From the NCBI RefSeq assembly GCF_003634585.1, contig NZ_RBLG01000001.1, forward strand, positions 682,001 through 746,000: 64,000 nt of DNA, read 5' to 3'. Of the stretch, positions 1 through 64,000 are shown piece after piece. The position numbers were made by a program, and so were the translations under genes. This DNA is from Gillisia mitskevichiae (GTDB lineage: Bacteria; Bacteroidota; Bacteroidia; Flavobacteriales; Flavobacteriaceae). Below the pieces are notes generated by a model. The model was given only the letters and a program-made list of their open reading frames with translations, ran no database searches and was not told where the DNA came from. The first letter of the stretch is position 1. Every line of letters begins with the position of its first letter.

Positions 1-72
1 TGGAAATTTTGCAAGTTTCTTAATGGCAACCTTGCTAAAATCCGAGCCATCTACTGCTAATACTATTTTCAT
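1..72 (-). CDS. Universal stress protein, N-terminal fragment (runs off window)
   Basis: Only the first 24 codons are in the window. The translation begins MKIVLAVDGSDFSKVAIKKL, which matches the N-terminal strand and nucleotide-binding start of UspA-family proteins (V-A-x-D-G-S). It lies at the downstream end of the minus-strand metal gene group. Identification rests on this short stretch, so the subfamily cannot be judged. Confidence 0.6.
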   Translation of the reverse strand, partial: MKIVLAVDGSDFSKVAIKKLAKFP

Positions 73-117
73 AATTTGAATGTTTTATTGATTAAATATC
101 CTATGCTTTATTCTTTT

Positions 118-840
118 TTATATAGGTTTAAATTGATTACTTGTTTTATTTGATTTTATGAGTTTCCGCCAATAGATGTGTTCATATAATCCAGACCAGA
201 ACATCCCAAAAGTGAAGGCGAATAATAATTCTTCAATAGGAATGCCCAAGACAAGAATATGGGTCAGGTTGTCAAGATTCCAGTACAACTCCACATATTG
301 AGGATAGAACGGAAGGATGCTTCCGAAATAAATGAAGTACAATACCGTAAACAGAATTCCCCCAACCCAAATCTTTCCTTTTAAATCTGGGCGACAATAA
401 AGAGTCGCCAATCCACCTATGAACAAAGCTATAATGCCGCAATAAATGTGATTGAGCGACGTAAAAAGCGCCAGAATGATGAATACAGCTGCTGGTATAA
501 AAAGTATAAAAATATGCAATCGGTGCCTGCTATGACTTCGTTCGCTATGCGGTATTTGGGCAAGTCCTCTTTTAAAAATAAGGTTGTAGAGTACAGTGCC
601 AATGCCACCTATTGCGAAAGAGAAAATCAAACTTTCGATATCGAAGCCTGTTTTTTCGGCCAAATCAAAAAGCGAAGGTGGAAACCAATATTCTGGTACA
701 AACAACGGTTCTGTTAAACCAAAGGGCATCGTAATCAGGCTCATTTTGAGCATTTCTTTTCTATGCCCTTTTTTTGAAAAATAGATTATTGCCCAAAGGG
801 CAAGAATAATTAGTGACCATATAAACCAGACGTATTGCAT
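118..840 (-). CDS. Lycopene cyclase domain-like membrane protein
   Basis: A 240-residue protein with about seven hydrophobic segments. It shows two related halves: PEYWFPPSLF (about 49-58) followed by DIESLIFSFAIGG, and later ELYWNL followed by IPIEELLFAF (about 200-209). The P-x-W and P-I-E-E motifs are typical of the heterodimeric/CrtYcd-type lycopene cyclase domain (CarR family). No other carotenoid genes are nearby; all neighbours are metal-related, so a role in carotenoid cyclisation is doubtful. It may be an uncharacterised membrane protein that reuses this fold. Confidence 0.65.
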   Translation of the reverse strand: MQYVWFIWSLIILALWAIIYFSKKGHRKEMLKMSLITMPFGLTEPLFVPEYWFPPSLFDLAEKTGFDIESLIFSFAIGGIGTVLYNLIFKRGLAQIPHSERSHSRHRLHIFILFIPAAVFIILALFTSLNHIYCGIIALFIGGLATLYCRPDLKGKIWVGGILFTVLYFIYFGSILPFYPQYVELYWNLDNLTHILVLGIPIEELLFAFTFGMFWSGLYEHIYWRKLIKSNKTSNQFKPI

Positions 841-858
841 AAATCCTAAAAGGTTTTT

Positions 859-1137
859 TTACTTTTTTATTTTTATTTGCGCATTATAAAAAGCGCCAAT
901 AGAAGCGCCTATAAGCCACCAAAGGATAAAAGTTTGTACGATACCCATTAACACTTCTAATAGGGGAATATCCATTCTAATGATATTGGAAGTGTCCAAG
1001 CCGTGCAATAAGCTATTGAAAAAGATGATTGAACCTTCCCGTCCTGCTGTAGCCATTACTATCATACAGCCCAAATAAATTATGGTTCCTGTAAGACCGA
1101 AGGCAAATCCGAGTTTTTTTACGTTTAAGCGATGCAT
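859..1137 (-). CDS. DUF5676-type small membrane protein
   Basis: A 92-residue protein with two membrane segments (about 8-30 and 65-88). The start MHRLNVKKLGFAFGLTGTI and the centre FFNSLLHGLD resemble DUF5676 membrane proteins that often sit in heavy-metal clusters. It lies between the lycopene-cyclase-like gene and a SHOCT gene, all on the minus strand with short gaps, which suggests co-transcription. No catalytic motif is visible and the function is unknown. Confidence 0.6.
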   Translation of the reverse strand: MHRLNVKKLGFAFGLTGTIIYLGCMIVMATAGREGSIIFFNSLLHGLDTSNIIRMDIPLLEVLMGIVQTFILWWLIGASIGAFYNAQIKIKK

Positions 1138-1154
1138 AATTTTATAGTTTAAGA

Positions 1155-1373
1155 TTAGTTGTCCGAGTTTAAAATTTTTTTAGATTCTTCATAGTCTTCC
1201 TTGGATATTTCGCCTTTTGCATAGCGTTTTTTAAGAATATCCAGTGGGCTGTCCTTCATTGTTTTTTGATAGGGTATATCTGCTGGGATAAAGAATATCC
1301 AAGCAAGTAAGATGACCCATATAATCCACCATATTAGGTGCATTCCTCCAAAGTGTCCGTCGTATAAATGCAT
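1155..1373 (-). CDS. SHOCT-domain small membrane protein
   Basis: A 72-residue protein with one N-terminal membrane segment (about 10-28) and a C-terminal SHOCT motif (about 43-70): DILKKRYAKGEISKEDYE, the usual L-x-x-R-Y-A-x-G-E-I-s-x-E-E/D-Y pattern. SHOCT modules are short helical hairpins often attached to membrane proteins. It is part of the minus-strand metal gene group; its role is unknown. Confidence 0.75.
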   Translation of the reverse strand: MHLYDGHFGGMHLIWWIIWVILLAWIFFIPADIPYQKTMKDSPLDILKKRYAKGEISKEDYEESKKILNSDN

Positions 1374-1392
1374 AGTTTTTAGGTTTTAATTG

Positions 1393-1611
1393 TTATTGAT
1401 TAAGTTCTGTGATTGTATATCCATTGAGCTCATCGAGTTGCTTTTGCAAGTCGGCAACCGAAAGTGCTTCATTCATCGTGATACGTGTAGCTCCTTTTGG
1501 TGCCAGAAAAATTTCTGCCTTTTCGATATTGGGATGTTCTTCCAAAGTCTTCTTGACCCTTGCTACACATCCACCACAACTAATTCCGTTTATTTGAAAT
1601 TTTTGTTTCAT
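1393..1611 (-). CDS. Heavy-metal-associated (HMA) domain copper chaperone-like protein
   Basis: A 72-residue single-domain protein. The metal loop GISCGGCVARV (about 9-19) carries the CxxC motif of CopZ/Atx1-type proteins, here with GG between the cysteines. The length is normal for a stand-alone HMA chaperone. It probably binds Cu(I) in the cytoplasm and hands it to an exporter such as the CopA ATPase at 21994-24252. A second chaperone, also with CGGC, is encoded at 24273-24485. Confidence 0.85.
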   Translation of the reverse strand: MKQKFQINGISCGGCVARVKKTLEEHPNIEKAEIFLAPKGATRITMNEALSVADLQKQLDELNGYTITELNQ

Positions 1612-1623
1612 TGTATATAGTTT

Positions 1624-1881
1624 TTAGTGATGTTGATGTCCTTTGTGTTCTTCTTTTGTTTCTTGTTCAGAATGATTGTGGTCGCTATCCTGATGCTTAT
1701 GATTATTGTGCCTTCCGTGTCCGTGTGAACCGTGGGGCATAAACAGATGGATGCCGAACATAAAAAGGATGAAAATAAATAGTGATGAACCACCTCCTAT
1801 ACCAAATGAGGGCGCTAAAAAGATGAACAATAGTGGTAGCCCACAACCTATGACCATCCAAATCCAGTGATTGTTTTTCAT
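1624..1881 (-). CDS. Small membrane protein with His-rich tail
   Basis: An 85-residue protein with two hydrophobic segments (about 7-24 and 30-48) and a C-terminal tail very rich in histidine and acidic residues, ending HKGHQHH. The tail could bind divalent or cuprous metal. The layout resembles the DUF2933-like small membrane proteins of metal islands, though I cannot confirm the family. The neighbouring genes are the HMA chaperone and the Met-rich lipoprotein. Confidence 0.6.
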   Translation of the reverse strand: MKNNHWIWMVIGCGLPLLFIFLAPSFGIGGGSSLFIFILFMFGIHLFMPHGSHGHGRHNNHKHQDSDHNHSEQETKEEHKGHQHH

Positions 1882-1906
1882 TGTTTTTGTATTTAGAAGT
1901 TAAAAA

Positions 1907-2368
1907 TTAATGATGCTCGGTATGATCCTGTTTGTTTGGACTATTCATATTCTGCATATCCATTCCTTTTTCGCCCATCATCTTTGAGCAAGATTCCATA
2001 CAGTCCTCGCTCATCATTCCTTTTTCGTGCATCATTTTCATCATTGTTCCCATCATTTTTCCGTCATTCATCATTTGGTTCATCATCGAATGCATCATTA
2101 TACTGTCCTTCATCATCATTTGCATTCCTTCTCCTTGCATCATAGAGCCCATCATTTTTTTGTTGCCCTGCATCATTGCCATTGTGTGTTGACTGCCGTG
2201 CATACTTTCCATAAACTCGGTCATATAATCGTGGTTCTCGGTAATGGCATTAAACACCTCCGTACGAGTTTCAGGATTTTCCAAAAGTGCTTGAGGATCT
2301 GCTCCTTGGTTGCAACTGCTTAAGCTTAAAAGCCCGATTGTTGATAAAACAATTAGTAATGTTTTCAT
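1907..2368 (-). CDS. Methionine-rich lipoprotein, probable periplasmic copper binder
   Basis: A 153-residue lipoprotein. The signal peptide ends in LSLSSC with the lipid-carrying Cys at about residue 19. A short conserved-looking region (about 24-65) is followed by a low-complexity segment (about 66-145) with many MM pairs; there are about 35 Met in total, plus His and a few Cys. Thioether-rich repeats of this sort bind Cu(I)/Ag(I) outside the cytoplasm. It probably sequesters copper at the membrane. The repetitive coding produces long open frames on the opposite strand that are not genes. Confidence 0.75.
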   Translation of the reverse strand: MKTLLIVLSTIGLLSLSSCNQGADPQALLENPETRTEVFNAITENHDYMTEFMESMHGSQHTMAMMQGNKKMMGSMMQGEGMQMMMKDSIMMHSMMNQMMNDGKMMGTMMKMMHEKGMMSEDCMESCSKMMGEKGMDMQNMNSPNKQDHTEHH

Positions 2369-2406
2369 AATTTTCTATTTTATTGAGTTAAACTTTTATT
2401 TTTATA

Positions 2407-2451
2407 AACCCATTCCCAACAATCCACAAACCGTAGTTTAGGGAATGGGTT
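2407..2451 (-). terminator. Stem-loop between Met-rich lipoprotein and WG-repeat genes
   Basis: An 11-bp inverted repeat (AACCCATTCCC at 2407-2417, GGGAATGGGTT at 2441-2451) lies between two minus-strand genes. The uridine run after it is interrupted, so it may be a weak terminator or a processing hairpin. Confidence 0.45.
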
Positions 2452-2527
2452 ATCAGCTATTAACTGTCAGATTTAAAAAGGTTTTCAATCTTCTTTAATT
2501 TCATTTCTGTCCGGAACTTTTTCGTTG

Positions 2528-3130
2528 TTATTCAATTTTTTTTAAACGCCATTTCTTGTTGCTGTCTTTAATGGCCACTAAATTTTCCGAAATGAATTTA
2601 GATGTTATGGTAGGTGGATTTTTACCCTCCTTATCTTTAGGCGATATGTGAATGGCCAATTGAGTTAGATGGTCAATGGCTTTTCCTTGTTTATCTATAA
2701 CTACTTCAAAATAATGGTAGCTAACGACGTCTTTGTTGAAAATGTCATTATAGCCTATGGTCTCTTTTTCAACTTTTAGTACCAATGCCTTATCATATTC
2801 GAAATTGGTCGCATTCAAGAATTGAGGTGTAATGACAGTTTTTCCAGTTTTATCGATATAGCCATAATACAGTATGCCATCTTTTTGATGGGCAATCAAG
2901 CATTTTTCGTTACTGAATATGGGGTAGGTTGCATTTCCTGTTTTGGTTAGCACCAAATCATTTCGAAAATCAATGATTACTTTGCCGTCTTGGTCAATAA
3001 ACCCCCATTCGTTCCCTTTTTTAATGGCAGCTACTTCATTGTTAAAAGGCGAGATGTACTCTAAATTTTCTATAGTTTGTGCAATCCCTAGAAACGGAAT
3101 TAATACTAATGTGATGAGTAGTTTTTTCAT
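2528..3130 (-). CDS. Secreted WG-repeat protein
   Basis: A 200-residue protein with a signal peptide (about 1-18, ending GIAQ). WG-repeat units are visible at about 40-60 (EWGFIDQDGKVIIDF) and about 88-105 (YYGYIDKTGKTVITPQF). WG repeats form beta-rich modules in exported Bacteroidetes proteins. No metal motif is seen. It sits between the AraC regulator and the metal-binding group on the same strand; its relation to copper is only positional. Confidence 0.75.
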   Translation of the reverse strand: MKKLLITLVLIPFLGIAQTIENLEYISPFNNEVAAIKKGNEWGFIDQDGKVIIDFRNDLVLTKTGNATYPIFSNEKCLIAHQKDGILYYGYIDKTGKTVITPQFLNATNFEYDKALVLKVEKETIGYNDIFNKDVVSYHYFEVVIDKQGKAIDHLTQLAIHISPKDKEGKNPPTITSKFISENLVAIKDSNKKWRLKKIE

Positions 3131-3200
3131 TTTAGTTTGATTTATTTTGATAAAATTAATGATTGCCTTAAGCGTTTATCTGCATAACTTTCGTTGTTAT

Positions 3201-3782
3201 CTACATAATTTCATCGTAAAAATTTCTTTTCCAGTTTTCAGTATTTTTATAATCGGTCATACTCACTCCAATTACTTCTTTGAACTGTCTAGACAGATGG
3301 TTTACGCTGCTGTAGTCCAATAAGTACCCTATATCTGAAAAGGAATGTTGTTTGAGTTGAATGAGCTCTTTAACTTTCTCTATCTTTAATTTGATAAAGT
3401 ACTTTTCAATGGTTGTCTGTTGATTTGCTGAAAATAATTTACTCAATGTCTTGTATTCCCTATGAAGGCTTGATGCCAATAGTTCAGATGTTTTTACTTT
3501 GATATGTAATGGTAGCTCTTGCAATTGTTCAATTAGAATAATCTTGATTCTTTCTACGAGCATTTCTTCTTCGTTCTGCACTATTTCAAAATCATTGGCG
3601 TGAAGCACGGTTGTTACTGCATTGATAATTTCATTGTTGGTTTTTTTTGGTGCTTCTACCAATAGTCTTCCCAGTTCCAATGAAAGTACAGTTACTCCAA
3701 GTTCTTGTAATTCCTGCATAATTACTTTTAAACAGCGGTTACAGACCATATTCTTAATCCAAAATTCCTTTGGTTCGCTCAT
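3201..3782 (-). CDS. AraC-family regulator with N-terminal CxxC metal-binding-like domain
   Basis: A 193-residue protein. The first ~75 residues look like an HMA-type fold with CNRC at 14-17. The C-terminal ~85 residues form an AraC helix-turn-helix pair (about 105-187), including SFSDIGYLLDYSSVNHLSRQ and FKEVIGVSMTDYK. This fusion suggests direct Cu(I) sensing by a transcription factor. A paralogue is at 20800-21366 with CPRC at the same place. A perfect inverted repeat just upstream (3800-3819) could be its own operator. The metal-sensing role is inference. Confidence 0.8.
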   Translation of the reverse strand: MSEPKEFWIKNMVCNRCLKVIMQELQELGVTVLSLELGRLLVEAPKKTNNEIINAVTTVLHANDFEIVQNEEEMLVERIKIILIEQLQELPLHIKVKTSELLASSLHREYKTLSKLFSANQQTTIEKYFIKLKIEKVKELIQLKQHSFSDIGYLLDYSSVNHLSRQFKEVIGVSMTDYKNTENWKRNFYDEIM

Positions 3783-3799
3783 AGTATAGAATGTATTGT

Positions 3800-3819
3800 C
3801 ATTGAGTTTTAACTCAATG
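3800..3819. promoter_or_regulatory. 20-bp inverted repeat upstream of the AraC gene
   Basis: CATTGAGTT-TT-AACTCAATG: perfect 9-bp arms with a 2-bp centre, 18 bp upstream of the start codon of the minus-strand AraC gene. The position fits an operator, possibly autoregulatory. No second copy was noticed in the window. Confidence 0.45.
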
Positions 3820-3954
3820 GTTTGAAAGGATAAGACCTAACAGGGTTAATGGTGTTATAGTGTTGTTGAAAATGGGGTACAACAATTTTTAGCCAGAAGT
3901 GAAACTGTGGCTATAGATGCAATGCAGATTAAATTTAACCTGCGCAGTAGAAAT

Positions 3955-4377
3955 TTAAATTAAGAAGGTCTCGTTGAGAATTATTATATCTGTAGAGAGC
4001 AATGGTGGCCTGTAGGCTCTATAGGAAATTACGTTTTCATCTAATCCTTCAAAAAGATTTATATAGGAATAGACGAATGTGTTTAAGAAAACGATAGTCT
4101 CGGTTGTGAGTATTGTATTAGACTTTTTAAAAGTATCATCTCCTTCTTTTACAATGGTCTGATTATCGCAACAGTCTTTCTCTTGTATGGAAGTACATTT
4201 TTTGGTATTATCATCTTTTTTTTTCACAATCTCCATACAAGATTTCGCTTTACTAAAAAAAGCCATATCTACTAATTTATTGCAACAAAAATGCATATCT
4301 ACCGTAAAGGAAGAGGTAGAAAACAGTATTGATAATGCTAAAAAGAAGGACAATATTTTGGCAAAAGTAGACTTCAC
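3955..4377 (-). CDS. HYC_CC_PP-family exported Cys-rich protein
   Basis: A 140-residue protein with an N-terminal hydrophobic signal (about 5-25). It carries the family's three marks: VDMHFC (variant of HYC, about 27-32), a CC pair in the middle (about 70) and a PP near the end (RPPLLSTDI), then the shared ending ETFLI. It is divergent from a close paralogue at 4670-5086, with a shared ~290-bp promoter region. The function is unknown; the cysteines and the RND pump next door suggest copper binding in the periplasm. Confidence 0.75.
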   Translation of the reverse strand: MKSTFAKILSFFLALSILFSTSSFTVDMHFCCNKLVDMAFFSKAKSCMEIVKKKDDNTKKCTSIQEKDCCDNQTIVKEGDDTFKKSNTILTTETIVFLNTFVYSYINLFEGLDENVISYRAYRPPLLSTDIIILNETFLI

Positions 4378-4669
4378 GCTTAAAGATAGTTAAATTTTGT
4401 TTAACATTTGATTTTTAGTAACTATATGATATTTTATTTAATAAATTCATAATCAGAATTTTATGTATAGAGTATAGAGATATATTTTACGAAGATAATT
4501 AACAAACTTCAACTAGAATATGACTTTCGTCATATAAAATTTAATATAAAAGGTGTCTATTTGTACATAATTCTTAAGACAGTTTGATAGATAAATCCAT
4601 TGTATTTTTATGCTGTAAAAAAGTTAAATACAGGAATTAGAATTATTTTTTCATAACTTTGCAACAATA
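4378..4669. promoter_or_regulatory. Divergent promoter region between two HYC_CC_PP genes
   Basis: An AT-rich 292-bp gap between head-to-head genes. It contains an inverted repeat at 4518-4535 (ATATGAC-TTTC-GTCATAT). Its right half (TTCGTCATAT) resembles the TTCRGCATAT core found upstream of the copper storage and CopA genes at 21394 and 21914. It probably holds both promoters and a copper-responsive site; the assignment is inference. Confidence 0.4.
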
Positions 4670-5086
4670 ATGAAAGAAATATTTCATAAAATAGCGTCAT
4701 TTTCTTTAGCACTTATTGTGTTATTATCAACAGTATCTTTTACTGTTGATAGTCATTACTGTGGCGATACTTTAGTGGATACTTCTTTATTCGGTCACGC
4801 TGAAACCTGCGGTATGGAAGTTCAACAGCAATCGAATTCATCAGAGTGTGATATCTCCAAAAAAGGTTGTTGTAGTGATGAACAAGTGATTGTTGAAGGT
4901 CAAGATACTTTAAAAACGTCGTTCGACAAATTGGATAAAGACCAACAACTGTTTGTTGCTGCTTTTATCCACACCTATATAAATTTGTTTTTCGAATTTC
5001 AAGAAGATTTAAATTCATATAGAGATTATACACCTCCTCCCTTGGTCAGGGATATTCAAGTTTTAGACCAAACCTTCCTTATTTGA
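4670..5086 (+). CDS. HYC_CC_PP-family exported Cys-rich protein
   Basis: A 138-residue protein, paralogue of the minus-strand gene at 3955-4377. It has a signal-like N-terminus (about 5-25), VDSHYCGD (HYC, about 26-33), GCCSD (CC pair, about 66-70), YTPPPLVRDI (PP) and the ending DQTFLI. It precedes the CusA-type pump gene by about 100 bp and is probably co-transcribed with the efflux operon. The biochemical function of the family is not known to me. Confidence 0.8.
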   Translation: MKEIFHKIASFSLALIVLLSTVSFTVDSHYCGDTLVDTSLFGHAETCGMEVQQQSNSSECDISKKGCCSDEQVIVEGQDTLKTSFDKLDKDQQLFVAAFIHTYINLFFEFQEDLNSYRDYTPPPLVRDIQVLDQTFLI

Positions 5087-5190
5087 TTTTTAAGTAATTA
5101 GAACTGTAGTCCTACATTAATTTGTTTTGGACCTTTGTGCTTGTTTGTCACTTTTTAAACAAGATTTATAATTACTTAATAATCATTTCT

Positions 5191-8100
5191 ATGCTGAATA
5201 AAAGCATCAAATTTCTAATAGAGAATAAACTCGTCGCAGTTTTAATGCTCACCCTATTTATAGGTTGGGGCGTTGTAAACGCACCTTTTGGTTGGGACAC
5301 CGGCTTTTTACCATCTAATCCTGTTGCTGTAGATGCTATTCCAGATATTGGGGAAAATCAACAAATTGTTTTTACCAAGTGGCAAGGTCGCTCACCACAA
5401 GATATTGAAGACCAAATTACCTATCCACTTACTACTTCGCTTCTGGGTATTCCTGGTGTAAAGACCATTCGTAGTTCCTCTATGTTTGGGTTTTCCAGTA
5501 TCTATATCATCTTTGAAGAAGATATTGAATTCTATTGGTCACGTAGTCGGATTTTAGAGAAACTAAATTCACTGCCAGCCAACCTATTACCAGATGGCGT
5601 AAATCCATCTTTAGGACCCGATGCCACAGGTTTAGGTCAAATATATTGGTACACGTTAGAAGGGCGTGATGAAAAAGGAAATGTAACTGGAGGCTGGGAT
5701 TTGCAGGAGCTGCGTAGTATTCAAGATTACTATGTAAAATACGGATTGTCCTCGGCAAGTGGTGTTTCAGAAGTTGCCTCTATTGGCGGTTATGTTCAGG
5801 AATACCAAGTTGATGTTGACCCTGAAAAAATGCGCCAATACAGTATTAGTTTAAGCGATGTTGTAAAAGCAGTAAAGGAAAGCAACCAAGATATTGGCGC
5901 GCAGACACTGGAAATAAATCAAGCAGAATATTTAGTTCGTGGTTTGGGTTATGTAAAATCTGTGGCTGATATTGAAAATGCAGTAGTTACTTCAGAAAAT
6001 TTTACTTCTATACGAATCAAGGATATCGCAAAAGTAAATTTAGGACCACAGACCAGACGCGGTATTCTGGATAAGGAAGGTGCCGAAGTTGTGGGTGGTG
6101 TCGTTGTGGCTCGTTACGGTGCAAACCCAATGGAAGTCATTAATAACGTCAAAGATCAAATAGCTGAACTTTCAACAGGACTACCAAGCAAAGTTTTAGC
6201 TGACGGTCGCACTTCACAGGTAACTATTGTCCCATTTTATGACCGAACAGAACTCATTCAAGAAACACTTCATACGCTTAATGAAGCTCTTACACTTGAA
6301 ATCTTAATTACCATTTTGGTCATCATCGTGATGGTGTTCAACCTGCGCGCATCTATTCTTATTTCAGGATTATTACCTGTTGCCGTATTAATGGTATTTA
6401 TTGCGATGAAACTATTCAATGTAGATGCAAATATTGTTGCCTTATCAGGTATTGCTATAGCCATTGGTACAATGGTGGATGTAGGCGTCATACTTGCCGA
6501 AAATATGATTCGGCATTTGGAAGATGAAAAATTACGCTTTAAAGAAAGTGGAATAGAATACACAACAAATGAAATTGTCTATAATGCTACTGCTGAGGTT
6601 TCAGGAGCTATTTTAACAGCTGTACTCACAACTATTATAAGCTTCATACCAGTATTTACATTGATAGGTGCTGAAGGCAAACTATTTAGACCACTGGCAT
6701 TTACTAAAACAATGGCACTTTCTGCGGCCTTGGTTATTGCTCTTTTCTTGATACCACCATTTGCCGCATTCTTGTTTAGGAAAACGAATATTAGAGAACG
6801 TTCTAAATATATTCTCAACGGTTTGCTTATTATTCTTGGCATCACTGCCATTGTTTACGGCTATTGGTTAGGGCTTATCTTAATAGCTTATGGCGTTGTT
6901 GCGCTCTTGAGCGTAAGAGATATTATAACAACTAAAAGAGCTAATTTATTTCACATAATTATTTCCTGCATTGCTATTGTGTTCTTGCTTGCTGAATATT
7001 GGCGACCGCTCGGTTTTGATCGGAGCATCTTAATGAACTTGATTTTTGTAGCGATTATCTGTTTTGGGTTACTGGGTGTGTTTTCAATTTTCCAAAGGTA
7101 TTATGACAATATATTACGCTGGGCACTTCAAAACCGACTACTGTTTTTAATCATTCCAACAACGGTGTTTATTTTAGGAGTGGTTATAATGCGAAATACT
7201 GGTAAAGAATTTATGCCATCGCTCAACGAAGGTTCATTTCTTTTAATGCCTACTTCTTTACCACATTCTGGTGTAGAAGAAAATAAGCGTGTACTGCAAC
7301 AACTCGATATGGCGGTTGCCACGATTCCAGAAATAGAAACAGTAGTAGGAAAATCAGGTCGAACAGAATCCGCGCTCGACCCTGCACCACTATCGATGTA
7401 TGAAAATATGATTCAGTATAAATCTGAATATATGCGGAATGAATCTGGAGAGCGCCAACGTTATAAAATGAATGATGACGGATTGTTTGTATTGAAAAAT
7501 GAAAAATTCATCATCAACCCAAATAACGAAATCAGTGACGATGCAAACTACGAAGCATCTCAGCTTAAAACAAACGCAACTAATGAAGATTTAATTCCAG
7601 ATGATGATGGGGAATACTACCGTAACTGGAGACCAGAAATAGTCAGTCCTGATGATATTTGGAATGAAATAGTTAAGGTCACTAAATTCCCTGGAGTTAC
7701 CTCTGCACCGAAACTACAACCTATCGAGACAAGATTGGTAATGCTTCAAACTGGAATGCGAGCACCGATGGGCATCAAAGTGAAAGGGCCTGATTTAAAA
7801 ACCATTGAAGCTTTTGGTTTGCAATTGGAAGGTCTTTTGAAACAAGCCGAAGGTGTAAAAGAACAAGCTGTTTTTGCAGACCGTATTGTAGGTAAACCCT
7901 ATTTGTTAATTGATATTAAAAGAGAGCAATTGGCGCGGTACGGAATTTCAATTATGGATGTTCAAGAAGTACTTCAAGTCGCCGTTGGTGGTATGCCACT
8001 TACCCAAACAGTAGAAGGTCGCGAGCGTTATGGGGTTCGTGTTCGCTACCCAAGAGAGTTGCGTGGCAACCCAGAAGACCTTAAAAAGATTTATGTACCT

Positions 8101-8943
8101 GTGGAAAAAGGAAGTCCTGTTCCTTTAGGCGAGTTGGTGGATATTCGCTATGAACAAGGACCGCAAGTAATTAAAAGTGAAGACACCTTCCTTGTGGGGT
8201 ATGTACTTTTTGATAAGCTAGATGGTTTTGCCGAGGTAGATGTGGTTGAAAATGCGCAGGCTTTGTTTAAAAAGAAAATTGAGGCTGGCGAGTTGATCGT
8301 TCCTAAAGGAATCAGTTACAAATTTACAGGTACCTACGAAAATCAATTACGGGCAGAGAAAACACTTTCTGTTGTAGTGCCGCTCGCACTTGTAATCATT
8401 TTCTTGATTCTATATTTCCAGTTCAAATCAGTCAGCACATCGCTTATGGTATTTTCAGGAATTACTATAGCCTTTGCTGGTGGTTTCATTATGATTTGGT
8501 TATACGGCCAAGATTGGTTCTTCAATTTTAATCTTTTCGGGGAAAATATGCGAGACCTGTTCAATATGAAAACCATTAATTTAAGTGTGGCGGTTTGGGT
8601 AGGCTTTATTGCACTTTTCGGCATTGCTACAGATGATGGCGTGGTAATGGCAACCTATCTCACACAGTCCTTCGATAGAGAAAATCCAACGGACAAAAAG
8701 GGAATTCGACAGGCAACGCTTGAAGCTGCCGGCAAGAGAATACGCCCTTGTTTAATGACAACGGTAACTACCATTCTGGCACTATTACCCATCCTCACAT
8801 CCACAGGAAAAGGAAGTGATATAATGATACCTATGGCAATCCCAATTTTTGGTGGAATGATTATCGATATTACCTCTTATTTCTTATTACCAGTGCTATT
8901 TAGCTGGAAGAAAGAATATCAATTAAAACGAGCTACAAAATGA
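5191..8943 (+). CDS. cusA: CusA/CzcA-type heavy-metal RND efflux pump
   Basis: Inner-membrane proton-driven pump that exports Cu(I)/Ag(I) or related metals through the envelope. I take the ATG at 5191 (1250 aa): translation from there begins MLNKSIKFLIENKLVAV, the normal first membrane helix, while the upstream extension is not family-like. Seen: TM4 motif GTMVDVGVILAENMIRH (about 425), TM10 motif ATDDGVVMATYL (about 1146), and Met positions in LLMPTSLP and RLVMLQTGM that resemble the CusA methionine relay. Compared with E. coli CusA (~1047 aa) there is an extra membrane segment (about 527-630) and a longer periplasmic loop (about 735-830). The TolC gene overlaps its stop; the adaptor is separate at 18735. 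Confidence 0.95.
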   Translation: MLNKSIKFLIENKLVAVLMLTLFIGWGVVNAPFGWDTGFLPSNPVAVDAIPDIGENQQIVFTKWQGRSPQDIEDQITYPLTTSLLGIPGVKTIRSSSMFGFSSIYIIFEEDIEFYWSRSRILEKLNSLPANLLPDGVNPSLGPDATGLGQIYWYTLEGRDEKGNVTGGWDLQELRSIQDYYVKYGLSSASGVSEVASIGGYVQEYQVDVDPEKMRQYSISLSDVVKAVKESNQDIGAQTLEINQAEYLVRGLGYVKSVADIENAVVTSENFTSIRIKDIAKVNLGPQTRRGILDKEGAEVVGGVVVARYGANPMEVINNVKDQIAELSTGLPSKVLADGRTSQVTIVPFYDRTELIQETLHTLNEALTLEILITILVIIVMVFNLRASILISGLLPVAVLMVFIAMKLFNVDANIVALSGIAIAIGTMVDVGVILAENMIRHLEDEKLRFKESGIEYTTNEIVYNATAEVSGAILTAVLTTIISFIPVFTLIGAEGKLFRPLAFTKTMALSAALVIALFLIPPFAAFLFRKTNIRERSKYILNGLLIILGITAIVYGYWLGLILIAYGVVALLSVRDIITTKRANLFHIIISCIAIVFLLAEYWRPLGFDRSILMNLIFVAIICFGLLGVFSIFQRYYDNILRWALQNRLLFLIIPTTVFILGVVIMRNTGKEFMPSLNEGSFLLMPTSLPHSGVEENKRVLQQLDMAVATIPEIETVVGKSGRTESALDPAPLSMYENMIQYKSEYMRNESGERQRYKMNDDGLFVLKNEKFIINPNNEISDDANYEASQLKTNATNEDLIPDDDGEYYRNWRPEIVSPDDIWNEIVKVTKFPGVTSAPKLQPIETRLVMLQTGMRAPMGIKVKGPDLKTIEAFGLQLEGLLKQAEGVKEQAVFADRIVGKPYLLIDIKREQLARYGISIMDVQEVLQVAVGGMPLTQTVEGRERYGVRVRYPRELRGNPEDLKKIYVPVEKGSPVPLGELVDIRYEQGPQVIKSEDTFLVGYVLFDKLDGFAEVDVVENAQALFKKKIEAGELIVPKGISYKFTGTYENQLRAEKTLSVVVPLALVIIFLILYFQFKSVSTSLMVFSGITIAFAGGFIMIWLYGQDWFFNFNLFGENMRDLFNMKTINLSVAVWVGFIALFGIATDDGVVMATYLTQSFDRENPTDKKGIRQATLEAAGKRIRPCLMTTVTTILALLPILTSTGKGSDIMIPMAIPIFGGMIIDITSYFLLPVLFSWKKEYQLKRATK

Positions 8944-10157
8944 GATATATAATTTTAATAGGACTTGTTTTTTTCGCTTTCGCGGAAGTAAATGCACAAG
9001 ATTTAGCTTCCTATATTCAGGAAGCTGAAAAGAACAATCCTGAAATTCAGGCTTTTGAACTGCGCTATAATATAGCTGAAGAAAAGGTAAATGAAGTTGA
9101 CTGGTTACCAAATACAGAGATTGGCGTAGGCTACTTTATAAGTGAACCAGAAACCCGAACAGGGGCGCAACGTGCACGTTTTTCAGTAAAGCAAATGTTG
9201 CCTTGGTTTGGAACCATATCAGCAAGGGAAAACTATACTTCATCAATGGCCGAAGCCCAATTTGTTGATATAGCGATTGCAAAAAGAAAACTTTCGTTAT
9301 CAGTATCCCAATCCTATTATAAACTCTATGCCATAAGTGCAAAACAGGGTATTCTGGATGAGAATATAGAACTTCTGGAAACCTATGAACGCCTTGCATT
9401 AACCTCTGTAGAAGTGGGAAAGGCATCAGCGGTTGATGTACTTCGCCTTCAGATAAGACAGAACGAGTTGATTCAGCAGAAAGAAGTGCTGGAACAAGAT
9501 TATTTGGCGGAGCAAGCGCTCTTTAATAATCTTTTGAATCGTGATGAAAATATTGCCGTAGAGGTCGTAAAGCAGATGATAATTCCCGAAGAAGATGTGT
9601 TTATTTTGACTGACAATCTACAGCTTAACCCAGAACTTATTAAATACGATAAATTATATGAATCTATCGAAGAAGCCGAATTATTAAACCAAAAAGAGAG
9701 TGCGCCCAATATCGGTTTTGGTTTGGACTATGTGCCTGTATCAGAACGTCCAGATATGAATTTTTCCGATAATGGTAAAGACATTGTGATGCCTATGGTT
9801 TCTATTTCAATTCCCATTTTCAATAATAAATATAAGTCAGTGACAAAGCAAAATGAATTGAAACAATTGGAAATAAAATCACAGAAAGAAGAGAGGCTCA
9901 ATAACCTTGAAACACGTCTTGCACAAGCTATTTATAATAGAAATACAATGAGAATTAAGTTTAATGTACAAACAGACAATTTAAAGCAGGCGAATGACGC
10001 CGAAGAAATTCTCATTAAGAATTACGAAACCGGAACTATAGATTTTAACGATGTGCTCGATGTACAAGAATTGCAGTTAAGGTTTCAAATCAATTTAATC
10101 GAATCTAATAGAGGGTATTATACAGAATATGCCATCATAAATTATTTGACAAAATGA
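8940..10157 (+). CDS. TolC-family outer membrane efflux protein
   Basis: A 405-residue protein with a signal peptide (about 1-19, ending VNAQ). Two repeats of long alpha-helical coiled coil are visible (about 25-215 and 220-400), as in OEP/TolC trimers that form the outer channel of RND systems. The start codon overlaps the cusA stop (ATGA), which shows translational coupling. It is probably the CusC equivalent of the CusA pump at 5191 and the CusB adaptor at 18735. Confidence 0.9.
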   Translation: MRYIILIGLVFFAFAEVNAQDLASYIQEAEKNNPEIQAFELRYNIAEEKVNEVDWLPNTEIGVGYFISEPETRTGAQRARFSVKQMLPWFGTISARENYTSSMAEAQFVDIAIAKRKLSLSVSQSYYKLYAISAKQGILDENIELLETYERLALTSVEVGKASAVDVLRLQIRQNELIQQKEVLEQDYLAEQALFNNLLNRDENIAVEVVKQMIIPEEDVFILTDNLQLNPELIKYDKLYESIEEAELLNQKESAPNIGFGLDYVPVSERPDMNFSDNGKDIVMPMVSISIPIFNNKYKSVTKQNELKQLEIKSQKEERLNNLETRLAQAIYNRNTMRIKFNVQTDNLKQANDAEEILIKNYETGTIDFNDVLDVQELQLRFQINLIESNRGYYTEYAIINYLTK

Positions 10158-12523
10158 AAACAATAAAAATTATTACGCTATTACTTTTCACAACTTCAAT
10201 TTTTGCCCAAGTAGGCACAAACGGAAATGATAGAAAGGAAGATGGGCGACCTGTTAAGGAGTATAACCTTACCATTGAGGAAAACGAAATGACACTTGGA
10301 GGTGTTACTGCCAATGCAATGACCATCAATGGAGGTATCCCTGGGCCTGTTTTGGAATTTAATGAAGGAGACCTTGCTATAATCAACGTAACCAATAAAA
10401 TGGATGAAGAAACTTCAGTGCATTGGCACGGATTGATACTTCCCAATTTTTACGACGGGGTTCCATATTTAACTACCCCACCGATTGAGCCAGGAACAAC
10501 CTTCCAATACAGGATTCCAATCAACCAATCGGGAACATATTGGTACCATTCCCACACAATGCTACAAGAACAAAAAGGTGTTTATGGGTCTATTATCATT
10601 CATCCAAAAGAGAAAACCTTGGAATATGATAAAGATTTAGTCGTGGTATTATCAGATTGGACCAATGAAAAACCAATGAATGTATTACGAAACCTTAAAA
10701 GAGGTAACGAGTGGTATCAAGTTAAAAAAGGCACAGCAGTGCCATTAAGTAGGGTCATTTCAGAAGGTGCCTTTGGTGCTCAACTTAAATTTTGGAGAGA
10801 CCGTATGGAAGGGGCTGATATTGCAGACATTTATTATCCCGCATTTTTGTCCAACGGTAAAAAACTGGCAGAGTATCCAGAATTTACGGCTGGCGAAAAA
10901 GTAAGGCTTCGCTTCATTAACGCATCGGCTTCTACCTATTATTGGATGGACTTTGGCGGAGGTAACCCAATGTTGGTTTCCAGTGATGGTGTTGACGTGC
11001 AACCCGTTTCCAAAAGCAGATTTCTCTTTGGCATAGCCGAAACGTATGATGTAATTGTAACTATTCCAGAAGGAACTATTGAAATTACCGCAACCGCTCA
11101 AGATGGTTCAGGTCATACCTCTATACAGTTAGGTAATGGCACTCTTTACCCAGCCAAAAGAATTGATAGACCTGATAAGGTAGCGATGATGAAGCAAATG
11201 GCTAAAATGGATATGAAAATGGGAGCACCTGCAATGGTTGGAAACAAGAAGAAGAATACACCCGAAGTTTTAATGCAGAAGTACGGAATGAAGATGAATA
11301 TGAAGGACGGCGAGATGAAAATGGGGAACGATAAGATGTCGATGAAAGATGGCAAAATGAATGACCAAATGGATATGAAGATGGATGATACAATGGGAAT
11401 GAAAAAAGACTCGATGTCAATGAGCCATAATGGAGCATCAAATAAAATGGAAGGTCATATGCACAATATGCCAATGATGCAGAAGGATTCTACTTCTTTT
11501 GATTATGAGGAGCGAAAGACATACTTCAACTATGATTTTTTAGAGGCAAAAGAAAAAACTGAATTTAAGGCAGATTTACCAGTAAATGAAGTGTTGCTTA
11601 ACCTAACAGGTAATATGAATCGCTATGTATGGAGTATGAATGGGGTTCCATTATCAGAAACCGATAAGATAAATATAAAAGGAGGCGAGGTAACCAGAAT
11701 TACATTAAATAACCTGACTATGATGCACCATCCAATGCACTTGCACGGTCATTACTTCAGGGTCATCAATGAAAAAGGAGAACGTTCCCCATTAAAGCAT
11801 ACCGTGAACGTACCACCAATGCAGAAAGTTATTATTGAATTTTATAACGAAGAGTATGGCGATTGGTTCTTTCATTGTCACGTATTGTACCATATGATGG
11901 GTGGTATGGCAAGAGTGTTTAGTTACGATACCCCAAGGGATGATAGAATGAAAGATTATCCAGTTCAGAAACTTATCGATGAGACAGACCATTATTATTC
12001 GTGGGGATTGGCTCGTGCAGGTTCAAACTTTAATGAACTCTTTTTAACGTCGAGCAATATCCGAAATGAATTTGGTTTGAGAACAGAGTTCGATTACGAC
12101 CAAAATCTTGAAGCCGAAATAAGTTATAATAGGTATCTGAACGATTGGGTACGTGTTTATGCAGGAGTAAATACCGAAACGTCAACACCAGATTCTTACG
12201 ATACATTTAATACCGTAGGATTGGTTGGTGTAAAGTATTTTACGCCTTATAGATTTAATGTAGATGTGAGTATGGACCATCAGCTACGCCCAAGAATACG
12301 TTTGGACAGAGAATTATTGATTTTTCCAAGAATTTTTTTGGAAGGCGAATACGAATACAGAGCAGATTTTGGATGGGTCAATGATTTAGAGAATAATAAA
12401 TCATTTGAAAGCGAAACACAATGGTTGGTAGGGGTTGCATACATTCTTTCGCGCAATTTTTCAATCCAAGCTAACTACAATAACCGATATGGATTGGGTG
12501 GTGGACTATTAGCAAGATTTTAA
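10154..12523 (+). CDS. Multicopper oxidase with Met-rich segment and C-terminal CopB-like beta-barrel domain
   Basis: A 789-residue exported protein (signal about 1-19, ending SIFAQ). Cupredoxin copper motifs: HWHG (about 90), WYHSHT (about 129), HPMHLHGH (about 525) and HCHVLYHMMGGM (about 572-583), giving type 1, 2 and 3 copper ligands. A Met-rich segment (about 345-450) separates domains 2 and 3, as in PcoA/CopA/CueO. From about 605 to the end the sequence switches to alternating beta strands (YYSWGLARAGSN onward) like the CopB/PcoB outer-membrane protein. It likely oxidises Cu(I) to Cu(II) outside the cytoplasm. The start overlaps the TolC stop. No separate copB gene is present nearby. 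Confidence 0.9.
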   Translation: MKTIKIITLLLFTTSIFAQVGTNGNDRKEDGRPVKEYNLTIEENEMTLGGVTANAMTINGGIPGPVLEFNEGDLAIINVTNKMDEETSVHWHGLILPNFYDGVPYLTTPPIEPGTTFQYRIPINQSGTYWYHSHTMLQEQKGVYGSIIIHPKEKTLEYDKDLVVVLSDWTNEKPMNVLRNLKRGNEWYQVKKGTAVPLSRVISEGAFGAQLKFWRDRMEGADIADIYYPAFLSNGKKLAEYPEFTAGEKVRLRFINASASTYYWMDFGGGNPMLVSSDGVDVQPVSKSRFLFGIAETYDVIVTIPEGTIEITATAQDGSGHTSIQLGNGTLYPAKRIDRPDKVAMMKQMAKMDMKMGAPAMVGNKKKNTPEVLMQKYGMKMNMKDGEMKMGNDKMSMKDGKMNDQMDMKMDDTMGMKKDSMSMSHNGASNKMEGHMHNMPMMQKDSTSFDYEERKTYFNYDFLEAKEKTEFKADLPVNEVLLNLTGNMNRYVWSMNGVPLSETDKINIKGGEVTRITLNNLTMMHHPMHLHGHYFRVINEKGERSPLKHTVNVPPMQKVIIEFYNEEYGDWFFHCHVLYHMMGGMARVFSYDTPRDDRMKDYPVQKLIDETDHYYSWGLARAGSNFNELFLTSSNIRNEFGLRTEFDYDQNLEAEISYNRYLNDWVRVYAGVNTETSTPDSYDTFNTVGLVGVKYFTPYRFNVDVSMDHQLRPRIRLDRELLIFPRIFLEGEYEYRADFGWVNDLENNKSFESETQWLVGVAYILSRNFSIQANYNNRYGLGGGLLARF

Positions 12524-12542
12524 ACAACTAAAAATTAAAAAG

Positions 12543-12929
12543 ATGAACTATTATTTTAATAAAACAATCAATGGAACCTTCGAAGAGGTCATCGAGAAAG
12601 TGACACAAGGATTAAAGGAAGAAGGTTTTGGAATCCTTACAGAAATTGATGTAACAGAAACACTAAAGAAAAAACTGGATATAGACTTTAAAAAGTATAG
12701 GATACTCGGAGCTTGTAATCCGCCCTATGCACATAAAGCTTTGCAAGCAGAAGATAAAATTGGAACGATGTTGCCCTGCAATGTCATAGTACAGGAAATC
12801 GAAGCAGGTATCATTGAAGTTGCGGCCGTAAACCCAATGGCATCAATGCAAGCTGTAAAAAATGAAAAATTGAATGAGGTAGCCAGCGAAATAACTGCAA
12901 TGTTGGAAAACGTCATTGAAAAATTATAA
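12543..12929 (+). CDS. DUF302-domain protein
   Basis: A 128-residue cytoplasmic protein with no signal peptide. The pattern FEEVIEKVTQGLKEEGFGIL (about 13-32), then LGACNPPYAHKAL and LLPCNV-like MLPCNVIVQE, matches the DUF302 fold, which often occurs in metal and stress clusters. The two Cys (in GACNPP and LPCNV) are conserved in many members. It follows the multicopper oxidase by 19 bp in the same operon. The activity is unknown. Confidence 0.85.
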   Translation: MNYYFNKTINGTFEEVIEKVTQGLKEEGFGILTEIDVTETLKKKLDIDFKKYRILGACNPPYAHKALQAEDKIGTMLPCNVIVQEIEAGIIEVAAVNPMASMQAVKNEKLNEVASEITAMLENVIEKL

Positions 12930-12986
12930 GACACTATAAAAAGGCAGTAATAATAATTAATAAACACAAACTTAAATTAAAACAAA

Positions 12987-13589
12987 ATGAGCAAATTAAA
13001 ATCAACATTAGGTATAGTTGCGATAGCATTCATAACCTTAACAGTAATGTCTTGTAAAGACAACAGCAAAGAACAAAATAGCACGGATGGAGACCATTCA
13101 CAAATGAACCACGATAACAGTGATGGTCATCACGACGGCGAAAAGAAGGAAATGGCAATGAGTGGAGATAGTAATGCGCAAGCGGTATTAAATGACTATT
13201 TCAACTTAAAGAATGCGTTGGTGGGAGATGATAATGGCAAAGCCAAAGAACTTGGGGCAACCCTCGCAACATCCTTAGGAAATTTTGACGCCTCACAATA
13301 TACCGATGCCCAGCAATCGGAATTAAAGGATATTGTTGAGGATGCAGTTGAACACGCAGAACACATTTCAGAAAGTGATATAGCACACCAGCGCGAACAT
13401 TTTAAAGTTTTAAGTAAAGATGTAATAGATATGGTAGCTATAACAGGAGCAGAGATGAAGCTTTACGAGCAGTTTTGCCCTATGTATGATGGCGGTACAG
13501 CTTGGCTAAGTACTAAAGAGGAAGTGCGCAATCCATACTATGGTAGTCAAATGTTAAAATGCGGCAAAGTACAACGTGAAATTAACTAA
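12987..13589 (+). CDS. DUF3347-domain lipoprotein
   Basis: A 200-residue lipoprotein (VMSC, lipid Cys about 23) with a His/Met-rich linker (about 30-60) and a DUF3347 domain (about 65-198). Domain marks: [16 protein letters not shown], then [18 protein letters not shown], then [16 protein letters not shown], then [15 protein letters not shown]. The His, Cys and Met in these motifs are candidate copper ligands. A second copy is at 14066 and a third domain copy is fused to CusB at 18735-20537. It probably acts in periplasmic copper delivery or sequestration. Confidence 0.85.
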
Positions 13590-14042
13590 ATGAAAATTGT
13601 AAAGATTATAGCAATAATACTGCTGGTAGCGTTCGTGGGAATTCAATTTATTCCCACTACACGCAATCAAAGTGATACTGTACCGTCAACTGATTTTATG
13701 CTGGTCAATAATGTACCAGAAACTATTCAAAAAAAGTTACAGGTATCCTGCTATGATTGCCACAGCAATAATACTCAATACCCTTGGTATAATAAGATTC
13801 AACCTGTTGCTTGGTTTTTGGAAGACCATATTAAAGAAGGCAAAGCTGAACTTAATTTCAACGAATGGGATTCATTATCCAGCCGAAGAAAAGCAAGTAA
13901 GTTAAGGTCTATTATCAAGCAGATTGAAAATGGCGAAATGCCTTTGGATTCTTACACTTTGATACATAGTGAGGCAACATTTACAGAAGCTGAAGCAGAA
14001 GAGTTAATCAATTTTATCACACAATTAAAAGATAGTTTATAA
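13590..14042 (+). CDS. Haem-binding domain protein (c-type CxxCH)
   Basis: A 150-residue protein with one N-terminal membrane anchor or signal (about 3-21) and a CYDCH motif (54-58) for covalent haem attachment. The region [19 protein letters not shown] and [13 protein letters not shown] match the Haem_bd family. The start codon directly follows the stop of the DUF3347 gene, so the two are translated together. It is likely an envelope electron-transfer or redox-sensing protein in the copper system. Confidence 0.85.
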
Positions 14043-14065
14043 ACAATAATTTAAAAGTAATTAAA

Positions 14066-14626
14066 ATGAAAAATTTAAAAATGAGTATTGCAGCAATGCT
14101 ATTGTTAGCAGTTTCTTTTACCAATGCACAGGAAAAAGAAAAAATGAACCACGATCACGGAGATATGAAAATGGACCATAGCAAAATGATGAATAAAAAT
14201 AGTGACGCAAAAGCAGAAGCTATTTTAAGTGATTACTTTAATTTAAAAGATGCTTTAGTTGCGGACGATACAAAAAAGGCAGCACAAGCAGGAACAAAAT
14301 TGGTAGCCTCTCTTAAAGCATTTGATATGGGTAGTTATACAAAAGAACAACAAAAAGAGCTTGCTGATATCATAGAAGATGCTACCGAGCACGCAGAACA
14401 TATTTCTGAAAGTGCCATAGACCACCAACGCGAGCATTTTAAAACGTTAAGTAAGGATATTACTGATATGGTAGCTATTACGGGTACAAAAAGCACGTTA
14501 TACGAGCAATTTTGCCCAATGTATGATAAAGGTAGTGCTTGGTTAAGTACAAGTAACGAAGTTAGGAACCCGTATTACGGAAGCAAAATGCTTAAATGTG
14601 GAAAAGTTCAAAAAACTATTCAATAG
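14066..14626 (+). CDS. DUF3347-domain exported protein
   Basis: A 186-residue protein with a signal peptide (about 1-21, ending TNAQ), a short His/Met-rich stretch (about 27-45) and a DUF3347 domain (about 50-185). It shares nearly every motif with the lipoprotein at 12987 ([58 protein letters not shown]), so the two arose by duplication. This copy lacks the lipid Cys and is probably soluble in the periplasm. Confidence 0.85.
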
Positions 14627-15029
14627 ATAGCCTTTTGTATAAAAATATTTTCAATGTTCTGGTTTATTAGTTAACAGAAGGTTGTAAAATGATAAAGATA
14701 TCCGAATAGTTTTTAAGTCCTGTCCTGGGAAGGAAAACAATGTTGATGGTTAGTGTTAGTTCCTTCCCTAGTCAGGCACAATTAATTTTGAAAAGAAAAG
14801 TTGATTTGGTTAATAGCAGCCTGCACAAGGGAGAGAGAATATATCCCTAAAATAATAACATCTCTCTTCCTATGTCAGGCAATTAAAAATTTATGATGAA
14901 GAGAAGTTTAGTGAAGAGTACTTGATTGTGAGGGGTAAACATTTGGTTGGTTTATTGGTTAATAAAGGTTGCCTCTCATTTTCAAGTATTATTTAAAGGA
15001 TTTTGCATATAAAAAAGGAAGATATAACA
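14627..15029. other. 403-bp gene-free stretch with two similar long hairpins
   Basis: No ORF of note. Hairpin 1 is at 14719-14776: CCTG, four bases, GGGAAGGAA, then TTCCTTCCC, four bases, CAGG. Hairpin 2 is at 14820-14879: CCTG, about five bases, GGGAGAGAGA, then TCTCTCTTCC, about five bases, CAGG. Both are followed by GTCAGGCA(CA)ATTAA. The flanks also repeat a (T)TTATTRGTTAA motif (14663 and 14951). This looks like a duplicated structured element, perhaps an untranslated RNA or terminator pair; the function is unknown. Confidence 0.5.
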
Positions 15030-15164
15030 ATGAAAGAGTGTTGCAAAGACGGGTGTCAAAATACAACTGAAAAGTCTGTAGTTAGAAAATGGTTCAATTA
15101 CATAATATATACCATACTAATCTTAATAGTTGGTGGTGCTTTGGCGCTTCAATTATTTAGTTAA
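15030..15164 (+). CDS. 44-residue Cys-motif single-pass membrane protein
   Basis: A short ORF preceded by an AAGGAAG-like ribosome site. The translation begins MKECCKDGCQNTTEKSVVRK (cysteines in CCxxxC) and continues as one membrane helix (about 25-42), ending LQLFS. The small size, cysteines and position between the DUF3347 and channel-like genes suggest a real small membrane protein that might bind metal. No homologue is known to me. Confidence 0.5.
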   Translation: MKECCKDGCQNTTEKSVVRKWFNYIIYTILILIVGGALALQLFS

Positions 15165-15179
15165 GGAAATAAATTGAAA

Positions 15180-15737
15180 ATGACTAAAGTGAACACAATA
15201 GAAAAATCTGAAAGAATTGGCTTTTACAAGCAACTGTTTAAAAAGGTATTGCTTACTGCAAGTATAGTGATTGCTCTATCGTTAAGTTATATACTATGGG
15301 TAGGTGTAGATTCCGCCAGCCAATTTCTACCCTTTATAATTGTTGGTTTGGCTTTGGTCAAAACCATTTTTATCGTAAGGCTCACTTTTATACAGTTAAG
15401 TAAAATAATAGGCGAAAGTCATCAGCTAACCCACGTTCTTACTTTATTTGGAGTATTGATTATTTTGATTGTCCTTTCGTTTTCAGCAGATTATCACGCT
15501 TTATATACTTTGAACCCTGAAAATTTTAAATCGAGTACAGCGCTCAATGGCTCATTTTCATTACAGTTTTTTGAGTTTTTATATTTCAGCTTAATTACTT
15601 TTTCATCGGTTGGCTTCGGAGATATTGTACCATTGAATATTGCAGGTAAACTATTGGTAATGATGGAAGTTTTCTTGAGCTTTTTGGTATTGGTATTTGG
15701 TATTGCAAACATTAATAGAATTCACGTTAACAAATAA
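15180..15737 (+). CDS. Two-TM potassium-channel-like (Ion_trans_2) membrane protein
   Basis: About 185 residues with four hydrophobic segments. The last two frame a pore loop with TFSSVGFGDIVP (about 140-151), which resembles the K+ selectivity filter TVGYGD. I choose the ATG at 15180; a TTG two codons earlier is possible. It is transcribed with the surrounding metal genes. It could balance charge during metal stress, but this is inference. Confidence 0.75.
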   Translation: MTKVNTIEKSERIGFYKQLFKKVLLTASIVIALSLSYILWVGVDSASQFLPFIIVGLALVKTIFIVRLTFIQLSKIIGESHQLTHVLTLFGVLIILIVLSFSADYHALYTLNPENFKSSTALNGSFSLQFFEFLYFSLITFSSVGFGDIVPLNIAGKLLVMMEVFLSFLVLVFGIANINRIHVNK

Positions 15738-15756
15738 CCCCTTTAAAAATATAAAT

Positions 15757-16239
15757 ATGAAAGTACTTAAAATTATTACACTCGTAACTGTTCTCATTTC
15801 AACAGTCAGCATTACCAATGCACAGAATGATAAAGATTCTAAAGATAAAGAAGATGTTATCGCAGTAATGAAAGCTTACAAAGATGCACTACAAAACTTA
15901 ACGACCGAGGGGACATTTGAACTATTTACAGAAGATTCAAAAGTATTTGAATCTGGTGGTGTAGAAGGCTCGTATGCGCACTATATAGAACACCATTTGG
16001 GGCCTGAGTTGGGGCATTTCAAAAAATTTGAATTTTCAGATTATGAAATTGATGCGGAAGTAGATTTGCCTTATGCATTTACTACTGAAACCTACATCTA
16101 CACTATCGTGCTCAATCCAGATGAAAAAGGCGAAAGTAGAACGATAAAGAAAAAAGGAGTAGCGACGTCTATCTTAAAAAAGATGGATGGTAAATGGAAG
16201 ATTATTAAAACACATTCTTCGTCAAGAAATGTAAAATAA
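15757..16239 (+). CDS. Exported SnoaL/DUF4440-like (NTF2-fold) protein
   Basis: The ATG at 15757 gives 160 residues with a clear signal peptide (about 1-21, ending TNAQ); a longer frame reaches into the upstream gene and is not used. The mature part (VIAVMKAYKDALQNLTTEGTF, then GKWKIIKTHSSSR at the end) fits the NTF2-like cone fold of DUF4440 proteins. No catalytic set can be named. It lies 19 bp after the channel-like gene, in the same operon. Confidence 0.75.
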   Translation: MKVLKIITLVTVLISTVSITNAQNDKDSKDKEDVIAVMKAYKDALQNLTTEGTFELFTEDSKVFESGGVEGSYAHYIEHHLGPELGHFKKFEFSDYEIDAEVDLPYAFTTETYIYTIVLNPDEKGESRTIKKKGVATSILKKMDGKWKIIKTHSSSRNVK

Positions 16240-16249
16240 AATTTAAACT

Positions 16250-17476
16250 GTGAGCGAATTCTTAAAACAATGGGGCGAAGCGGCCTATACGACCACCGGA
16301 TTTTTCTGGATGGCGCTTTGGGCATTCATCTTGGGATACATCATCAGTAGTATGATACAGATTTTTGTGACTGAAAAAAGGATGCAAAAAACAATGAACG
16401 AGAGTGAAGGTAAAAGTGTACTCTTAGGCACGTTTTTCGGTTTTATAAGCAGCTCGTGTAGTTTTTCGGCTTTAGCGGGCACAAAATCTATCTTTAAAAA
16501 AGGTGCAAGCTTTGTGTCTTCCATTGCTTTTCTTCTTGCATCGACCAATCTCGTAATTGAGCTTGGAATCATCATTTCCATATTTTTGGGATGGCAGTTT
16601 GTAGTCGGCGAATATGTAGGTGGAATCCTTTTAATTCTTATTTCGTGGATTTTGATACGAATAATCAATCCTAAAAAGCTCATAGAAAAAGCGCGCAAGA
16701 ATTTAGAGAACGAAGATGACGATTCAATGGATGATTCCAAAGATTGGAAAAAACAAATCAAGAAAGAAGATAGTTGGGCAAGGGTTGCCAAAAAATATAA
16801 GATGGAATGGCAGATGGTATGGAAGGACGTTACCGTTGGCTTTACCATTGCAGGTATCGTCGCAGCCTTCGTTCCCGATTCTTTCTTCCAGACACTATTT
16901 ATCAATAGTGGTCAAGGCAATACAGACTTTACCTTTCTTGAAATATTGGAACATATCGTTGTAGGACCTATTGCCGCATTTTTAACTTTTATTGGCTCAA
17001 TGGGTAATATTCCGTTGGCGGCATTGCTTTTTGGAAAGGGCGTGAGTTTTGCAGGGGTTATGGCTTTTATTTTTAGTGATTTGGTAGTCTTTCCTGTACT
17101 TCGTATTAACGCCAAGTATTATGGGTGGAAAATGTCGCTGTTCATTTTATTCTTACTGTTTACGGCATTAATAGGAACAGCTTTGGCTCTGCATTACTCT
17201 TTCGATTTGTTGGGTATGTTGCCTGACACATCACAAGTTAAAATACAGGACAAAGAGCATTTCAAAATTGACTATACCTTCTATTTGAATATGGCTTTTC
17301 TCGCAATTTCAGGATATCTCATATACTTAGGGTTTTTCAAGAGAAAGGATGTAAAGCACTCAATGAGCGAAATGGCACCGAAAAGTCCATTGCTTGAAAG
17401 TGTTTTAAAATATGCGGCCTATATCTGTTATATATGGTTGGCAGGTGGACTGATTGTAAAATTTTTCGTGAATTAA
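16250..17476 (+). CDS. YraQ/ArsP-type permease (DUF318)
   Basis: A 408-residue membrane protein with about eight to ten helices. The motif FISSSCSFSALAGT (about 65-78) and the repeat GSMGNIPLAALLFGKGVSFAG (about 246-266) match the UPF0718/ArsP permease family, where the SSCSF cysteine is conserved. A charged cytoplasmic loop (about 145-190) splits the two halves. GTG start at 16250, ten bases after the previous stop. The substrate is not known; in this setting a metal or metalloid complex is possible. Confidence 0.85.
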   Translation: MSEFLKQWGEAAYTTTGFFWMALWAFILGYIISSMIQIFVTEKRMQKTMNESEGKSVLLGTFFGFISSSCSFSALAGTKSIFKKGASFVSSIAFLLASTNLVIELGIIISIFLGWQFVVGEYVGGILLILISWILIRIINPKKLIEKARKNLENEDDDSMDDSKDWKKQIKKEDSWARVAKKYKMEWQMVWKDVTVGFTIAGIVAAFVPDSFFQTLFINSGQGNTDFTFLEILEHIVVGPIAAFLTFIGSMGNIPLAALLFGKGVSFAGVMAFIFSDLVVFPVLRINAKYYGWKMSLFILFLLFTALIGTALALHYSFDLLGMLPDTSQVKIQDKEHFKIDYTFYLNMAFLAISGYLIYLGFFKRKDVKHSMSEMAPKSPLLESVLKYAAYICYIWLAGGLIVKFFVN

Positions 17477-17507
17477 AATATAGATAAAGAATAAAGTAAA
17501 AACAATA

Positions 17508-18218
17508 ATGGTCAACAGAAAAACAGCAAAATGGATTAGAAAAGCACACCGTTACTTGGGTATCTTCTTAGGTATCCAGTTTTTGATGTGGACGATTAGC
17601 GGGATGTATTTCAGTTGGACAGATATAGATGAAATTCACGGCGACCAGTTTAAAAAAGTAGCACCTAAACAGAAGTCTTTTAACGATTTACTCGGTACAT
17701 CTCAACTCGATACAGAGCAACCAATCCAAACTTTAGAACTATTGGAAATAGCTGGTAAACCTTATTATTGGATTAATGAGACCACACTTTTCAACGCAAG
17801 TACTGGAGATATAAAAAATGGTATTACTAGAGATGAAGCAAAACAAGTGGCTACTAGATATATGTTATCAGACCTCAAAATATCAGGTATTGAACTTATT
17901 GATGAAGTTGGAGACCATCACGAATATCGTGGTCGTCCACTTCCGGCGTATGAAATTTCGTATGAAACACCTCAAAATTTAAAGGCCTACGTGGCCATTG
18001 AAAATGGCGCATTTCAAACGGTAAGACACAGGGATTGGCGTTGGTTCGATTTCCTTTGGATGACACACACTATGGATTATCAAGGTAGAGACAATTTTAA
18101 CACATTAGTATTGCGAGGGTTTTCACTATTAGGGTTGATTACTGTATTAAGTGGTTTTTTACTTTGGTACACTTCATCCCCAACCATTAGAAAAATAATT
18201 AAAAAGAAACGAAAATAA
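17508..18218 (+). CDS. PepSY-domain membrane protein
   Basis: A 236-residue protein with a membrane helix near each end (about 14-36 and 203-222) and a periplasmic PepSY-like domain between (about 70-170). KAHRYLGIFLGIQFLMWTIS at the start and WMTHTMDYQGRDNFNTL near the second helix provide His positions like those of PepSY-associated TM (ferric-reductase-like) proteins, which may bind haem. It probably moves electrons across the membrane for metal reduction; this is inference. Confidence 0.8.
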   Translation: MVNRKTAKWIRKAHRYLGIFLGIQFLMWTISGMYFSWTDIDEIHGDQFKKVAPKQKSFNDLLGTSQLDTEQPIQTLELLEIAGKPYYWINETTLFNASTGDIKNGITRDEAKQVATRYMLSDLKISGIELIDEVGDHHEYRGRPLPAYEISYETPQNLKAYVAIENGAFQTVRHRDWRWFDFLWMTHTMDYQGRDNFNTLVLRGFSLLGLITVLSGFLLWYTSSPTIRKIIKKKRK

Positions 18219-18240
18219 GTAACACTAAAATCAATATATA

Positions 18241-18723
18241 ATGGAAAATTCAAATCAAAATTCAAAAAAAAACAATTACACAAAATTTGTAGGTATGCTG
18301 GCGGCATCATTTGTGGCAATGTACATTACAATGTACCTAAACTCTTATCAATTAGATCACGTCTATTTTAGCCTTACTCGTTTTTATATGAGTTGCTTGG
18401 GTATTGCTGCTATGGCCATTATAATGTTTGTGGCGATGCGTAATATGTACCAAAACAAAAAGAAGAATATCGCCATTGTTTGGGGTAGCATTGTGCTATT
18501 TGTTGGTGCATTAGGATTGGTACGCGACCAGAAGTCAACGGTAGGAGACATATTGTGGATGAAAGCAATGATACCTCACCACTCTATTGCGATTTTAACA
18601 AGTGAGCGTGCTGATATCCAAGATCCAGAAGTTAAAAAGTTAGCTGAAGATATTATCAAGGCACAAGAAAAGGAAATTGCAGAAATGAAAGCAATGATAA
18701 AACGATTGGAAAATAACAAATAA
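18241..18723 (+). CDS. DUF305-domain membrane protein
   Basis: A 160-residue protein with three hydrophobic segments (about 16-34, 44-64, 74-92), then a DUF305 helical domain with MKAMIPHHSIAILTSERA (about 108-125) and AQEKEIAEMKAMI (about 141-153). The MxPHH motif plus Met/Glu positions are family hallmarks and look like metal ligands. It lies directly before the CusB adaptor gene (12-bp gap). Confidence 0.85.
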   Translation: MENSNQNSKKNNYTKFVGMLAASFVAMYITMYLNSYQLDHVYFSLTRFYMSCLGIAAMAIIMFVAMRNMYQNKKKNIAIVWGSIVLFVGALGLVRDQKSTVGDILWMKAMIPHHSIAILTSERADIQDPEVKKLAEDIIKAQEKEIAEMKAMIKRLENNK

Positions 18724-18734
18724 ATAAAATTAAA

Positions 18735-20537
18735 ATGAATAAAAACATCATTTATATAAGTGTTGCCTTGATTGTTGGCCTGTTAGGCGGCTTTCTACTA
18801 TTCGGTGGAGGTTCTGCGGACAAGGCAACAATTAATGTGAAAGACACCCACGACCATTCAGAAGAAATTGCTTCTAATCAAATGTGGACGTGTTCTATGC
18901 ATCCACAGATTATGCAACCAGAACCTGGGGATTGTCCCATTTGTGGAATGGATTTAATTCCAGCCGAATCTGGTGCAGATGGTCTCAATGCCAATGAAAT
19001 AAAAATGACCGATAACGCAATGGCTCTGGCCAATATCCAAACATCACTTGTAGGAAAAGGACAAATGGGAAATAATTCCCTTAAATTATCTGGTAAGATA
19101 AAAGCTAATGAAGAGTCAAATGCTGTACAGGTTACCTATTTTGGAGGAAGAATAGAAAAACTGTACGTTAATTCTACAGGAGAACGTGTTGGAGCAGGAC
19201 AACGCTTGGCAACTATTTATTCGCCAGAATTGGTTGCTGCACAGCAAGAACTGCTTACCGCTTCATCATTAAAAGAATCGCAACCAGAATTGTATAAGGC
19301 TGTTAGGAACAAACTTAAACTTTGGAAACTTTCAGAAAAGCAAATCAACGCCATAGAAACTGCCGGGAAAGTGCAAGAAAACTTTCCGGTTTTTGCAACC
19401 GTTTCAGGAACGGTAACAATGAAAATGGTAGAAGAAGGGGATTATTTAAAGCAAGGACAACCCTTATATAAAATTGCGAATCTCAATACAGTATGGGCAG
19501 AATTTGATGCTTATGAAAATCAAATTGCATCCCTAAAAGAAGGGCAAACTATTAAAGTGACCACAAATGCTTATCGCAATGAGGTTTTTGATGCAAAAGT
19601 CTCATTCATCGACCCCTTATTAAATTCTGCAACTAGAACGGTGGTTGTAAGAGCGGTCTTGCAAAATAAGAAAGACCTCTTTAAACCGGGAATGTTTGTG
19701 GAAGGTATAATTGAGGGTACGCAAACAAGCACCGAGAATACTGTTTCCGTACCGTCAACCGCTGTTATGTGGACGGGAGAACGCTCTGTAGTCTATGTCA
19801 AAACAAACCCTAATGAAGCTATTTTTGAAATGAGGGAAGTTTTATTGGGCAATGCCAATGGCGATAGTTATACCATTCTTCAAGGTTTAAAGAATGGAGA
19901 TGAAGTCGTAACTAACGGAACATTTACCGTAGATGCCGCTGCACAATTACAGGGAAAAAAAAGTATGATGAATGCATCTGGTGGTAAAACAATGACAGGC
20001 CACGAAGGGCATTTGGGAATGCAAGAAGATAATTCTGGAGAAAATACAAATGAAGCCAACCATTCTCAAATGAAAGAAAGGATTGAAGTTTCAAACAAAT
20101 TTCAGAATCAGTTAAAACAGGTTTTTGATGATTATATCCTTTTAAAAGATGCTTTGGTAAATGATGATGCCAAGGGCGCTCAACAGGCAGGAAAACAAAT
20201 AAACCAATCTTTGAAAAAAGTGGATATGAAATTATTATCTGATGAAAAAGCACATAACCATTGGATGACCATTCAAAAAGAACTAAAGACCTCGGCTAAT
20301 ACTATTGAGAACAATTCAGATATAGCAACACAAAGAGCACATTTTAAACATCTTTCTGCGCATATGATAAGTAGCGTGCAACTTTTTGGTGTTAACGAAA
20401 ATGTATATATCCAGTTTTGTCCAATGGCCGATAACAATAAGGGAGCTTATTGGATTAGTTTGGAAAAAGAGGTGCGAAACCCATATTATGGAGAGGCTAT
20501 GTTAACCTGTGGCGAAGTAAATGCAACTTTACAATAA
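18735..20537 (+). CDS. cusB: CusB-type RND periplasmic adaptor with heavy-metal-binding and C-terminal DUF3347 domains
   Basis: A 600-residue membrane-fusion protein linking the CusA pump to the TolC channel. In order: N-terminal membrane anchor (about 5-25), heavy-metal-binding domain WTCSMHPQIMQPEPGDCPIC (about 51-70, continuing GMDLIP), adaptor core with barrel-sandwich and beta-barrel parts (about 90-400), a His/Met linker (about 415-445), and a DUF3347 domain (about 455-600: [39 protein letters not shown]). The last domain is not present in E. coli CusB. It lies 9.8 kb from cusA, with the oxidase and accessory genes between. Confidence 0.92.
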   Translation: MNKNIIYISVALIVGLLGGFLLFGGGSADKATINVKDTHDHSEEIASNQMWTCSMHPQIMQPEPGDCPICGMDLIPAESGADGLNANEIKMTDNAMALANIQTSLVGKGQMGNNSLKLSGKIKANEESNAVQVTYFGGRIEKLYVNSTGERVGAGQRLATIYSPELVAAQQELLTASSLKESQPELYKAVRNKLKLWKLSEKQINAIETAGKVQENFPVFATVSGTVTMKMVEEGDYLKQGQPLYKIANLNTVWAEFDAYENQIASLKEGQTIKVTTNAYRNEVFDAKVSFIDPLLNSATRTVVVRAVLQNKKDLFKPGMFVEGIIEGTQTSTENTVSVPSTAVMWTGERSVVYVKTNPNEAIFEMREVLLGNANGDSYTILQGLKNGDEVVTNGTFTVDAAAQLQGKKSMMNASGGKTMTGHEGHLGMQEDNSGENTNEANHSQMKERIEVSNKFQNQLKQVFDDYILLKDALVNDDAKGAQQAGKQINQSLKKVDMKLLSDEKAHNHWMTIQKELKTSANTIENNSDIATQRAHFKHLSAHMISSVQLFGVNENVYIQFCPMADNNKGAYWISLEKEVRNPYYGEAMLTCGEVNATLQ

Positions 20538-20610
20538 AGCGAATTATGGATTAATCAAGTAATCTGAATAAGACCATAAATTAATTTTGGTTTTATCACG
20601 GCGAACGATA

Positions 20611-20787
20611 ATGAGTGAAAGTAGAAGAAATAGAAGAAAAAATGACAGAAAGAAACATCAGCCTAAAAGTGATATTTCAAGAAAAGATAAAATTATCGCT
20701 TTAGTTGTGATAGTATTGATTTTTGTAGTTGCTGCAATAGCTGCTGTTTATTATTCTCTATACAAATCTGGATTAAAATTATTTTGA
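20611..20787 (+). CDS. Small basic single-pass membrane protein
   Basis: From the ATG at 20611, 58 residues: a strongly basic N-terminus (RRNRRKNDRKK) and one membrane helix (about 28-48). A longer TTG-started frame is possible but less likely. It sits between cusB and the second AraC gene, 12 bp before the latter. Not recognised; no motif. Confidence 0.5.
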   Translation: MSESRRNRRKNDRKKHQPKSDISRKDKIIALVVIVLIFVVAAIAAVYYSLYKSGLKLF

Positions 20788-20799
20788 AACAAGTACTAT

Positions 20800-21366
20800 A
20801 TGAATGAGATTATCCATATTAAAAATATGGTCTGCCCAAGATGTATCTCGGCGGTATCTAATATTTTGGAACAACTTGAAATACTGTATGTTTCTATAAA
20901 ATTGGGGGAGGTTAAATTAGTTTCTTCATTAAGTGTCCAGACCAAAAATGGTCTTTCCAAAGCGCTTCAAAATTCAGGTTTTAGTTTGATTGACGACCGT
21001 AAAAGTCAACTTATTGAACAAATGAAAACATTGGTTGTAGATAAAATCCATCATTCTTCCGAGGAGCTCGATTTCAAATGGGCAGATATTGTTACAGGCG
21101 AACTTAACTTGGATTATAAATATTTAAGTTCACTTTTTTCGTCGGTAGAAAGTATTACGTTCGAGCAGTACATCATAAACCAGAAAATTGAACGTGTTAA
21201 AGAACTTATAGTTTACGATGAATTAACCTTGAGTGAGATAGCTTTTCAACTACATTATAGTAGTGTCGCGTATTTAAGCAATCAGTTTAAAAAGGTTACA
21301 GGAATGACACCTACACAGTTTAAAAAAAGCACAAATCAGAATCGCAAATCTTTGGATGAGATTTGA
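20800..21366 (+). CDS. AraC-family regulator with N-terminal CxxC metal-binding-like domain
   Basis: A 188-residue paralogue of the regulator at 3201-3782. CPRC is at 12-15 in an HMA-like N-terminus (1-75), and an AraC DNA-binding domain is at the C-terminus (about 100-182: LTLSEIAFQLHYSSVAYLSN, FKKVTGMTPTQFKK). It is placed at the boundary of the efflux genes and the copper storage/CopA genes, whose promoters share a near-identical 19-bp motif (21394, 21914). It is a good candidate to bind that motif, which is inference. Confidence 0.82.
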   Translation: MNEIIHIKNMVCPRCISAVSNILEQLEILYVSIKLGEVKLVSSLSVQTKNGLSKALQNSGFSLIDDRKSQLIEQMKTLVVDKIHHSSEELDFKWADIVTGELNLDYKYLSSLFSSVESITFEQYIINQKIERVKELIVYDELTLSEIAFQLHYSSVAYLSNQFKKVTGMTPTQFKKSTNQNRKSLDEI

Positions 21367-21393
21367 TGTTAAACTCTGTTAATCCGAAAATTT

Positions 21394-21412
21394 TACAAAT
21401 CATTCGGCATAT
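21394..21412 (+). promoter_or_regulatory. Shared copper-promoter motif, copy 1 (upstream of copper storage protein)
   Basis: TACAAATCATTCGGCATAT, 88 bp before the start at 21501. A copy differing at one base is upstream of the CopA gene at 21914-21932. Matching outside the core (GAAAATT/GAGAATT before, CRTAACA after) supports a real operator. Confidence 0.55.
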
Positions 21413-21500
21413 TCCATAACAAAAAACACTACTTCAAATATTAAATTGTCCTTACTAATGTCTGCTATATTAGTGGACTAATTTTAATTCTTAAATATTT

Positions 21501-21821
21501 ATGAAAAATTCAAAGTTAATCGAAGCTTTAAATAATTGTGTAACACATTGTAATCATTGTGCAGATGCTTGTCTTGACGAAGGCGACATTAAAATGATGG
21601 TTGATTGTATTAGAACCGATAGGGCCTGTGCCGAAATCTGTAGCGCCACGGCAAATCTGCTTGCTTCAAATTATTCCGATGTAAGGGGTATGGTAGAGCA
21701 ATGCCGTGATATCTGTAAAAAATGTGCGGATGTATGTGACAAACACGACCATAAACATTGTCAAGAATGTGCAGATGCCTGCAGAAAATGTGCTGAAGCT
21801 TGCGAGGAATTCTTGAGCTAA
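21501..21821 (+). CDS. Four-helix-bundle Cys-rich copper storage protein (Csp-like)
   Basis: A 106-residue protein with 16 Cys spaced along predicted helices in CxxxC and CxxC steps (NNCVTHCNHCADACLDEG, later CRDICKKCADVCDKHDHKHC). This is the layout of DUF326/Csp proteins that hold many Cu(I) ions inside a four-helix bundle. There is no signal peptide, so it is a cytosolic Csp3-like store. It has its own promoter region (shared motif at 21394) and a strong terminator (21855-21887). Confidence 0.9.
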   Translation: MKNSKLIEALNNCVTHCNHCADACLDEGDIKMMVDCIRTDRACAEICSATANLLASNYSDVRGMVEQCRDICKKCADVCDKHDHKHCQECADACRKCAEACEEFLS

Positions 21822-21854
21822 AGAGTAGAAAGCTTATTTGCTAAGCAAGACGCT

Positions 21855-21892
21855 ATCAAGGACTACAAGATGATTGTAGTCCTTGATTCGTT
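21855..21892 (+). terminator. Strong intrinsic terminator after copper storage gene
   Basis: Perfect 14-bp arms, ATCAAGGACTACAA (21855-21868) and TTGTAGTCCTTGAT (21874-21887), with a GATGA loop and a short TCGTTTT tail. It isolates the storage gene from the CopA unit. Confidence 0.85.
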
Positions 21893-21913
21893 TTAAGGAA
21901 TATGGGAGAATTC

Positions 21914-21932
21914 TACAAATCATTCAGCATAT
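21914..21932 (+). promoter_or_regulatory. Shared copper-promoter motif, copy 2 (upstream of CopA)
   Basis: TACAAATCATTCAGCATAT, 61 bp before the CopA start at 21994; one mismatch to the copy at 21394. Two promoters about 0.5 kb apart with this match suggest joint control. Confidence 0.55.
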
Positions 21933-21993
21933 AACGTAACATATTAAAGCCTATTAATTCTGAAATTTGTAGTGTATAAATAAGAATAGGTTT

Positions 21994-24252
21994 ATGGAGA
22001 CAGTCAACATATTTGAAACCGAAAAAAAGAGTCATCAACAGGGAATAAAAAAATCCTTTCCAGTAACAGGTATGACCTGTGCGGCCTGTGCATCCAGTGT
22101 TGAATCTATACTCTCACATACCGAAGGTGTGAACGACGCGCAGGTTAACTTTGCCAGCAGTTCGGTATTGGTGGATTATGACGAAGCCACTACCGAAGAA
22201 CAATTGCAAAACGCTCTAAGACAGGTCGGTTACGATATTATCATAGATGCCGAAGACCCTTCCGAAGTACAGCAAGAACTTCAGCAAAAGCATTATCAGG
22301 ACATAAAAAGTCGTACTATCTGGTCGGCCATCCTCACGCTTCCCATTTTTGTGTTGGGAATGTTCTATATGCAATGGGACCCAGGCAAATGGATTTCTTT
22401 GGTATTGGCTTTTCCTATACTCTTTTGGTTCGGGCGTAGCTTTTTTGTCAATGCGTTTAAGCAGGCGAAACACGGTAAAGCTAATATGGATACCTTGGTC
22501 GCTTTGAGTACCGGAATCGCTTTCCTCTTTAGTGTATTCAATACTTTCTTTCCTGAATTTTGGTTAAGTCGTGGTATCGAACCTCACGTGTATTACGAAG
22601 CGGCTACCGTGATTATTACCTTTATTTCCTTGGGGAAATTATTGGAAGAAAAGGCTAAATCAAATACATCTTCAGCCATTAAAAAGCTAATGGGTCTTCA
22701 GCCTAAAACCCTTAAAATTATTGAGAATGGGGAAGAGAAGGAAATCCCTATTTCATCCGTACAGGTTGGTCAGACCATTTTGGTACGTCCCGGAGAAAAG
22801 ATTCCTGTGGATGGCGAAGTTTCCAAGGGAAGCTCGTATGTAGATGAAAGTATGATAACGGGAGAACCCGTTCCAGTTCAGAAATCCCAAGGGGAAAAGG
22901 TCTTCGCTGGTACGGTTAATCAAAAAGGAAGCTTTCAATTTACCGCTGAAAAAGTTGGTGGAGAAACCTTGCTTTCCCAAATCATTAAAATGGTTCAGCA
23001 AGCGCAAGGGAGTAAGGCACCCGTTCAAAAACTGGTCGATAAGATTGCCGGTATCTTCGTTCCCGTGGTATTGGGTATTTCCATTGTCACCTTCATAGTA
23101 TGGATGTCAGTAGGAGGCGATAATGCCTTCTCGCAAGCCTTATTAACCTCTGTAGCGGTATTGGTTATAGCTTGTCCCTGTGCCTTGGGCTTGGCAACGC
23201 CTACCGCCATAATGGTGGGTATTGGTAAGGGAGCAGAAAATAATATCCTTATAAAGGATGCCGAAAGTTTAGAGCTCGGCCATAAAGTGAATGCAGTAAT
23301 CCTGGATAAAACAGGTACCATTACAGAAGGAAAACCATTGGTAACCGACATTCTTTGGAAGGACAAGCTTAAAAATCAAAATGAATACAAGGAAATTCTT
23401 TTGGCTATCGAAGCACAATCGGAACATCCTTTGGCAGAAGCAGTAGTTAATCATTTAAAAGAGGAAAATATTGAACAAGCAGAAATTACTTCCTTCGAAA
23501 GCATTACAGGGAAAGGAGTAAAGGCGCAATCAGAGAATGGTTCAAAATATTATGTGGGCAACCATAAACTAATGGTCGAAAAGAATATTCAAATTGACGC
23601 TACTTTAATGCACACAGCAGAAAGTCTGGAAGAGAAGGCAAAAACAGTCATATTCTTGGGTAACGAAAATCAAGTGCTTGCGATACTGGCAATTGCGGAC
23701 AGGATTAAAGAAACTTCAAAAAAAGCCATCGCTACGCTTCAAGAAAGGGGCATCGAGGTCTATATGCTCACGGGAGATAACAATAAAACGGCTTCCGCCG
23801 TGGCAAATCAGGTGGGGATTTCAAATTACCAGGGCGAAGTAATGCCTTCGGACAAAGCCGCTTTTGTTGAAAAATTACAGGCAGATGGAAAGATAGTCGC
23901 AATGGTAGGCGATGGTATCAACGATTCGCACGCTTTGGCGCAAGCCAATGTGAGTATTGCAATGGGTAAAGGTTCGGATATAGCAATGGATGTAGCGAAA
24001 ATGACCTTGATAACATCGGATTTACAATCCATCCCAAAAGCATTGGAACTATCAAAAAGAACTGTTTTGGGCATACGTCAGAACTTATTTTGGGCATTCA
24101 TTTACAACATCATTGGTATTCCAATCGCAGCAGGGGTTCTTTATCCCGTAAATGGATTTTTATTAGACCCGATGATTGCAGGTGCAGCAATGGCATTCAG
24201 TAGTGTATCCGTTGTTGCAAATAGCTTAAGACTTAAACGAGTAAAACTTTAA
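21994..24252 (+). CDS. copA: Copper-exporting P1B-type ATPase CopA
   Basis: A 752-residue inner-membrane pump that exports Cu(I) from the cytoplasm using ATP. In order: one N-terminal HMA domain with [11 protein letters not shown] (CxxC, about 27-37), the [15 protein letters not shown] segment, actuator [15 protein letters not shown], membrane [10 protein letters not shown] (metal site, about 396), [11 protein letters not shown] (phosphorylated Asp), [10 protein letters not shown] (nucleotide His), [14 protein letters not shown], and the C-terminal [11 protein letters not shown] and [12 protein letters not shown] motifs that mark Cu(I) pumps. The length is normal. The HMA chaperone gene follows 20 bp later. 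Confidence 0.96.
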
Positions 24253-24272
24253 TAATAAATAAATTCAATACT

Positions 24273-24485
24273 ATGAAAACTTTAAAATTTAAAACAAATA
24301 TCAATTGTGGTGGGTGTGTATCGAAAGTAACCCCTTTTTTAAACAAACAAGAAGGTGTAGAAAGTTGGGAAGTAGATACCTCTAATCCTGATAAAATCCT
24401 AACCATTGAAAGCGATGGTGCAACCGAAGAAGACGTAAAATCAACTTTGAAAAAAGTAGGATTTAAGGCGGAACCTGTAGACTAA
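24273..24485 (+). CDS. Stand-alone HMA copper chaperone
   Basis: A 70-residue HMA protein with TNINCGGCVSKV (Cys about 12 and 15). Likely the Cu(I) carrier for the CopA encoded just upstream. It shares the unusual CGGC loop with the chaperone at 1393-1611. Confidence 0.87.
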   Translation: MKTLKFKTNINCGGCVSKVTPFLNKQEGVESWEVDTSNPDKILTIESDGATEEDVKSTLKKVGFKAEPVD

Positions 24486-24499
24486 TACGTTTTTTTAAT

Positions 24500-25279
24500 A
24501 TGGCTTACATTTTAATTTTAGTTGTGATTGTTCTCTTTGCTGTTCATTTTTATAGAAAAGCGAAACGCCATAGTGTAAAGCCATTTCCAGAGGATTGGCA
24601 CAAATTACTGATGGATAATGTGCTGTTTTACAGAAACCTTTCAAAAAATAGGCAGCTTATTTTTCAGCAAAAAATGATGCAATTTTTAAGTGAGGTCTAT
24701 ATCGATGCTGTGCAGTTTGAATTGGAAGAATTGGATAAGATTTTAATTGCGGCAAGCGCAGTAATCCCTGTTTTTGGTTTTAAAGAATGGCATTACACCA
24801 ACTTAAGCGGTATCCTTTTATATCCAGATTATTTTAATGAGGATATGCAATTTAGTAGTAAGGATAACTCAAGAAATATTGGTGGAATAGTTGGGAATGG
24901 ACGTTTTGAGAAGCAAATGATTTTATCTAAAAAAGCATTGTACCACGGCTTTAAAAACACAACCGATAAAAGTAATACTGGCATACACGAATTTGTGCAT
25001 CTTATTGATAAGCTGGATGATAGTACAGATGGAGTTCCAGAGCGATTATTAGAACATCAATATGCATTACCTTGGTTGAATTTAATTCATAAGGAAATGG
25101 AAGCCATAAACGACAATCATTCTGATATCCGAAAATATGGAGGTACAAATCAAGCTGAATTCTTTGCAGTAGCTTCAGAATATTTCTTCGAGCGTCCAGA
25201 CTTACTCAAAAAGAAACATCCTGACCTATATAAAATGTTGGTAAAATGTTTCAATCAAAAATTAGCGGATCCAATTTAA
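24500..25279 (+). CDS. MtfA-like (M90) zinc peptidase
   Basis: A 259-residue protein with one N-terminal membrane helix (about 2-18) and the zinc motif HEFVHLID (163-170), with a later Glu in AEFFAVASEYFFERP as probable third ligand. This matches the M90/MtfA family. It is 14 bp after the chaperone gene, so it is probably in the copA operon. E. coli MtfA acts on the regulator Mlc; no such partner is seen here. The membrane helix is an addition to the soluble E. coli form. Confidence 0.82.
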   Translation: MAYILILVVIVLFAVHFYRKAKRHSVKPFPEDWHKLLMDNVLFYRNLSKNRQLIFQQKMMQFLSEVYIDAVQFELEELDKILIAASAVIPVFGFKEWHYTNLSGILLYPDYFNEDMQFSSKDNSRNIGGIVGNGRFEKQMILSKKALYHGFKNTTDKSNTGIHEFVHLIDKLDDSTDGVPERLLEHQYALPWLNLIHKEMEAINDNHSDIRKYGGTNQAEFFAVASEYFFERPDLLKKKHPDLYKMLVKCFNQKLADPI

Positions 25280-25399
25280 ATTTAATTCCTATTTAGGAAA
25301 GACTAAATTTTTAATTGGAAAAGATAAAGAACAGATATTTTGTTGTTACAGATAGGTTTAGCATATTCAAAATATCCGCTAATTGATTTTTTTATCCCT

Positions 25400-26614
25400 T
25401 CAAAAATTTACCACGCTATCTAATGCGTCATCCGCATCTCTATGCATAAAGTTAGATTGATAATTTATTGTAGTGGTAATCGATGAATGTCTGTATAATT
25501 TTTGGAGCATATTAATTGGGATTTTATCTTCCGATATATTCCCAAATGTATGTCTAGCAATATGCATAGTTACTTTTTTTGATATTTTGGCTTTATCAGC
25601 TACCGTTACCAAATATTTATTGAATTTCTTATTAGCGGTTTTTGTTTTAGCATAAACATCTTTAGCATTTTTTAAATCGGCTTTTTTCATTTCAGGAAAT
25701 ATAAAGTCCTCTTCGCTCTGCTTGTCATTTATGTAATCTTTCAAAATTGGAAAAACTTTATCTGGAATTTTTAAGGATAACAGTTTTGAATTCTTGTTCA
25801 TTCGATAGTGAAGTCTATTATCAAAAATGTCGTTCCAACGAATTTTTAATATATCAGCTACACGGATGCCAGCAAAGTAAAAACTGAAAAGCCAGAGATT
25901 TCTAGCGTGAGTTTCATTCTTGGTAAGGTTATCAACTGACTCTAGCTCTATGACTTCATTTCGAGTAAGACCTATTTTTTCAGTTTCAGGGAACTTAATT
26001 CGTATTTTATCCGAACCGAATGGGTAAAGTTTTCTATCTACGATACCCAATTTTATGGCCCTATTATAGATAGTTCTAATCACAATAAGATTATTTACTA
26101 TCGACCTTTCTGATAGGTTGTGTTTTGTACGGAGGTAGGTTTTAAATTTCTTTAGAAAATTTTCATCAATTTCTTGAAAGGTTAGCTGCTTTGACGTGGT
26201 AAATTTTAAAACGTGATTAATTCTTGCTTTATCTGTTGAAAGCCTAGACAGCTTTTCGTTTGCTTCTAAATCATCAAGAAAGTCTTGTGCCACTTCAAAA
26301 AAAGTAACTGATTCCGAAGAAGCATAAAGTTTCTCTTTTATTTGATTTGCCGATATATCCTTTTTGCTCGACTGCAAATCAATCAGCATTTTATTTGCCT
26401 CAGACAGTTTGGTACTAAGCAAACCGTTTAACCTATCTGAGTAAGGATGTGATTTTCTAACTCTAATATTTTTCACATCCCAATCATTTGGGTCAATATT
26501 ATGACCTATATAATGATAATTTGAGCGACGGTTTTTTGTGATACGAATACAAAGAGGACAATGTCCTTCTTTATTAGGCTTTTTCCGAAGTACTATTTTT
26601 GCATTTGATGACAT
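25400..26614 (-). CDS. Tyrosine-family site-specific integrase (left island)
   Basis: A 404-residue integrase. N-terminal arm-type region (1-90), SAM-like core-binding domain (about 105-205), catalytic domain (about 215-400) with AGIRVADILKIRW (Arg I), HIARHTFG (H-x-x-R) and HSSITTTINYQS (His/Tyr nucleophile). All main catalytic residues are present. The gene points away from a truncated tRNA-Leu 156 bp upstream of its start codon, the usual layout for an island end. It likely moved the copper island. Confidence 0.93.
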   Translation of the reverse strand: MSSNAKIVLRKKPNKEGHCPLCIRITKNRRSNYHYIGHNIDPNDWDVKNIRVRKSHPYSDRLNGLLSTKLSEANKMLIDLQSSKKDISANQIKEKLYASSESVTFFEVAQDFLDDLEANEKLSRLSTDKARINHVLKFTTSKQLTFQEIDENFLKKFKTYLRTKHNLSERSIVNNLIVIRTIYNRAIKLGIVDRKLYPFGSDKIRIKFPETEKIGLTRNEVIELESVDNLTKNETHARNLWLFSFYFAGIRVADILKIRWNDIFDNRLHYRMNKNSKLLSLKIPDKVFPILKDYINDKQSEEDFIFPEMKKADLKNAKDVYAKTKTANKKFNKYLVTVADKAKISKKVTMHIARHTFGNISEDKIPINMLQKLYRHSSITTTINYQSNFMHRDADDALDSVVNF

Positions 26615-26769
26615 ATCTTAAATATTAGGATATAAAGATAATCATTTTTGGTACAACATAGGTACAACAAATTATGATTTTAAACGATATCAATTGATAT
26701 TATATAAAATTAAATATATGCTAATCAGTTGATTATAATATATCTTATGGAAATTTAGTAGTAAATACG

Positions 26770-26824
26770 CTGGATTCAAAATCCAGTTCTTTCGGGAGTG
26801 CGGGTTCGATTCCCGCCTCGAGTA
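26770..26824 (+). pseudogene. 3' part of tRNA-Leu (anticodon CAA), attachment-site remnant
   Basis: The anticodon stem-loop is intact (CTGGA at 26770-26774, loop TTCAAAA with anticodon CAA at 26777-26779, TCCAG at 26782-26786). A long variable arm, T-arm (GCGGG, TTCGATT, CCCGC at 26800-26816), acceptor 3' strand CTCGAGT and A73 (26824) follow. The 5' side lacks a complementary ACTCGAG strand, and the D-arm region (TTTAGTAGTAAAT) is degenerate. It is therefore a truncated tRNA gene, probably attR of the left island and the site used by the right element. Confidence 0.8.
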
Positions 26825-26826
26825 CT
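26811..26826 (+). repeat. Putative att site, left (tRNA-Leu 3' end, 16 bp)
   Basis: TCCCGCCTCGAGTACT, from the T-arm through the discriminator base of tRNA-Leu. Identical to 54694-54709. Confidence 0.65.
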
Positions 26827-26847
26827 TTTAACGTATCAAATAACACC

Positions 26848-26890
26848 AAAACCCTATAAACCTCACTGTTTATAGGGTTTTTCTTTTTTC
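26848..26890 (+). terminator. Intrinsic terminator downstream of the tRNA-Leu remnant
   Basis: Perfect 14-bp arms AAAACCCTATAAAC (26848-26861) and GTTTATAGGGTTTT (26868-26881), a six-base loop and a T-rich tail. Confidence 0.85.
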
Positions 26891-26923
26891 TTGTACTCAT
26901 TTGATATCATATAAATACATCTA

Positions 26924-26948
26924 AAAGGTGTCTAATTCGGGGACACTC
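26924..26948 (+). repeat. 25-bp direct repeat, left copy (with inverted arm)
   Basis: Begins AAAGGTGTCTAATTCGGGGA and ends CACTC; identical over 25 bp to 54613-54637. At the left only, part of it (ATTCGGGGACAC, 26935-26946) pairs with GTGTCCCCGAAT at 26964-26975. It lies 117 bp before the integrase start. Confidence 0.7.
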
Positions 26949-27064
26949 TAGTTAATTGGTTAGGTGTCCCCGAATGGCTTGTAAGTGACTGTTAAATAAA
27001 GCTTTAGGGGTTTTTAGTTATAATTTTTTCAGGTAAATTTAGATGTAATTTTAAACTAAAAAGG

Positions 27065-28291
27065 ATGCAAGATCAATTATCAATATTATTCTATACAAGA
27101 AAAAGTAAAGATAAAAATGCTATTCAAGCTACCGTTTATCTGCGAATCACCTACGAAGGCAGAAGAGTTGAGTTAAGTACAATGAGGAAAGTTACACGCT
27201 CAAAGTGGAATCCTAAAGCAAATAAAGTTATTGGAACATCCATTGAAGCTAAACAAGTAAATCGGAATTTAGACATCATCAAAAATAGGATTTATGAAAT
27301 CTATCAAAAATTTTTAGACAATCAAGAGGAGATTTCTGCTCTAAAAATTAAAGATGTGTACTTAGGAAATAATGATAATCAGAAATCCATAGTAGAAATG
27401 TTTGAAGAACATAATTCTAGAATGGAAAAACTAATAGGAAGGGATTATTCTTTTAGAACCCTGCAGCGTTATAAAACCACAAAAAAGCATATTTCTTCTT
27501 TTATTAAATTCGATTATAAAATGAAGGATTATCCAGTAAAGGATATTGATACTAAATTCATTAATAGTTTTATCTATTATTTAAAAACTGAACTAAATCA
27601 TTCTCATAATTCTGCTGTAAAGTACCTTGCTTATCTTAAAAAGATTGTACGAGTAGCCTATGCAAATGGCTGGATAGAAAAAGATCCGTTCTATAATTTC
27701 AAACTTAAGCTTCAGGTAATTGAACGTGAATTCTTAACTAAAGAAGAAATCATTAGCATCATGGAAAAGCAATTTACTATTCCACGAATTGAACACGTGA
27801 GGGATATTTTTCTTTTTTCATGTTACACAGGTTTGGCATATGCCGATGTTTTCAAACTAACTGCTGATGATATTGTAAAAGGTATTGATGGAAACCAATG
27901 GATTAAAATAAAAAGAACAAAAACTAAATCCTTGAGCAGCATTCCAATCCTTCCCGTAGCTGAAAAACTTATTGATAAATATAAAGATCTAGATAGTCCA
28001 ACTGAAAAGTTACTCCCAGTGTATTCTAACCAACGAATGAATAGTTATTTAAAAGAAATAGCCGATCGCTGTGAAATAAATAAGAATTTGACTTTTCACA
28101 TGGCCAGGCATACCTTCGCTACAACTGTTACCCTTTCCAATGGTGTGCCTATAGAATCAGTAAGTAAAATGCTTGGTCATCAATCCCTTAAAATAACGCA
28201 ACATTATGCCAAGGTACTGGATGATAAATTAAGCGAGGATATGAATTTATTGAAGAAAAGAATTGATATGCAGGATAAAAACAGGGAATAA
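27065..28291 (+). CDS. IntDOT-like tyrosine integrase (alginate element)
   Basis: A 408-residue Bacteroidetes-type integrase: N-terminal arm domain (1-90), SAM-like domain (about 110-215), catalytic domain (about 220-400) with HMARHTFATT (H-x-x-R) and LGHQSLKITQHYAKV (His, Tyr nucleophile). At the usual Arg I position it reads CYTGLAYADVF, so the arginine is replaced, as in IntDOT of CTnDOT. It is the first gene inside the left end of the element and reads inward. It probably integrates and excises it. Confidence 0.93.
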   Translation: MQDQLSILFYTRKSKDKNAIQATVYLRITYEGRRVELSTMRKVTRSKWNPKANKVIGTSIEAKQVNRNLDIIKNRIYEIYQKFLDNQEEISALKIKDVYLGNNDNQKSIVEMFEEHNSRMEKLIGRDYSFRTLQRYKTTKKHISSFIKFDYKMKDYPVKDIDTKFINSFIYYLKTELNHSHNSAVKYLAYLKKIVRVAYANGWIEKDPFYNFKLKLQVIEREFLTKEEIISIMEKQFTIPRIEHVRDIFLFSCYTGLAYADVFKLTADDIVKGIDGNQWIKIKRTKTKSLSSIPILPVAEKLIDKYKDLDSPTEKLLPVYSNQRMNSYLKEIADRCEINKNLTFHMARHTFATTVTLSNGVPIESVSKMLGHQSLKITQHYAKVLDDKLSEDMNLLKKRIDMQDKNRE

Positions 28292-28641
28292 TATTCTCGC
28301 TTAAAAATTTTATAAAGGAAATGCCTTTTATTTTCTCTTGTATTAATGACCAAAAAATCAAAATCTGACGACATTTTCTTATTTGTTCATTTTCTCCAAA
28401 AAACTGTAATATTTCAAATTAACTCATTTGATATGATTCTGTACTAACTTATATAAAATTTGTACTCATCTGACATCAGATTGAACTATTCTTACTAAAT
28501 AGGTATTTTAACTGAATAATGTTTAAATAAAACTGAAATTTTGTATCTTGAATTGATGTTTTGTTAATACATTTTACTCTTATTAGCATATAAATTATGG
28601 TTTAAGAGAATAGTGTTGACGTTTGAACATCTTTGAAATAG
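28292..28641. other. 350-bp gap between integrase and primase-helicase
   Basis: It starts with a terminator-like hairpin (ATAAAGG 28312-28318, CCTTTTAT 28324-28331, then TTTTCTCTT). Downstream are diverged copies of a short motif near GTACTCATyTGAyATCA (28461; a related stretch is at 26893 outside the integrase gene), possibly integrase or excisionase binding sites. No ORF seen. Confidence 0.4.
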
Positions 28642-29850
28642 ATGCAAAGTGAAAATTCATATATACGGGTAGGAGTCAGTTATTACAAAATAGTTGAAGC
28701 ACCCACCATTGCCGGACAGGTAAATGAACTTTTGGTTTCTTGGAACATTGAAACTATTCGCCAAGACCATGGAAAAACATTTCTAGCCAGTATTCCAAAA
28801 TACGATGGCTTTACCTGTATTCCGGATCATCTTAATTTTCAATCCACCTATAACAACTTTTACAACACCTATTCTCCGTTAAACCATCATATACTGGAAG
28901 GATGTTGCAGTGAATCCTTAAAATTTGTAAAACATATTTTCGGGGATCACTCTGAACTGGGTTTGGATTATCTCCAACTCTTATATACCAAACCCATCCA
29001 AATACTTCCTATTCTTTGTCTGGTATCCCGTGAGCGTTCCACGGGTAAGAGTACTTTTTTAAAATGGCTCAAGCAAATCTTTGAAAACAATCTTACTTAT
29101 CTTACCAATGATAGCTTTAGCAGTCAGTTTAATGCAGATTGGGCCAATAAATTGCTGATTTGCATCGATGAAGTCTTGTTCAATAAAGAGGAACTCACTG
29201 AGCGAATCAAGTATTTAAGCACGACCAATTATAATAAACTTGAAAAAAAAGGAGTTGATAAGCGAGAGGTAGAATTCTTTGGGAAGTTCATCCTTTGCAG
29301 TAACAACGAAGAGAACTTTATAAAAATAGACCATCATGAAACCCGGTTCTGGGTATTGAAAGTTCCATCAGTTAAAAAGGAAATCACGAGTTTTTTAGAA
29401 AATTTAGAACAGGAAATTCCTGCATTTTTATATTTCCTTCAAACTCGAAAGCCACATAGTCCGCATCAAACCAGGATGTGGTTTACCCCCAAACAAATAG
29501 AGACTCCCGCACTTTTCAAGTTGGTGCAAAATAACCGAAATAGAGTAGAGAAAGAACTGGCAAGCATATTACTGATGGTGATGGAAAATCACGATCTCGA
29601 AGAAATCAAGTTTTGTCCGTTGGACGCTTTAAACGCTTTAAGCAAAACAAGATTGAGAACCGATTTAACCCAGATCCGGAAAATTCTTAAGAAAGACTGG
29701 AAGCTTGAAAGCAGTCCGAATTCGAACCGTTATCAAAAGTTTACGCTCTGGGGAGATGGTAGCACCAATTTTACAGATGGCAAAGGACGCTATTTCACTA
29801 TAAATAAAAAGTTCCTTTTGGAGCATTTTGAAGATCAAAACTCAGATTAA
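28642..29850 (+). CDS. SF3-type primase-helicase family protein (DUF5906-like)
   Basis: A 402-residue protein with Walker A SRERSTGKST (about 128-137), Walker B LLICIDEVLF (about 170) and FILCSNNEEN (sensor, about 216). This matches the virus/plasmid D5-like helicases common in Bacteroidetes mobilizable elements. The C-terminal ~100 residues look like a winged-helix DNA-binding part. It probably unwinds the excised circular form at the repeat region next door (29881-30097). Confidence 0.88.
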   Translation: MQSENSYIRVGVSYYKIVEAPTIAGQVNELLVSWNIETIRQDHGKTFLASIPKYDGFTCIPDHLNFQSTYNNFYNTYSPLNHHILEGCCSESLKFVKHIFGDHSELGLDYLQLLYTKPIQILPILCLVSRERSTGKSTFLKWLKQIFENNLTYLTNDSFSSQFNADWANKLLICIDEVLFNKEELTERIKYLSTTNYNKLEKKGVDKREVEFFGKFILCSNNEENFIKIDHHETRFWVLKVPSVKKEITSFLENLEQEIPAFLYFLQTRKPHSPHQTRMWFTPKQIETPALFKLVQNNRNRVEKELASILLMVMENHDLEEIKFCPLDALNALSKTRLRTDLTQIRKILKKDWKLESSPNSNRYQKFTLWGDGSTNFTDGKGRYFTINKKFLLEHFEDQNSD

Positions 29851-30192
29851 AATCGAGAAATAAAAAGGAAAATGATGATTTGATGACAAAATGATGACAC
29901 CGAAACCCTTGATTTTAGAGGGGGTTTGGGGCGTTGTCATCATTTCATCAAAATCAAACCAGTTTTTGGAGTAAACACTTTTAAATTCTTTCTTTTTTTG
30001 ATGATTTGATGACAGAATACTCTTAGACCAGTGATAGTAAGAGATACGGCTGTCATCAAAGTGTCATCAAAGTGTCATCAAAAATAAAATGATGACAAAT
30101 AATTTAAGCATTAGGAAGCTAATAAATAAGTACAATTCCACACAAAAAAAATGCTGCTGAAAGAAAAAATATAAATAGTAAAATAAGAGATA
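29851..30192. repeat. Iteron-like region: eight TGATGACA/TGTCATCA octamers, candidate replication origin
   Basis: TGATGACA at 29881, 29892, 30007, 30090 and the reverse complement TGTCATCA at 29935, 30051, 30062, 30073: four in each direction within 217 bp, several spaced 11 bp apart (one helical turn). A GC hairpin (AAACCC ... GGGTTT around 29904-29928) sits among them. The region is between the helicase and primase genes, where a replication origin would be expected. No ORF in it. Confidence 0.6.
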
Positions 30193-31083
30193 ATGAACTC
30201 AAAAAGAATCACCTGCGAAAGAGCCCGAAAGCTGTCCATCGTAAAAACGCTAGCCAGCTTCGGGCACTTTCCGAGCAGGACAACGGAGAAAGAAGCCTGG
30301 TTTCTGAGTCCCCTTCGGTCAGAAACGCAGGCCTCTTTCAAAGTTTCTTTGCTTTTGAACAAATGGTATGACCATGGACTAGGAACAGGCGGAAACGGGC
30401 TGGATTTGATCGTGGCTATGAAAAAGTGTTCAGTTAGAGAAGCACTAGAACTTCTAAGTAAAGAAAAGGACTTCTTTTTTTTTCAGCAGCCCATTTTAAA
30501 AAAGCCAAAAAGGCCAGAAATAAAAATATTAGAAATGAAACCCATCCAACATCAAGGTTTGATTCAATATATGGATGCTAGAATGATTTCGATACAAACA
30601 GCGCAGAGATATTGCAAGGAAGTTCATTATCAAATTATTGGGAAGTTCTATTTTTCAATCGGTCTTCAAAATAAGGAGGGTGGTTGGGAACTTCGAAATA
30701 AATATTTTAAGATCTCTAGTTCTCCTAAAGCCTATACTTATTTAAAAAACAATGCAGACCGTTTAATAATTATAGAAGGGATGTTCGATCTGTTGTCCAT
30801 GGCTGAGTTATATCCAAATCAACTAGAAAACTCCGATGTGATTGTTTTAAACTCGCTCTCTTTTTTACAAGCAGTTTCGGAATTGTTTGAAAATTATAAG
30901 GAAGTTGAATTGTATTTGGATCAGGATGAATCTGGAAGAATGCATTCTAAGGAACTAACCGATCGATATTCCAATGTGAAAGATAAAAGTGATTGCTACA
31001 TAGGTTATAAGGATCTGAACGAGCAACTGATCTCAATTAGAAAAGGAAAAGAAATGATTAAGAAAATTAAAAAACTCCGGTGA
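30193..31083 (+). CDS. Toprim-domain DNA primase (CHC2-like N-terminus without Cys)
   Basis: A 296-residue protein. The N-terminus (about 15-95: FLSPLRSETQASFKV, KWYDHGLGTGGNGLDLIVAM) has the shape of a DnaG zinc-binding (CHC2) domain, but no zinc Cys set is seen. The C-terminal half is a Toprim domain with LIIIEGMFDLLSM (about 192-204) and LYLDQDESGR (about 236-245), the acidic metal-binding motifs. It probably lays primers for replication of the element, working with the helicase upstream. Confidence 0.85.
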   Translation: MNSKRITCERARKLSIVKTLASFGHFPSRTTEKEAWFLSPLRSETQASFKVSLLLNKWYDHGLGTGGNGLDLIVAMKKCSVREALELLSKEKDFFFFQQPILKKPKRPEIKILEMKPIQHQGLIQYMDARMISIQTAQRYCKEVHYQIIGKFYFSIGLQNKEGGWELRNKYFKISSSPKAYTYLKNNADRLIIIEGMFDLLSMAELYPNQLENSDVIVLNSLSFLQAVSELFENYKEVELYLDQDESGRMHSKELTDRYSNVKDKSDCYIGYKDLNEQLISIRKGKEMIKKIKKLR

Positions 31084-31112
31084 ACGCCCAAAGGGAGAAT
31101 TTCATTTGGAGA

Positions 31113-31155
31113 AGCAAAGCAAGATGTGTCATTGTCATGACAATCTTGCTTTGCT
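31113..31155. promoter_or_regulatory. Perfect 13-bp inverted repeat, candidate oriT
   Basis: AGCAAAGCAAGAT (31113-31125) pairs with ATCTTGCTTTGCT (31143-31155). Inside, TGTCA ... TGACA forms a further stem (31127-31142). It lies just before mobC and the relaxase, the usual place of oriT in mobilizable elements. The nick site cannot be named. Confidence 0.55.
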
Positions 31156-31186
31156 CCCGAAGGTTGCAAAGATTTTAAAAGAAAAA

Positions 31187-31483
31187 ATGAAACGAGAATA
31201 CATCCAAATACGCTGCTCGATCTACGAGAAAAAGTTGCTCAAAAAAAGAGCGGCCAGGGCTGGAATTTCCCTTTCTGAATATCTGCGTGCTACGGCATTC
31301 AAAATAAATATGGTGGAACGAATTACTCAAGAACAATTGGAAGCCTATCAACTCTTGATTCAATATAAAAACAACTTTAGCCGGATTAGTAATATGTTTA
31401 AAAAGGGGAATCCAAAACTTGCCAAAGAAGTACAAGAGCTTGCCGAGGAAATCAGATCCCATTTAAAAAATTTCAAGAAATGA
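31187..31483 (+). CDS. mobC: MobC-like relaxosome protein
   Basis: I choose the ATG at 31187 (98 aa). A TTG/ATG-extended frame exists upstream (from 31106 or 31124), but it would run through the inverted repeat at 31113-31155. The product has a ribbon-helix-helix-like start (REYIQIRCSIYEKKLLKKRA) followed by AGISLSEYLRATA, typical of MobC/plasmid mobilization proteins, then two helices. It overlaps the relaxase start by 4 bp. It probably binds oriT and helps the relaxase. Confidence 0.83.
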   Translation: MKREYIQIRCSIYEKKLLKKRAARAGISLSEYLRATAFKINMVERITQEQLEAYQLLIQYKNNFSRISNMFKKGNPKLAKEVQELAEEIRSHLKNFKK

Positions 31484-32346
31484 TTGGCAAGGGACATTCC
31501 ATAGCAAGAACGGGAGCATCAATTGGGTACGGATGGAACCAAGAAAAAGATGCGGAAGTAGTACTAAAGGAATATCTGGCAGGGGATACTCCCGAAGAAA
31601 TCACCGAAGAGTTTAAGATCATCCAATCGCAAAATGAGCGCTGCATCAATAATACCTTGAGTTTTATACTAAGTCCAACTATTGAAGATGGAAAAAACTT
31701 AAGCGTAAAAGACTTGGAAGAACTCTCTAAAAAGTTTTTAAAGGAAATGAATTTGCAGAACAACCAATCCATTGGATTTGTCCACCGGGATAAAGCACAT
31801 ACCCATGTACATATTTATACCAACCGGATTGGATTTGATGGGAAAGCCTATAACGACAGCTTTATTGGAAAACGAAGTCAGCTAGCTGCAGACAATGTAG
31901 CGAAAGAGTTAGGTCTGACCAGAGTTCGAGAAGTACAACAAGAAAAATTACAAGAACTAAATCCGCAGCGATTGATAATAAAACAGATCCATGATCGGGT
32001 ATTGGAATCTAGGCCTAAATCATTAGATGAATATATCAGCAAGATGAAGGCGAACCAAGTAACCGTGATTCCAAGCATCAATAAATCAAATCAATTACAA
32101 GGCTTCCGATTTGAATATAAGGGAGTGAATTTAAAGGGAAGTGAGGTACACCGATCTATGACGGGTGGTAAACTCATTGGTGAGATTACTAGAAATTCAG
32201 CATATACAAGAATGAAAGAAATCCCCACAAGTTTAAAATTGCTGGATAAAACGGTTCAACTCAGCGGTAATATGGCAGCAAGTATAGCCAAAGGCCTAGT
32301 AAAACAAGTGATTAAAAGAAGTTTAGATGCGGGAATAGGATTTTAA
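31480..32346 (+). CDS. Relaxase/mobilization nuclease
   Basis: A 288-residue protein. The HxHxH metal triad is in HRDKAHTHVHIYTNRI (about 101-116), the mark of MobA/VirD2-type relaxases. A likely catalytic Tyr is near the N-terminus (IGYGW, about 17). It nicks oriT and leads the strand into a recipient. It is short compared with plasmid relaxases that carry a primase domain, but normal for Bacteroidetes integrative elements. Translation is coupled to mobC. Confidence 0.9.
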   Translation: MIGKGHSIARTGASIGYGWNQEKDAEVVLKEYLAGDTPEEITEEFKIIQSQNERCINNTLSFILSPTIEDGKNLSVKDLEELSKKFLKEMNLQNNQSIGFVHRDKAHTHVHIYTNRIGFDGKAYNDSFIGKRSQLAADNVAKELGLTRVREVQQEKLQELNPQRLIIKQIHDRVLESRPKSLDEYISKMKANQVTVIPSINKSNQLQGFRFEYKGVNLKGSEVHRSMTGGKLIGEITRNSAYTRMKEIPTSLKLLDKTVQLSGNMAASIAKGLVKQVIKRSLDAGIGF

Positions 32347-32357
32347 AGAATTAAAAG

Positions 32358-32807
32358 ATGAAAAAACTAGATGAAATTATGGAGCTCATGACTGATGAGA
32401 TGGAAGATTTTAAAACCGCAATTATTTCGCTTCAACTACTCTCGACGAGGCTACACGAATTAAGCATTCCAATAAGTACCGAAGCATTGGATAAGAGTTT
32501 GAATAAATTCTTAGAGCAACAGCAAAAAGAAAACAGCTTAAAGGATCAAGTGCTAAGGGAGATAGAAAGGAAATTAAAACACGCTCGGATAATTCCGAAT
32601 TATCTGCTGATCCTGGTTTGTTCACTGGGTATCCTTTCATTAAGTCTTTTGGGTTATTTTGGGTATTCTTTGCGTGAAACACAGAACGAAAAATTTGAAC
32701 TCTATCAAATCCTTATGGAAACTAGCAATGAAAAGTATCAAGAGTATTTCTCGAAAAACCCAGAGGTTGAAGATAATTTTAAGCAGTGGTTAGAGGAGAA
32801 AAAATAG
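32358..32807 (+). CDS. Mobilization-accessory membrane protein, unknown family
   Basis: A 149-residue protein with a long N-terminal coiled-coil-like region (about 1-75), one membrane helix (about 82-105) and a charged C-terminus. It follows the relaxase by 11 bp, so it is probably co-transcribed. Similar small helical membrane proteins follow relaxase genes in Bacteroidetes elements; I do not recognise a named function. Confidence 0.6.
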   Translation: MKKLDEIMELMTDEMEDFKTAIISLQLLSTRLHELSIPISTEALDKSLNKFLEQQQKENSLKDQVLREIERKLKHARIIPNYLLILVCSLGILSLSLLGYFGYSLRETQNEKFELYQILMETSNEKYQEYFSKNPEVEDNFKQWLEEKK

Positions 32808-33362
32808 GCTTTGTCATAACAATTGACCTTGACGCAAATTATCCTAATTTTACAGTAAATGGATTGGAAACCCCAGTAAATTCGTAATTTTTTACTGTAC
32901 CAGTTGCGTCAAAAGTAGTTTGCGCCCTATGCTGTTTTTATTTTACGCTTAACTTCCCGTACGCTATAAAAACAGCACAGGATCCACGCGCAAGATTAGT
33001 TATGGTAGATTTGGGGGACTTTGTGGAAGACATGAGTTTTTAGAAAAATAAATCCGTAATTATGGAATAGAATATCAGTTAAAATCCCACCTATCAAAAG
33101 AATGGAAATATTAAATTGAAGATTTTTTTCAATTAAACATGCTAAGAAAACGCGATGATGTAAGGTATACAGTTTCAAAAATATGATTACAATAAATTAT
33201 TATAAGCCTAGGGTGGAAGGATTATAAAAGCTAATAAATTTTATATATTTTTTCCTAAACATAATGGTCTGTTTACTTTTTAAAGTTGTGTAGAGAAGGA
33301 AAAAAATCAATTAGAAGATTCTTATAATGACTAAAAATATTTGGTAAAGAGGTGATTATTTT
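32808..33362. other. Gap of about 560 bp at the mobilization/cargo junction with three inverted repeats
   Basis: Nested pairs: TTGACGCAA (32829-32837) with TTGCGTCAA (32904-32912), and inside it TACAGTAAA (32851-32859) with TTTACTGTA (32891-32899). A third pair, TGCTGTTTTTA (32930-32940) with TAAAAACAGCA (32967-32977), follows at once. The rest to 33362 is AT-rich with no ORF. It could be a second origin, a recombination scar where the alginate cargo was joined, or terminators. Confidence 0.5.
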
Positions 33363-33391
33363 TATATTTGGTAAACCAAATTGGTAAACCA
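33363..33391 (+). promoter_or_regulatory. Promoter and operator of the PL6 transcription unit
   Basis: -7 box TATATTTG (33363-33370, consensus TAnnTTTG) runs into TGGTAAACCA (33369-33378) and a second TGGTAAACCA (33382-33391), 13 bp apart. The start codon is 9 bp after. A bound protein would block RNA polymerase, so this reads as a repressor site, likely for the GntR protein at 48630. Confidence 0.75.
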
Positions 33392-33400
33392 GATTATATT

Positions 33401-35710
33401 ATGAAATATTTCCTTCTCCTTTTTACGCTTTTATCTTCCAGCCTAAACTTTTCACAAGAAGTCTCCAGGAAAGAAATTCTAGTTCAAAATATCACAGAAT
33501 TTAATTCTGCAGTATCTTCTGCCAAACCTGGTGAGAATATTATAATGGCTAGTGGTGTTTGGAAAGATGTAGAATTAATTTTCAAGGGAAATGGAACAAA
33601 AGACCAACCTATTTCTTTAAGTGTTGAAGAAAAGGGAAAGGTAACTATTGAAGGGAAATCTTCACTGAAATTGGCAGGAGAATATCTAATAGTGGACGGT
33701 TTGTATTTCAAAAATGGTTTCACTCCGTCTAATTCTGTCATTCAATTTAAAGTTGATAATGATAATATTGCTAACCATTCCCGGGTCACTAATTGTGTAA
33801 TTGAAAACTTTACTCAACCAAGTCGGGATGTTCAGGATCACTGGATAGAGTTCTGGGGAAGAAATAATCAGCTAGATCATTGTTATATAGCAGGGAAATC
33901 TAATTCCGGACCTACTTTAAGAGTTTTCCTAAAGGGAAATGAAAATATTAATACTCATCATCAAATCATTAATAATTATTTTGGTCCTAGACCCAGAAAA
34001 GGAGGTCCTCACGGTGAAACCCTTCAAATAGGTTCTAGTGAAACCTCAATGACACCCGCATACGTTAATGTTGCTGAGAATTTATTTTATAGATGTAATG
34101 GGGAGGTAGAAATTATTTCAAGCAAATCCAATTTCAATCAATTTAGCCACAATGTTTTTTTCGAATCGGAGGGTTCCTTGGTTCTAAGACATGGTAATTA
34201 TGCAACGATCGATGGAAATGTTTTTATTGGAAATGATAATTCAGAATTTATAGGTGGAATTCGGGTAATAAATACTGGGCACTGGATCACCAACAACTAT
34301 TTTTATAAATTAAAAGGTTCAGAATTTAGAAGTCCATTAGCGGTCATGAATGGAATCCCTAAATCCCCTTTGAACAGATATAATCAGGTGACCGATGTGG
34401 TTGCTGCTTTCAATACTTATGTTAATTGCATCTCTCCTTGGCATTTTAGTGTAGGATCTAATGTAGATAAAAGTGAAGTGTTGCCTGCTACTGAAATACG
34501 TTCTGCGAGACCTGAGCGTGTATTGCTGGCCAATAATTTAATTTATAATGATAAGGAACAGAATTTTCCAATTGTAGCTTACGATACTGTAGATGGGGTA
34601 CGTTTTAAAAACAATATTTCAAATAGTATCAATAAGAGTGAAGTGCAGGATAAAGGCATTATTACAAAGGATTTTAAAATTAAAAAGATCAGTGACTATT
34701 TATACGTTCCTGTTGAAAATCTAACAGAGGTTTATTCGGGTTTTGATTTTGAAAAGATCCAGGAAGATATTTTTGGAACCAATCGAACCGAGATTAAAAG
34801 TATTGGTGCTGTAAGCCTTCCAGTAGAAAAAGATCAACGTTTGTTCGAATTATCTGAATATGGGCCAGATTGGTATACTCCGGTAAAGGAAAGTAAAAAG
34901 TCTAAGATTTTTAAAGTTTCAACTACAGACGAATTACTGGAAGTGCTCCAAAAAACAGCTTCAGAAGATATTATAGAAGTAAAATCTGGTACTTATAAGC
35001 TAGAGGTTTCTATCCCAATAAATAAAAAGATTAGTATTAGATCAGAAAAAGGAAAGAAGAAAGCTATTCTTCAATTTTCAGAAAGTAATTCTTCTCCTGC
35101 ATTCGAAATGAATCCGGAAGGAGCTCTTAAGATGGAAAACATAATATTAAAGGGCACAAAGAACCGGGATGCTTTTGGGACATTAAAAGAAAATATGTCC
35201 AGCGCTTATAATTTGTGGATTGATAATTCGGAAATTAGCGGATTTAAAAATCTTCTGAAAGTTTCTCAACGCTCTTTTGCCGATACAATTTCTATAGCAA
35301 ATTCAACAATTAAAGATCTTCAGAGCGGTATAAATCTGGCAGAAGAAACCGATGATAAGGGAGAGTACAATGCAGAATTTGTTTACATCACCAATTCCAA
35401 TTTCAGCAATATTAAGGAGGAGGTTTTAAATTATTATAGAGGCGGTTATGATGAATCTACAATTGGAGGTAATCTAATCTTAACAGGAAACACCTTCAAA
35501 AACTCTGGTACTTCAGAAAACACAGAAATCCTATTAAAGACTCGAGGGATAGTGAATGTCGTGTTTTCTGATAATAGTTTTATAGACAATTCGGTAAAAT
35601 ATATCGCCATCCTTTGGGGTGAAAAAGGTCAGAAGCCTGAGAATAATAGCATCAAAAATTCCGGAGAGATCAAGATAGAAGAGAATCTGAAGCAAAAATT
35701 AATGTACTAA
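33401..35710 (+). CDS. PL6-family alginate lyase
   Basis: From the ATG at 33401 (769 aa; the longer TTG frame starts inside the operator). Signal peptide about 1-18. The first half is a right-handed beta-helix with GPRPRKGGPHGETLQIGSS (about 198-216), VEIISSKSNFN (Lys base candidate) and LVLRHGNYATIDGN (Arg candidate), the PL6/chondroitinase-B pattern. The second half (about 510-769) is another beta-helix, as in two-domain PL6 enzymes. It cleaves alginate by beta-elimination in the periplasm or outside. First gene of the alginate cargo. Confidence 0.9.
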   Translation: MKYFLLLFTLLSSSLNFSQEVSRKEILVQNITEFNSAVSSAKPGENIIMASGVWKDVELIFKGNGTKDQPISLSVEEKGKVTIEGKSSLKLAGEYLIVDGLYFKNGFTPSNSVIQFKVDNDNIANHSRVTNCVIENFTQPSRDVQDHWIEFWGRNNQLDHCYIAGKSNSGPTLRVFLKGNENINTHHQIINNYFGPRPRKGGPHGETLQIGSSETSMTPAYVNVAENLFYRCNGEVEIISSKSNFNQFSHNVFFESEGSLVLRHGNYATIDGNVFIGNDNSEFIGGIRVINTGHWITNNYFYKLKGSEFRSPLAVMNGIPKSPLNRYNQVTDVVAAFNTYVNCISPWHFSVGSNVDKSEVLPATEIRSARPERVLLANNLIYNDKEQNFPIVAYDTVDGVRFKNNISNSINKSEVQDKGIITKDFKIKKISDYLYVPVENLTEVYSGFDFEKIQEDIFGTNRTEIKSIGAVSLPVEKDQRLFELSEYGPDWYTPVKESKKSKIFKVSTTDELLEVLQKTASEDIIEVKSGTYKLEVSIPINKKISIRSEKGKKKAILQFSESNSSPAFEMNPEGALKMENIILKGTKNRDAFGTLKENMSSAYNLWIDNSEISGFKNLLKVSQRSFADTISIANSTIKDLQSGINLAEETDDKGEYNAEFVYITNSNFSNIKEEVLNYYRGGYDESTIGGNLILTGNTFKNSGTSENTEILLKTRGIVNVVFSDNSFIDNSVKYIAILWGEKGQKPENNSIKNSGEIKIEENLKQKLMY

Positions 35711-35720
35711 AATTCTATAA

Positions 35721-37991
35721 ATGTCAGTTATTAAAATTTTTCTTCCTTTTTGCTTTTTTATGATGACTACAGGTATTCATGCACAGGAATTTCCTACAGA
35801 GAAAGTTATTCCCAATAATGAACTTGTTGCATATCTTAAGCCTGAGGTTAAAAATGCAATAGCTGAGGAAAAAGGTGTTATTTCTAACGCAGTTCTAGCT
35901 AATTATTTTCGTGAAAAATTTTCAGAAAGATATTTTTACGATTGGAAAAATTTTGACGAGAGATTTAAAACTCACAATAATCTTTATCCTTCATCTGAAG
36001 GTCATCATACTGAAAGAGCCTTAGATCACCTTTCTAAATATCCAGGTGACGCTAAATGGAAATTACCATTTAATTATTTAACCGGTGAAGCTGTAGATGC
36101 CTATGCGCTTAGACATTTAGCACGGCAGCATAAAATGGTGGATATAGCCTTTTATTATAATTATAAGCAAAAGGATACAACCTACTTAAATTATTTCACA
36201 TCCCAATTACAATCGTTAAACCAAGCTTTAGAAGCTAATAAATTTGAAACTATTGACGATGGAAACGGGGTGTATGAAGTATTTCGTTCTGGATATAGAA
36301 TATTAAACTGGCTTCAAATTCATAATATGTTTTTAGGAGAAAAGCAATATTCAGATGAAGATCAATTAAGAACAATTGCCACTTTGCTTCAACATGGAGC
36401 GAATTTATTTGAAAATAACCAAGAATTTAGTTCTGGGAATCATCAAACTCGTGGAATGTCTGCACTTGCAATGCTAAGTATTCTTTTAAGAGATTTGGAG
36501 GGAACCGATAAATGGTATGAACGTTCGATGGATCTGTTGGAGCAACATTTATCTGCGGAAATAAATAAAGATGGTTTTCAGTTTGAAAGGACGGTGCATT
36601 ACCACATGAGTGATATTAAAAATTATTTTTATGTATATCAGTTAGCAAAAAATAGTGATATTAATGTAGGACCTGTCTGGGAAGAAAAGTTGAAATCTTT
36701 GTTTATCTCGCTAGAGAAAATTGCTTTTCCTGACCGATCTGCGCCTGTGTTTTCTGATGATACCGATGCGCCTTGGGCAGAAAGAAATAACATTTCTGGT
36801 GCGATGACCTTGGGATACTTGCTTTTTAGCGATCCGGGAATGGGATTTTTTGCTACTAATAAAGTCGAATCTGACATGTATTGGTATTTAAGTGGGAATC
36901 AATTAGGGATGTTAGAGAATATTAAAACAAAACAGCCAGATTTTAAATCTCTAGCTTTTACAGAAACCGGGTATTATATAATGCGTAATGGCTGGGAGGC
37001 AAAGGATAAAATGATGGTTATTTCTGCTGGTTTGGATGATAAAAAGCCAGATCATCAGCATGGGGATATGTTGGGAATTCAGGCAATAGCCAATGGCAAA
37101 GTGATTTTACCTAATTACCAAGTGCGCTATTCACTAGAGGATCTTGAACTTTTTAAAAATTCTTTAGTTAAGAATGTTGCCTTGGTAGATGACGAACTTC
37201 AAGGAAAGGATTATAAATCTAATAAAGGAGGCAGTGGCTTTGGCAAATTTGGAGAGCTGCCCCAGCCAAATACGATTGTATTTGAATCAAATCCTGAGCT
37301 TGATCTATATATAGGCAGTCATGACGGCTTTAATAATATTGGAGTAGAATATTCCAGACAAGTAATTTTTGTAAAAGATGATTTTTGGATTATTAAGGAT
37401 AATTTTAATGCTGAAAAAGATCACACTTACAAACAAATTTGGCAAGGACATTATACTGCAGAACAGGCGCCAAATTTATTGAGATCTACGTTTGATGATG
37501 GCTCCGGGCTAGATATTCTCCAATTGCAATCTGTAGATACTGTAGTAAGCTCAGGACAACGTGGCAAACAATGGTCTATAGTATCTTCCAAGCCTCAGGC
37601 CAATTTCAGCTTTATCACAATTCTATTTCCTTTTGAGGTATTTGATGCAAGAATAAATGAAGATGAAAAAACTCCCGATTTGAAAGGATGGCAACTTAAT
37701 ATAGATACACCGTGGGAGTTGAAGGGAGTAGATTTGAAATCATTAATAAAAGGGAATACGGGATTTTTATTTTCTGTATCTAGTTTGAAAATAGAGAACA
37801 CTCAAATTGATATTTCTGCATCCTCAGATATTTATCTTAAGAAAACGGATAGTAAGATCTTAATTCAATCACTTTCAGTTAAGCCTTTTAAAATAAGCTT
37901 TACTACTAAAGGCAATTTAAAAAAAGGGAATAAGCAAGAAGTAGAACTTCAACCAAGAGAAAAATTTGAGATCTATCTCTTAAAATTTTAA
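35721..37991 (+). CDS. Heparinase II/III-fold polysaccharide lyase (probable alginate lyase)
   Basis: A 756-residue exported protein (signal about 1-21, ending GIHAQ). An alpha/alpha-barrel N-terminal part (about 60-370: GNHQTRGMSALAMLS, FERTVHYHMSDIKNYF) and a heparinase II/III-like beta-sandwich (about 395-740: KKPDHQHGDMLGIQAIANGK, the typical D-H-x-H-x-D segment). Candidate catalytic residues are the His/Tyr of TVHYHMSD. It is not closely similar to the PL17 gene two genes on; it may be PL12- or PL39-like. The context points to alginate or its oligomers as substrate. Confidence 0.75.
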   Translation: MSVIKIFLPFCFFMMTTGIHAQEFPTEKVIPNNELVAYLKPEVKNAIAEEKGVISNAVLANYFREKFSERYFYDWKNFDERFKTHNNLYPSSEGHHTERALDHLSKYPGDAKWKLPFNYLTGEAVDAYALRHLARQHKMVDIAFYYNYKQKDTTYLNYFTSQLQSLNQALEANKFETIDDGNGVYEVFRSGYRILNWLQIHNMFLGEKQYSDEDQLRTIATLLQHGANLFENNQEFSSGNHQTRGMSALAMLSILLRDLEGTDKWYERSMDLLEQHLSAEINKDGFQFERTVHYHMSDIKNYFYVYQLAKNSDINVGPVWEEKLKSLFISLEKIAFPDRSAPVFSDDTDAPWAERNNISGAMTLGYLLFSDPGMGFFATNKVESDMYWYLSGNQLGMLENIKTKQPDFKSLAFTETGYYIMRNGWEAKDKMMVISAGLDDKKPDHQHGDMLGIQAIANGKVILPNYQVRYSLEDLELFKNSLVKNVALVDDELQGKDYKSNKGGSGFGKFGELPQPNTIVFESNPELDLYIGSHDGFNNIGVEYSRQVIFVKDDFWIIKDNFNAEKDHTYKQIWQGHYTAEQAPNLLRSTFDDGSGLDILQLQSVDTVVSSGQRGKQWSIVSSKPQANFSFITILFPFEVFDARINEDEKTPDLKGWQLNIDTPWELKGVDLKSLIKGNTGFLFSVSSLKIENTQIDISASSDIYLKKTDSKILIQSLSVKPFKISFTTKGNLKKGNKQEVELQPREKFEIYLLKF

Positions 37992-38041
37992 TTCCTTTTA
38001 AGATTCGCATAGGTATCATTTGCTTCATATAAATTTTTTAT

Positions 38042-38070
38042 TATATTTGGTAAACCAAATTGGTAAACCA
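38042..38070 (+). promoter_or_regulatory. Promoter and operator of the PL17 unit
   Basis: TATATTTG (38042-38049) followed by TGGTAAACCA at 38048-38057 and 38061-38070, again 13 bp apart. A half site (TTACCAA) follows. The leader to the start codon is about 85 bp and holds a 20-bp palindrome. Confidence 0.75.
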
Positions 38071-38079
38071 ATTACCAAT

Positions 38080-38099
38080 TTACTATATCGATATAGTAA
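38080..38099. promoter_or_regulatory. Perfect 20-bp palindrome in the PL17 leader
   Basis: TTACTATATCGATATAGTAA reads the same on both strands. It lies 10 bp after the last GntR-type half site and 55 bp before the start codon. It may bind a second regulator or form a hairpin in the leader RNA. Confidence 0.4.
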
Positions 38100-38153
38100 T
38101 TTATTACAAAAATTAGTTCATCTTTTTGAATATACACTAAACCTAAAGCCTGT

Positions 38154-40418
38154 ATGACAAGCCTTTTCCAAAGTCACTCTTTAAGAATTTTCTTTTTTCT
38201 TTTCATCTTCAGCCAATTTATAAAGGCACAAGATCAGGCATCTTCAAAATCTTCAGGTTTGATATTGACAGAAGAGGGTCTTAAGAAAATTAAAGATAAT
38301 CTTGGACAAGTTCCTTTGTTCGATAGGAGTTTACAAGAAATTAAAGATGAGGTAGATATAGAAATTAATAATGGTATTGAGGTGCCTATCCCTAAAGATC
38401 TTGCAGGTGGGTATACACACGAACGCCACAAGAAGAATTATAGTACAGCACAGAAAGCCGGAGTACTTTTTAATATTCTAGGAGAAGAAAAATATGCCAA
38501 TTATATTAAAAAGATGCTTTTGGAATATGCAGCGATGTATCCAAAATTACCCCTGCATCCTGAAGAGCGTTCTTATGCAAGAGGAAAAATATTTTGGCAG
38601 TCATTAAACGATTCAAATTGGTTGGTTTCTATGAGTCAGGCTTATAGCAGTATCTACAACTGGATAAGTAAAGAGGAAAGAGCAACTTTAGAAAACAATT
38701 TATTTAAGCCTTTTGCCGATTTTCTTTCAGTAGAAAGCCCTCAATTTTTTAACAGAATTCATAATCACAGTACTTGGGGAAATGCCGCTGTTGGTATGAT
38801 TGGTTTAGTAATGAATGATGAAGAGTTGGTAGACCTTGCGCTTTATGGCCTTAAAGAAGATAATATAGATGAGACTGCAAGAGATAATGATGGCGGACTT
38901 ATCAAGCAAAAAGGTCAGGCAGCTGGTTTTTTGGCTAATATGGAAGAAGCTTTTTCACCTTCAGGATACTATACAGAAGGCCCATACTATCAGAGATATG
39001 CATTGTATCCATTTATGCTGTTTGCGAAAGCCTTACAGAATAAAAAACCTGAATTAAAGATTTTTGAATATAAGGATGGCATCTTGGTAAAATCAGTTTA
39101 TGCCTTGATAAATTTAACTGATGCGGATGGGGAATTCTTCCCTTTGAACGATGCCCAAAAAGGAATGTCTTATTTCAATAACTCTGTGATCATGTCTGTA
39201 GATGCAGCATATTATTATGGAGAACATAATCCAATGCTACTTTCTATTGCAAAAAAACAGGGTGAGGTTACTTTAGATGATGCCGGACTCGCTGTAGCCC
39301 TTGGATTAAAAAACAAGGAAGAGCAAGAGTTTCTTAAAGAGTCAATTATTCTTACGGATGGGTCAAAAGGGAATAAAGGAGGTGTAGCAATTTTACATAG
39401 TAAGGAGGATAAAAGTAGGTACTCGTTGGTAATGAAATATACTTCTCAAGGAGATAGTCATGGACATTACGATAAACTTTCTTATTCATTTTATAATGAT
39501 GGAGAAGAAGTGATCCAGGATTATGGTTTTGCGAGATTCGTAAATATTGAACAAAAAAATGGTGGAGGATATTTGAAAGAAAACACCAGCTGGGCAAAAC
39601 AAAGTATAGCGCATAATACAATTATTCAAAATGAAACTTCTCACTTTAATGGTGATTTTGATACAGGTACCAAGTTTCATTCTGAGAAGTATTTTTCAGA
39701 TTTTTCCAAACCAGATGTCCAAATAATAAGTGCAAAGGAAAATAATGCATATCCAGGTACTCAGATGCATAGAACAATGGCATTAATAAATAGTGACATT
39801 TTTCAAAAACCTGTAATGATCGATATTTTTAGAGTAACAGGAGCAAAAGAGAATCAATATGACTTGCCATTTTATTATTTCGGTCAAATAATAGAAACAA
39901 ATTTTGAATATAATTCACCAGAAAAACTTGAAAAATTAGGTTCAAAAAATGGATATCAGCATTTATGGAAAGAAGCTGCTGGAATCTCCTCTGCTAACAA
40001 TTCTAAATTCACCTGGTCTAATAATAATAAGTTTTATACGCTAACTAATGTTACTAAAGAGGGAGATAGTTTAATTATGGCCAGATTAGGAGCTTCAGAT
40101 CCTCAATTCAACCTAAGAAGAGATCCGGTTTACATTTGGAGAAAACATAAAGCTAAAGATGCAGTATTTGTTTCGGTTTTAGAGCCTCATGGAAGTTATA
40201 ATCCAATAACCGAATTAGGGAACAATTCCTTTAGCCAAATTAAGGAAGCGAAAATCCTTATAGATAATGATGAGTATACTGCTGTTGAGCTTATTGGATT
40301 TAATAAAACGAAGCTACTTCTTGTAATAGCTAATAAAAATGGAGAAGGCCGGCATAGTTTAAGGATAAATAATAATGAAATTTCCTGGAAAGGGAATTAT
40401 ACAATAATTGAAAACTAA
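38154..40418 (+). CDS. PL17-family oligoalginate lyase
   Basis: A 754-residue exported protein (signal about 1-23, ending IKAQ). Alpha-barrel domain (about 30-365) with FNRIHNHSTWGNAAVGMIG (about 196-214; Asn/His catalytic) and PSGYYTEGPYYQRYALYP (about 267-284; Tyr acid/base), then a heparinase II/III-like beta-sandwich (about 400-754: DSHGHYDKLSYSFYN). These match PL17 enzymes such as Alg17C, which release unsaturated monomers from oligomers. The length is normal. KdgF follows 5 bp later. Confidence 0.92.
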   Translation: MTSLFQSHSLRIFFFLFIFSQFIKAQDQASSKSSGLILTEEGLKKIKDNLGQVPLFDRSLQEIKDEVDIEINNGIEVPIPKDLAGGYTHERHKKNYSTAQKAGVLFNILGEEKYANYIKKMLLEYAAMYPKLPLHPEERSYARGKIFWQSLNDSNWLVSMSQAYSSIYNWISKEERATLENNLFKPFADFLSVESPQFFNRIHNHSTWGNAAVGMIGLVMNDEELVDLALYGLKEDNIDETARDNDGGLIKQKGQAAGFLANMEEAFSPSGYYTEGPYYQRYALYPFMLFAKALQNKKPELKIFEYKDGILVKSVYALINLTDADGEFFPLNDAQKGMSYFNNSVIMSVDAAYYYGEHNPMLLSIAKKQGEVTLDDAGLAVALGLKNKEEQEFLKESIILTDGSKGNKGGVAILHSKEDKSRYSLVMKYTSQGDSHGHYDKLSYSFYNDGEEVIQDYGFARFVNIEQKNGGGYLKENTSWAKQSIAHNTIIQNETSHFNGDFDTGTKFHSEKYFSDFSKPDVQIISAKENNAYPGTQMHRTMALINSDIFQKPVMIDIFRVTGAKENQYDLPFYYFGQIIETNFEYNSPEKLEKLGSKNGYQHLWKEAAGISSANNSKFTWSNNNKFYTLTNVTKEGDSLIMARLGASDPQFNLRRDPVYIWRKHKAKDAVFVSVLEPHGSYNPITELGNNSFSQIKEAKILIDNDEYTAVELIGFNKTKLLLVIANKNGEGRHSLRINNNEISWKGNYTIIEN

Positions 40419-40423
40419 ATATT

Positions 40424-40777
40424 ATGAAAGATATAGGCACAAGTAAAGAATTTTTAAAGTCCGAAGAAGTTAAATGGGAAACTGTTGGAGAAGGTGTGCA
40501 AAGACAAATTCTTGGATACGATGACAAAATCTTACTGGCAAAAGTGAAATTTGAGGTAGGAAGCATAGGTCCAATGCATGAGCACCACCATTCTCAAGTA
40601 ACTTATGTGGTAAGTGGAAAATTCGAATTAACCATTGGAGATGAAACTAAAATCTTGAAAGGAGGAGACTCTTTTTATATTCCTCCTCATAAAATGCATG
40701 GAGCGATCTGTAAAGAAAAAGGAATTTTGATAGATGTATTCAGTCCAATTAGAGAAGATTTCTTTCAAAGTACATAA
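40424..40777 (+). CDS. kdgF: KdgF-type cupin, unsaturated uronate ring-opening protein
   Basis: A 117-residue single cupin. Metal motif MHEHHHSQVTYVVSGKFEL (His cluster, about 46-64) and the second motif FYIPPHKMHGA (about 84-94). KdgF proteins turn the cyclic 4,5-unsaturated monouronate into the open-chain keto form (DEH). Its place directly after the exolytic PL17 gene supports this role. Confidence 0.9.
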   Translation: MKDIGTSKEFLKSEEVKWETVGEGVQRQILGYDDKILLAKVKFEVGSIGPMHEHHHSQVTYVVSGKFELTIGDETKILKGGDSFYIPPHKMHGAICKEKGILIDVFSPIREDFFQST

Positions 40778-40847
40778 TTGAGAAACTTTAACTAAAAAAA
40801 CCGCAAAATTTACCTCAATATATTTTTTAATTAACAATAAATTAATA

Positions 40848-40889
40848 TATATTTGGTAAACCAGATTGGAAAACCAAATTGGTTTACCA
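40848..40889 (+). promoter_or_regulatory. Promoter and triple operator of the SusC/SusD unit
   Basis: TATATTTG (40848-40855) then TGGTAAACCA (40854-40863), TGGAAAACCA (40867-40876) and TGGTTTACCA (40880-40889), all in 13-bp steps. This is the most complete form of the repeated operator in the window. Confidence 0.78.
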
Positions 40890-40925
40890 GAAAAAGTTCT
40901 TATATAATTAAATTTAAGAAAAGAA

Positions 40926-40953
40926 AAAAGGATAGGTGCACGCCTATCCTTTT
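40926..40953 (+). terminator. Leader stem-loop upstream of SusC (possible attenuator)
   Basis: Perfect 11-bp arms AAAAGGATAGG and CCTATCCTTTT with loop TGCACG. It lies about 70 bp after the presumed transcription start and 195 bp before the SusC start codon. It could end transcripts from kdgF or act as an attenuator of SusC expression. Confidence 0.55.
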
Positions 40954-41148
40954 ATAAAAACTTCATTGAGAGAAGTTATAAATACATATCGATTACTTGG
41001 TAGTAACCAATTGTTACAAATGTACAAATTCATAAGTAATCCAAATCTCTTTTTTCCTCTGAATTTCCACTGGTAGGAATTATTAAATCTAAAGATTAGT
41101 CTGGTAACTAATTTATTAAATGAGTCTAATTAACTAAAAAATCAACTT

Positions 41149-44100
41149 ATGAATTTGAAGAAATTTGCAATTGTTTTAATGGTGTTTTTCTGCCATTTCA
41201 CTCTTATTGCGCAGGAGAGCTTTCTTCTTTCGGGAACCATTAGCTCGGAATCAGATCAACTTACCTTACCTGGGGTTAACGTAATTGTTAAGGGTACGAA
41301 TAGGGGAGTAGTGTCTGATTTTGATGGTAATTACGAAATCGATGTAGTGAAGGGAGATGTCCTTCAGTTCACTTTTTTAGGTTTCAATACGGAAGAAATT
41401 ATTATTAATGAACAAAAAATATTGAATGTTTCTATGTCTGTTGATGCACAACAACTTGATGAAACTGTTGTAATTGGTTACGGTACTCGAAAGAAAAGCC
41501 ACTTAACCGGAGCGGTCTCTAGTGTAGTGAACGAAGATCTTGATCAATTGCCGGTGGCAAGAATAGATGATGCACTTGTTGGACAGATATCTGGGGTTAA
41601 TATTCAGGCAACGCAAGGTGAAGCTGGTTCTGCACCAACTATAAGAATTAGGGGAACGGGTTCTTTAACAGGAAGTTCAGATCCTTTAATTGTTGTAGAT
41701 GGTCTTGTTGTAGACAATGATTTCTTGGGAAGTTTGGATATGAGCGAAGTTGAATCTTTCGATGTGCTTAAAGATGCTGCATCTGCGGCTATTTATGGAT
41801 CTAGAGGAAGTAATGGGGTTATATTAATTACCACTAAACAAGGGAAAGAAGGTAAAACGGTTTTTAGCTATCAAACTTATATGGGGTTTAAAGAAGCTAG
41901 AGAAAGCGATGCATATTACTTTTCTGTAGCTAAAACCGCTGCAGCAGAACTTGCCGCAACCGGGCAGCTATCAAACAGAACTCAGTATATTCAGAAAATT
42001 GGAATAGACCGTGATTACCAAGACATTATATTTGATGGTGGGATTATTGAAAATCACTCTTTAAGTGCTCGTGGAGGAACTGAAAAAACTAAATTCAGTA
42101 TATCAATGGGCTATCTTCATGATGAAGGTGTTTTACTTACAGATGATTACAAAAGATATAATCTAAGATTAAAATTAGATACTAAGGTTAGTGATAAATT
42201 TAAGATGGGTGGAAATTTAGCTCCTTCTTACACTAATACAAGAAGATTTGATGGATCTACACATGATATTCTACGCCAATCTCCTTGGCTTCCAGTTTAC
42301 CATGATGAAAATTCTATTCAATATGTAGATCGTAATGTTTATCCAGATGTTCAAATTGGAGATTATGCGATACAGAGGCATTTTGACAATTATGATTTAT
42401 TTGGAGACGGCACTCTTATAGATATAAGTGATACCTCAAACACAAACCCTGTTGCGAAAGTGGTGGAGAGAGATAGAAATGATTTGAAATTAAAATTATA
42501 TGGTAATTTTTATGGAGAGTATAAGATCTTGGATGATTTAAGTATAAGAGCTAATTTATCTGGAGATTATCAAAATACATTTAGAGATAGATGGCAGGGA
42601 GTTTTATCTAGTAGAAACGGTGCCTCCGATGCTAGTTATGAAGTGTCTAATGAAAATAGAATTCATGTAGCTTCTGAAACTTATTTGAGTTATGATACTA
42701 CAATAGGTGATCATGAAATTGATGCTTTGGTTGGTATTTCATTCGAAAAATGGGATTATGAAGGGAGTAGTTCTCTTGGAACTGGTTATTCTTCAGACTT
42801 AATAAAAACACTTTCGGCAGCAACTGTTGCAACAGATATTGGATCCTTTATTTATTCAGAACGTTTTCAAAGTTACTTTGCCAGAGTGAATTATGCTTAT
42901 GCAGATAAGTATCTTGCATCTGTAAGTTTTCGTCGTGATGGTAGTTCTATTTTTGGAGCTGAATCAAAGTATGGGGATTTCCCTGCTGTTTCTGTTGGAT
43001 GGGATATAGCACAAGAAGATTTTCTTAGAGAAAATAATTATGTAAGTAATCTTAAATTTAGATTAAGTTATGGGTTCACCGGAAATAAAGACTTAGATAC
43101 CAATAGCGATATTATAGATCTTTATCCATCATTACCACTTTTAGGACCAGCATCTGCTACAATAGGTGGTGGTTTAGAGTCGGCATTTATTGCTTTGAAT
43201 ATTGCAAATCCAGATTTAAAATGGGAGCGTTCTAAAGAAATTAATCCTGGATTAGATTTTGGATTCTTTAAAAACAGATTAACAGGATCTGTAGATTATT
43301 ATAAGCGTACTAGTGATCAACTATTACTTTTTAATCCTGTTTCTTCCACAACCGGTTTTAGAAATGCATTAGTAAATATAGGTGAAGTTGTAAACAGTGG
43401 TTTGGAATTAGAGTTAAGAACACGAAACATATCCACTTCTAAATTTAAATGGAGTACTACTATTTTGGGTTCTATGAATGATAACGAACTAACAGATTTT
43501 GCAGATTCCAATGGTCAAATCCAAATTGTGGATGACAAGAGAGCTGCAGAATGGATAAATTTACAAGGGCAACCTATTTCTTCCTTTTACGGTTGGGTGG
43601 TAGATGAGCAAATTGCTTTAGAAAATCTACAACAACCTTTCTTTCCTATAGGAGCTCAGGCCCAAGATGTATATGTAAAAGATTTAAATGGCGATGGGGT
43701 TATAGATGATGATGATAAAACTATTCTTGGAAATCCGTATCCAGATTTATTATGGAGTCTTACAAACGACTTTAAGATTGGAAATGTAGACGTGAGTTTC
43801 TTATTTCAGGGAAGCCATGGAGCGGAGGTTAGGAATATGGGAGATCAATACATATTCAATCATTTTAATAGTGGGCAAGATTTTGTTCCAGCAACAACCC
43901 CAAACCAAGGTTTTATTAAAGAAAAAATATTTACCAATTCTGTAATTCAAGATGCATCTTATGTAGCTCTTAGAAATGTTAATATTGGTTATAATTTACC
44001 AGAGAATCTTACTTCAAAAATAGGATTAACGGGATTAAGAATCTATGCAGCAGGACAAAACCTTAAGTATTGGACAGCAGACAACTATACTGGATTTAAT

Positions 44101-44202
44101 CCAGAATCTATAGACGACACTTCGGCAACAACTTACGGGTATCAAAGAGGAGGATCTCCTATATATAAAACAATTTCGATTGGATTAAACGCAGATTTTT
44201 AA
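41149..44202 (+). CDS. SusC/RagA-family TonB-dependent transporter
   Basis: A 1017-residue outer-membrane protein: signal peptide (about 1-21, ending LIAQ), carboxypeptidase-like N-terminal extension (about 25-100: GVNVIVKGTNRGVVSDFDGN), a TonB-box-like stretch ETVVIGYGTRKKS, plug with the SusC signature GSRGSNGVILITTKQG (about 217-232), and a beta-barrel to the C-terminal F. It imports alginate oligomers with the SusD-like partner that follows. Confidence 0.95.
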   Translation: MNLKKFAIVLMVFFCHFTLIAQESFLLSGTISSESDQLTLPGVNVIVKGTNRGVVSDFDGNYEIDVVKGDVLQFTFLGFNTEEIIINEQKILNVSMSVDAQQLDETVVIGYGTRKKSHLTGAVSSVVNEDLDQLPVARIDDALVGQISGVNIQATQGEAGSAPTIRIRGTGSLTGSSDPLIVVDGLVVDNDFLGSLDMSEVESFDVLKDAASAAIYGSRGSNGVILITTKQGKEGKTVFSYQTYMGFKEARESDAYYFSVAKTAAAELAATGQLSNRTQYIQKIGIDRDYQDIIFDGGIIENHSLSARGGTEKTKFSISMGYLHDEGVLLTDDYKRYNLRLKLDTKVSDKFKMGGNLAPSYTNTRRFDGSTHDILRQSPWLPVYHDENSIQYVDRNVYPDVQIGDYAIQRHFDNYDLFGDGTLIDISDTSNTNPVAKVVERDRNDLKLKLYGNFYGEYKILDDLSIRANLSGDYQNTFRDRWQGVLSSRNGASDASYEVSNENRIHVASETYLSYDTTIGDHEIDALVGISFEKWDYEGSSSLGTGYSSDLIKTLSAATVATDIGSFIYSERFQSYFARVNYAYADKYLASVSFRRDGSSIFGAESKYGDFPAVSVGWDIAQEDFLRENNYVSNLKFRLSYGFTGNKDLDTNSDIIDLYPSLPLLGPASATIGGGLESAFIALNIANPDLKWERSKEINPGLDFGFFKNRLTGSVDYYKRTSDQLLLFNPVSSTTGFRNALVNIGEVVNSGLELELRTRNISTSKFKWSTTILGSMNDNELTDFADSNGQIQIVDDKRAAEWINLQGQPISSFYGWVVDEQIALENLQQPFFPIGAQAQDVYVKDLNGDGVIDDDDKTILGNPYPDLLWSLTNDFKIGNVDVSFLFQGSHGAEVRNMGDQYIFNHFNSGQDFVPATTPNQGFIKEKIFTNSVIQDASYVALRNVNIGYNLPENLTSKIGLTGLRIYAAGQNLKYWTADNYTGFNPESIDDTSATTYGYQRGGSPIYKTISIGLNADF

Positions 44203-44230
44203 TTGTAAGAAAAGTATAAAAGACACAATT

Positions 44231-45655
44231 ATGAAAAAAATAAAATATTTAATTTTTGGATTTTTATCCATCATGATGATCTCCTGTGGAGCCGATTTTC
44301 TAGAGCCTTTGCCAGAATCTGCAATCTCTTCAGTGGGTTACTTTCAAAATGATGAAGAAATTGAAACAGGAGTTATAGGAATGTATGATGCTATACAAGG
44401 TGTGAACTCTAATGATTTGGACGACAACTTTAGTATTCAAAGAGAATATTACCTTACTGAAATGCGTAGCGATAACACCAGAACTAAATCTAGTGAAGGA
44501 GAAGCTGCTCAGTTTGAAAGTTATAACGTAACTGCCAGTAATGGTATAGTTTCTAATTATTACATAAGTTTTTATGAGATTATTTACCGTGCTAATCTGG
44601 TTTTAGAAAATCTAGATGCAGCATCTGAGGCGAAATCTCCGAAGTTTGAAGGAGAAGCGAAATTTGTAAGAGCCTATGCTTATTTTAATTTGGTGAGATT
44701 GTACGGAGATATTCCTTTGATAGATCGTTTAATAGGCCCACTTGAAAAGGAAATAGCATTTACCAGAGTTCCATCCAGTGAAATTTACGATCTAATTATT
44801 AGTGATCTTAAAGTATCTATTCAGAACTTGGATAATAGTTATAAGAATAGAGCATCTAAAGCTGCGGCTCAATCACTTCTGGCTAAAGTTTATCTAACCC
44901 TAGGCACAAATTATTCTGAAGCACAAACACTTTTAGAATCGGTTATTACAAGTGGAGAATTTTCTCTAGAATCGAATTTCAAGGATGTATTTTATACTGA
45001 GAATAATGATGAAGTGATTTTTGCAATAGGTTATACTTCAGATCTTTCTTCAGAAAGTCAGAATATTTCCGCAGAATGGTTGAATTCCGTAGGTAGAACC
45101 AGTGGAGTGAATTATGTAACCGCAGATGCTAGATTGGCTTTGGATGCTAAAGGAGGGAATAGAACAGAGTATTCCTATAGACAAGACATGGCGCAACCTA
45201 CACAGTATCAAGTTGTAAAATATCTTCCGAATGGAGATTCAAGTTTAGATATAGAACCTACATCCAGCAATCCAGAATTGGCGGGGAATGATTGGATAAT
45301 CATTAGATATGCAGATGTTTTATTAATGCATGTTGAAGCAATTTTAGCTGGAGGTCAAGAAACAAGTGCTACTGCTGCGATAAATTCATTTCAAAAAGTT
45401 AGGGATAGAGCAGGTTTTACAGAAACTGTTACAACTATTACCAAACAAGACCTATTGGATGAAAGACGTGTAGAATTAGCCTTTGAAAATCATAGATTCT
45501 TTGATCTTGTTCGTTTTGGGGCAGCTCAAGAAGTCCTTTCCGCATTCTCAAGTATGAATGATTATAGCTTTAGTGCTACAGATCTATTACTACCAATTCC
45601 GCAAAGGGAAATTAACCTGAGTAATGGGATAATGCAGCAAAATCCAGGATATTAA
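44231..45655 (+). CDS. SusD/RagB-family outer-membrane lipoprotein
   Basis: A 474-residue lipoprotein (MMISCGADFLEP, lipid Cys about 19). The helical TPR-like start (NDEEIETGVIGMYDAI), AKFVRAYAYFNLVRLYGDIPL (about 147-167) and the RRVELAFENHRFFDLVRFG end motif (about 418-436) are typical of SusD. It binds oligosaccharide on the cell surface above the SusC pore. 28 bp after SusC. Confidence 0.95.
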   Translation: MKKIKYLIFGFLSIMMISCGADFLEPLPESAISSVGYFQNDEEIETGVIGMYDAIQGVNSNDLDDNFSIQREYYLTEMRSDNTRTKSSEGEAAQFESYNVTASNGIVSNYYISFYEIIYRANLVLENLDAASEAKSPKFEGEAKFVRAYAYFNLVRLYGDIPLIDRLIGPLEKEIAFTRVPSSEIYDLIISDLKVSIQNLDNSYKNRASKAAAQSLLAKVYLTLGTNYSEAQTLLESVITSGEFSLESNFKDVFYTENNDEVIFAIGYTSDLSSESQNISAEWLNSVGRTSGVNYVTADARLALDAKGGNRTEYSYRQDMAQPTQYQVVKYLPNGDSSLDIEPTSSNPELAGNDWIIIRYADVLLMHVEAILAGGQETSATAAINSFQKVRDRAGFTETVTTITKQDLLDERRVELAFENHRFFDLVRFGAAQEVLSAFSSMNDYSFSATDLLLPIPQREINLSNGIMQQNPGY

Positions 45656-45674
45656 AATCTTTAAAAAATTTAAA

Positions 45675-46574
45675 ATGAAAACAATAATCAATAAACTTTC
45701 CATCTTAAGATCTTTTAAGCTAATGTCTGTGGTCTTAATGATGTCTAGCCTTTTTGCTTGTGATTATGAATATGATCTACCTGAAGCTGGTTCTATTGCA
45801 GATAAAACACCTCCTTCGGCAAATTTTACAGCATCACAAAGTGATACAGATTTTCTAACATATAATTTTGCTAATCTATCTAATAGTGCAACAACTTTTA
45901 TGTGGGATTTTGGAGATGGTAACACCTCTACAGAGTTGGACGCCACTAATACTTTTCCGGACGAAGGGACTTATATGGTTACTTTAACAGTATCAGATAA
46001 TTTAGGCGTAACAAATTCCTTTAGCAAAGAAGTTAAGGTAGTAGAGCCTCCAGTGCCTGCAGCAATTACACCAACTATAGGAGAGGCAGATTTTGAGGAT
46101 GGTAGCGAAGCTTGTGGTGATGGGCAAGATGGCCGGGACTGTTGGAGATTAAGCGGGGCAAGTATTCATCAAATAACAGGTTCTGATGGCCGAGGTGATA
46201 CACAAGCTGCAAAATATCCAGCTAGTGCGACAAATGGACGTCAATCCTATCAAGGTATAACAGTATCTCCTAACACAAAATATATGTTCACAGTCTATTA
46301 TGCATTGCAGTCTGATGGTGATTATATAAGGGTTTCCATTATAGATGGTCAATTATCAAATTATGATGAATTTGAATCTGCTACGCTATTAGCTCAGGAA
46401 AAAGGTGAGAAAAACGAGGGTAAAGGGAATTATAATGCGCTAATTATCGAATTTGAAACTGGTGCGAATGGAGAAATTTCCATGCTATTTGATACTAACA
46501 ATACGAGTGATGCTTACATAGATGATGTATCTATAGTTCCAGTTATTGAGGAGGAAGAAACAGAGGGAGAATGA
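45675..46574 (+). CDS. PKD-domain surface lipoprotein of the alginate locus
   Basis: A 299-residue lipoprotein (SSLFACDYEYD, lipid Cys about 29). A PKD domain (about 45-122) has FMWDFGDGNTS and GTYMVTLTVSDN. The C-terminal domain (about 135-290) looks like a carbohydrate-binding jelly roll (YQGITVSPNTKYMFTVYYA, then DAYIDDVSIVP). Third gene after SusCD, where surface glycan-binding proteins usually sit, so it likely binds alginate. The stop overlaps the next start. Confidence 0.8.
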   Translation: MKTIINKLSILRSFKLMSVVLMMSSLFACDYEYDLPEAGSIADKTPPSANFTASQSDTDFLTYNFANLSNSATTFMWDFGDGNTSTELDATNTFPDEGTYMVTLTVSDNLGVTNSFSKEVKVVEPPVPAAITPTIGEADFEDGSEACGDGQDGRDCWRLSGASIHQITGSDGRGDTQAAKYPASATNGRQSYQGITVSPNTKYMFTVYYALQSDGDYIRVSIIDGQLSNYDEFESATLLAQEKGEKNEGKGNYNALIIEFETGANGEISMLFDTNNTSDAYIDDVSIVPVIEEEETEGE

Positions 46575-47488
46575 TTAAGCAACCAATGAAATATTTTCAA
46601 AAAGCTGTGATTTTAATTGGAGTGCTAACTTTTAGTTCCATTTCAATTCAATGTCAGAGTGCTGGATCTGCAATTAATCATCCATCAGAAAAGGATCTTA
46701 ACTCAGATAAAAAGTATCAATTACCAGATATAGATTTAAGTCATTGGAAAGTAACTATCCCGGAAGGGGAGGGAAAAGGAGGGGCCATAAGTGTGGAACC
46801 TCCTAAAATCCTCGATTATGCAAACAATGAAGTGTTGAAACCTTATATGTATAATGATTCAACTTCTGGTGCATTGGTATTTTACGCGCACCCAAGTAAT
46901 GCGACAACAGCGAATACTAAATATTCAAGGTCTGAATTACGAGAACAAATGGTTGCTGGGGATGATGATATTAATTGGACCTTTAAAAAAGGAGGAAACT
47001 TGAAAGCTACCATTTCTATGGAAGATGTATCGCGAGATAAAGAAGGAAAATACCATAAGGTGATCATTCTTCAAATTCATGGAAGAGTAACAGATGAACA
47101 GAAGAAATTAATCGGGCAAAAGGATAATAATGCCCCACCAATATTGAAAATTTACTGGCATAATGGAAAAATAAGAGTGAAGACCAAAGAATTGAAATTT
47201 TTAGGCACAAAAGCAGATGGTCTGCTGTATGAAGAAGCTTGGGCTGATGATGATGGTTACACTTTTCAAAATGAGGTTGGATTTAAAAAGTTTGATATTG
47301 AAATTGATGTATCAGATGGAAAGATGGTGATTTCGTTGAATAATAATGAATTTAAAACCTATGACAACATTCACATGGAAAAATGGGGAGTATTCGAAAA
47401 TTATTTCAAGGCAGGAAATTATCTTCAAACCACAGATGAGGGCGCATATGCTAAAGTGAAATTCTCTAAACTGAAAGTTTCACATTAA
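46571..47488 (+). CDS. PL7-family alginate lyase lipoprotein (first copy)
   Basis: A 305-residue lipoprotein (SSISIQCQS, lipid Cys about 28). The PL7 jelly roll covers about 50-303 with YSRSELREQM (about 117-126), VIILQIHGR (Q-I-H catalytic region), ILKIYWHNGKIRVKT and YFKAGNYLQ (conserved Tyr near the end). It cleaves polymeric alginate, probably on the cell surface since it is co-encoded with SusCD. A second start, six codons in (46586), is possible. Confidence 0.9.
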   Translation: MIKQPMKYFQKAVILIGVLTFSSISIQCQSAGSAINHPSEKDLNSDKKYQLPDIDLSHWKVTIPEGEGKGGAISVEPPKILDYANNEVLKPYMYNDSTSGALVFYAHPSNATTANTKYSRSELREQMVAGDDDINWTFKKGGNLKATISMEDVSRDKEGKYHKVIILQIHGRVTDEQKKLIGQKDNNAPPILKIYWHNGKIRVKTKELKFLGTKADGLLYEEAWADDDGYTFQNEVGFKKFDIEIDVSDGKMVISLNNNEFKTYDNIHMEKWGVFENYFKAGNYLQTTDEGAYAKVKFSKLKVSH

Positions 47489-47498
47489 CAAATTGAAA

Positions 47499-48419
47499 AT
47501 GAGAAATAGGAGATATAAGAAATATTTTAAGTCCGTCTGTTTTTCTTTCTATACGCTTGGCCTGCTGAGTATTTTTATTAGCTGTGAAAAAGAGGAAGCG
47601 GTGGATAAACCTATTGTAGATCCTATAGAAGTAGTACCAGAAACGGAAATCTCTAAAGACTATAAGTTACCAAATATAGATCTTAGCCATTGGAAAGTTA
47701 CTATTCCAATAGGAAATCCTACAGAAGTTGAGCCGCCGGAGATTATAGATTATGCTACAAATGAGACCTTAAAAAGGTTTATGTATAACGATTCTACGGA
47801 TGGTTCACTTGTTTTTTACACATTTCCTGCTTCATCTACTGCAAACTCATCTTATTCCAGAACAGAACTCAGGGAGCAGATGCAACCAGGAAATAACAGT
47901 GTAAATTGGACCTTCGAACAAGGCGGGAAAATGAAAGGTACATTATCGGTTCCAGAAATTTCTAAAGATGAGAACGGGGAGTTTGAAAGAACAATAGTAA
48001 TGCAAATCCATGGCAGACTTACCAATGAGCAAAGGGATTTAATTGGTGAAGACGATAATAATGCGCCACCTATATTAAAGATATATTGGTTTAAAGGAAA
48101 GATACGGGTGAAAACAAAAGTCCTAAAAGATATTGAAGCTTCAGACACTGAGATCTTATTCACAGATGCTTGGGGTGATGATGAAGGTTTTAATTTTTTA
48201 GAAGAAGTTGGACATGAAAAATTTACTCTAGAGATTGTTGCTTCCAAAGGAAAGATGGAAATAACTTTAAATGATAAAGAAAAAGTTGTTTACGATAATA
48301 TACATATCCAAAAATGGAATGTATTTGAAAACTACTTTAAGGCCGGAAATTATTTTGCAAGTAAAAATGAAAATTCATTTGCTAAAGTAAAATATTTTGA
48401 TCTTGAAGTAAGCCATTGA
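47499..48419 (+). CDS. PL7-family alginate lyase lipoprotein (second copy)
   Basis: From the ATG at 47499, 306 residues with a lipobox (SIFISCEKE, about 28). Same PL7 motifs as the copy upstream: YSRTELREQM, TIVMQIHGR, ILKIYWFKGKIRVKTK, YFKAGNYFA. The genes are 10 bp apart and clearly duplicated but have diverged, especially near the N-terminus and in loops, which may reflect different M/G block preference. Confidence 0.9.
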   Translation: MRNRRYKKYFKSVCFSFYTLGLLSIFISCEKEEAVDKPIVDPIEVVPETEISKDYKLPNIDLSHWKVTIPIGNPTEVEPPEIIDYATNETLKRFMYNDSTDGSLVFYTFPASSTANSSYSRTELREQMQPGNNSVNWTFEQGGKMKGTLSVPEISKDENGEFERTIVMQIHGRLTNEQRDLIGEDDNNAPPILKIYWFKGKIRVKTKVLKDIEASDTEILFTDAWGDDEGFNFLEEVGHEKFTLEIVASKGKMEITLNDKEKVVYDNIHIQKWNVFENYFKAGNYFASKNENSFAKVKYFDLEVSH

Positions 48420-48470
48420 AACTATTAGGAATTAGCTTAAAATTGGTTTAGTTTCAATTAGTATTATTGA

Positions 48471-48498
48471 CTTTCACAAGTTTACAAGCTTGTGAAAG
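48471..48498 (+). terminator. Stem-loop after the SusC-PL7 operon
   Basis: Perfect 10-bp arms CTTTCACAAG (48471-48480) and CTTGTGAAAG (48489-48498). The T run is missing, so termination may be partial. Confidence 0.55.
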
Positions 48499-48570
48499 CT
48501 AATAATCACTAGAATGCAAAGGAATGTATTAATTGAATTCAGTTAATCCTGTAAACTAAAAAAAAATACC

Positions 48571-48599
48571 TAAATTTGACAAACCAGTTTGGTTAACCA
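48571..48599 (+). promoter_or_regulatory. Promoter and operator of the GntR regulator gene
   Basis: TAAATTTG (48571-48578, fits TAnnTTTG) followed by TGACAAACCA (48577-48586) and TGGTTAACCA (48590-48599), 13 bp apart. This degenerate copy of the alginate operator suggests autoregulation. Confidence 0.7.
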
Positions 48600-48629
48600 A
48601 TTCTTAAGCTCGTTTTAAAACAAGAAGAA

Positions 48630-49340
48630 ATGAAAGTGGAGTCATTTAACAAAAAAAATATTCAGCAGGAAACAGTGAATAATATTATTTCTGAAATAAG
48701 GGACTATATTAATTTCAAAAATCTGGAGCCGGGTGATAAGTTGCCTTCAGAACGTATGCTGTCTGATAGGTTTGGAGTAAGTAGAAATAATTTAAGAGAA
48801 GCAATCCAAACTCTTGAGTTTTACGGACTCTTACAATGTGTTCCTCAAAGTGGTACTTATTTAGCCAATATTGGAGTGGTTGCTCTAAACGGAATGATTT
48901 CGGATATTTTGAGTTTAAATGATCCAGACTTTAAATCTCTGGTTGAAACTAGAATCTTATTGGAGTTAAAAACCGTGAGATTAGCTTCCCTGAGACGCAC
49001 TGAGGAACAGCTGAAGCAAATGAAAGATGCATTAGAAGCTTATACGGAAAAGGCTCTTAAAGGGGAAGATGCAGTTCAGGAAGATCTTCTATTCCATTTG
49101 GCTATCGCTAAAGCAAGTGGTAATAGTACTATGAATACTTTCATGCTTATTATTACTCCAGAAATTATTACAAATTTCGCGAAATATCATGTTTGTGATG
49201 AAAACCAAGCAATTCTTGGAATTGAAGAACATAAAGCTATTTATAAAGCAATAAAAAATATGGATCCTCAAGAAGCTAAGGAGAAAATGAAATTACATTT
49301 TAGAAGTTTATATAAATATTGTTACAATGTAGACTTATAA
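48630..49340 (+). CDS. GntR/FadR-subfamily transcriptional regulator of alginate genes
   Basis: A 236-residue regulator. N-terminal winged helix (about 12-80: GDKLPSERMLSDRFGVSRNN, LREAIQTLEFYGLL) and an all-helical FCD ligand domain (about 95-230: EDLLFHLAIAKASGN with a metal-binding His pattern). FCD regulators sense small acids such as uronate derivatives. It is the only regulator in the cargo, and its promoter and three others carry the same repeated decamer, so it is probably their repressor, relieved by an alginate breakdown product such as KDG. Target assignment is inference. Confidence 0.9.
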   Translation: MKVESFNKKNIQQETVNNIISEIRDYINFKNLEPGDKLPSERMLSDRFGVSRNNLREAIQTLEFYGLLQCVPQSGTYLANIGVVALNGMISDILSLNDPDFKSLVETRILLELKTVRLASLRRTEEQLKQMKDALEAYTEKALKGEDAVQEDLLFHLAIAKASGNSTMNTFMLIITPEIITNFAKYHVCDENQAILGIEEHKAIYKAIKNMDPQEAKEKMKLHFRSLYKYCYNVDL

Positions 49341-49556
49341 ATGGCAAAATTGGAATGCACGTTCCAAATTATAAAAGTTGAAATGAGAGAAATTAATTAA
49401 ATAGATATAGTTCCTTGGTATAGACTTCCTTCTCTAAAATTTATACCTGTAAATGATATTATTTATTGTCTATAAAACTCAGTTCTAGACTGGGTATGGG
49501 AATACTTTGCCTTAATTTAAAGCTAGTATCTCATTAATTATAAGAAAACAAAAATT
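49341..49556. promoter_or_regulatory. Promoter region of the catabolic operon
   Basis: A 216-bp gap. Contains TTGGAA-TGCACG-TTCCAA (49350-49367), a possible operator or terminator. The 13-bp-phased decamer is not found here, so this operon may be read through from the GntR gene or regulated differently. Confidence 0.4.
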
Positions 49557-50837
49557 ATGAAAATAAAAGGTCTTAGATGGTGGATTATAGGTTTAATAGC
49601 TCTTGCTACTGTCATTAACTATATTGATAGATCAGCACTGGCAATTATGTGGCCCGGGATTTCTAAAGATCTAGGCATGACAGATTCAGATTATGCCATC
49701 ATATTAAATGTATTTATGGTAGCCTACGCTTTGGGGCAATCTATTTCAGGAAAATTGTATGATAAGGTAGGAACACGTGTTGGTTATGTACTTTCAATAT
49801 TCTTCTGGTCTTTAGCTTCAATTTTGCATGCATTTTCAAGAGGATTGTTATCCTTAAGTGCATTTCGAGTATTACTAGGAGTTTCAGAAGCAGGAAACTG
49901 GCCTGGAGCTGTTAAGAGTAATGCCGAGTGGTTTCCAGTAAAGGAAAGGGCTATCGCTCAAGGAATATTTAATGCTGGTGCTTCCATGGGTTCTGTAATT
50001 GCACCGCCATTAATTGCCTATTTGTATTTAGCATTCGGGTGGGAGACAACTTTCATTATTATTGGAGCTAGTGGGATGTTGTGGATTATACCCTGGTTGA
50101 TATTTAATAAGAATAAACCTAAATATCATAAATGGATAACAGAAAAAGAAAAAGCTCATATAGTTTCCGGGCGTCACCTTGGGAGAAATGAAGATGATGA
50201 GGACGAGGGGTTAAGTATAATGCAGATCCTTTCTCATAGAGAATCTTGGGCTGTATTAGCATCCCGATTCTTTCTGGAACCAATTTGGTGGTTGTTTGTA
50301 GGTTGGATGCCTTTATATCTTGCAGATACCTATGGGTTTGATGTAAAAGAAATCGGACTTTTTGCCTGGGTGCCATTTGTTGGTGCTGCTGCGGGAAGTG
50401 TTATAGGTGGACTTTTAACGGGGACCTGGATAGCTAGTGGGAACTCCGTTGATACTTCTAGAAAAAGAACTATTTGGATAGGTGGTCTTTTAATGTTCCT
50501 AGGTCTAGTTACAACAATTTTATATGCAGATACACCGGTAAAATTTGTTGGGATTGTAGCAATTGTGTTGTTTGGATTTCAGTTCGCTATTTCTAATATT
50601 CAAACGTTACCTAGCGACCTATTCAGTGGAAAATCTGTAGGATCACTAGCTGGACTTGGAGGTTCAGTAGGGATTTTTTCAGTAATTATAATGAACTTTT
50701 TGATTCCTGTAATTACTAAAGAATCCTATACTCCGGCCTTTATACTAATAGCAGTATTTGTACCTCTGGGTGTGCTTTCAGTATACCTATTATGTAGAAA
50801 TATTGGCCCCGTAGATAACAAAAAGAATAATAATTAA
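49557..50837 (+). CDS. MFS transporter, hexuronate/DEH uptake (ACS family)
   Basis: A 426-residue protein with twelve membrane helices. The N-terminus NYIDRSALAIMWPGISKDLG (about 21-40) and YDKVGTRVGYVLSIFFWS match the anion:cation symporter (ExuT-like) branch. In alginate clusters this carrier brings the unsaturated monouronate or DEH across the inner membrane. First gene of the catabolic operon. Confidence 0.9.
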   Translation: MKIKGLRWWIIGLIALATVINYIDRSALAIMWPGISKDLGMTDSDYAIILNVFMVAYALGQSISGKLYDKVGTRVGYVLSIFFWSLASILHAFSRGLLSLSAFRVLLGVSEAGNWPGAVKSNAEWFPVKERAIAQGIFNAGASMGSVIAPPLIAYLYLAFGWETTFIIIGASGMLWIIPWLIFNKNKPKYHKWITEKEKAHIVSGRHLGRNEDDEDEGLSIMQILSHRESWAVLASRFFLEPIWWLFVGWMPLYLADTYGFDVKEIGLFAWVPFVGAAAGSVIGGLLTGTWIASGNSVDTSRKRTIWIGGLLMFLGLVTTILYADTPVKFVGIVAIVLFGFQFAISNIQTLPSDLFSGKSVGSLAGLGGSVGIFSVIIMNFLIPVITKESYTPAFILIAVFVPLGVLSVYLLCRNIGPVDNKKNNN

Positions 50838-50856
50838 TCAAATAAATTGAAATATA

Positions 50857-51621
50857 ATGAGTGATTCAAAGAAAAAAGTAGCATTAATAACAGGAGCAAC
50901 TGGCGGAATTGGATTCGAAGTAGCTAAAAGACTTGGAAAAGACGGTTATACCGTAATTTTAAACGGGATTGAAGATGAAAAAGGCGCCGACAGGATTGAG
51001 GAGCTTAAAAAAGATGGTATTTCTGCAGAGTACTATGGTTTTGATGTAACAAACGAGGAGGCTGTTTCTTCAAATATTAAAAAAATAGGAGAGAAATACG
51101 GTAAGATAGATGTGCTTGTAAACAATGCAGGTGGTCTTGGAGGCAGATCTAGGTTTGAAGATATGACCACAGAATTTTATAGATCTGTAATGGCATTAAA
51201 TCTGGATTCAGCATTTTTTGCTTCCCGAGCATCTATCCCATTTTTAAAACTTGGAAAAAATCCATCAATTATAAATTATACGTCCAATGCTGGATGGAAT
51301 GCTGGTGGTCCTGGTGCAGGTATCTATGGAACTTCAAAAGCGGCTGTCAACACTCTTACAAGAGCGCTAGCTAAAGACTTGGCAGAATATGGCATCCGTG
51401 TTAATGCAGTTTCTCCTGGTACCATAGACACGCCTTTCCATGCACAAATTAAATCTACAAAACCAGAAGTGTTTGCTTCTTGGAAGAACAATATTCTTTT
51501 AGGGCGATTAGGACAGCCGGAAGAAGTAGCTTCTGTTATATCCTTCTTAGTAAGTGATGATGCTGCTTTTATTACTGCGGAAACCATTCAAATTGGTGGT
51601 GGACAAGCATTGGGAATCTAA
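50857..51621 (+). CDS. SDR-family reductase, probable DEH reductase
   Basis: A 254-residue short-chain dehydrogenase: TGATGGIGFEVA (cofactor glycine loop, about 11-22), NNAGG (about 88-92), Ser about 143, and YGTSKAA (Tyr/Lys catalytic, about 155-161). In this operon it most likely reduces 4-deoxy-L-erythro-5-hexoseulose uronate (DEH) to 2-keto-3-deoxygluconate (KDG). The NADH/NADPH choice cannot be told from sequence alone. Confidence 0.87.
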   Translation: MSDSKKKVALITGATGGIGFEVAKRLGKDGYTVILNGIEDEKGADRIEELKKDGISAEYYGFDVTNEEAVSSNIKKIGEKYGKIDVLVNNAGGLGGRSRFEDMTTEFYRSVMALNLDSAFFASRASIPFLKLGKNPSIINYTSNAGWNAGGPGAGIYGTSKAAVNTLTRALAKDLAEYGIRVNAVSPGTIDTPFHAQIKSTKPEVFASWKNNILLGRLGQPEEVASVISFLVSDDAAFITAETIQIGGGQALGI

Positions 51622-51644
51622 ATGTTGTAAATTATCCTTCTTCC

Positions 51645-51785
51645 ATGATTACTTTAAAAAATGAAATTAGGGAAGAAGCAGTTATTGCAATTCTTGAATA
51701 TAGAAAAACTGAAGCATATCAAATTGTAGATATTGTGAGTTATTTAGCTTCAGAAGTAACTTATTTAGAACAGGAAATTATATAG
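51645..51785 (+). CDS. 46-residue hypothetical protein
   Basis: A small ORF in the 213-bp gap between the SDR and KdgK genes. Helical and acidic (MITLKNEIREEAVIAILEYR at the start, ending LEQEII). No signal, no motif. It may be a true small protein or chance; the conserved reading frame in relatives would decide. Confidence 0.35.
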   Translation: MITLKNEIREEAVIAILEYRKTEAYQIVDIVSYLASEVTYLEQEII

Positions 51786-51834
51786 AGATCAACTTAAGTC
51801 TAGCATTTAGCTAATCTTAAATTTAAAAAACTTT

Positions 51835-52854
51835 ATGAAAAATATTGTTGCTTTTGGTGAAATCTTAATGCGATTATCTCCACCTGATCATCTTAGGTTT
51901 TTTCAGGCAAACACGTTTGAGACCTCTTACAGTGGAGCAGAATTTAATACCCTGGTTTCTTTGCAAAACTGGGGTTTAAAAACTCAATTCGTAACGAAAT
52001 TACCGGATAATGATTTTGGGGATAAGGTTCTTTCAGAAATTAGTAGATATCGTGTAGGACAAAAGCATATTGTAAAGGGAGGTGATAGACTCGGAATTTA
52101 TTTTTTGGAAAAAGGTTCTGCGATTAGATCGGGAAAGGTTATTTATGACAGGGCAGAAAGTGCTATTGCTAATGTGAAAACCGGCGATATAAACTGGGAA
52201 AAGGCTTTAAAAGGAGTCGAATGGTTTCATTGGTCGGGTATAACACCGGGTATCTCTGAGGCGGCAGCTCAGGAATGTTTGCTTGCTTGCAAGACTGCAA
52301 GAAGCATGAATATTAAAATCTCATGTGACCTTAATTATCGCAAAACACTTTGGAAATGGGGAAAAAGACCAGATGAGGTCTTACCAGAGATTTTAGCCTT
52401 AACAAATGTTATATTGGCTGATCTTGCTACACTTTTTAAAATGCTAGGGAGAAGAGATATTGATCCTGACTATACTTTGCCAGAGACCTTAGGAGATCAT
52501 TATAAAGAAGTTTTAGAAAGTTGTCCAGAACTAGAATTCTTACCATCAACATTACGATACTCCCAAAGTGCATCGCATCAAAAAATTGGTGGAATAATGT
52601 ATTCCAACGGAAAATTAGTTACCTCAGATATAAAGGAAATCATTCCGGTAGTAGATCGTTTAGGGACTGGAGATGCTTTTATGGCAGGTATTATCTATGG
52701 CCTAAGTCAAGATTGGGAGGCTCAAAAGGTTTTAGATTTTGCGGTAGCCTCAAGTTCTTTTAAGCACACAATTTCAGGAGACATCAATTTAGCCTCCTTA
52801 AATGAGATCAATGCTATTATGCAAGGAGACTTATCTGCATTAGTAAAACGATAA
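51835..52854 (+). CDS. kdgK: 2-Keto-3-deoxygluconate kinase (PfkB family)
   Basis: A 339-residue sugar kinase. The start VAFGEILMRLSPPDHLRFFQ and the SGAEFNTLVSLQNWG segment match KDG kinases, and VVDRLGTGDAFMAGIIYGLS (about 272-291) is the PfkB signature with the catalytic Asp in GTGDAF. It makes KDPG from KDG with ATP. The gene is 12 bp before eda. Confidence 0.93.
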   Translation: MKNIVAFGEILMRLSPPDHLRFFQANTFETSYSGAEFNTLVSLQNWGLKTQFVTKLPDNDFGDKVLSEISRYRVGQKHIVKGGDRLGIYFLEKGSAIRSGKVIYDRAESAIANVKTGDINWEKALKGVEWFHWSGITPGISEAAAQECLLACKTARSMNIKISCDLNYRKTLWKWGKRPDEVLPEILALTNVILADLATLFKMLGRRDIDPDYTLPETLGDHYKEVLESCPELEFLPSTLRYSQSASHQKIGGIMYSNGKLVTSDIKEIIPVVDRLGTGDAFMAGIIYGLSQDWEAQKVLDFAVASSSFKHTISGDINLASLNEINAIMQGDLSALVKR

Positions 52855-52866
52855 AAATTATTAGAT

Positions 52867-53538
52867 ATGTCTAAACTATCAAGACTCGAGGTATTAAATA
52901 TTATGGGATCTACAGGCTTAGTTCCCTTATTTTATCATGAAGATATAGAGGTTGCAAAAAAAATCATAAAAGCCTGTTACGATGGGGGAGCAAGGGTTTT
53001 AGAATTTACTGCACGTGGTGATTTTTCTCATGAAGTGTTTAACGAACTAAGTAAACATGTTCAAAAAAATTATCCCGGTCTTGCATTGGGAATTGGTTCT
53101 ATTACAGACGGGTCTTCAGCATCATTATATATTCAATTAGGGGCAGATTTTATTGTAACCCCTGTGTTTAGAGAAGATATTGCAATAGTATGCAATAGAA
53201 GAAAAATTCCATTTTTTCCAGGTTGTGGATCTTTAACTGAGATAGCAAAAGCGGAGGAAATGGGCTGTGAAGTGGTGAAATTATTCCCGGGTTCTATATA
53301 TGGACCTGAATTTATAAAAGCAATTAAAGGGCCACAGCCGTGGACAAGTATTATGCCTACAGGTGGCGTTGAACCTACAGAGGAAAGTTTAAAAGATTGG
53401 TTTAATGCTGGGGCTTTTTGTGTGGGTATTGGTTCTAAGCTTATGATAAAGGATTCTACTGGGTCTTATAATTATACTGAAATTGTAAACCTTGTAAAAA
53501 AATGCACTTCGATTATAAAGGAGCTGAAAGGGAAGTAA
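52867..53538 (+). CDS. eda: KDPG aldolase
   Basis: A 223-residue class I aldolase: RVLEFTARGD (about 38-47), GADFIVTPVF (about 92-101), and VVKLFPGSIYGPEFIKAIKG (Lys Schiff base in VVKLFPG, about 136-142). It cleaves KDPG into pyruvate and glyceraldehyde 3-phosphate, the last step of alginate breakdown. Confidence 0.93.
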   Translation: MSKLSRLEVLNIMGSTGLVPLFYHEDIEVAKKIIKACYDGGARVLEFTARGDFSHEVFNELSKHVQKNYPGLALGIGSITDGSSASLYIQLGADFIVTPVFREDIAIVCNRRKIPFFPGCGSLTEIAKAEEMGCEVVKLFPGSIYGPEFIKAIKGPQPWTSIMPTGGVEPTEESLKDWFNAGAFCVGIGSKLMIKDSTGSYNYTEIVNLVKKCTSIIKELKGK

Positions 53539-53592
53539 AAAAGGTTTATTTCTAAAAGTGCCTGATATCATTAATTTATATAAATCAAAAGA

Positions 53593-54603
53593 ATGGAAAG
53601 GCATATAACTTTAGGAGAATTTATTGTTGAAAATCAAAAGGATTTCCCCTATGCAAAAGGGGAATTAAGCGCTTTGCTAAGTTCTATTCGGCTTGCAGGG
53701 AAAATGGTAAATCAGCAAATTAATAAGGCTGGACTTGCCGAAATTTTAGGAAAAGCTGGTAAAGAAAATATACAAGGAGAGAGCCAGGCGAAGTTAGATG
53801 TAATGGCTAATGATATTTTTATTAGTTCCCTTCGTAAACGTGGTGAAATCTGCGGACTAGCTTCTGAAGAGTTAGAAGACTATTTAGTGTTTGATGATAG
53901 AATACATAAGAATGCGAAATATGTTGTGCTTATAGACCCTCTTGATGGCTCAAGCAATATTGATGTAGGTATTACTGTAGGAACTATTTTCAGTATTTAC
54001 CGCAGAATTACTCCTGAAGGAAGCAAGGTAGAATTAAAAGATTATCTACAACCCGGAACTAAGCAAGTAGCAGCTGGATATTTGATTTATGGTACTTCTA
54101 CAATTCTGGTATACACTACCGGAAACGGGGTAAATGGCTTCACTTTTGATCCAGGAATCGGATCTTTTTTTCTTTCTCATCCAAGTATTAAATTTCCTGC
54201 TACTGGAAGCACTTATTCTGTTAACGAAGGGAATTATGTACATTTTCCTGCTGGAATTAAAAAATATATTAAATGGGTACAGGAGCTAAACGAAGAAGAG
54301 AATAGACCTTTTACTTCTAGGTACACCGGTTCCTTGGTGGCAGATTTTCATAGAAATATGTTACTTGGTGGAATTTATTTGTATCCTCAAGGAACAACAG
54401 CTCCAAAAGGTAAATTGCGGTTATTGTATGAATGTAATCCTTTGGCATTTTTAGCCGAACAGGCTGGGGGAAAAGCTTCGGATGGTCTTAAAAGAATAAT
54501 GGAGTTACAGCCTGAAGAACTACATGAAAGGGTGCCTTTTATTTGTGGTAATAAAGAAATGGTGGAAAAGGCTGAAGAGTTTTTAACTTCTTGTAAATCT
54601 TAA
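53593..54603 (+). CDS. fbp: Fructose-1,6-bisphosphatase, class I
   Basis: A 336-residue FBPase: [20 protein letters not shown] (metal-binding DPLDGSSN, about 116-123), and [20 protein letters not shown] near the C-terminus. It removes one phosphate from fructose 1,6-bisphosphate, needed for gluconeogenesis when cells live on alginate-derived triose. Last gene of the operon; ends 9 bp before the right 25-bp repeat. Confidence 0.95.
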
Positions 54604-54612
54604 AACTGAGTT

Positions 54613-54637
54613 AAAGGTGTCTAATTCGGGGACACTC
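54613..54637 (+). repeat. 25-bp direct repeat, right copy
   Basis: Identical over 25 bp to 26924-26948. It starts 10 bp after the fbp stop codon. Confidence 0.7.
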
Positions 54638-54693
54638 CAATTACCAATGCTTGGAGTGCCTAATAATAACGGCACAAGCAGATTTTCAAGCAC

Positions 54694-54709
54694 TCCCGCC
54701 TCGAGTACT
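54694..54709 (+). repeat. Putative att site, right (tRNA-Leu 3' end, 16 bp)
   Basis: TCCCGCCTCGAGTACT, identical to 26811-26826. The bases before it (TTTTCAAGCAC) are not tRNA-like, so only the tRNA end is duplicated. Confidence 0.65.
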
Positions 54710-54711
54710 AT

Positions 54712-54746
54712 AAAACCCTTTCATATTTTGATGGGGTTTTTTATTT
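54712..54746 (+). terminator. Terminator after the right tRNA-Leu end
   Basis: AAAACCC (54712-54718) pairs with GGGTTTT (54734-54740), followed by TTATTTTTA. A similar stem follows the left tRNA remnant, as expected for a tRNA gene terminator. Confidence 0.7.
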
Positions 54747-54999
54747 TTATTGAGCTTAATTTCATAATATTTTATATTCACTTTGAAGAAAATAACATCA
54801 AATTTTAGCTTTATAATTTTCCAAAACACCTCTAAGCCCTATTGTTGCTAACAATTAATTGTTTTGGAACTTTACTAAACTGTAAGATTTCTGATAGGAA
54901 TTTCTTTAAAGGCAAATCAGGAAAATACCCTATCTAATAAAATCTAATGACAACGCTTTATATTTTTGGCTAAGTAGAGGAAAGTGGAAAGAAATAAAA

Positions 55000-55755
55000 T
55001 TAGATCTGGATTCCGAAGCCATGGTCAAGAATAAGTTTTAGCCCTACATAGATCACTAGAACCGCTGTAAGAATCCCTAAAATCTTTAAGTTGAATTTCT
55101 TACTGGAAAGATAAGAGCCAAGACTTCCGCCGAGTATAACTGCAATTATGAGCTTAAAAATTAGATCATAATCTAACTTAAATGTTCCCGCTACGTTTAA
55201 GCCAACAAGCCCGGCCAGAGAATTAACCAATATAAAAACTGAAGCTAGCGAAGCGATGATTCTGGAGTCTTTCCATTTTAAAAGATTTAGCACCGGAGAT
55301 AGAAAGATTCCTCCTCCAATCCCAGAAATACCAGATAGCAATCCGATACTTCCTCCTAACAACAGCTTCTTTGGATTGGAAAATTCTACAGATTCTATTC
55401 TGCTTTGAATCAGTTTCAGCATCATAAAAATTCCTGCCAAGAGTAGAGCACTTCCTAACAACAGGAAAAATGCATTTTGGGAAAGCTTTACCAGTGCTCC
55501 TAAATATGCCATTGGTATACTTAGTACAAAAAACGGCCAGATTAATTTCGGCTTTAAAACTCCGTTTTTAATATAAATGATAGTTCCAATTGTAACTACA
55601 CAAATATTTAAGATGAGCGCTGTAGATCGTATCTCATAAAAATCGGTAAGTATCAGACTCAAGATCGCTAGATAACTAGAGCCTCCTCCAAAACCAACCG
55701 AACTGTAGAATAAAGCGATAAAGAAAAAGATAAATGGCAGATATTCTATAGGCAT
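55000..55755 (-). CDS. TSUP (TauE/SafE) family sulfite/sulfonate exporter-like protein
   Basis: A 251-residue membrane protein with about eight helices. Two related halves show SVGFGGGSSYLAILSLI (about 19-35) and LLSGISGIGGGIFLSPVLNL (about 139-158), the two signature loops of the TSUP family. It directly follows moeA (gap of one base) at the end of the molybdenum cofactor operon. The substrate is likely a sulfur oxyanion, perhaps linked to the oxidations done by Moco enzymes. Confidence 0.85.
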   Translation of the reverse strand: MPIEYLPFIFFFIALFYSSVGFGGGSSYLAILSLILTDFYEIRSTALILNICVVTIGTIIYIKNGVLKPKLIWPFFVLSIPMAYLGALVKLSQNAFFLLLGSALLLAGIFMMLKLIQSRIESVEFSNPKKLLLGGSIGLLSGISGIGGGIFLSPVLNLLKWKDSRIIASLASVFILVNSLAGLVGLNVAGTFKLDYDLIFKLIIAVILGGSLGSYLSSKKFNLKILGILTAVLVIYVGLKLILDHGFGIQI

Positions 55756-55756
55756 A

Positions 55757-56923
55757 TTATGAGATTAGAAGACATTCTAGCTTTTCTCCCTTATTATACG
55801 AAGTTTCAGCTTCAATAAATGCCAATGCATTTCCATGTGCCATAGATAATATCATTGAGGAACCTTGTCCGTCTAATATTTCAACTTCATTATTGCTGAT
55901 CTTTGCTTTCAAAAATAAAGGCCGATCTGCTTTGTTTTTAAAATCGTGGGAAATAGGGAAAGAAAACCGTTGCAATCCATTTTTTGCAGATCCGTTAAGC
56001 CGATAAAGAAATGGCAACACATACACGTAGAAACAACTTAAGGAAGACGCAGGATTTCCTGGTAAAGCAAATACAAATTTATTTTCTTTTCTTCCGAAAT
56101 AAAGGGGTTTCCCTGGTTTCTGAAAGACTTTATAGAACTGTTCTACTACGCCATTTTCCTCTAGAGCTTGCTTTACATAATCATAATCTCCCACCGAAAT
56201 TCCGCCGGAAAGGATCAATACGTCTGAAGTTTCTAAGGATTTTTTGATTCCCGATTTAATTGCTTCAAAATCATCATCGATTTGCTTTTTATTCCCATAT
56301 TTAAATCCAAATTGTTCACAAGCTAAAGCCAGTGCATAGCTATTGGATTCGTAAATCTGCCCTTCCGCCTTAGGCTTTCCGGGCTCGATCAGTTCATTTC
56401 CTGTAGTGATCAAATTAATAAGTGGCTTTTTATAAACCTCAATATTCTGAATTCCCAGACTTCCTATTAGTCCAATTCCTGCTGGCGTGATCGTGGTTCC
56501 TTTTTCGAAAACTAGCTGTCCCTTCCTTAATTCTTCTCCTTTTCTACGAATACTCTGTCCTTCCTTCGGCATTTGTTGCAAAGTCAGCTTTTTCCCAACC
56601 ACACTAGTTTTCTCCTGCATCATCACTGCAGTAGTATTTTTAGGAACTTTTGCGCCAGTAAAAATCCGGACCGCATCTCCCGACTTCAATTTGAAATCTT
56701 TCTTATCACCCGCTGCAACCTCACCAATAATGATGTATTCCTGAGAAATTCCGCACAAGGCGTAACCATCCATCGCGGAATTGTCAAAAGATGGCATATC
56801 AAAGGGAGCAGTAATATCTTCTGAAATTGAAAAATCTAAGCAGTTTTCAAGTTTCCTAGTTTCGGTTTTCAGCTTAACCTTCTGATCTTTTATAATTTTA
56901 TGTGCTTCTTCAATTGTAACCAT
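55757..56923 (-). CDS. moeA: Molybdopterin molybdenumtransferase MoeA
   Basis: A 388-residue enzyme that inserts molybdate into adenylated molybdopterin. DMPSFDNSAMDGYAL (about 38-52) is the MoeA active-site motif; VRIFTGAKVPKNTTAVMMQE and ILSGGISVGDYDYV (about 239-252) are further landmarks. Domain order and length are normal. It overlaps moaA by one base. Confidence 0.94.
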   Translation of the reverse strand: MVTIEEAHKIIKDQKVKLKTETRKLENCLDFSISEDITAPFDMPSFDNSAMDGYALCGISQEYIIIGEVAAGDKKDFKLKSGDAVRIFTGAKVPKNTTAVMMQEKTSVVGKKLTLQQMPKEGQSIRRKGEELRKGQLVFEKGTTITPAGIGLIGSLGIQNIEVYKKPLINLITTGNELIEPGKPKAEGQIYESNSYALALACEQFGFKYGNKKQIDDDFEAIKSGIKKSLETSDVLILSGGISVGDYDYVKQALEENGVVEQFYKVFQKPGKPLYFGRKENKFVFALPGNPASSLSCFYVYVLPFLYRLNGSAKNGLQRFSFPISHDFKNKADRPLFLKAKISNNEVEILDGQGSSMILSMAHGNALAFIEAETSYNKGEKLECLLIS

Positions 56924-57915
56924 TATCCTCCTATTGAGATCATAGATCTATTCTGTTCGTAATGCTCGGCATCCATTTTTACATCCATACCATCACGTGA
57001 AAACTTTTTCGTCTTGATCGCATTTGTAATTAGCTCGTTCATTTCTTCACCATTACGCATAGGAGTAAGCAGATCGGTTTCAGAATTTGCAAAAAGACAA
57101 TTCTTCATTTTCCCATCTGCAGTTAGCCTAATGCGATTACACTCATCGCAAAACGGATTGGTGATCGTACTCACAATTCCGAAGCTTCCCACATGTCCTT
57201 TTACCTGGAAATTATTGGAAGTACTATGTTTGGGATTTTTGAGCTCTTGAATATCTCCAAATTCGGCGGAAACGATATTTAATATCTCGTGTTCTGACAC
57301 GCCTTTGCTCCAGTCCCAGTTATTGCCTTTAAATGGCATGAACTCAATAAATTTTACTGCGAGGTTTTTATGCTTCGTCAATTCTATAAAATCATTGATC
57401 TCATTGTCATTCACTCCTTTGATCAATACAATATTCAGCTTCAATTCCATATCCATTTCCAACGCCATTTCGATATTCTTCATAATGCGATCGAAATAAT
57501 CCCGTTTCGTAATAAAAACCGATTTTGCTTTATCCAAGGTATCCAGACTCAGATTGATCTTTTTCAAACCTATCTTCTGAAACAGTTCCAGATATTTATC
57601 CAGCATAATTCCGTTGGTAGTGATCTTTAGTGTAACACCAAGTTTTGCCAGTTCCTCTACTAAAAATCCGAAATTCTTACGCACAAGTGGCTCTCCACCG
57701 GTAAGCCGAATCGTATCCACTCCCAGATCTCGAAAAGTAGTAGCAAGTGCAATGATCTCTTCAATGCTCATGATGCTCGACTTCTCCATCAATTCTATCC
57801 CTTCTTCCGGCATACAATAGAAGCAACGCAGGTTGCAACGATCTGTTAGGGAGATCCTAAGATACGTGTGTGCTCTACCAAAATTATCTACTATTTTCTT
57901 TTTCTCCTCAATCAT
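56923..57915 (-). CDS. moaA: GTP 3',8-cyclase MoaA
   Basis: A 330-residue radical-SAM enzyme for the first step of Moco synthesis. The N-terminal cluster CNLRCFYCMPEEGI (CxxxCxxC, about 27-40), LTGGEPLVRK and the C-terminal cluster CDECNRIRLTADGKMKNC (about 264-281) are all present, and the protein ends in GG, as MoaA must. It overlaps the MoaC-MoaB gene by 8 bp. Confidence 0.95.
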   Translation of the reverse strand: MIEEKKKIVDNFGRAHTYLRISLTDRCNLRCFYCMPEEGIELMEKSSIMSIEEIIALATTFRDLGVDTIRLTGGEPLVRKNFGFLVEELAKLGVTLKITTNGIMLDKYLELFQKIGLKKINLSLDTLDKAKSVFITKRDYFDRIMKNIEMALEMDMELKLNIVLIKGVNDNEINDFIELTKHKNLAVKFIEFMPFKGNNWDWSKGVSEHEILNIVSAEFGDIQELKNPKHSTSNNFQVKGHVGSFGIVSTITNPFCDECNRIRLTADGKMKNCLFANSETDLLTPMRNGEEMNELITNAIKTKKFSRDGMDVKMDAEHYEQNRSMISIGG

Positions 57916-58804
57916 GTCTTTTCCCTTCTATCACTTTAAAAACGTGCAATACGTGCGGAAATATTGCATCCATACATTCTGCAGCTCCTTTGGTAGACCC
58001 TGGTAATGCCAAAACTACTTTTCCGTCTTTTATTCCGGCTACAGATCTGGAAAGCATTGCATAAGGCATGCGCTGCTGGCCATAATTTCTCATTTGTTCT
58101 TCTACGCCTTTCAATTTAAGGTCCAGTATTGGTTCTATAGTATCCGGAGTTACGTCACGCGAACTAACGCCAGTTCCTCCTGTGAAAATTACAATATTGG
58201 CTTCTGCAGAATTTAATGCAGTTCTTATTTCTTCAGGTTCGTCTGGAATAATAATCCGTTCAGATTTAATTCCTAATTCTTCCAATTTTGAAACAATCAC
58301 CTTTCCTGCCTTATCTTCTCCTTGTCCTTTGGAAATAGTATCTGAACAAACAATGACTTTCGCAGTCAATCCTTCAGCCTCTATTTTATAAGAAGATTTT
58401 CCTCCTTTTTTATTCAGAAGTTTTATAGTCCCGATCTCTACATTCTGGTCTATAGGTTTCAACATATCATACATAGTAAGCGCAACTATACTCGCACCAT
58501 GCATTGCTTCCACCTCAACACCGGTCTTATAAATTGTCTTAACCTTTACTGAGATTTGGATCTCCAATCCGTTTATCTCATATTCTATTCCTGTATATTC
58601 AATAGGTAGCGGATGGCAATCGGGCAAAAGATCTGGAGTTTTTTTCACTCCAAGCAATCCTGCAGCTTTGGCCATTTCAAAAACATTGCCTTTCGGGACT
58701 CTATTTTCCTGTAACGCCTTGATCGTTTCTTCGCTGGAAGTTCGCACAATCGCGATCGCGGTAGCTTCTCTTAACGTATTTATTTTATGGGTAATATCAA
58801 CCAT
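57908..58804 (-). CDS. moaCB: Bifunctional MoaC-MoaB fusion (cPMP synthase / molybdopterin adenylyltransferase-like)
   Basis: A 298-residue protein with two domains. MoaC (about 1-148): KAAGLLGVKKTPDLLPDCHP and VEAMHGASIVALTMYDMLKP, the cPMP synthase motifs. MoaB/MogA (about 155-298): VIFTGGTGVSSRDVTPDTI and LALPGSTKGAAECM, the molybdopterin-binding motifs. Such fusions are known in Bacteroidetes. It joins the second step of cPMP formation to a later adenylylation step in one chain. Confidence 0.93.
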   Translation of the reverse strand: MVDITHKINTLREATAIAIVRTSSEETIKALQENRVPKGNVFEMAKAAGLLGVKKTPDLLPDCHPLPIEYTGIEYEINGLEIQISVKVKTIYKTGVEVEAMHGASIVALTMYDMLKPIDQNVEIGTIKLLNKKGGKSSYKIEAEGLTAKVIVCSDTISKGQGEDKAGKVIVSKLEELGIKSERIIIPDEPEEIRTALNSAEANIVIFTGGTGVSSRDVTPDTIEPILDLKLKGVEEQMRNYGQQRMPYAMLSRSVAGIKDGKVVLALPGSTKGAAECMDAIFPHVLHVFKVIEGKRHD

Positions 58805-59248
58805 CTATTTATTCACTTTCCATTGGTGGGTTTCATCTTCGAAAATCTCTTTTCCAAAAATGGGCACATTGGCCTTGATCTCTTCTACAAAATAATTACA
58901 AGCTTCAATCGCAATCTTTCGATGGGCCGAAGAAGTAAACACAAAAAGGCATAGTTCGCCGGTTTTCACTTCGCCAAGACTATGATAGATATGAGCACAT
59001 GTGATATCAAATTTGGAAAATGCCGCTTCCCGGATCTCATGAAAAATACTTTCAGCCATTTCTTCATACGCCGAATACTCAATAGCACTCACCGTTTTTC
59101 CGTCTATTTCATCGGCACGAATCTGACCTAAAAAGATGCTGTGTGCACCAATATTGGTCTTAGACTGATGATTTGCAATGGAAGTCGCTATCTTTTCCGG
59201 CGGAATCGCGCCATCTACAAATACTTTCTTTGGTTTTTTCTTATCCAT
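58805..59248 (-). CDS. moaE: Molybdopterin synthase catalytic subunit MoaE
   Basis: A 147-residue protein with GAHSIFLGQIRADEIDGKTV (about 34-53), EYSAYEEMAE, YHSLGEVKTGE and the lysine-rich KANVPIFGKEIF, the MoaE fold and active-site Lys. It adds sulfur to cPMP together with the MoaD encoded at 60251. The start overlaps the MoeB gene end by 8 bp. Confidence 0.93.
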   Translation of the reverse strand: MDKKKPKKVFVDGAIPPEKIATSIANHQSKTNIGAHSIFLGQIRADEIDGKTVSAIEYSAYEEMAESIFHEIREAAFSKFDITCAHIYHSLGEVKTGELCLFVFTSSAHRKIAIEACNYFVEEIKANVPIFGKEIFEDETHQWKVNK

Positions 59249-60251
59249 CTATTATTGTTTCTATTCCTCCTTCTACATTTTTAAGATTCTCGAAACCATA
59301 TTCAGCTTTCAAGAGATCCACCACTTTCTTACTTCGTTTTCCCGACTGGCAAAAGACTAATATCTCTTTCTCCTTCGGAATTTCCCAAATTCGATCGTCA
59401 AGATCGCTCAGTGGGATTTGAATGACTTTTTCTGAATTAATTCTGGGCTGTTCAAAAATCTCACGAATATCTAAATACAGCCTAGATTCATCGTTTAACT
59501 TGCATACAATCTTCACCGGAATAATTCCGTTCTCTTTAATCTTATCGATCTCTTCTTGCTTTTTCTGAAGCTTCAAAATTTGTTCTGAACCAGTTAACAA
59601 ATTGGATAATTTTAGTTTTCCTGAAAGAATTTCACCAATCCCTAAAATTATCTTGAGAGCTTCCATTGCTTGAAGCATTCCAAAAATTCCCGGAACTACT
59701 CCTAAAACTCCGGTTGCTTCACAACTTATATTTTGTCGTGTTGTCTTTGGGAAAAGACATCTGTATGTCGGTCCATTTTCATAATTAAATACCGAAAGCT
59801 GTCCTTCATATTTATAAATAGATGCATATATCCAGGGTTTTCCTGCAAGAATACAAGCGTCATTGATCAAGTACTTTGTTTCAAAATTATCGGTTCCGTC
59901 AATAATAATATCATACTCACTAAAAAGCTTTTCCGCATTTTCAATCGTTAAGGCTTCTTCAATTGCAATTAGTTCTATTTCACTATTCAATTGTTGTAAC
60001 TTTTCTTTAGCTACCAAAACTTTAGACTTACCAATATCATCCTCATTAAATAAAACCTGACGATGTAGATTGGTAATAGAAACTTTATCATGATCCATCA
60101 ACCCAATCTTCCCTACACCAGCACCTGCTAGATATTGCGCTGCAGGACATCCAAGTCCGCCCACACCTATGATAAGCACCCTGTAATTTCGGAGTTTTTC
60201 TTGTCCGGAAATTCCAACTTCATCTAATTTTATTTGTCTGTCGTATCTCAT
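59241..60251 (-). CDS. moeB: MoeB/ThiF-type adenylyltransferase with C-terminal rhodanese domain
   Basis: A 336-residue protein. An E1-like domain (about 1-235) with GVGGLGCPAAQYLAGAGVGK and the DGTDNFETKYLINDACIL motif activates the MoaD C-terminus. The C-terminal rhodanese domain (about 250-336) has its active Cys in VFCQSGKRS, for sulfur relay. The layout is that of MOCS3-like proteins. moaD is directly upstream, so it loads MoaD with sulfur. No separate ThiS is seen. Confidence 0.92.
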   Translation of the reverse strand: MRYDRQIKLDEVGISGQEKLRNYRVLIIGVGGLGCPAAQYLAGAGVGKIGLMDHDKVSITNLHRQVLFNEDDIGKSKVLVAKEKLQQLNSEIELIAIEEALTIENAEKLFSEYDIIIDGTDNFETKYLINDACILAGKPWIYASIYKYEGQLSVFNYENGPTYRCLFPKTTRQNISCEATGVLGVVPGIFGMLQAMEALKIILGIGEILSGKLKLSNLLTGSEQILKLQKKQEEIDKIKENGIIPVKIVCKLNDESRLYLDIREIFEQPRINSEKVIQIPLSDLDDRIWEIPKEKEILVFCQSGKRSKKVVDLLKAEYGFENLKNVEGGIETIIDG

Positions 60252-60487
60252 CAGCCTCCTGCAAATGGTGGTAAAAAAGCCACCTCATCACCGTCTTTTA
60301 GTTCAACTTCATTCTTTAGATCCTGATTCACCGCTATTTGTATAGAATCTGCATCTTGAATCTGATATTTTTTGATCTGCTGATTCTTTAGATCTTTTAC
60401 AGATGATCCTTTCTCTAAATCCAAAACTTCTTCACTTTTCCCGGCTGATTCAGCGATCGCACCAAAATATTTTACATTCACCTTCAT
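60251..60487 (-). CDS. moaD: Molybdopterin synthase sulfur-carrier subunit MoaD
   Basis: A 78-residue ubiquitin-like protein that ends in FLPPFAGG, the C-terminal GG that becomes thiocarboxylated. It overlaps the MocA-like gene by 4 bp and abuts moeB. Confidence 0.94.
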   Translation of the reverse strand: MKVNVKYFGAIAESAGKSEEVLDLEKGSSVKDLKNQQIKKYQIQDADSIQIAVNQDLKNEVELKDGDEVAFLPPFAGG

Positions 60488-61092
60488 TCTTCTTCCATCT
60501 GTTTTAATAATTCTACATCTTCTGCAGTATCTACATCAAAATTTCCCATTTCAAATTTCACGATCTCGTAATCTAGTTCCTGATCATGAATTAGTTTTTT
60601 TGCTCCCTGATCGCCTTTCAATTCTTTTAAATCATAAAAAACTTCTGCGGAAAAAATTGCAGGAACGCCAATATCTCCTGAGTATTCTGAATAGGTTGCT
60701 TGAGTATTTTTGTCCAACTGAACCTGAATTAATTCCTTAATTCTTTCTTTACTCACAAAGGGTTGATCTGATAACAAGATCAATATATGGTCTAACTCAT
60801 TTTCTAATTCCTGAGACCGCAATACTCCTTTTTTTATACTAGTAGACATTCCTTCTTGCCAATTCTCATTCATTTCGACTACAAATTCCTTTAGATCTAT
60901 TTCACTTTCTATTTTATCTTTTCTAGCTCCTAAGACCAAAACTTTGCTGTCAAAATCAATCGAAGTTGAAACATCTATCGTATGTTGCAATAAAGATTTC
61001 CCCTTAAATTCCACTAATTGCTTGGCATATCCAAGTCGGCTGGAAGAACCTGCAGCTAGTATTACAACTCCGATTTTAGCATTCTGTATCAA
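60484..61092 (-). CDS. MocA/MobA-like nucleotidyltransferase
   Basis: A 202-residue protein: ILAAGSSSRLGYAKQLVEFK (nucleotide-binding loop, about 11-30), LILLSDQPFVSKE (metal-binding Asp) and GDIGVPAIFSAEVFYDL. These match the MobA-like NTP transferases that make the cytosine dinucleotide Moco (MocA) of xanthine-dehydrogenase-family enzymes. The XdhC gene next to it supports this. Confidence 0.87.
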   Translation of the reverse strand: MIQNAKIGVVILAAGSSSRLGYAKQLVEFKGKSLLQHTIDVSTSIDFDSKVLVLGARKDKIESEIDLKEFVVEMNENWQEGMSTSIKKGVLRSQELENELDHILILLSDQPFVSKERIKELIQVQLDKNTQATYSEYSGDIGVPAIFSAEVFYDLKELKGDQGAKKLIHDQELDYEIVKFEMGNFDVDTAEDVELLKQMEEE

Positions 61093-62243
61093 ACTTTTAT
61101 TTCTTTAAAATGATTATCTTTCTTCTCATGTATAGGTTCCGACTTCTCTCTTAATGGTCTTGCACCAGTTTGCGTCAATACAGATTGAATTTCAGATAGA
61201 ATTGAAAGTCCGATTTCCGCAGGTGTTTCAGCACCAATTTCCAAACCAATAGGAGCATGGATCTTACTCCTATTTTCTTCAGAAAGTCGAATTCCTTCAG
61301 GCTCCAGATCATTTTGCATCCGATTATATTTTTTCAATGGGCCTAAAATTCCGATATATGGAATTTGGTCTTCAGTTAGCAACAATTTCAATACAGCCAA
61401 ATCGTAATTATAGTTATGACTCATCAATACAAAACAACTCCGCTTATCTATCTCTATATGTTCCAGCGTTCGCTCAGGTTTTGTTACGATCACCTGGCAG
61501 GAACTGGAGAAGCGTTCATTATTAGCATGCGTTGGCCTTCCATCGGTTACTATCACTTCCCAACCCAACAGATCTCCTTGTTGAGCTAAGATCTGAGCAT
61601 CATTTCCTGCTCCAATAATGATCAGTTTTACAGGAGGTTGATAATTCTGAATAAAAAGATGCTGTGTTTCTCTGTCAATATTGAATTCAGCAAAATAAGA
61701 ACTCTTATTTTCAAAAGTGAGTTTAGCCTGTTCCAGAATAAGATCTAATATTTCTTTACCCGGTTGCTTCCCGCTATACATTGAATGTTCATCAATTAGC
61801 AAAATAGTTCCCAATTGCTCTTTAGATCTATTTAAATTGAACATGACAGTTATCGCAAAAGGGTGCTTCTGTTCAACAACAGTTTTAAGCAATTCGCATG
61901 GGTTATGGCTATCCTCGTAATCTAAAGGTTCGAACAATACCTGAATGATTCCATTGCAGCCTAGCTGAGCACCAATTATCGCATCATCTTCATCACTGGT
62001 GTCATAAGTGATTAATTTATTTTTCTGCTTATGTAAGGCGTGTAAAGCTTTTCTTAGAGCATCGCCTTCAAGGCAGCCACCACTGATAGCTCCTGTTATA
62101 TTCCCATATTCATCTACCAACATTCTCGCTCCGGCTCTTCTATAGGAAGAACCTTCCACATGAACCACTGTCGCAAGCACACATCCAATTTCCTGAGATC
62201 TTAAATTTTCGTATTGTGCTATGATGAATTCTAATTCTCTCAT
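61089..62243 (-). CDS. xdhC: XdhC/CoxI-family Moco maturation factor
   Basis: A 384-residue protein. The N-terminal XdhC/CoxI part (about 1-115: VHVEGSSYRRAGARMLVDEY, AISGGCLEGD with conserved Cys) and a C-terminal Rossmann domain (about 205-355: IIGAGNDAQILAQQGDLLGW, IGLEIGAETPAEIGLSILSE). XdhC binds Moco and presents it for sulfuration and insertion into xanthine-dehydrogenase-type enzymes, one of which starts just beyond this window. Confidence 0.92.
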   Translation of the reverse strand: MRELEFIIAQYENLRSQEIGCVLATVVHVEGSSYRRAGARMLVDEYGNITGAISGGCLEGDALRKALHALHKQKNKLITYDTSDEDDAIIGAQLGCNGIIQVLFEPLDYEDSHNPCELLKTVVEQKHPFAITVMFNLNRSKEQLGTILLIDEHSMYSGKQPGKEILDLILEQAKLTFENKSSYFAEFNIDRETQHLFIQNYQPPVKLIIIGAGNDAQILAQQGDLLGWEVIVTDGRPTHANNERFSSSCQVIVTKPERTLEHIEIDKRSCFVLMSHNYNYDLAVLKLLLTEDQIPYIGILGPLKKYNRMQNDLEPEGIRLSEENRSKIHAPIGLEIGAETPAEIGLSILSEIQSVLTQTGARPLREKSEPIHEKKDNHFKEIKV

Positions 62244-63394
62244 ATCACAGCTTTTTTTAATTGATTGACTGTATTTTTTATCTCTTGTGAAGCAAATTCA
62301 ATATCGGCATGCGTAGTATTTCTACCGAGACTAATTCGAAGAGAGGACAATGCAAGCTCATCACTTAATCCCATCGCTTTAAGAACATGCGATGGCTGCA
62401 CAATGTTCGAAGTACAAGCTGATCCACGAGAAACAGCAAGATTATTCAGTTTTCTCAATAAATGATTGCCGTCAATATTTTCAAAAGAGACATTTGTTGT
62501 ATTTGGTAAGCGATTAGCTTTTTTAGAATTGATATGAACATCTTCAATTTCTTCCAAAAGCGCTTCTAACTGATCTCTCAATTTTGATACTCTATTAGAT
62601 TCTTCCTCCATTTCCGAAAAAATGAGATCCGCAGCTTTTCCAAAACCAACAATTCCTGGAACGTTTAGAGTTCCCGGACGCATTCTTTTTTCTTGGCCTC
62701 CGCCAAAAACTGTTTGATCGATCTCTATTTTATTCTTTTTATTGATATATAATGCACCAACACCTTTAGGTCCGTAGAGCTTATGTGATGAAAATATGGC
62801 TAGATCTAGATTCAGATCTATAAGATCTACCGGAAATTTACCTACGGCCTGAGTAATATCGCTCATCAATTTCACTCCTTTCTCATGCACAATTTTCGCG
62901 ATCTGCTTCAGAGGATGTATGAGTCCGGTTTCATTATTGGCCAACATCAGGCAGACCAAAATTGTTTCCGAATTAATAGATCTTTCTAATTCCTCAAGAT
63001 CTATATTTCCTTCAGCATCCACATCTAGATAAGTGATCTGAAAACCATCTGTTTCCAGCGCTTGCATAGTATCTAAAATCGCTTTATGTTCTGTTTTACA
63101 GGTGATGATATGCTTTCCCTTCGAGCTATTCTTTTTACAAAAGCCAAAAAGAGCAAGATTTGCAGCTTCGGTAGCTCCAGAAGTAAAGGTGATCTCTGTA
63201 GATTTGCAATTCACCAGATTGGAAACCTGCTCACGCGCAAACTCAATACCTTCCTCAGCATCCCATCCAAAAATATGGTCACTACTAGCATTCCCGAAAT
63301 TTTCAGTGAAATATGGCAACATCACTTCAACCACTCTTTTATCAACAGGAGTAGTAGCATTATAATCTAAATAGATCTTCTTTTTAGTATTCAT
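62240..63394 (-). CDS. NifS/IscS-like cysteine desulfurase
   Basis: A 384-residue PLP enzyme: YLDYNATTPVD at the start, TSGATEAANLAL (about 71-82), FSSHKLYGPKGVGALY (PLP Lys, about 201-216) and SRGSACTSN (active Cys, about 323-331). It overlaps xdhC by 4 bp. Housekeeping IscS-type activity is possible, but the position suggests it supplies sulfur for Moco sulfuration, as NifS4 does with XdhC in Rhodobacter. Confidence 0.93.
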   Translation of the reverse strand: MNTKKKIYLDYNATTPVDKRVVEVMLPYFTENFGNASSDHIFGWDAEEGIEFAREQVSNLVNCKSTEITFTSGATEAANLALFGFCKKNSSKGKHIITCKTEHKAILDTMQALETDGFQITYLDVDAEGNIDLEELERSINSETILVCLMLANNETGLIHPLKQIAKIVHEKGVKLMSDITQAVGKFPVDLIDLNLDLAIFSSHKLYGPKGVGALYINKKNKIEIDQTVFGGGQEKRMRPGTLNVPGIVGFGKAADLIFSEMEEESNRVSKLRDQLEALLEEIEDVHINSKKANRLPNTTNVSFENIDGNHLLRKLNNLAVSRGSACTSNIVQPSHVLKAMGLSDELALSSLRISLGRNTTHADIEFASQEIKNTVNQLKKAVI

Positions 63395-63471
63395 TAAAAG
63401 CGTTATGTATTTGTAAACATATCGGTATATAAATTTAATAAAGCCTAACGACTAATCTTTAGGCTTTAAAG

Positions 63472-63810
63472 TTATTTTAAGACCTTCAGTAATTTTTCTT
63501 CTTGCTCTATCAGCTGTTGTATTTTCAATTGAAGCTCATCATATTCTTTCATTATTTCTAATGCGTAAAGACTTACTTCCGCACCTCCACCATGTTGACC
63601 TCCTTTTTTCAAAATCACCAATGCCTCTTTTGATAATTGATTCAGTCTTTGAACTATTGCCCAGGCTTTTTTGTAGGACATTTGCATTTGCTCGGCGGCT
63701 TTGGAAAGGGAGCCTTCCTTCTGAATCTGTTTAAGGAGTTCATGAGGTCCCGGTCCATAAAACTTTTCTCCATCCTCTTCTATCCAACACTTGATCTTTA
63801 ATTGCTTCAT
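63472..63810 (-). CDS. ModE-like winged-helix regulator
   Basis: A 112-residue protein made of the ModE N-terminal LysR-like winged helix only: HELLKQIQKEGSLSKAAEQM (about 23-42) and SYKKAWAIVQRLNQLSKEAL (about 45-64), then GGQHGGGAEVSLYAL. It lacks the molybdate-binding TOBE domain of full ModE. First gene of the minus-strand group, 77 bp from the desulfurase gene, so it probably controls the Moco operon. Confidence 0.87.
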   Translation of the reverse strand: MKQLKIKCWIEEDGEKFYGPGPHELLKQIQKEGSLSKAAEQMQMSYKKAWAIVQRLNQLSKEALVILKKGGQHGGGAEVSLYALEIMKEYDELQLKIQQLIEQEEKLLKVLK

Positions 63811-63824
63811 TCAAGGAAATTCTT

Positions 63825-64000
63825 TTAAGTTTTTAAATCACCCTGCAATTCAGTAATAAATGGTTGTTTATAAAATCTTTTTCCAGTAGCCTTATACAAT
63901 GCATTTGCCAATGCTCCCATTACAGGAGGGAATGGTGGTTCACCTAAACCAGTTGGATCTATCCCGTTATCTATAAAATGAACATCGATACTTTTTGGAG
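63825..64000 (-). CDS. Molybdopterin-binding aldehyde/xanthine dehydrogenase-family subunit, C-terminal fragment
   Basis: The last ~58 codons of a gene that runs off the window. The segment GLGEPPFPPVMGALANALYK (with active-site Glu of GLGEP) is the hallmark of the large Moco subunit of the xanthine dehydrogenase and isoquinoline 1-oxidoreductase families. Stop at 63825. It is the likely client of the XdhC and MocA proteins. Confidence 0.85.
   Translation of the reverse strand, partial: PKSIDVHFIDNGIDPTGLGEPPFPPVMGALANALYKATGKRFYKQPFITELQGDLKT

Follow-up and report, generated by a model that had tools for sequence, protein, structure and literature searches.

A probable integrative mobilizable element at tRNA-Leu(CAA) of Gillisia mitskevichiae with an alginate catabolic regulon as cargo

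The 27.9-kb block at positions 26811-54709 of the window (the whole 64,000-nucleotide stretch of Gillisia mitskevichiae DNA that we analysed) is very probably a canonical Bacteroidetes-type integrative mobilizable element (IME) that its own tyrosine integrase inserted into tRNA-Leu(CAA) at the 3′ end and whose exchangeable cargo is an alginate catabolic regulon. The original prediction had read the alginate pathway as the cargo of a mobilizable element, and the ends, the backbone and the sister elements all agree with it; excision and transfer are the predicted part of this reading. Features are given in window coordinates, and all lie on the forward strand.

The block is inserted in the 3′ end of the tRNA gene and bounded by a 16-bp tRNA-derived direct repeat, TCCCGCCTCGAGTACT. 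One copy (26811-26826) forms the last 16 bp of the chromosomal 3′ half of tRNA-Leu(CAA) (26768-26826) and is the left attachment core; the other, a copy of the tRNA 3′ end, is the right attachment core (54694-54709). Inside the cores lie subterminal repeats, on the left at 26924-26975 (with GGTGTCTAATTCGGGGACACTC at 26927-26948 and an inverted partial copy at 26963-26975), which we propose as integrase arm sites, and on the right at 54613-54643. The left repeat also precedes the integrase in the sister loci L153 and L160, and the right one is also found at the right ends in genomes G253, G255 and G256, and in altered form in G251 and G262. A genome-wide search returned exactly two occurrences of the 15-bp core with at most one mismatch and exactly two of the subterminal repeat GTGTCTAATTCGGGGACAC with at most two, while a reversed control pattern of the latter gave no matches in the same search. 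Since each is found exactly twice in the genome, we rejected the possibility that they are general genomic repeats; the repeats predicted to bracket the block are unique to its two ends.

The predicted target, tRNA-Leu(CAA), was correct as to the identity of the site but not as to a whole gene, and we rejected the idea that the tRNA at the left end is intact. Rfam matches the tRNA at 26752-26824 with 34 bits, ARAGORN called no tRNA in the window, and the 5′ half lies at C1:592163-592205, 117 kb from the 3′ half, with a neighboring array of integrative conjugative elements (ICEs) between the two. In relatives, the integrase is preceded by an intact tRNA-Leu(CAA). Unlike the IME, the neighboring ICE splits the tRNA in the anticodon region, and a complete tRNA-Leu(CAA) lies just inside its left end.

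To annotate the genes we ran a Pfam scan on 21 of the 22 element ORFs of at least 100 aa, the one left out being an antisense ORF inside a PL7 gene (47852-48247), and all 21 gave a match that agrees with what had been claimed for them. The backbone begins with a tyrosine integrase of 408 aa (27065-28291; Arm-DNA-bind_5, Phage_int_SAM_5 and Phage_integrase), followed by a DUF5906 protein of 402 aa, a probable primase-helicase with a VapE-like match below the Pfam cut-off (28642-29850), and a Toprim (DnaG-like) primase of 296 aa (30193-31083). Then come a NikA-like MobC of 125 aa (31106-31483), a MobA relaxase of 288 aa (PF03432; 31480-32346), which we take to be of the MOBP type, and, closing the mob operon, a DUF6730 protein (32358-32807). 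All six ORFs are open and of full length compared with relatives, and the relaxase residues Y17 and H107, H109 and H111 (the HxHxH motif) are invariant across all 81 aligned rows. The predicted set of integration, replication and mobilization proteins is present, with the catalytic residues of the relaxase kept.

The element encodes an integrase and has an attachment site at either end. Mating-pore and coupling-protein genes were absent from the 21 of 22 ORFs scanned, and it carries no type IV secretion system of its own, as an integrative conjugative element would. A conjugative ICE array adjoins it within the same tRNA gene and, like CTnDOT-like ICEs, encodes members of the TraG, TraM, DUF4138 (presumably TraN), coupling protein and RteC families; it holds the only match in the genome to PF19044 (TraG). 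Judged from its gene content, this array is a plausible helper for the element.

For the origin of transfer, the original prediction had pointed to an oriT-like hairpin. The repeat-rich intergenic region at 29851-30192 (TGATGACA/TGTCATCA) folds strongly as DNA (z −6.4 against 100 shuffles), is conserved among sister elements and sits between two replication genes; it looks more like a replication origin than an oriT, and we list it as a candidate for the former. A second, noncoding hairpin (32921-33016) downstream of the mob operon may be the better oriT candidate; it is conserved and contains covarying base pairs. Its alignment has 71 rows: 86 matches gave 74 distinct copies that passed the coverage filter, from which four with inserts or divergent sequence were dropped and to which the window copy was added. 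Rfam offered no name for it, with miRNA and viral matches below threshold only. Tentatively, this 94-nt hairpin could serve a large class of flavobacterial islands as their common transfer origin. IMEs with a relaxase would act on it in cis and on relaxase-less islands bearing copies, and recombination between copies would swap the cargo behind the mob module; whole polysaccharide utilization loci (PULs), such as the alginate set, would then be modules plugged into one shared mobilization system. Several relaxase-less islands with the hairpin have their copy directly behind the integrase.

We infer excision as a circle, replication, mobilization and transfer, integrase arm binding and regulation of the cargo. 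The integrase would recombine the two 16-bp cores with the subterminal repeats as outer binding sites, and the excised circle would replicate through its own primase and helicase. MobC and MobA would nick at oriT, and a CTnDOT-like ICE, for example the adjoining one, would export the strand through its type IV secretion system. In the recipient, entry into tRNA-Leu(CAA) would deliver a self-regulated alginate pathway.

The cargo contains a SusC/SusD pair together with alginate lyases, as in a PUL. It opens with a PL6 alginate lyase (33368-35710 as the ORF is listed, the true start being probably downstream of a proposed operator pair, TTGGTAAACCA, at 33368-33391), and further proposed operators lie at 38047, 38060, 40853, 40866, 40879 and 48589. 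There follow a heparinase II/III-fold lyase (35721-37991), a PL17 oligoalginate lyase (38154-40418; one further model match below cut-off), a KdgF-like cupin (40424-40777), a SusC-type TonB receptor (41149-44202) and a SusD-type lipoprotein (44231-45655), both with a further model match besides Pfam, a PKD-domain protein (45675-46574) and two PL7 alginate lyases (46571-47488 and 47493-48419). Behind a GntR/FCD regulator (48630-49340) and an MFS transporter (49557-50837) lie an SDR reductase (50857-51621), a PfkB kinase of the KDG kinase type whose best further models stay below their cut-offs (51835-52854), and, each with a further model match, a KDPG aldolase, Eda (52867-53538), and a class 1 fructose-bisphosphatase (53593-54603). 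The predicted alginate pathway was upheld for PL6, PL17, the first PL7 and KdgF, all of which have structurally solved relatives; the heparinase-fold protein matches heparinase families only. For the conversion of unsaturated uronate to pyruvate and triose phosphate, KdgF and Eda are well supported, and the SDR and PfkB proteins are assigned by family and context only; the SDR protein is probably a DEH reductase by context, the DEH reductases 4tkl and 4w7i being among 759 SDR matches and so not specific.

Other Gillisia, as well as Christiangramia (loci L160 and L161), have the integrase/mob backbone at the same tRNA-Leu(CAA) site. The sister element of G251 (L153; tentatively G. hiemivivida) spans 50.9 kb, with both cores, a backbone 78-79% identical in nucleotides and the subterminal repeat at both ends, the right copy with one change; those of G253 (L155; tentatively G. 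marina) and G255 (L148; tentatively Gillisia UBA3175) measure 37.0 and 17.7 kb. G256 matches our backbone at 90% for the integrase and 84% for the relaxase. Sister elements bounded at both ends differ in cargo: capsule genes; type I restriction, McrBC and HipA; TonB/PepSY with a histidine kinase; or other genes. Loci L148-L227 were covered to at most 10 kb from the relaxase in either direction, with the cargo partly read, and among L148-L179, compared with the cargo proteins (most over up to 10 kb each side), we found no second genome with an alginate IME. The left-end type at the site was judged by eye, and three of the 16 Gillisia genomes look unoccupied; in the one checked, G254, on the upstream side, a matching upstream chromosome and an intact tRNA-Leu are present with no element end behind the tRNA. 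Relatives thus hold the predicted element at tRNA-Leu(CAA) with other cargo, and G254 is without it, rather than all of them carrying the alginate locus at this place.

PL17 is present in three of the 16 Gillisia genomes, five of which (G255, G257, G259, G260 and G261) are 65-82% complete. The alginate locus of G254, 93% identical in nucleotides, sits at an unrelated, ordinary chromosomal place with no visible IME around it; the block could therefore have moved through homologous recombination of chromosomal DNA. Four-fold third-base identity between our cargo and that of G254 is 1890/2382 (0.79; 14 genes, lowest 0.68), against 868/1699 for core genes (0.51; 10 genes, highest 0.63). By this measure the cargo has been transferred horizontally, within Gillisia only as far as seen here. 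In G256 the alginate locus lies elsewhere in the genome, directly followed by a truncated copy of the right end of the element in which the subterminal repeat and CACTCCCGCCTC are kept before the break; its similarity shows no excess (0.43 at four-fold sites against 0.47 for core genes). Recent import from another genus was rejected, the nearest PL17 outside Gillisia being about 62% identical. We also inspected the alginate loci of 39 of the 81 other PL17-matching genomes (up to 20 kb each, in 40 stretches, two of them from one G225 contig), using integrase and relaxase profiles built from the family of this element; stretches of about 20 kb would miss a distant integrase. Neither profile matched in 38 of the 39 loci over the roughly 20 kb examined, and in G225 the alginate locus adjoins an IME with relaxase and integrase matches that is oriented away, so that the PUL is not on its cargo side. 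As none of the 39 loci is carried by an IME, we discarded the idea that alginate IMEs are the usual vehicle across the family.

Three other readings were weighed. The element may be a formerly mobile IME that is now fixed, its alginate locus having become resident island genes, which we regard as doubtful. The target tRNA has been split by the ICE array, and decayed members of the family are common: in G262 the site and the integrase are the same but mob genes are missing, the MobC of G253 is broken into pieces across frames, the integrase of G258 is in two pieces, and in the stretches examined G250 and G252 show a left end but no backbone genes. Nor is the similarity of the backbone to that of G251 above core similarity (190/357, 0.53, against 325/548, 0.59, at four-fold sites), and on these values the two backbones show no sign of recent exchange. 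The six intact backbone ORFs, the cores identical over 16 bp and the retained subterminal repeats speak against fixation. It is less likely that the IME moves mainly as one unit with the neighboring ICE array, and not alone. The two have one tRNA in common, a related ICE integrase flanks the IME in UBA3175 (81%) and G256 (92%) as well, and element accretion and composite transfer are described in the excerpted text of PMC5704250; however, in L153 (G251), L155 (G253), L160 and L161 the tRNA at the IME is intact, and the stretch examined contains no match of at least 35% to that ICE integrase.

Least probable of the three, in our judgement, is a long residence of the alginate locus in Gillisia, with the IME (or an imprecise excision) having picked it up from the chromosome and its history being mostly vertical or of chromosomal recombination. 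The loci of other genera lying outside IMEs and the ordinary position of the G254 block would fit this, whereas the cargo sits between the two ends of the element, the G256 locus runs directly into a truncated right end, and at synonymous sites the cargo is closer to G254 than core genes are. An old capture may have taken place, and it is compatible with the reading we prefer, that of an IME with interchangeable cargo.

NBU1 targets a tRNA-Leu gene and carries a primase, features in which it resembles our element, and NBU1, NBU2, Tn4399 and Tn4555 are known mainly for resistance cargo or for having none. All four combine an integrase with a MobP relaxase and lack a transfer apparatus of their own, as here, and canonical Bacteroidetes IMEs rely for their mobilization on ICEs that have a VirD4 coupling protein and the Bacteroidetes mating pore (PMC5704250, in excerpt). 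IMEs with cargo and PULs on mobile elements are already known in the Bacteroidetes. In gut IMEs the median number of cargo genes is 11, and 47 SusC/SusD loci of gut genomes lie on mobile elements, as reported in excerpts of PMC6907783; here, 15 cargo genes appear to form one catabolic regulon. Porphyran, agarose and carrageenan loci lie on ICEs or mobilizable plasmids (PMC8845570, in excerpt); those mobile PULs have gut hosts and ICEs or plasmids as named vehicles, whereas ours has a marine genus, an IME and alginate. In the open-licence literature searched we found no earlier description of a marine alginate IME. With the tRNA-Leu(CAA) site and the subterminal repeats as a handle, related islands for catabolism, capsule or defence can be sought. 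In marine Bacteroidota, the movement of algal polysaccharide loci between genomes is usually inferred from gene trees, and a visible vehicle allows the spread of alginate use to be tested directly. Inheritance of the Flagellimonas alginate loci is described as mainly vertical (PMC12323373), and the excerpted texts of PMC12323373 and PMC5966431 do not use the terms integrase, mobile or conjugative. Flavobacterial alginate loci have PL6, PL7, PL17, SusCD and the downstream uronate pathway in common with our element, but their history has been argued from trees, while here the ends of the element and its mob genes can be seen.

The original prediction was that a complete alginate pathway is carried as cargo of an integrative mobilizable element bracketed by repeats at tRNA-Leu(CAA). 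The window corresponds to positions 682001-746000 of contig C1 in a Gillisia genome of 3.59 Mb, and the proposed 27.9-kb element occupies window 26811-54709. Its left core, TCCCGCCTCGAGTACT (26811-26826, + strand), is the 3′ end of tRNA-Leu(CAA), and sequence comparison placed an exact copy of these 16 bp at the right end (54694-54709, + strand). A 31-nt subterminal repeat containing GGTGTCTAATTCGGGGACACTC occurs in direct orientation on the inner side of both cores, at 97 bp from the left one and 50 bp from the right one, so the whole block is indeed bracketed. We also considered that these might be general genomic repeats. In genome-wide searches, both the 15-bp core (at most one mismatch) and the inner 19 nt of the subterminal repeat (at most two mismatches) occurred at exactly two places, the two ends of the element.

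All the genes between the ends are on the + strand. The backbone comes first, in the order integrase, DUF5906 protein (probably a primase-helicase), Toprim primase, MobC, MobA/VirD2-type relaxase, and DUF6730. The cargo follows in the order PL6, heparinase-fold lyase, PL17, KdgF cupin, SusC, SusD, PKD protein, two PL7, GntR/FCD regulator, MFS transporter, SDR reductase, PfkB kinase, KDPG aldolase, and fructose-bisphosphatase (FBPase). Family matches thus bear out alginate cargo beside integrase and mob genes, and solved relatives back the assignments of PL6 (AlyGC), PL17 (7bjt, 1002 bits), KdgF, and PL7. The predicted heparinase-fold lyase and DEH reductase are present as families, with roles assigned by context, because the former matched, among solved relatives, heparinase III entries only and the latter matched 759 SDR sequences, DEH reductases among them. 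Counting both strands and allowing at most one mismatch, we found 21 matches to the palindrome TTGGTWWACCA in the window against 5.6 expected. Eight cargo sites precede PL6, PL17, SusC, and the regulator; within the 64-kb window, exact matches are confined to the cargo. A second Gillisia genome (G254) also has matches before PL6 and PL17, and a third (G256) has them before PL6 and SusC. We infer from these positions that the GntR protein would bind the sites.

When we searched relatives for the element with and without its cargo, we found the same backbone at tRNA-Leu(CAA) with other cargo, and a site that looks unoccupied in G254. The core motif was seen in 14 of 16 Gillisia genomes and was not found in G257 and G260. 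On visual inspection of what follows the tRNA, the left end of the element family is present in 10 of the 16 (G000, G250, G251, G252, G253, G255, G256, G258, G261, and G262), three look unoccupied (G249, with a second core 371 bp on, G254, and G111, with one mismatch), and G259 has just one right-end-like and one degenerate core copy. The upstream side of G254 matches the chromosome of the window up to the tRNA; its downstream flank lies 19.9 kb from its tRNA, so we describe the site, cautiously, as unoccupied by this element family. For G249 and G111, comparison of 3 kb with the 9 kb of upstream sequence gave no match, and G251 (G. hiemivivida) matches the chromosome on both element flanks. 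Backbone genes stand at the tRNA in G251, G253 (G. marina), G255 (Gillisia UBA3175), G256, and two Christiangramia records (L160, L161). G262 has an integrase and both cores, and mob genes were not found in its element; the integrase of G258 is in two pieces, and the searches of G250 (about 19 kb) and G252 (about 38 kb) gave no backbone gene. Besides our own, four elements have both cores: G251 (50.9 kb), with capsule synthesis genes (10 of 37 ORFs of at least 110 aa scanned); G253 (37.0 kb), with type I restriction, McrBC, HipA, and patatin families (10 of 29 scanned, three without match); G262 (34.1 kb), with TonB receptor, PepSY, kinase, and transposase genes (6 of 31 scanned); and G255 (17.7 kb), with kinase, HipA, and CarboxypepD_reg genes (4 of 14 scanned). 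Using the cargo proteins as tblastn queries, we did not find the alginate locus in the elements of G251, G253, and G262. In G255, elements stand in tandem (G255:C2:477896-495634; L292/L293) behind an ICE-split tRNA-Leu, the right core of one immediately preceding the left end of the next.

PL17 is present in three of the 16 Gillisia genomes. In G254, the block 33354-54582 is found at another genome place, 93% identical over 21.2 kb, with no backbone and no element ends beside it; in the corresponding neighbourhood of G251, the same flanks enclose 3.4 kb of different sequence. Four-fold third-base identity between our genome and G254 was 1890/2382 (0.79) for 14 cargo genes (per-gene range 0.68-0.87) and 868/1699 (0.51) for 10 core genes (0.40-0.63), a comparison that gives neither direction nor vehicle of transfer. 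Since the cargo exceeds the core and the ranges do not overlap, this argues for transfer of the alginate cargo between the two lineages after their split. The backbone shared with G251 showed no such excess (190/357, 0.53, vs. 325/548, 0.59, for the core), and neither did the more distant alginate locus of G256 (0.43 over nine genes vs. 0.47 over three core genes). The latter lies about 0.7 Mb from the tRNA-Leu of that genome, and directly behind its FBPase the right end of the element is preserved, with the subterminal repeat and the sequence up to CACTCCCGCCTC (L232:9724), where it breaks off; another integrase-like gene follows. We read this locus as alginate cargo that the same element family probably carried earlier and that came to rest elsewhere. 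TTTGTGCGGGCG flanks it on both sides (L231:5928-5939 and L232:9869-9880) in surroundings resembling tRNA 3′ ends. Rfam found no tRNA at either copy; the copies suggest a second island at another tRNA.

Behind the mob operon lies a noncoding hairpin of 94 nt (32921-33016), a candidate oriT conserved among flavobacterial IMEs. It is present in 72 of 80 related relaxase loci (L148-L227), mostly at a distance of 0.4-0.7 kb behind the relaxase. Ten of the 72 also carry an inverted copy (e.g., L191:9383-9484, L207:9365-9462, and L225:9366-9464), in nine cases 0.5-0.6 kb before the relaxase start. Across 71 sequences, pairing holds in 98.0% of 1272 cells, against 84.4% in shuffles, and both sides have changed in 156, against 38.9 in shuffles, with no excess of further pair types (19 vs. 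20.3). G-U occurs in five cells, and this near absence suits pairing as DNA rather than RNA. No Rfam family matched at the curated cut-off. In our genome, the hairpin model finds three copies, one beside each of three relaxases. Nevertheless, most copies lack a relaxase of the element's family nearby, which speaks against the oriT reading. The model finds the hairpin in 45 of 397 family genomes, and by hand count in 249 genomes the relaxase occurs in 31, the hairpin in 29, and both in 14, with 27 of 80 hairpins within 2 kb of such a relaxase. Among 20 of the other 53 that were examined, seven have a tyrosine integrase within 1.5 kb and four stretches hold a relaxase-like or DUF6730 gene; the hairpin also closely follows integrases in islands that lack this relaxase family. 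Its possible roles are oriT, primase start site, and junction for module exchange. The element of G251 has two direct copies 6.4 kb apart (L145:13370-13463 and L145:19804-19897), as would be expected if cargo were inserted or exchanged at the hairpin. Our genome carries two more elements, C1:1098120-1104271 (L111) and C3:23020-25714 (L146), with different integrases and relaxases at 91% and 72%, respectively; we read such related mob modules beside other integrases as module exchange. Between the DUF5906 and primase genes, a repeat-rich, strongly foldable stretch conserved among sister elements (29851-30192) is a candidate replication origin.

The tRNA at the left end of the element (26768-26826) is the 3′ half only. 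The 5′ half, at C1:592163-592205, ends in the same 18-bp anticodon-region stretch, CGCTGGATTCAAAATCCA, and the 117 kb between the halves are an ICE array with metal-efflux cargo (RND pump, multicopper oxidase, P-type ATPase, and permease at window 5122-24252). A complete tRNA-Leu(CAA) just inside the left end of the array (region C1:592163-592313; L004:1416-1566) perhaps replaces the broken gene. The integrase end of the ICE has a second copy (93%) at C1:645913-646690. As the array carries TraG, TraM, DUF4138, coupling-protein, and RteC families, and the only genome-wide match to the TraG family PF19044 lies inside it, it is a plausible helper in the same tRNA gene as the element.

We conclude that this is a well-bounded, probably mobilizable element whose cargo is an alginate regulon. 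The comparative evidence for it as a vehicle is good, and its excision and transfer are predicted. Among the open-licence papers listed in our searches, none described a marine alginate IME. The passages searched in two papers that treat alginate-locus transfer by phylogeny (PMC5966431, PMC12323373) did not contain the words integrase, mobile, or conjugative, and the main text of a study of the marine conjugative mobilome did not mention polysaccharide, CAZyme, SusC, or alginate (PMC11104534). Related systems are known: ICEs move Bacteroidetes IMEs with MobP relaxases (PMC5704250), 47 SusC/SusD loci of gut genomes lie on mobile elements (PMC6907783), and in gut Bacteroides seaweed PULs are carried by ICEs or mobilizable plasmids (PMC8845570).
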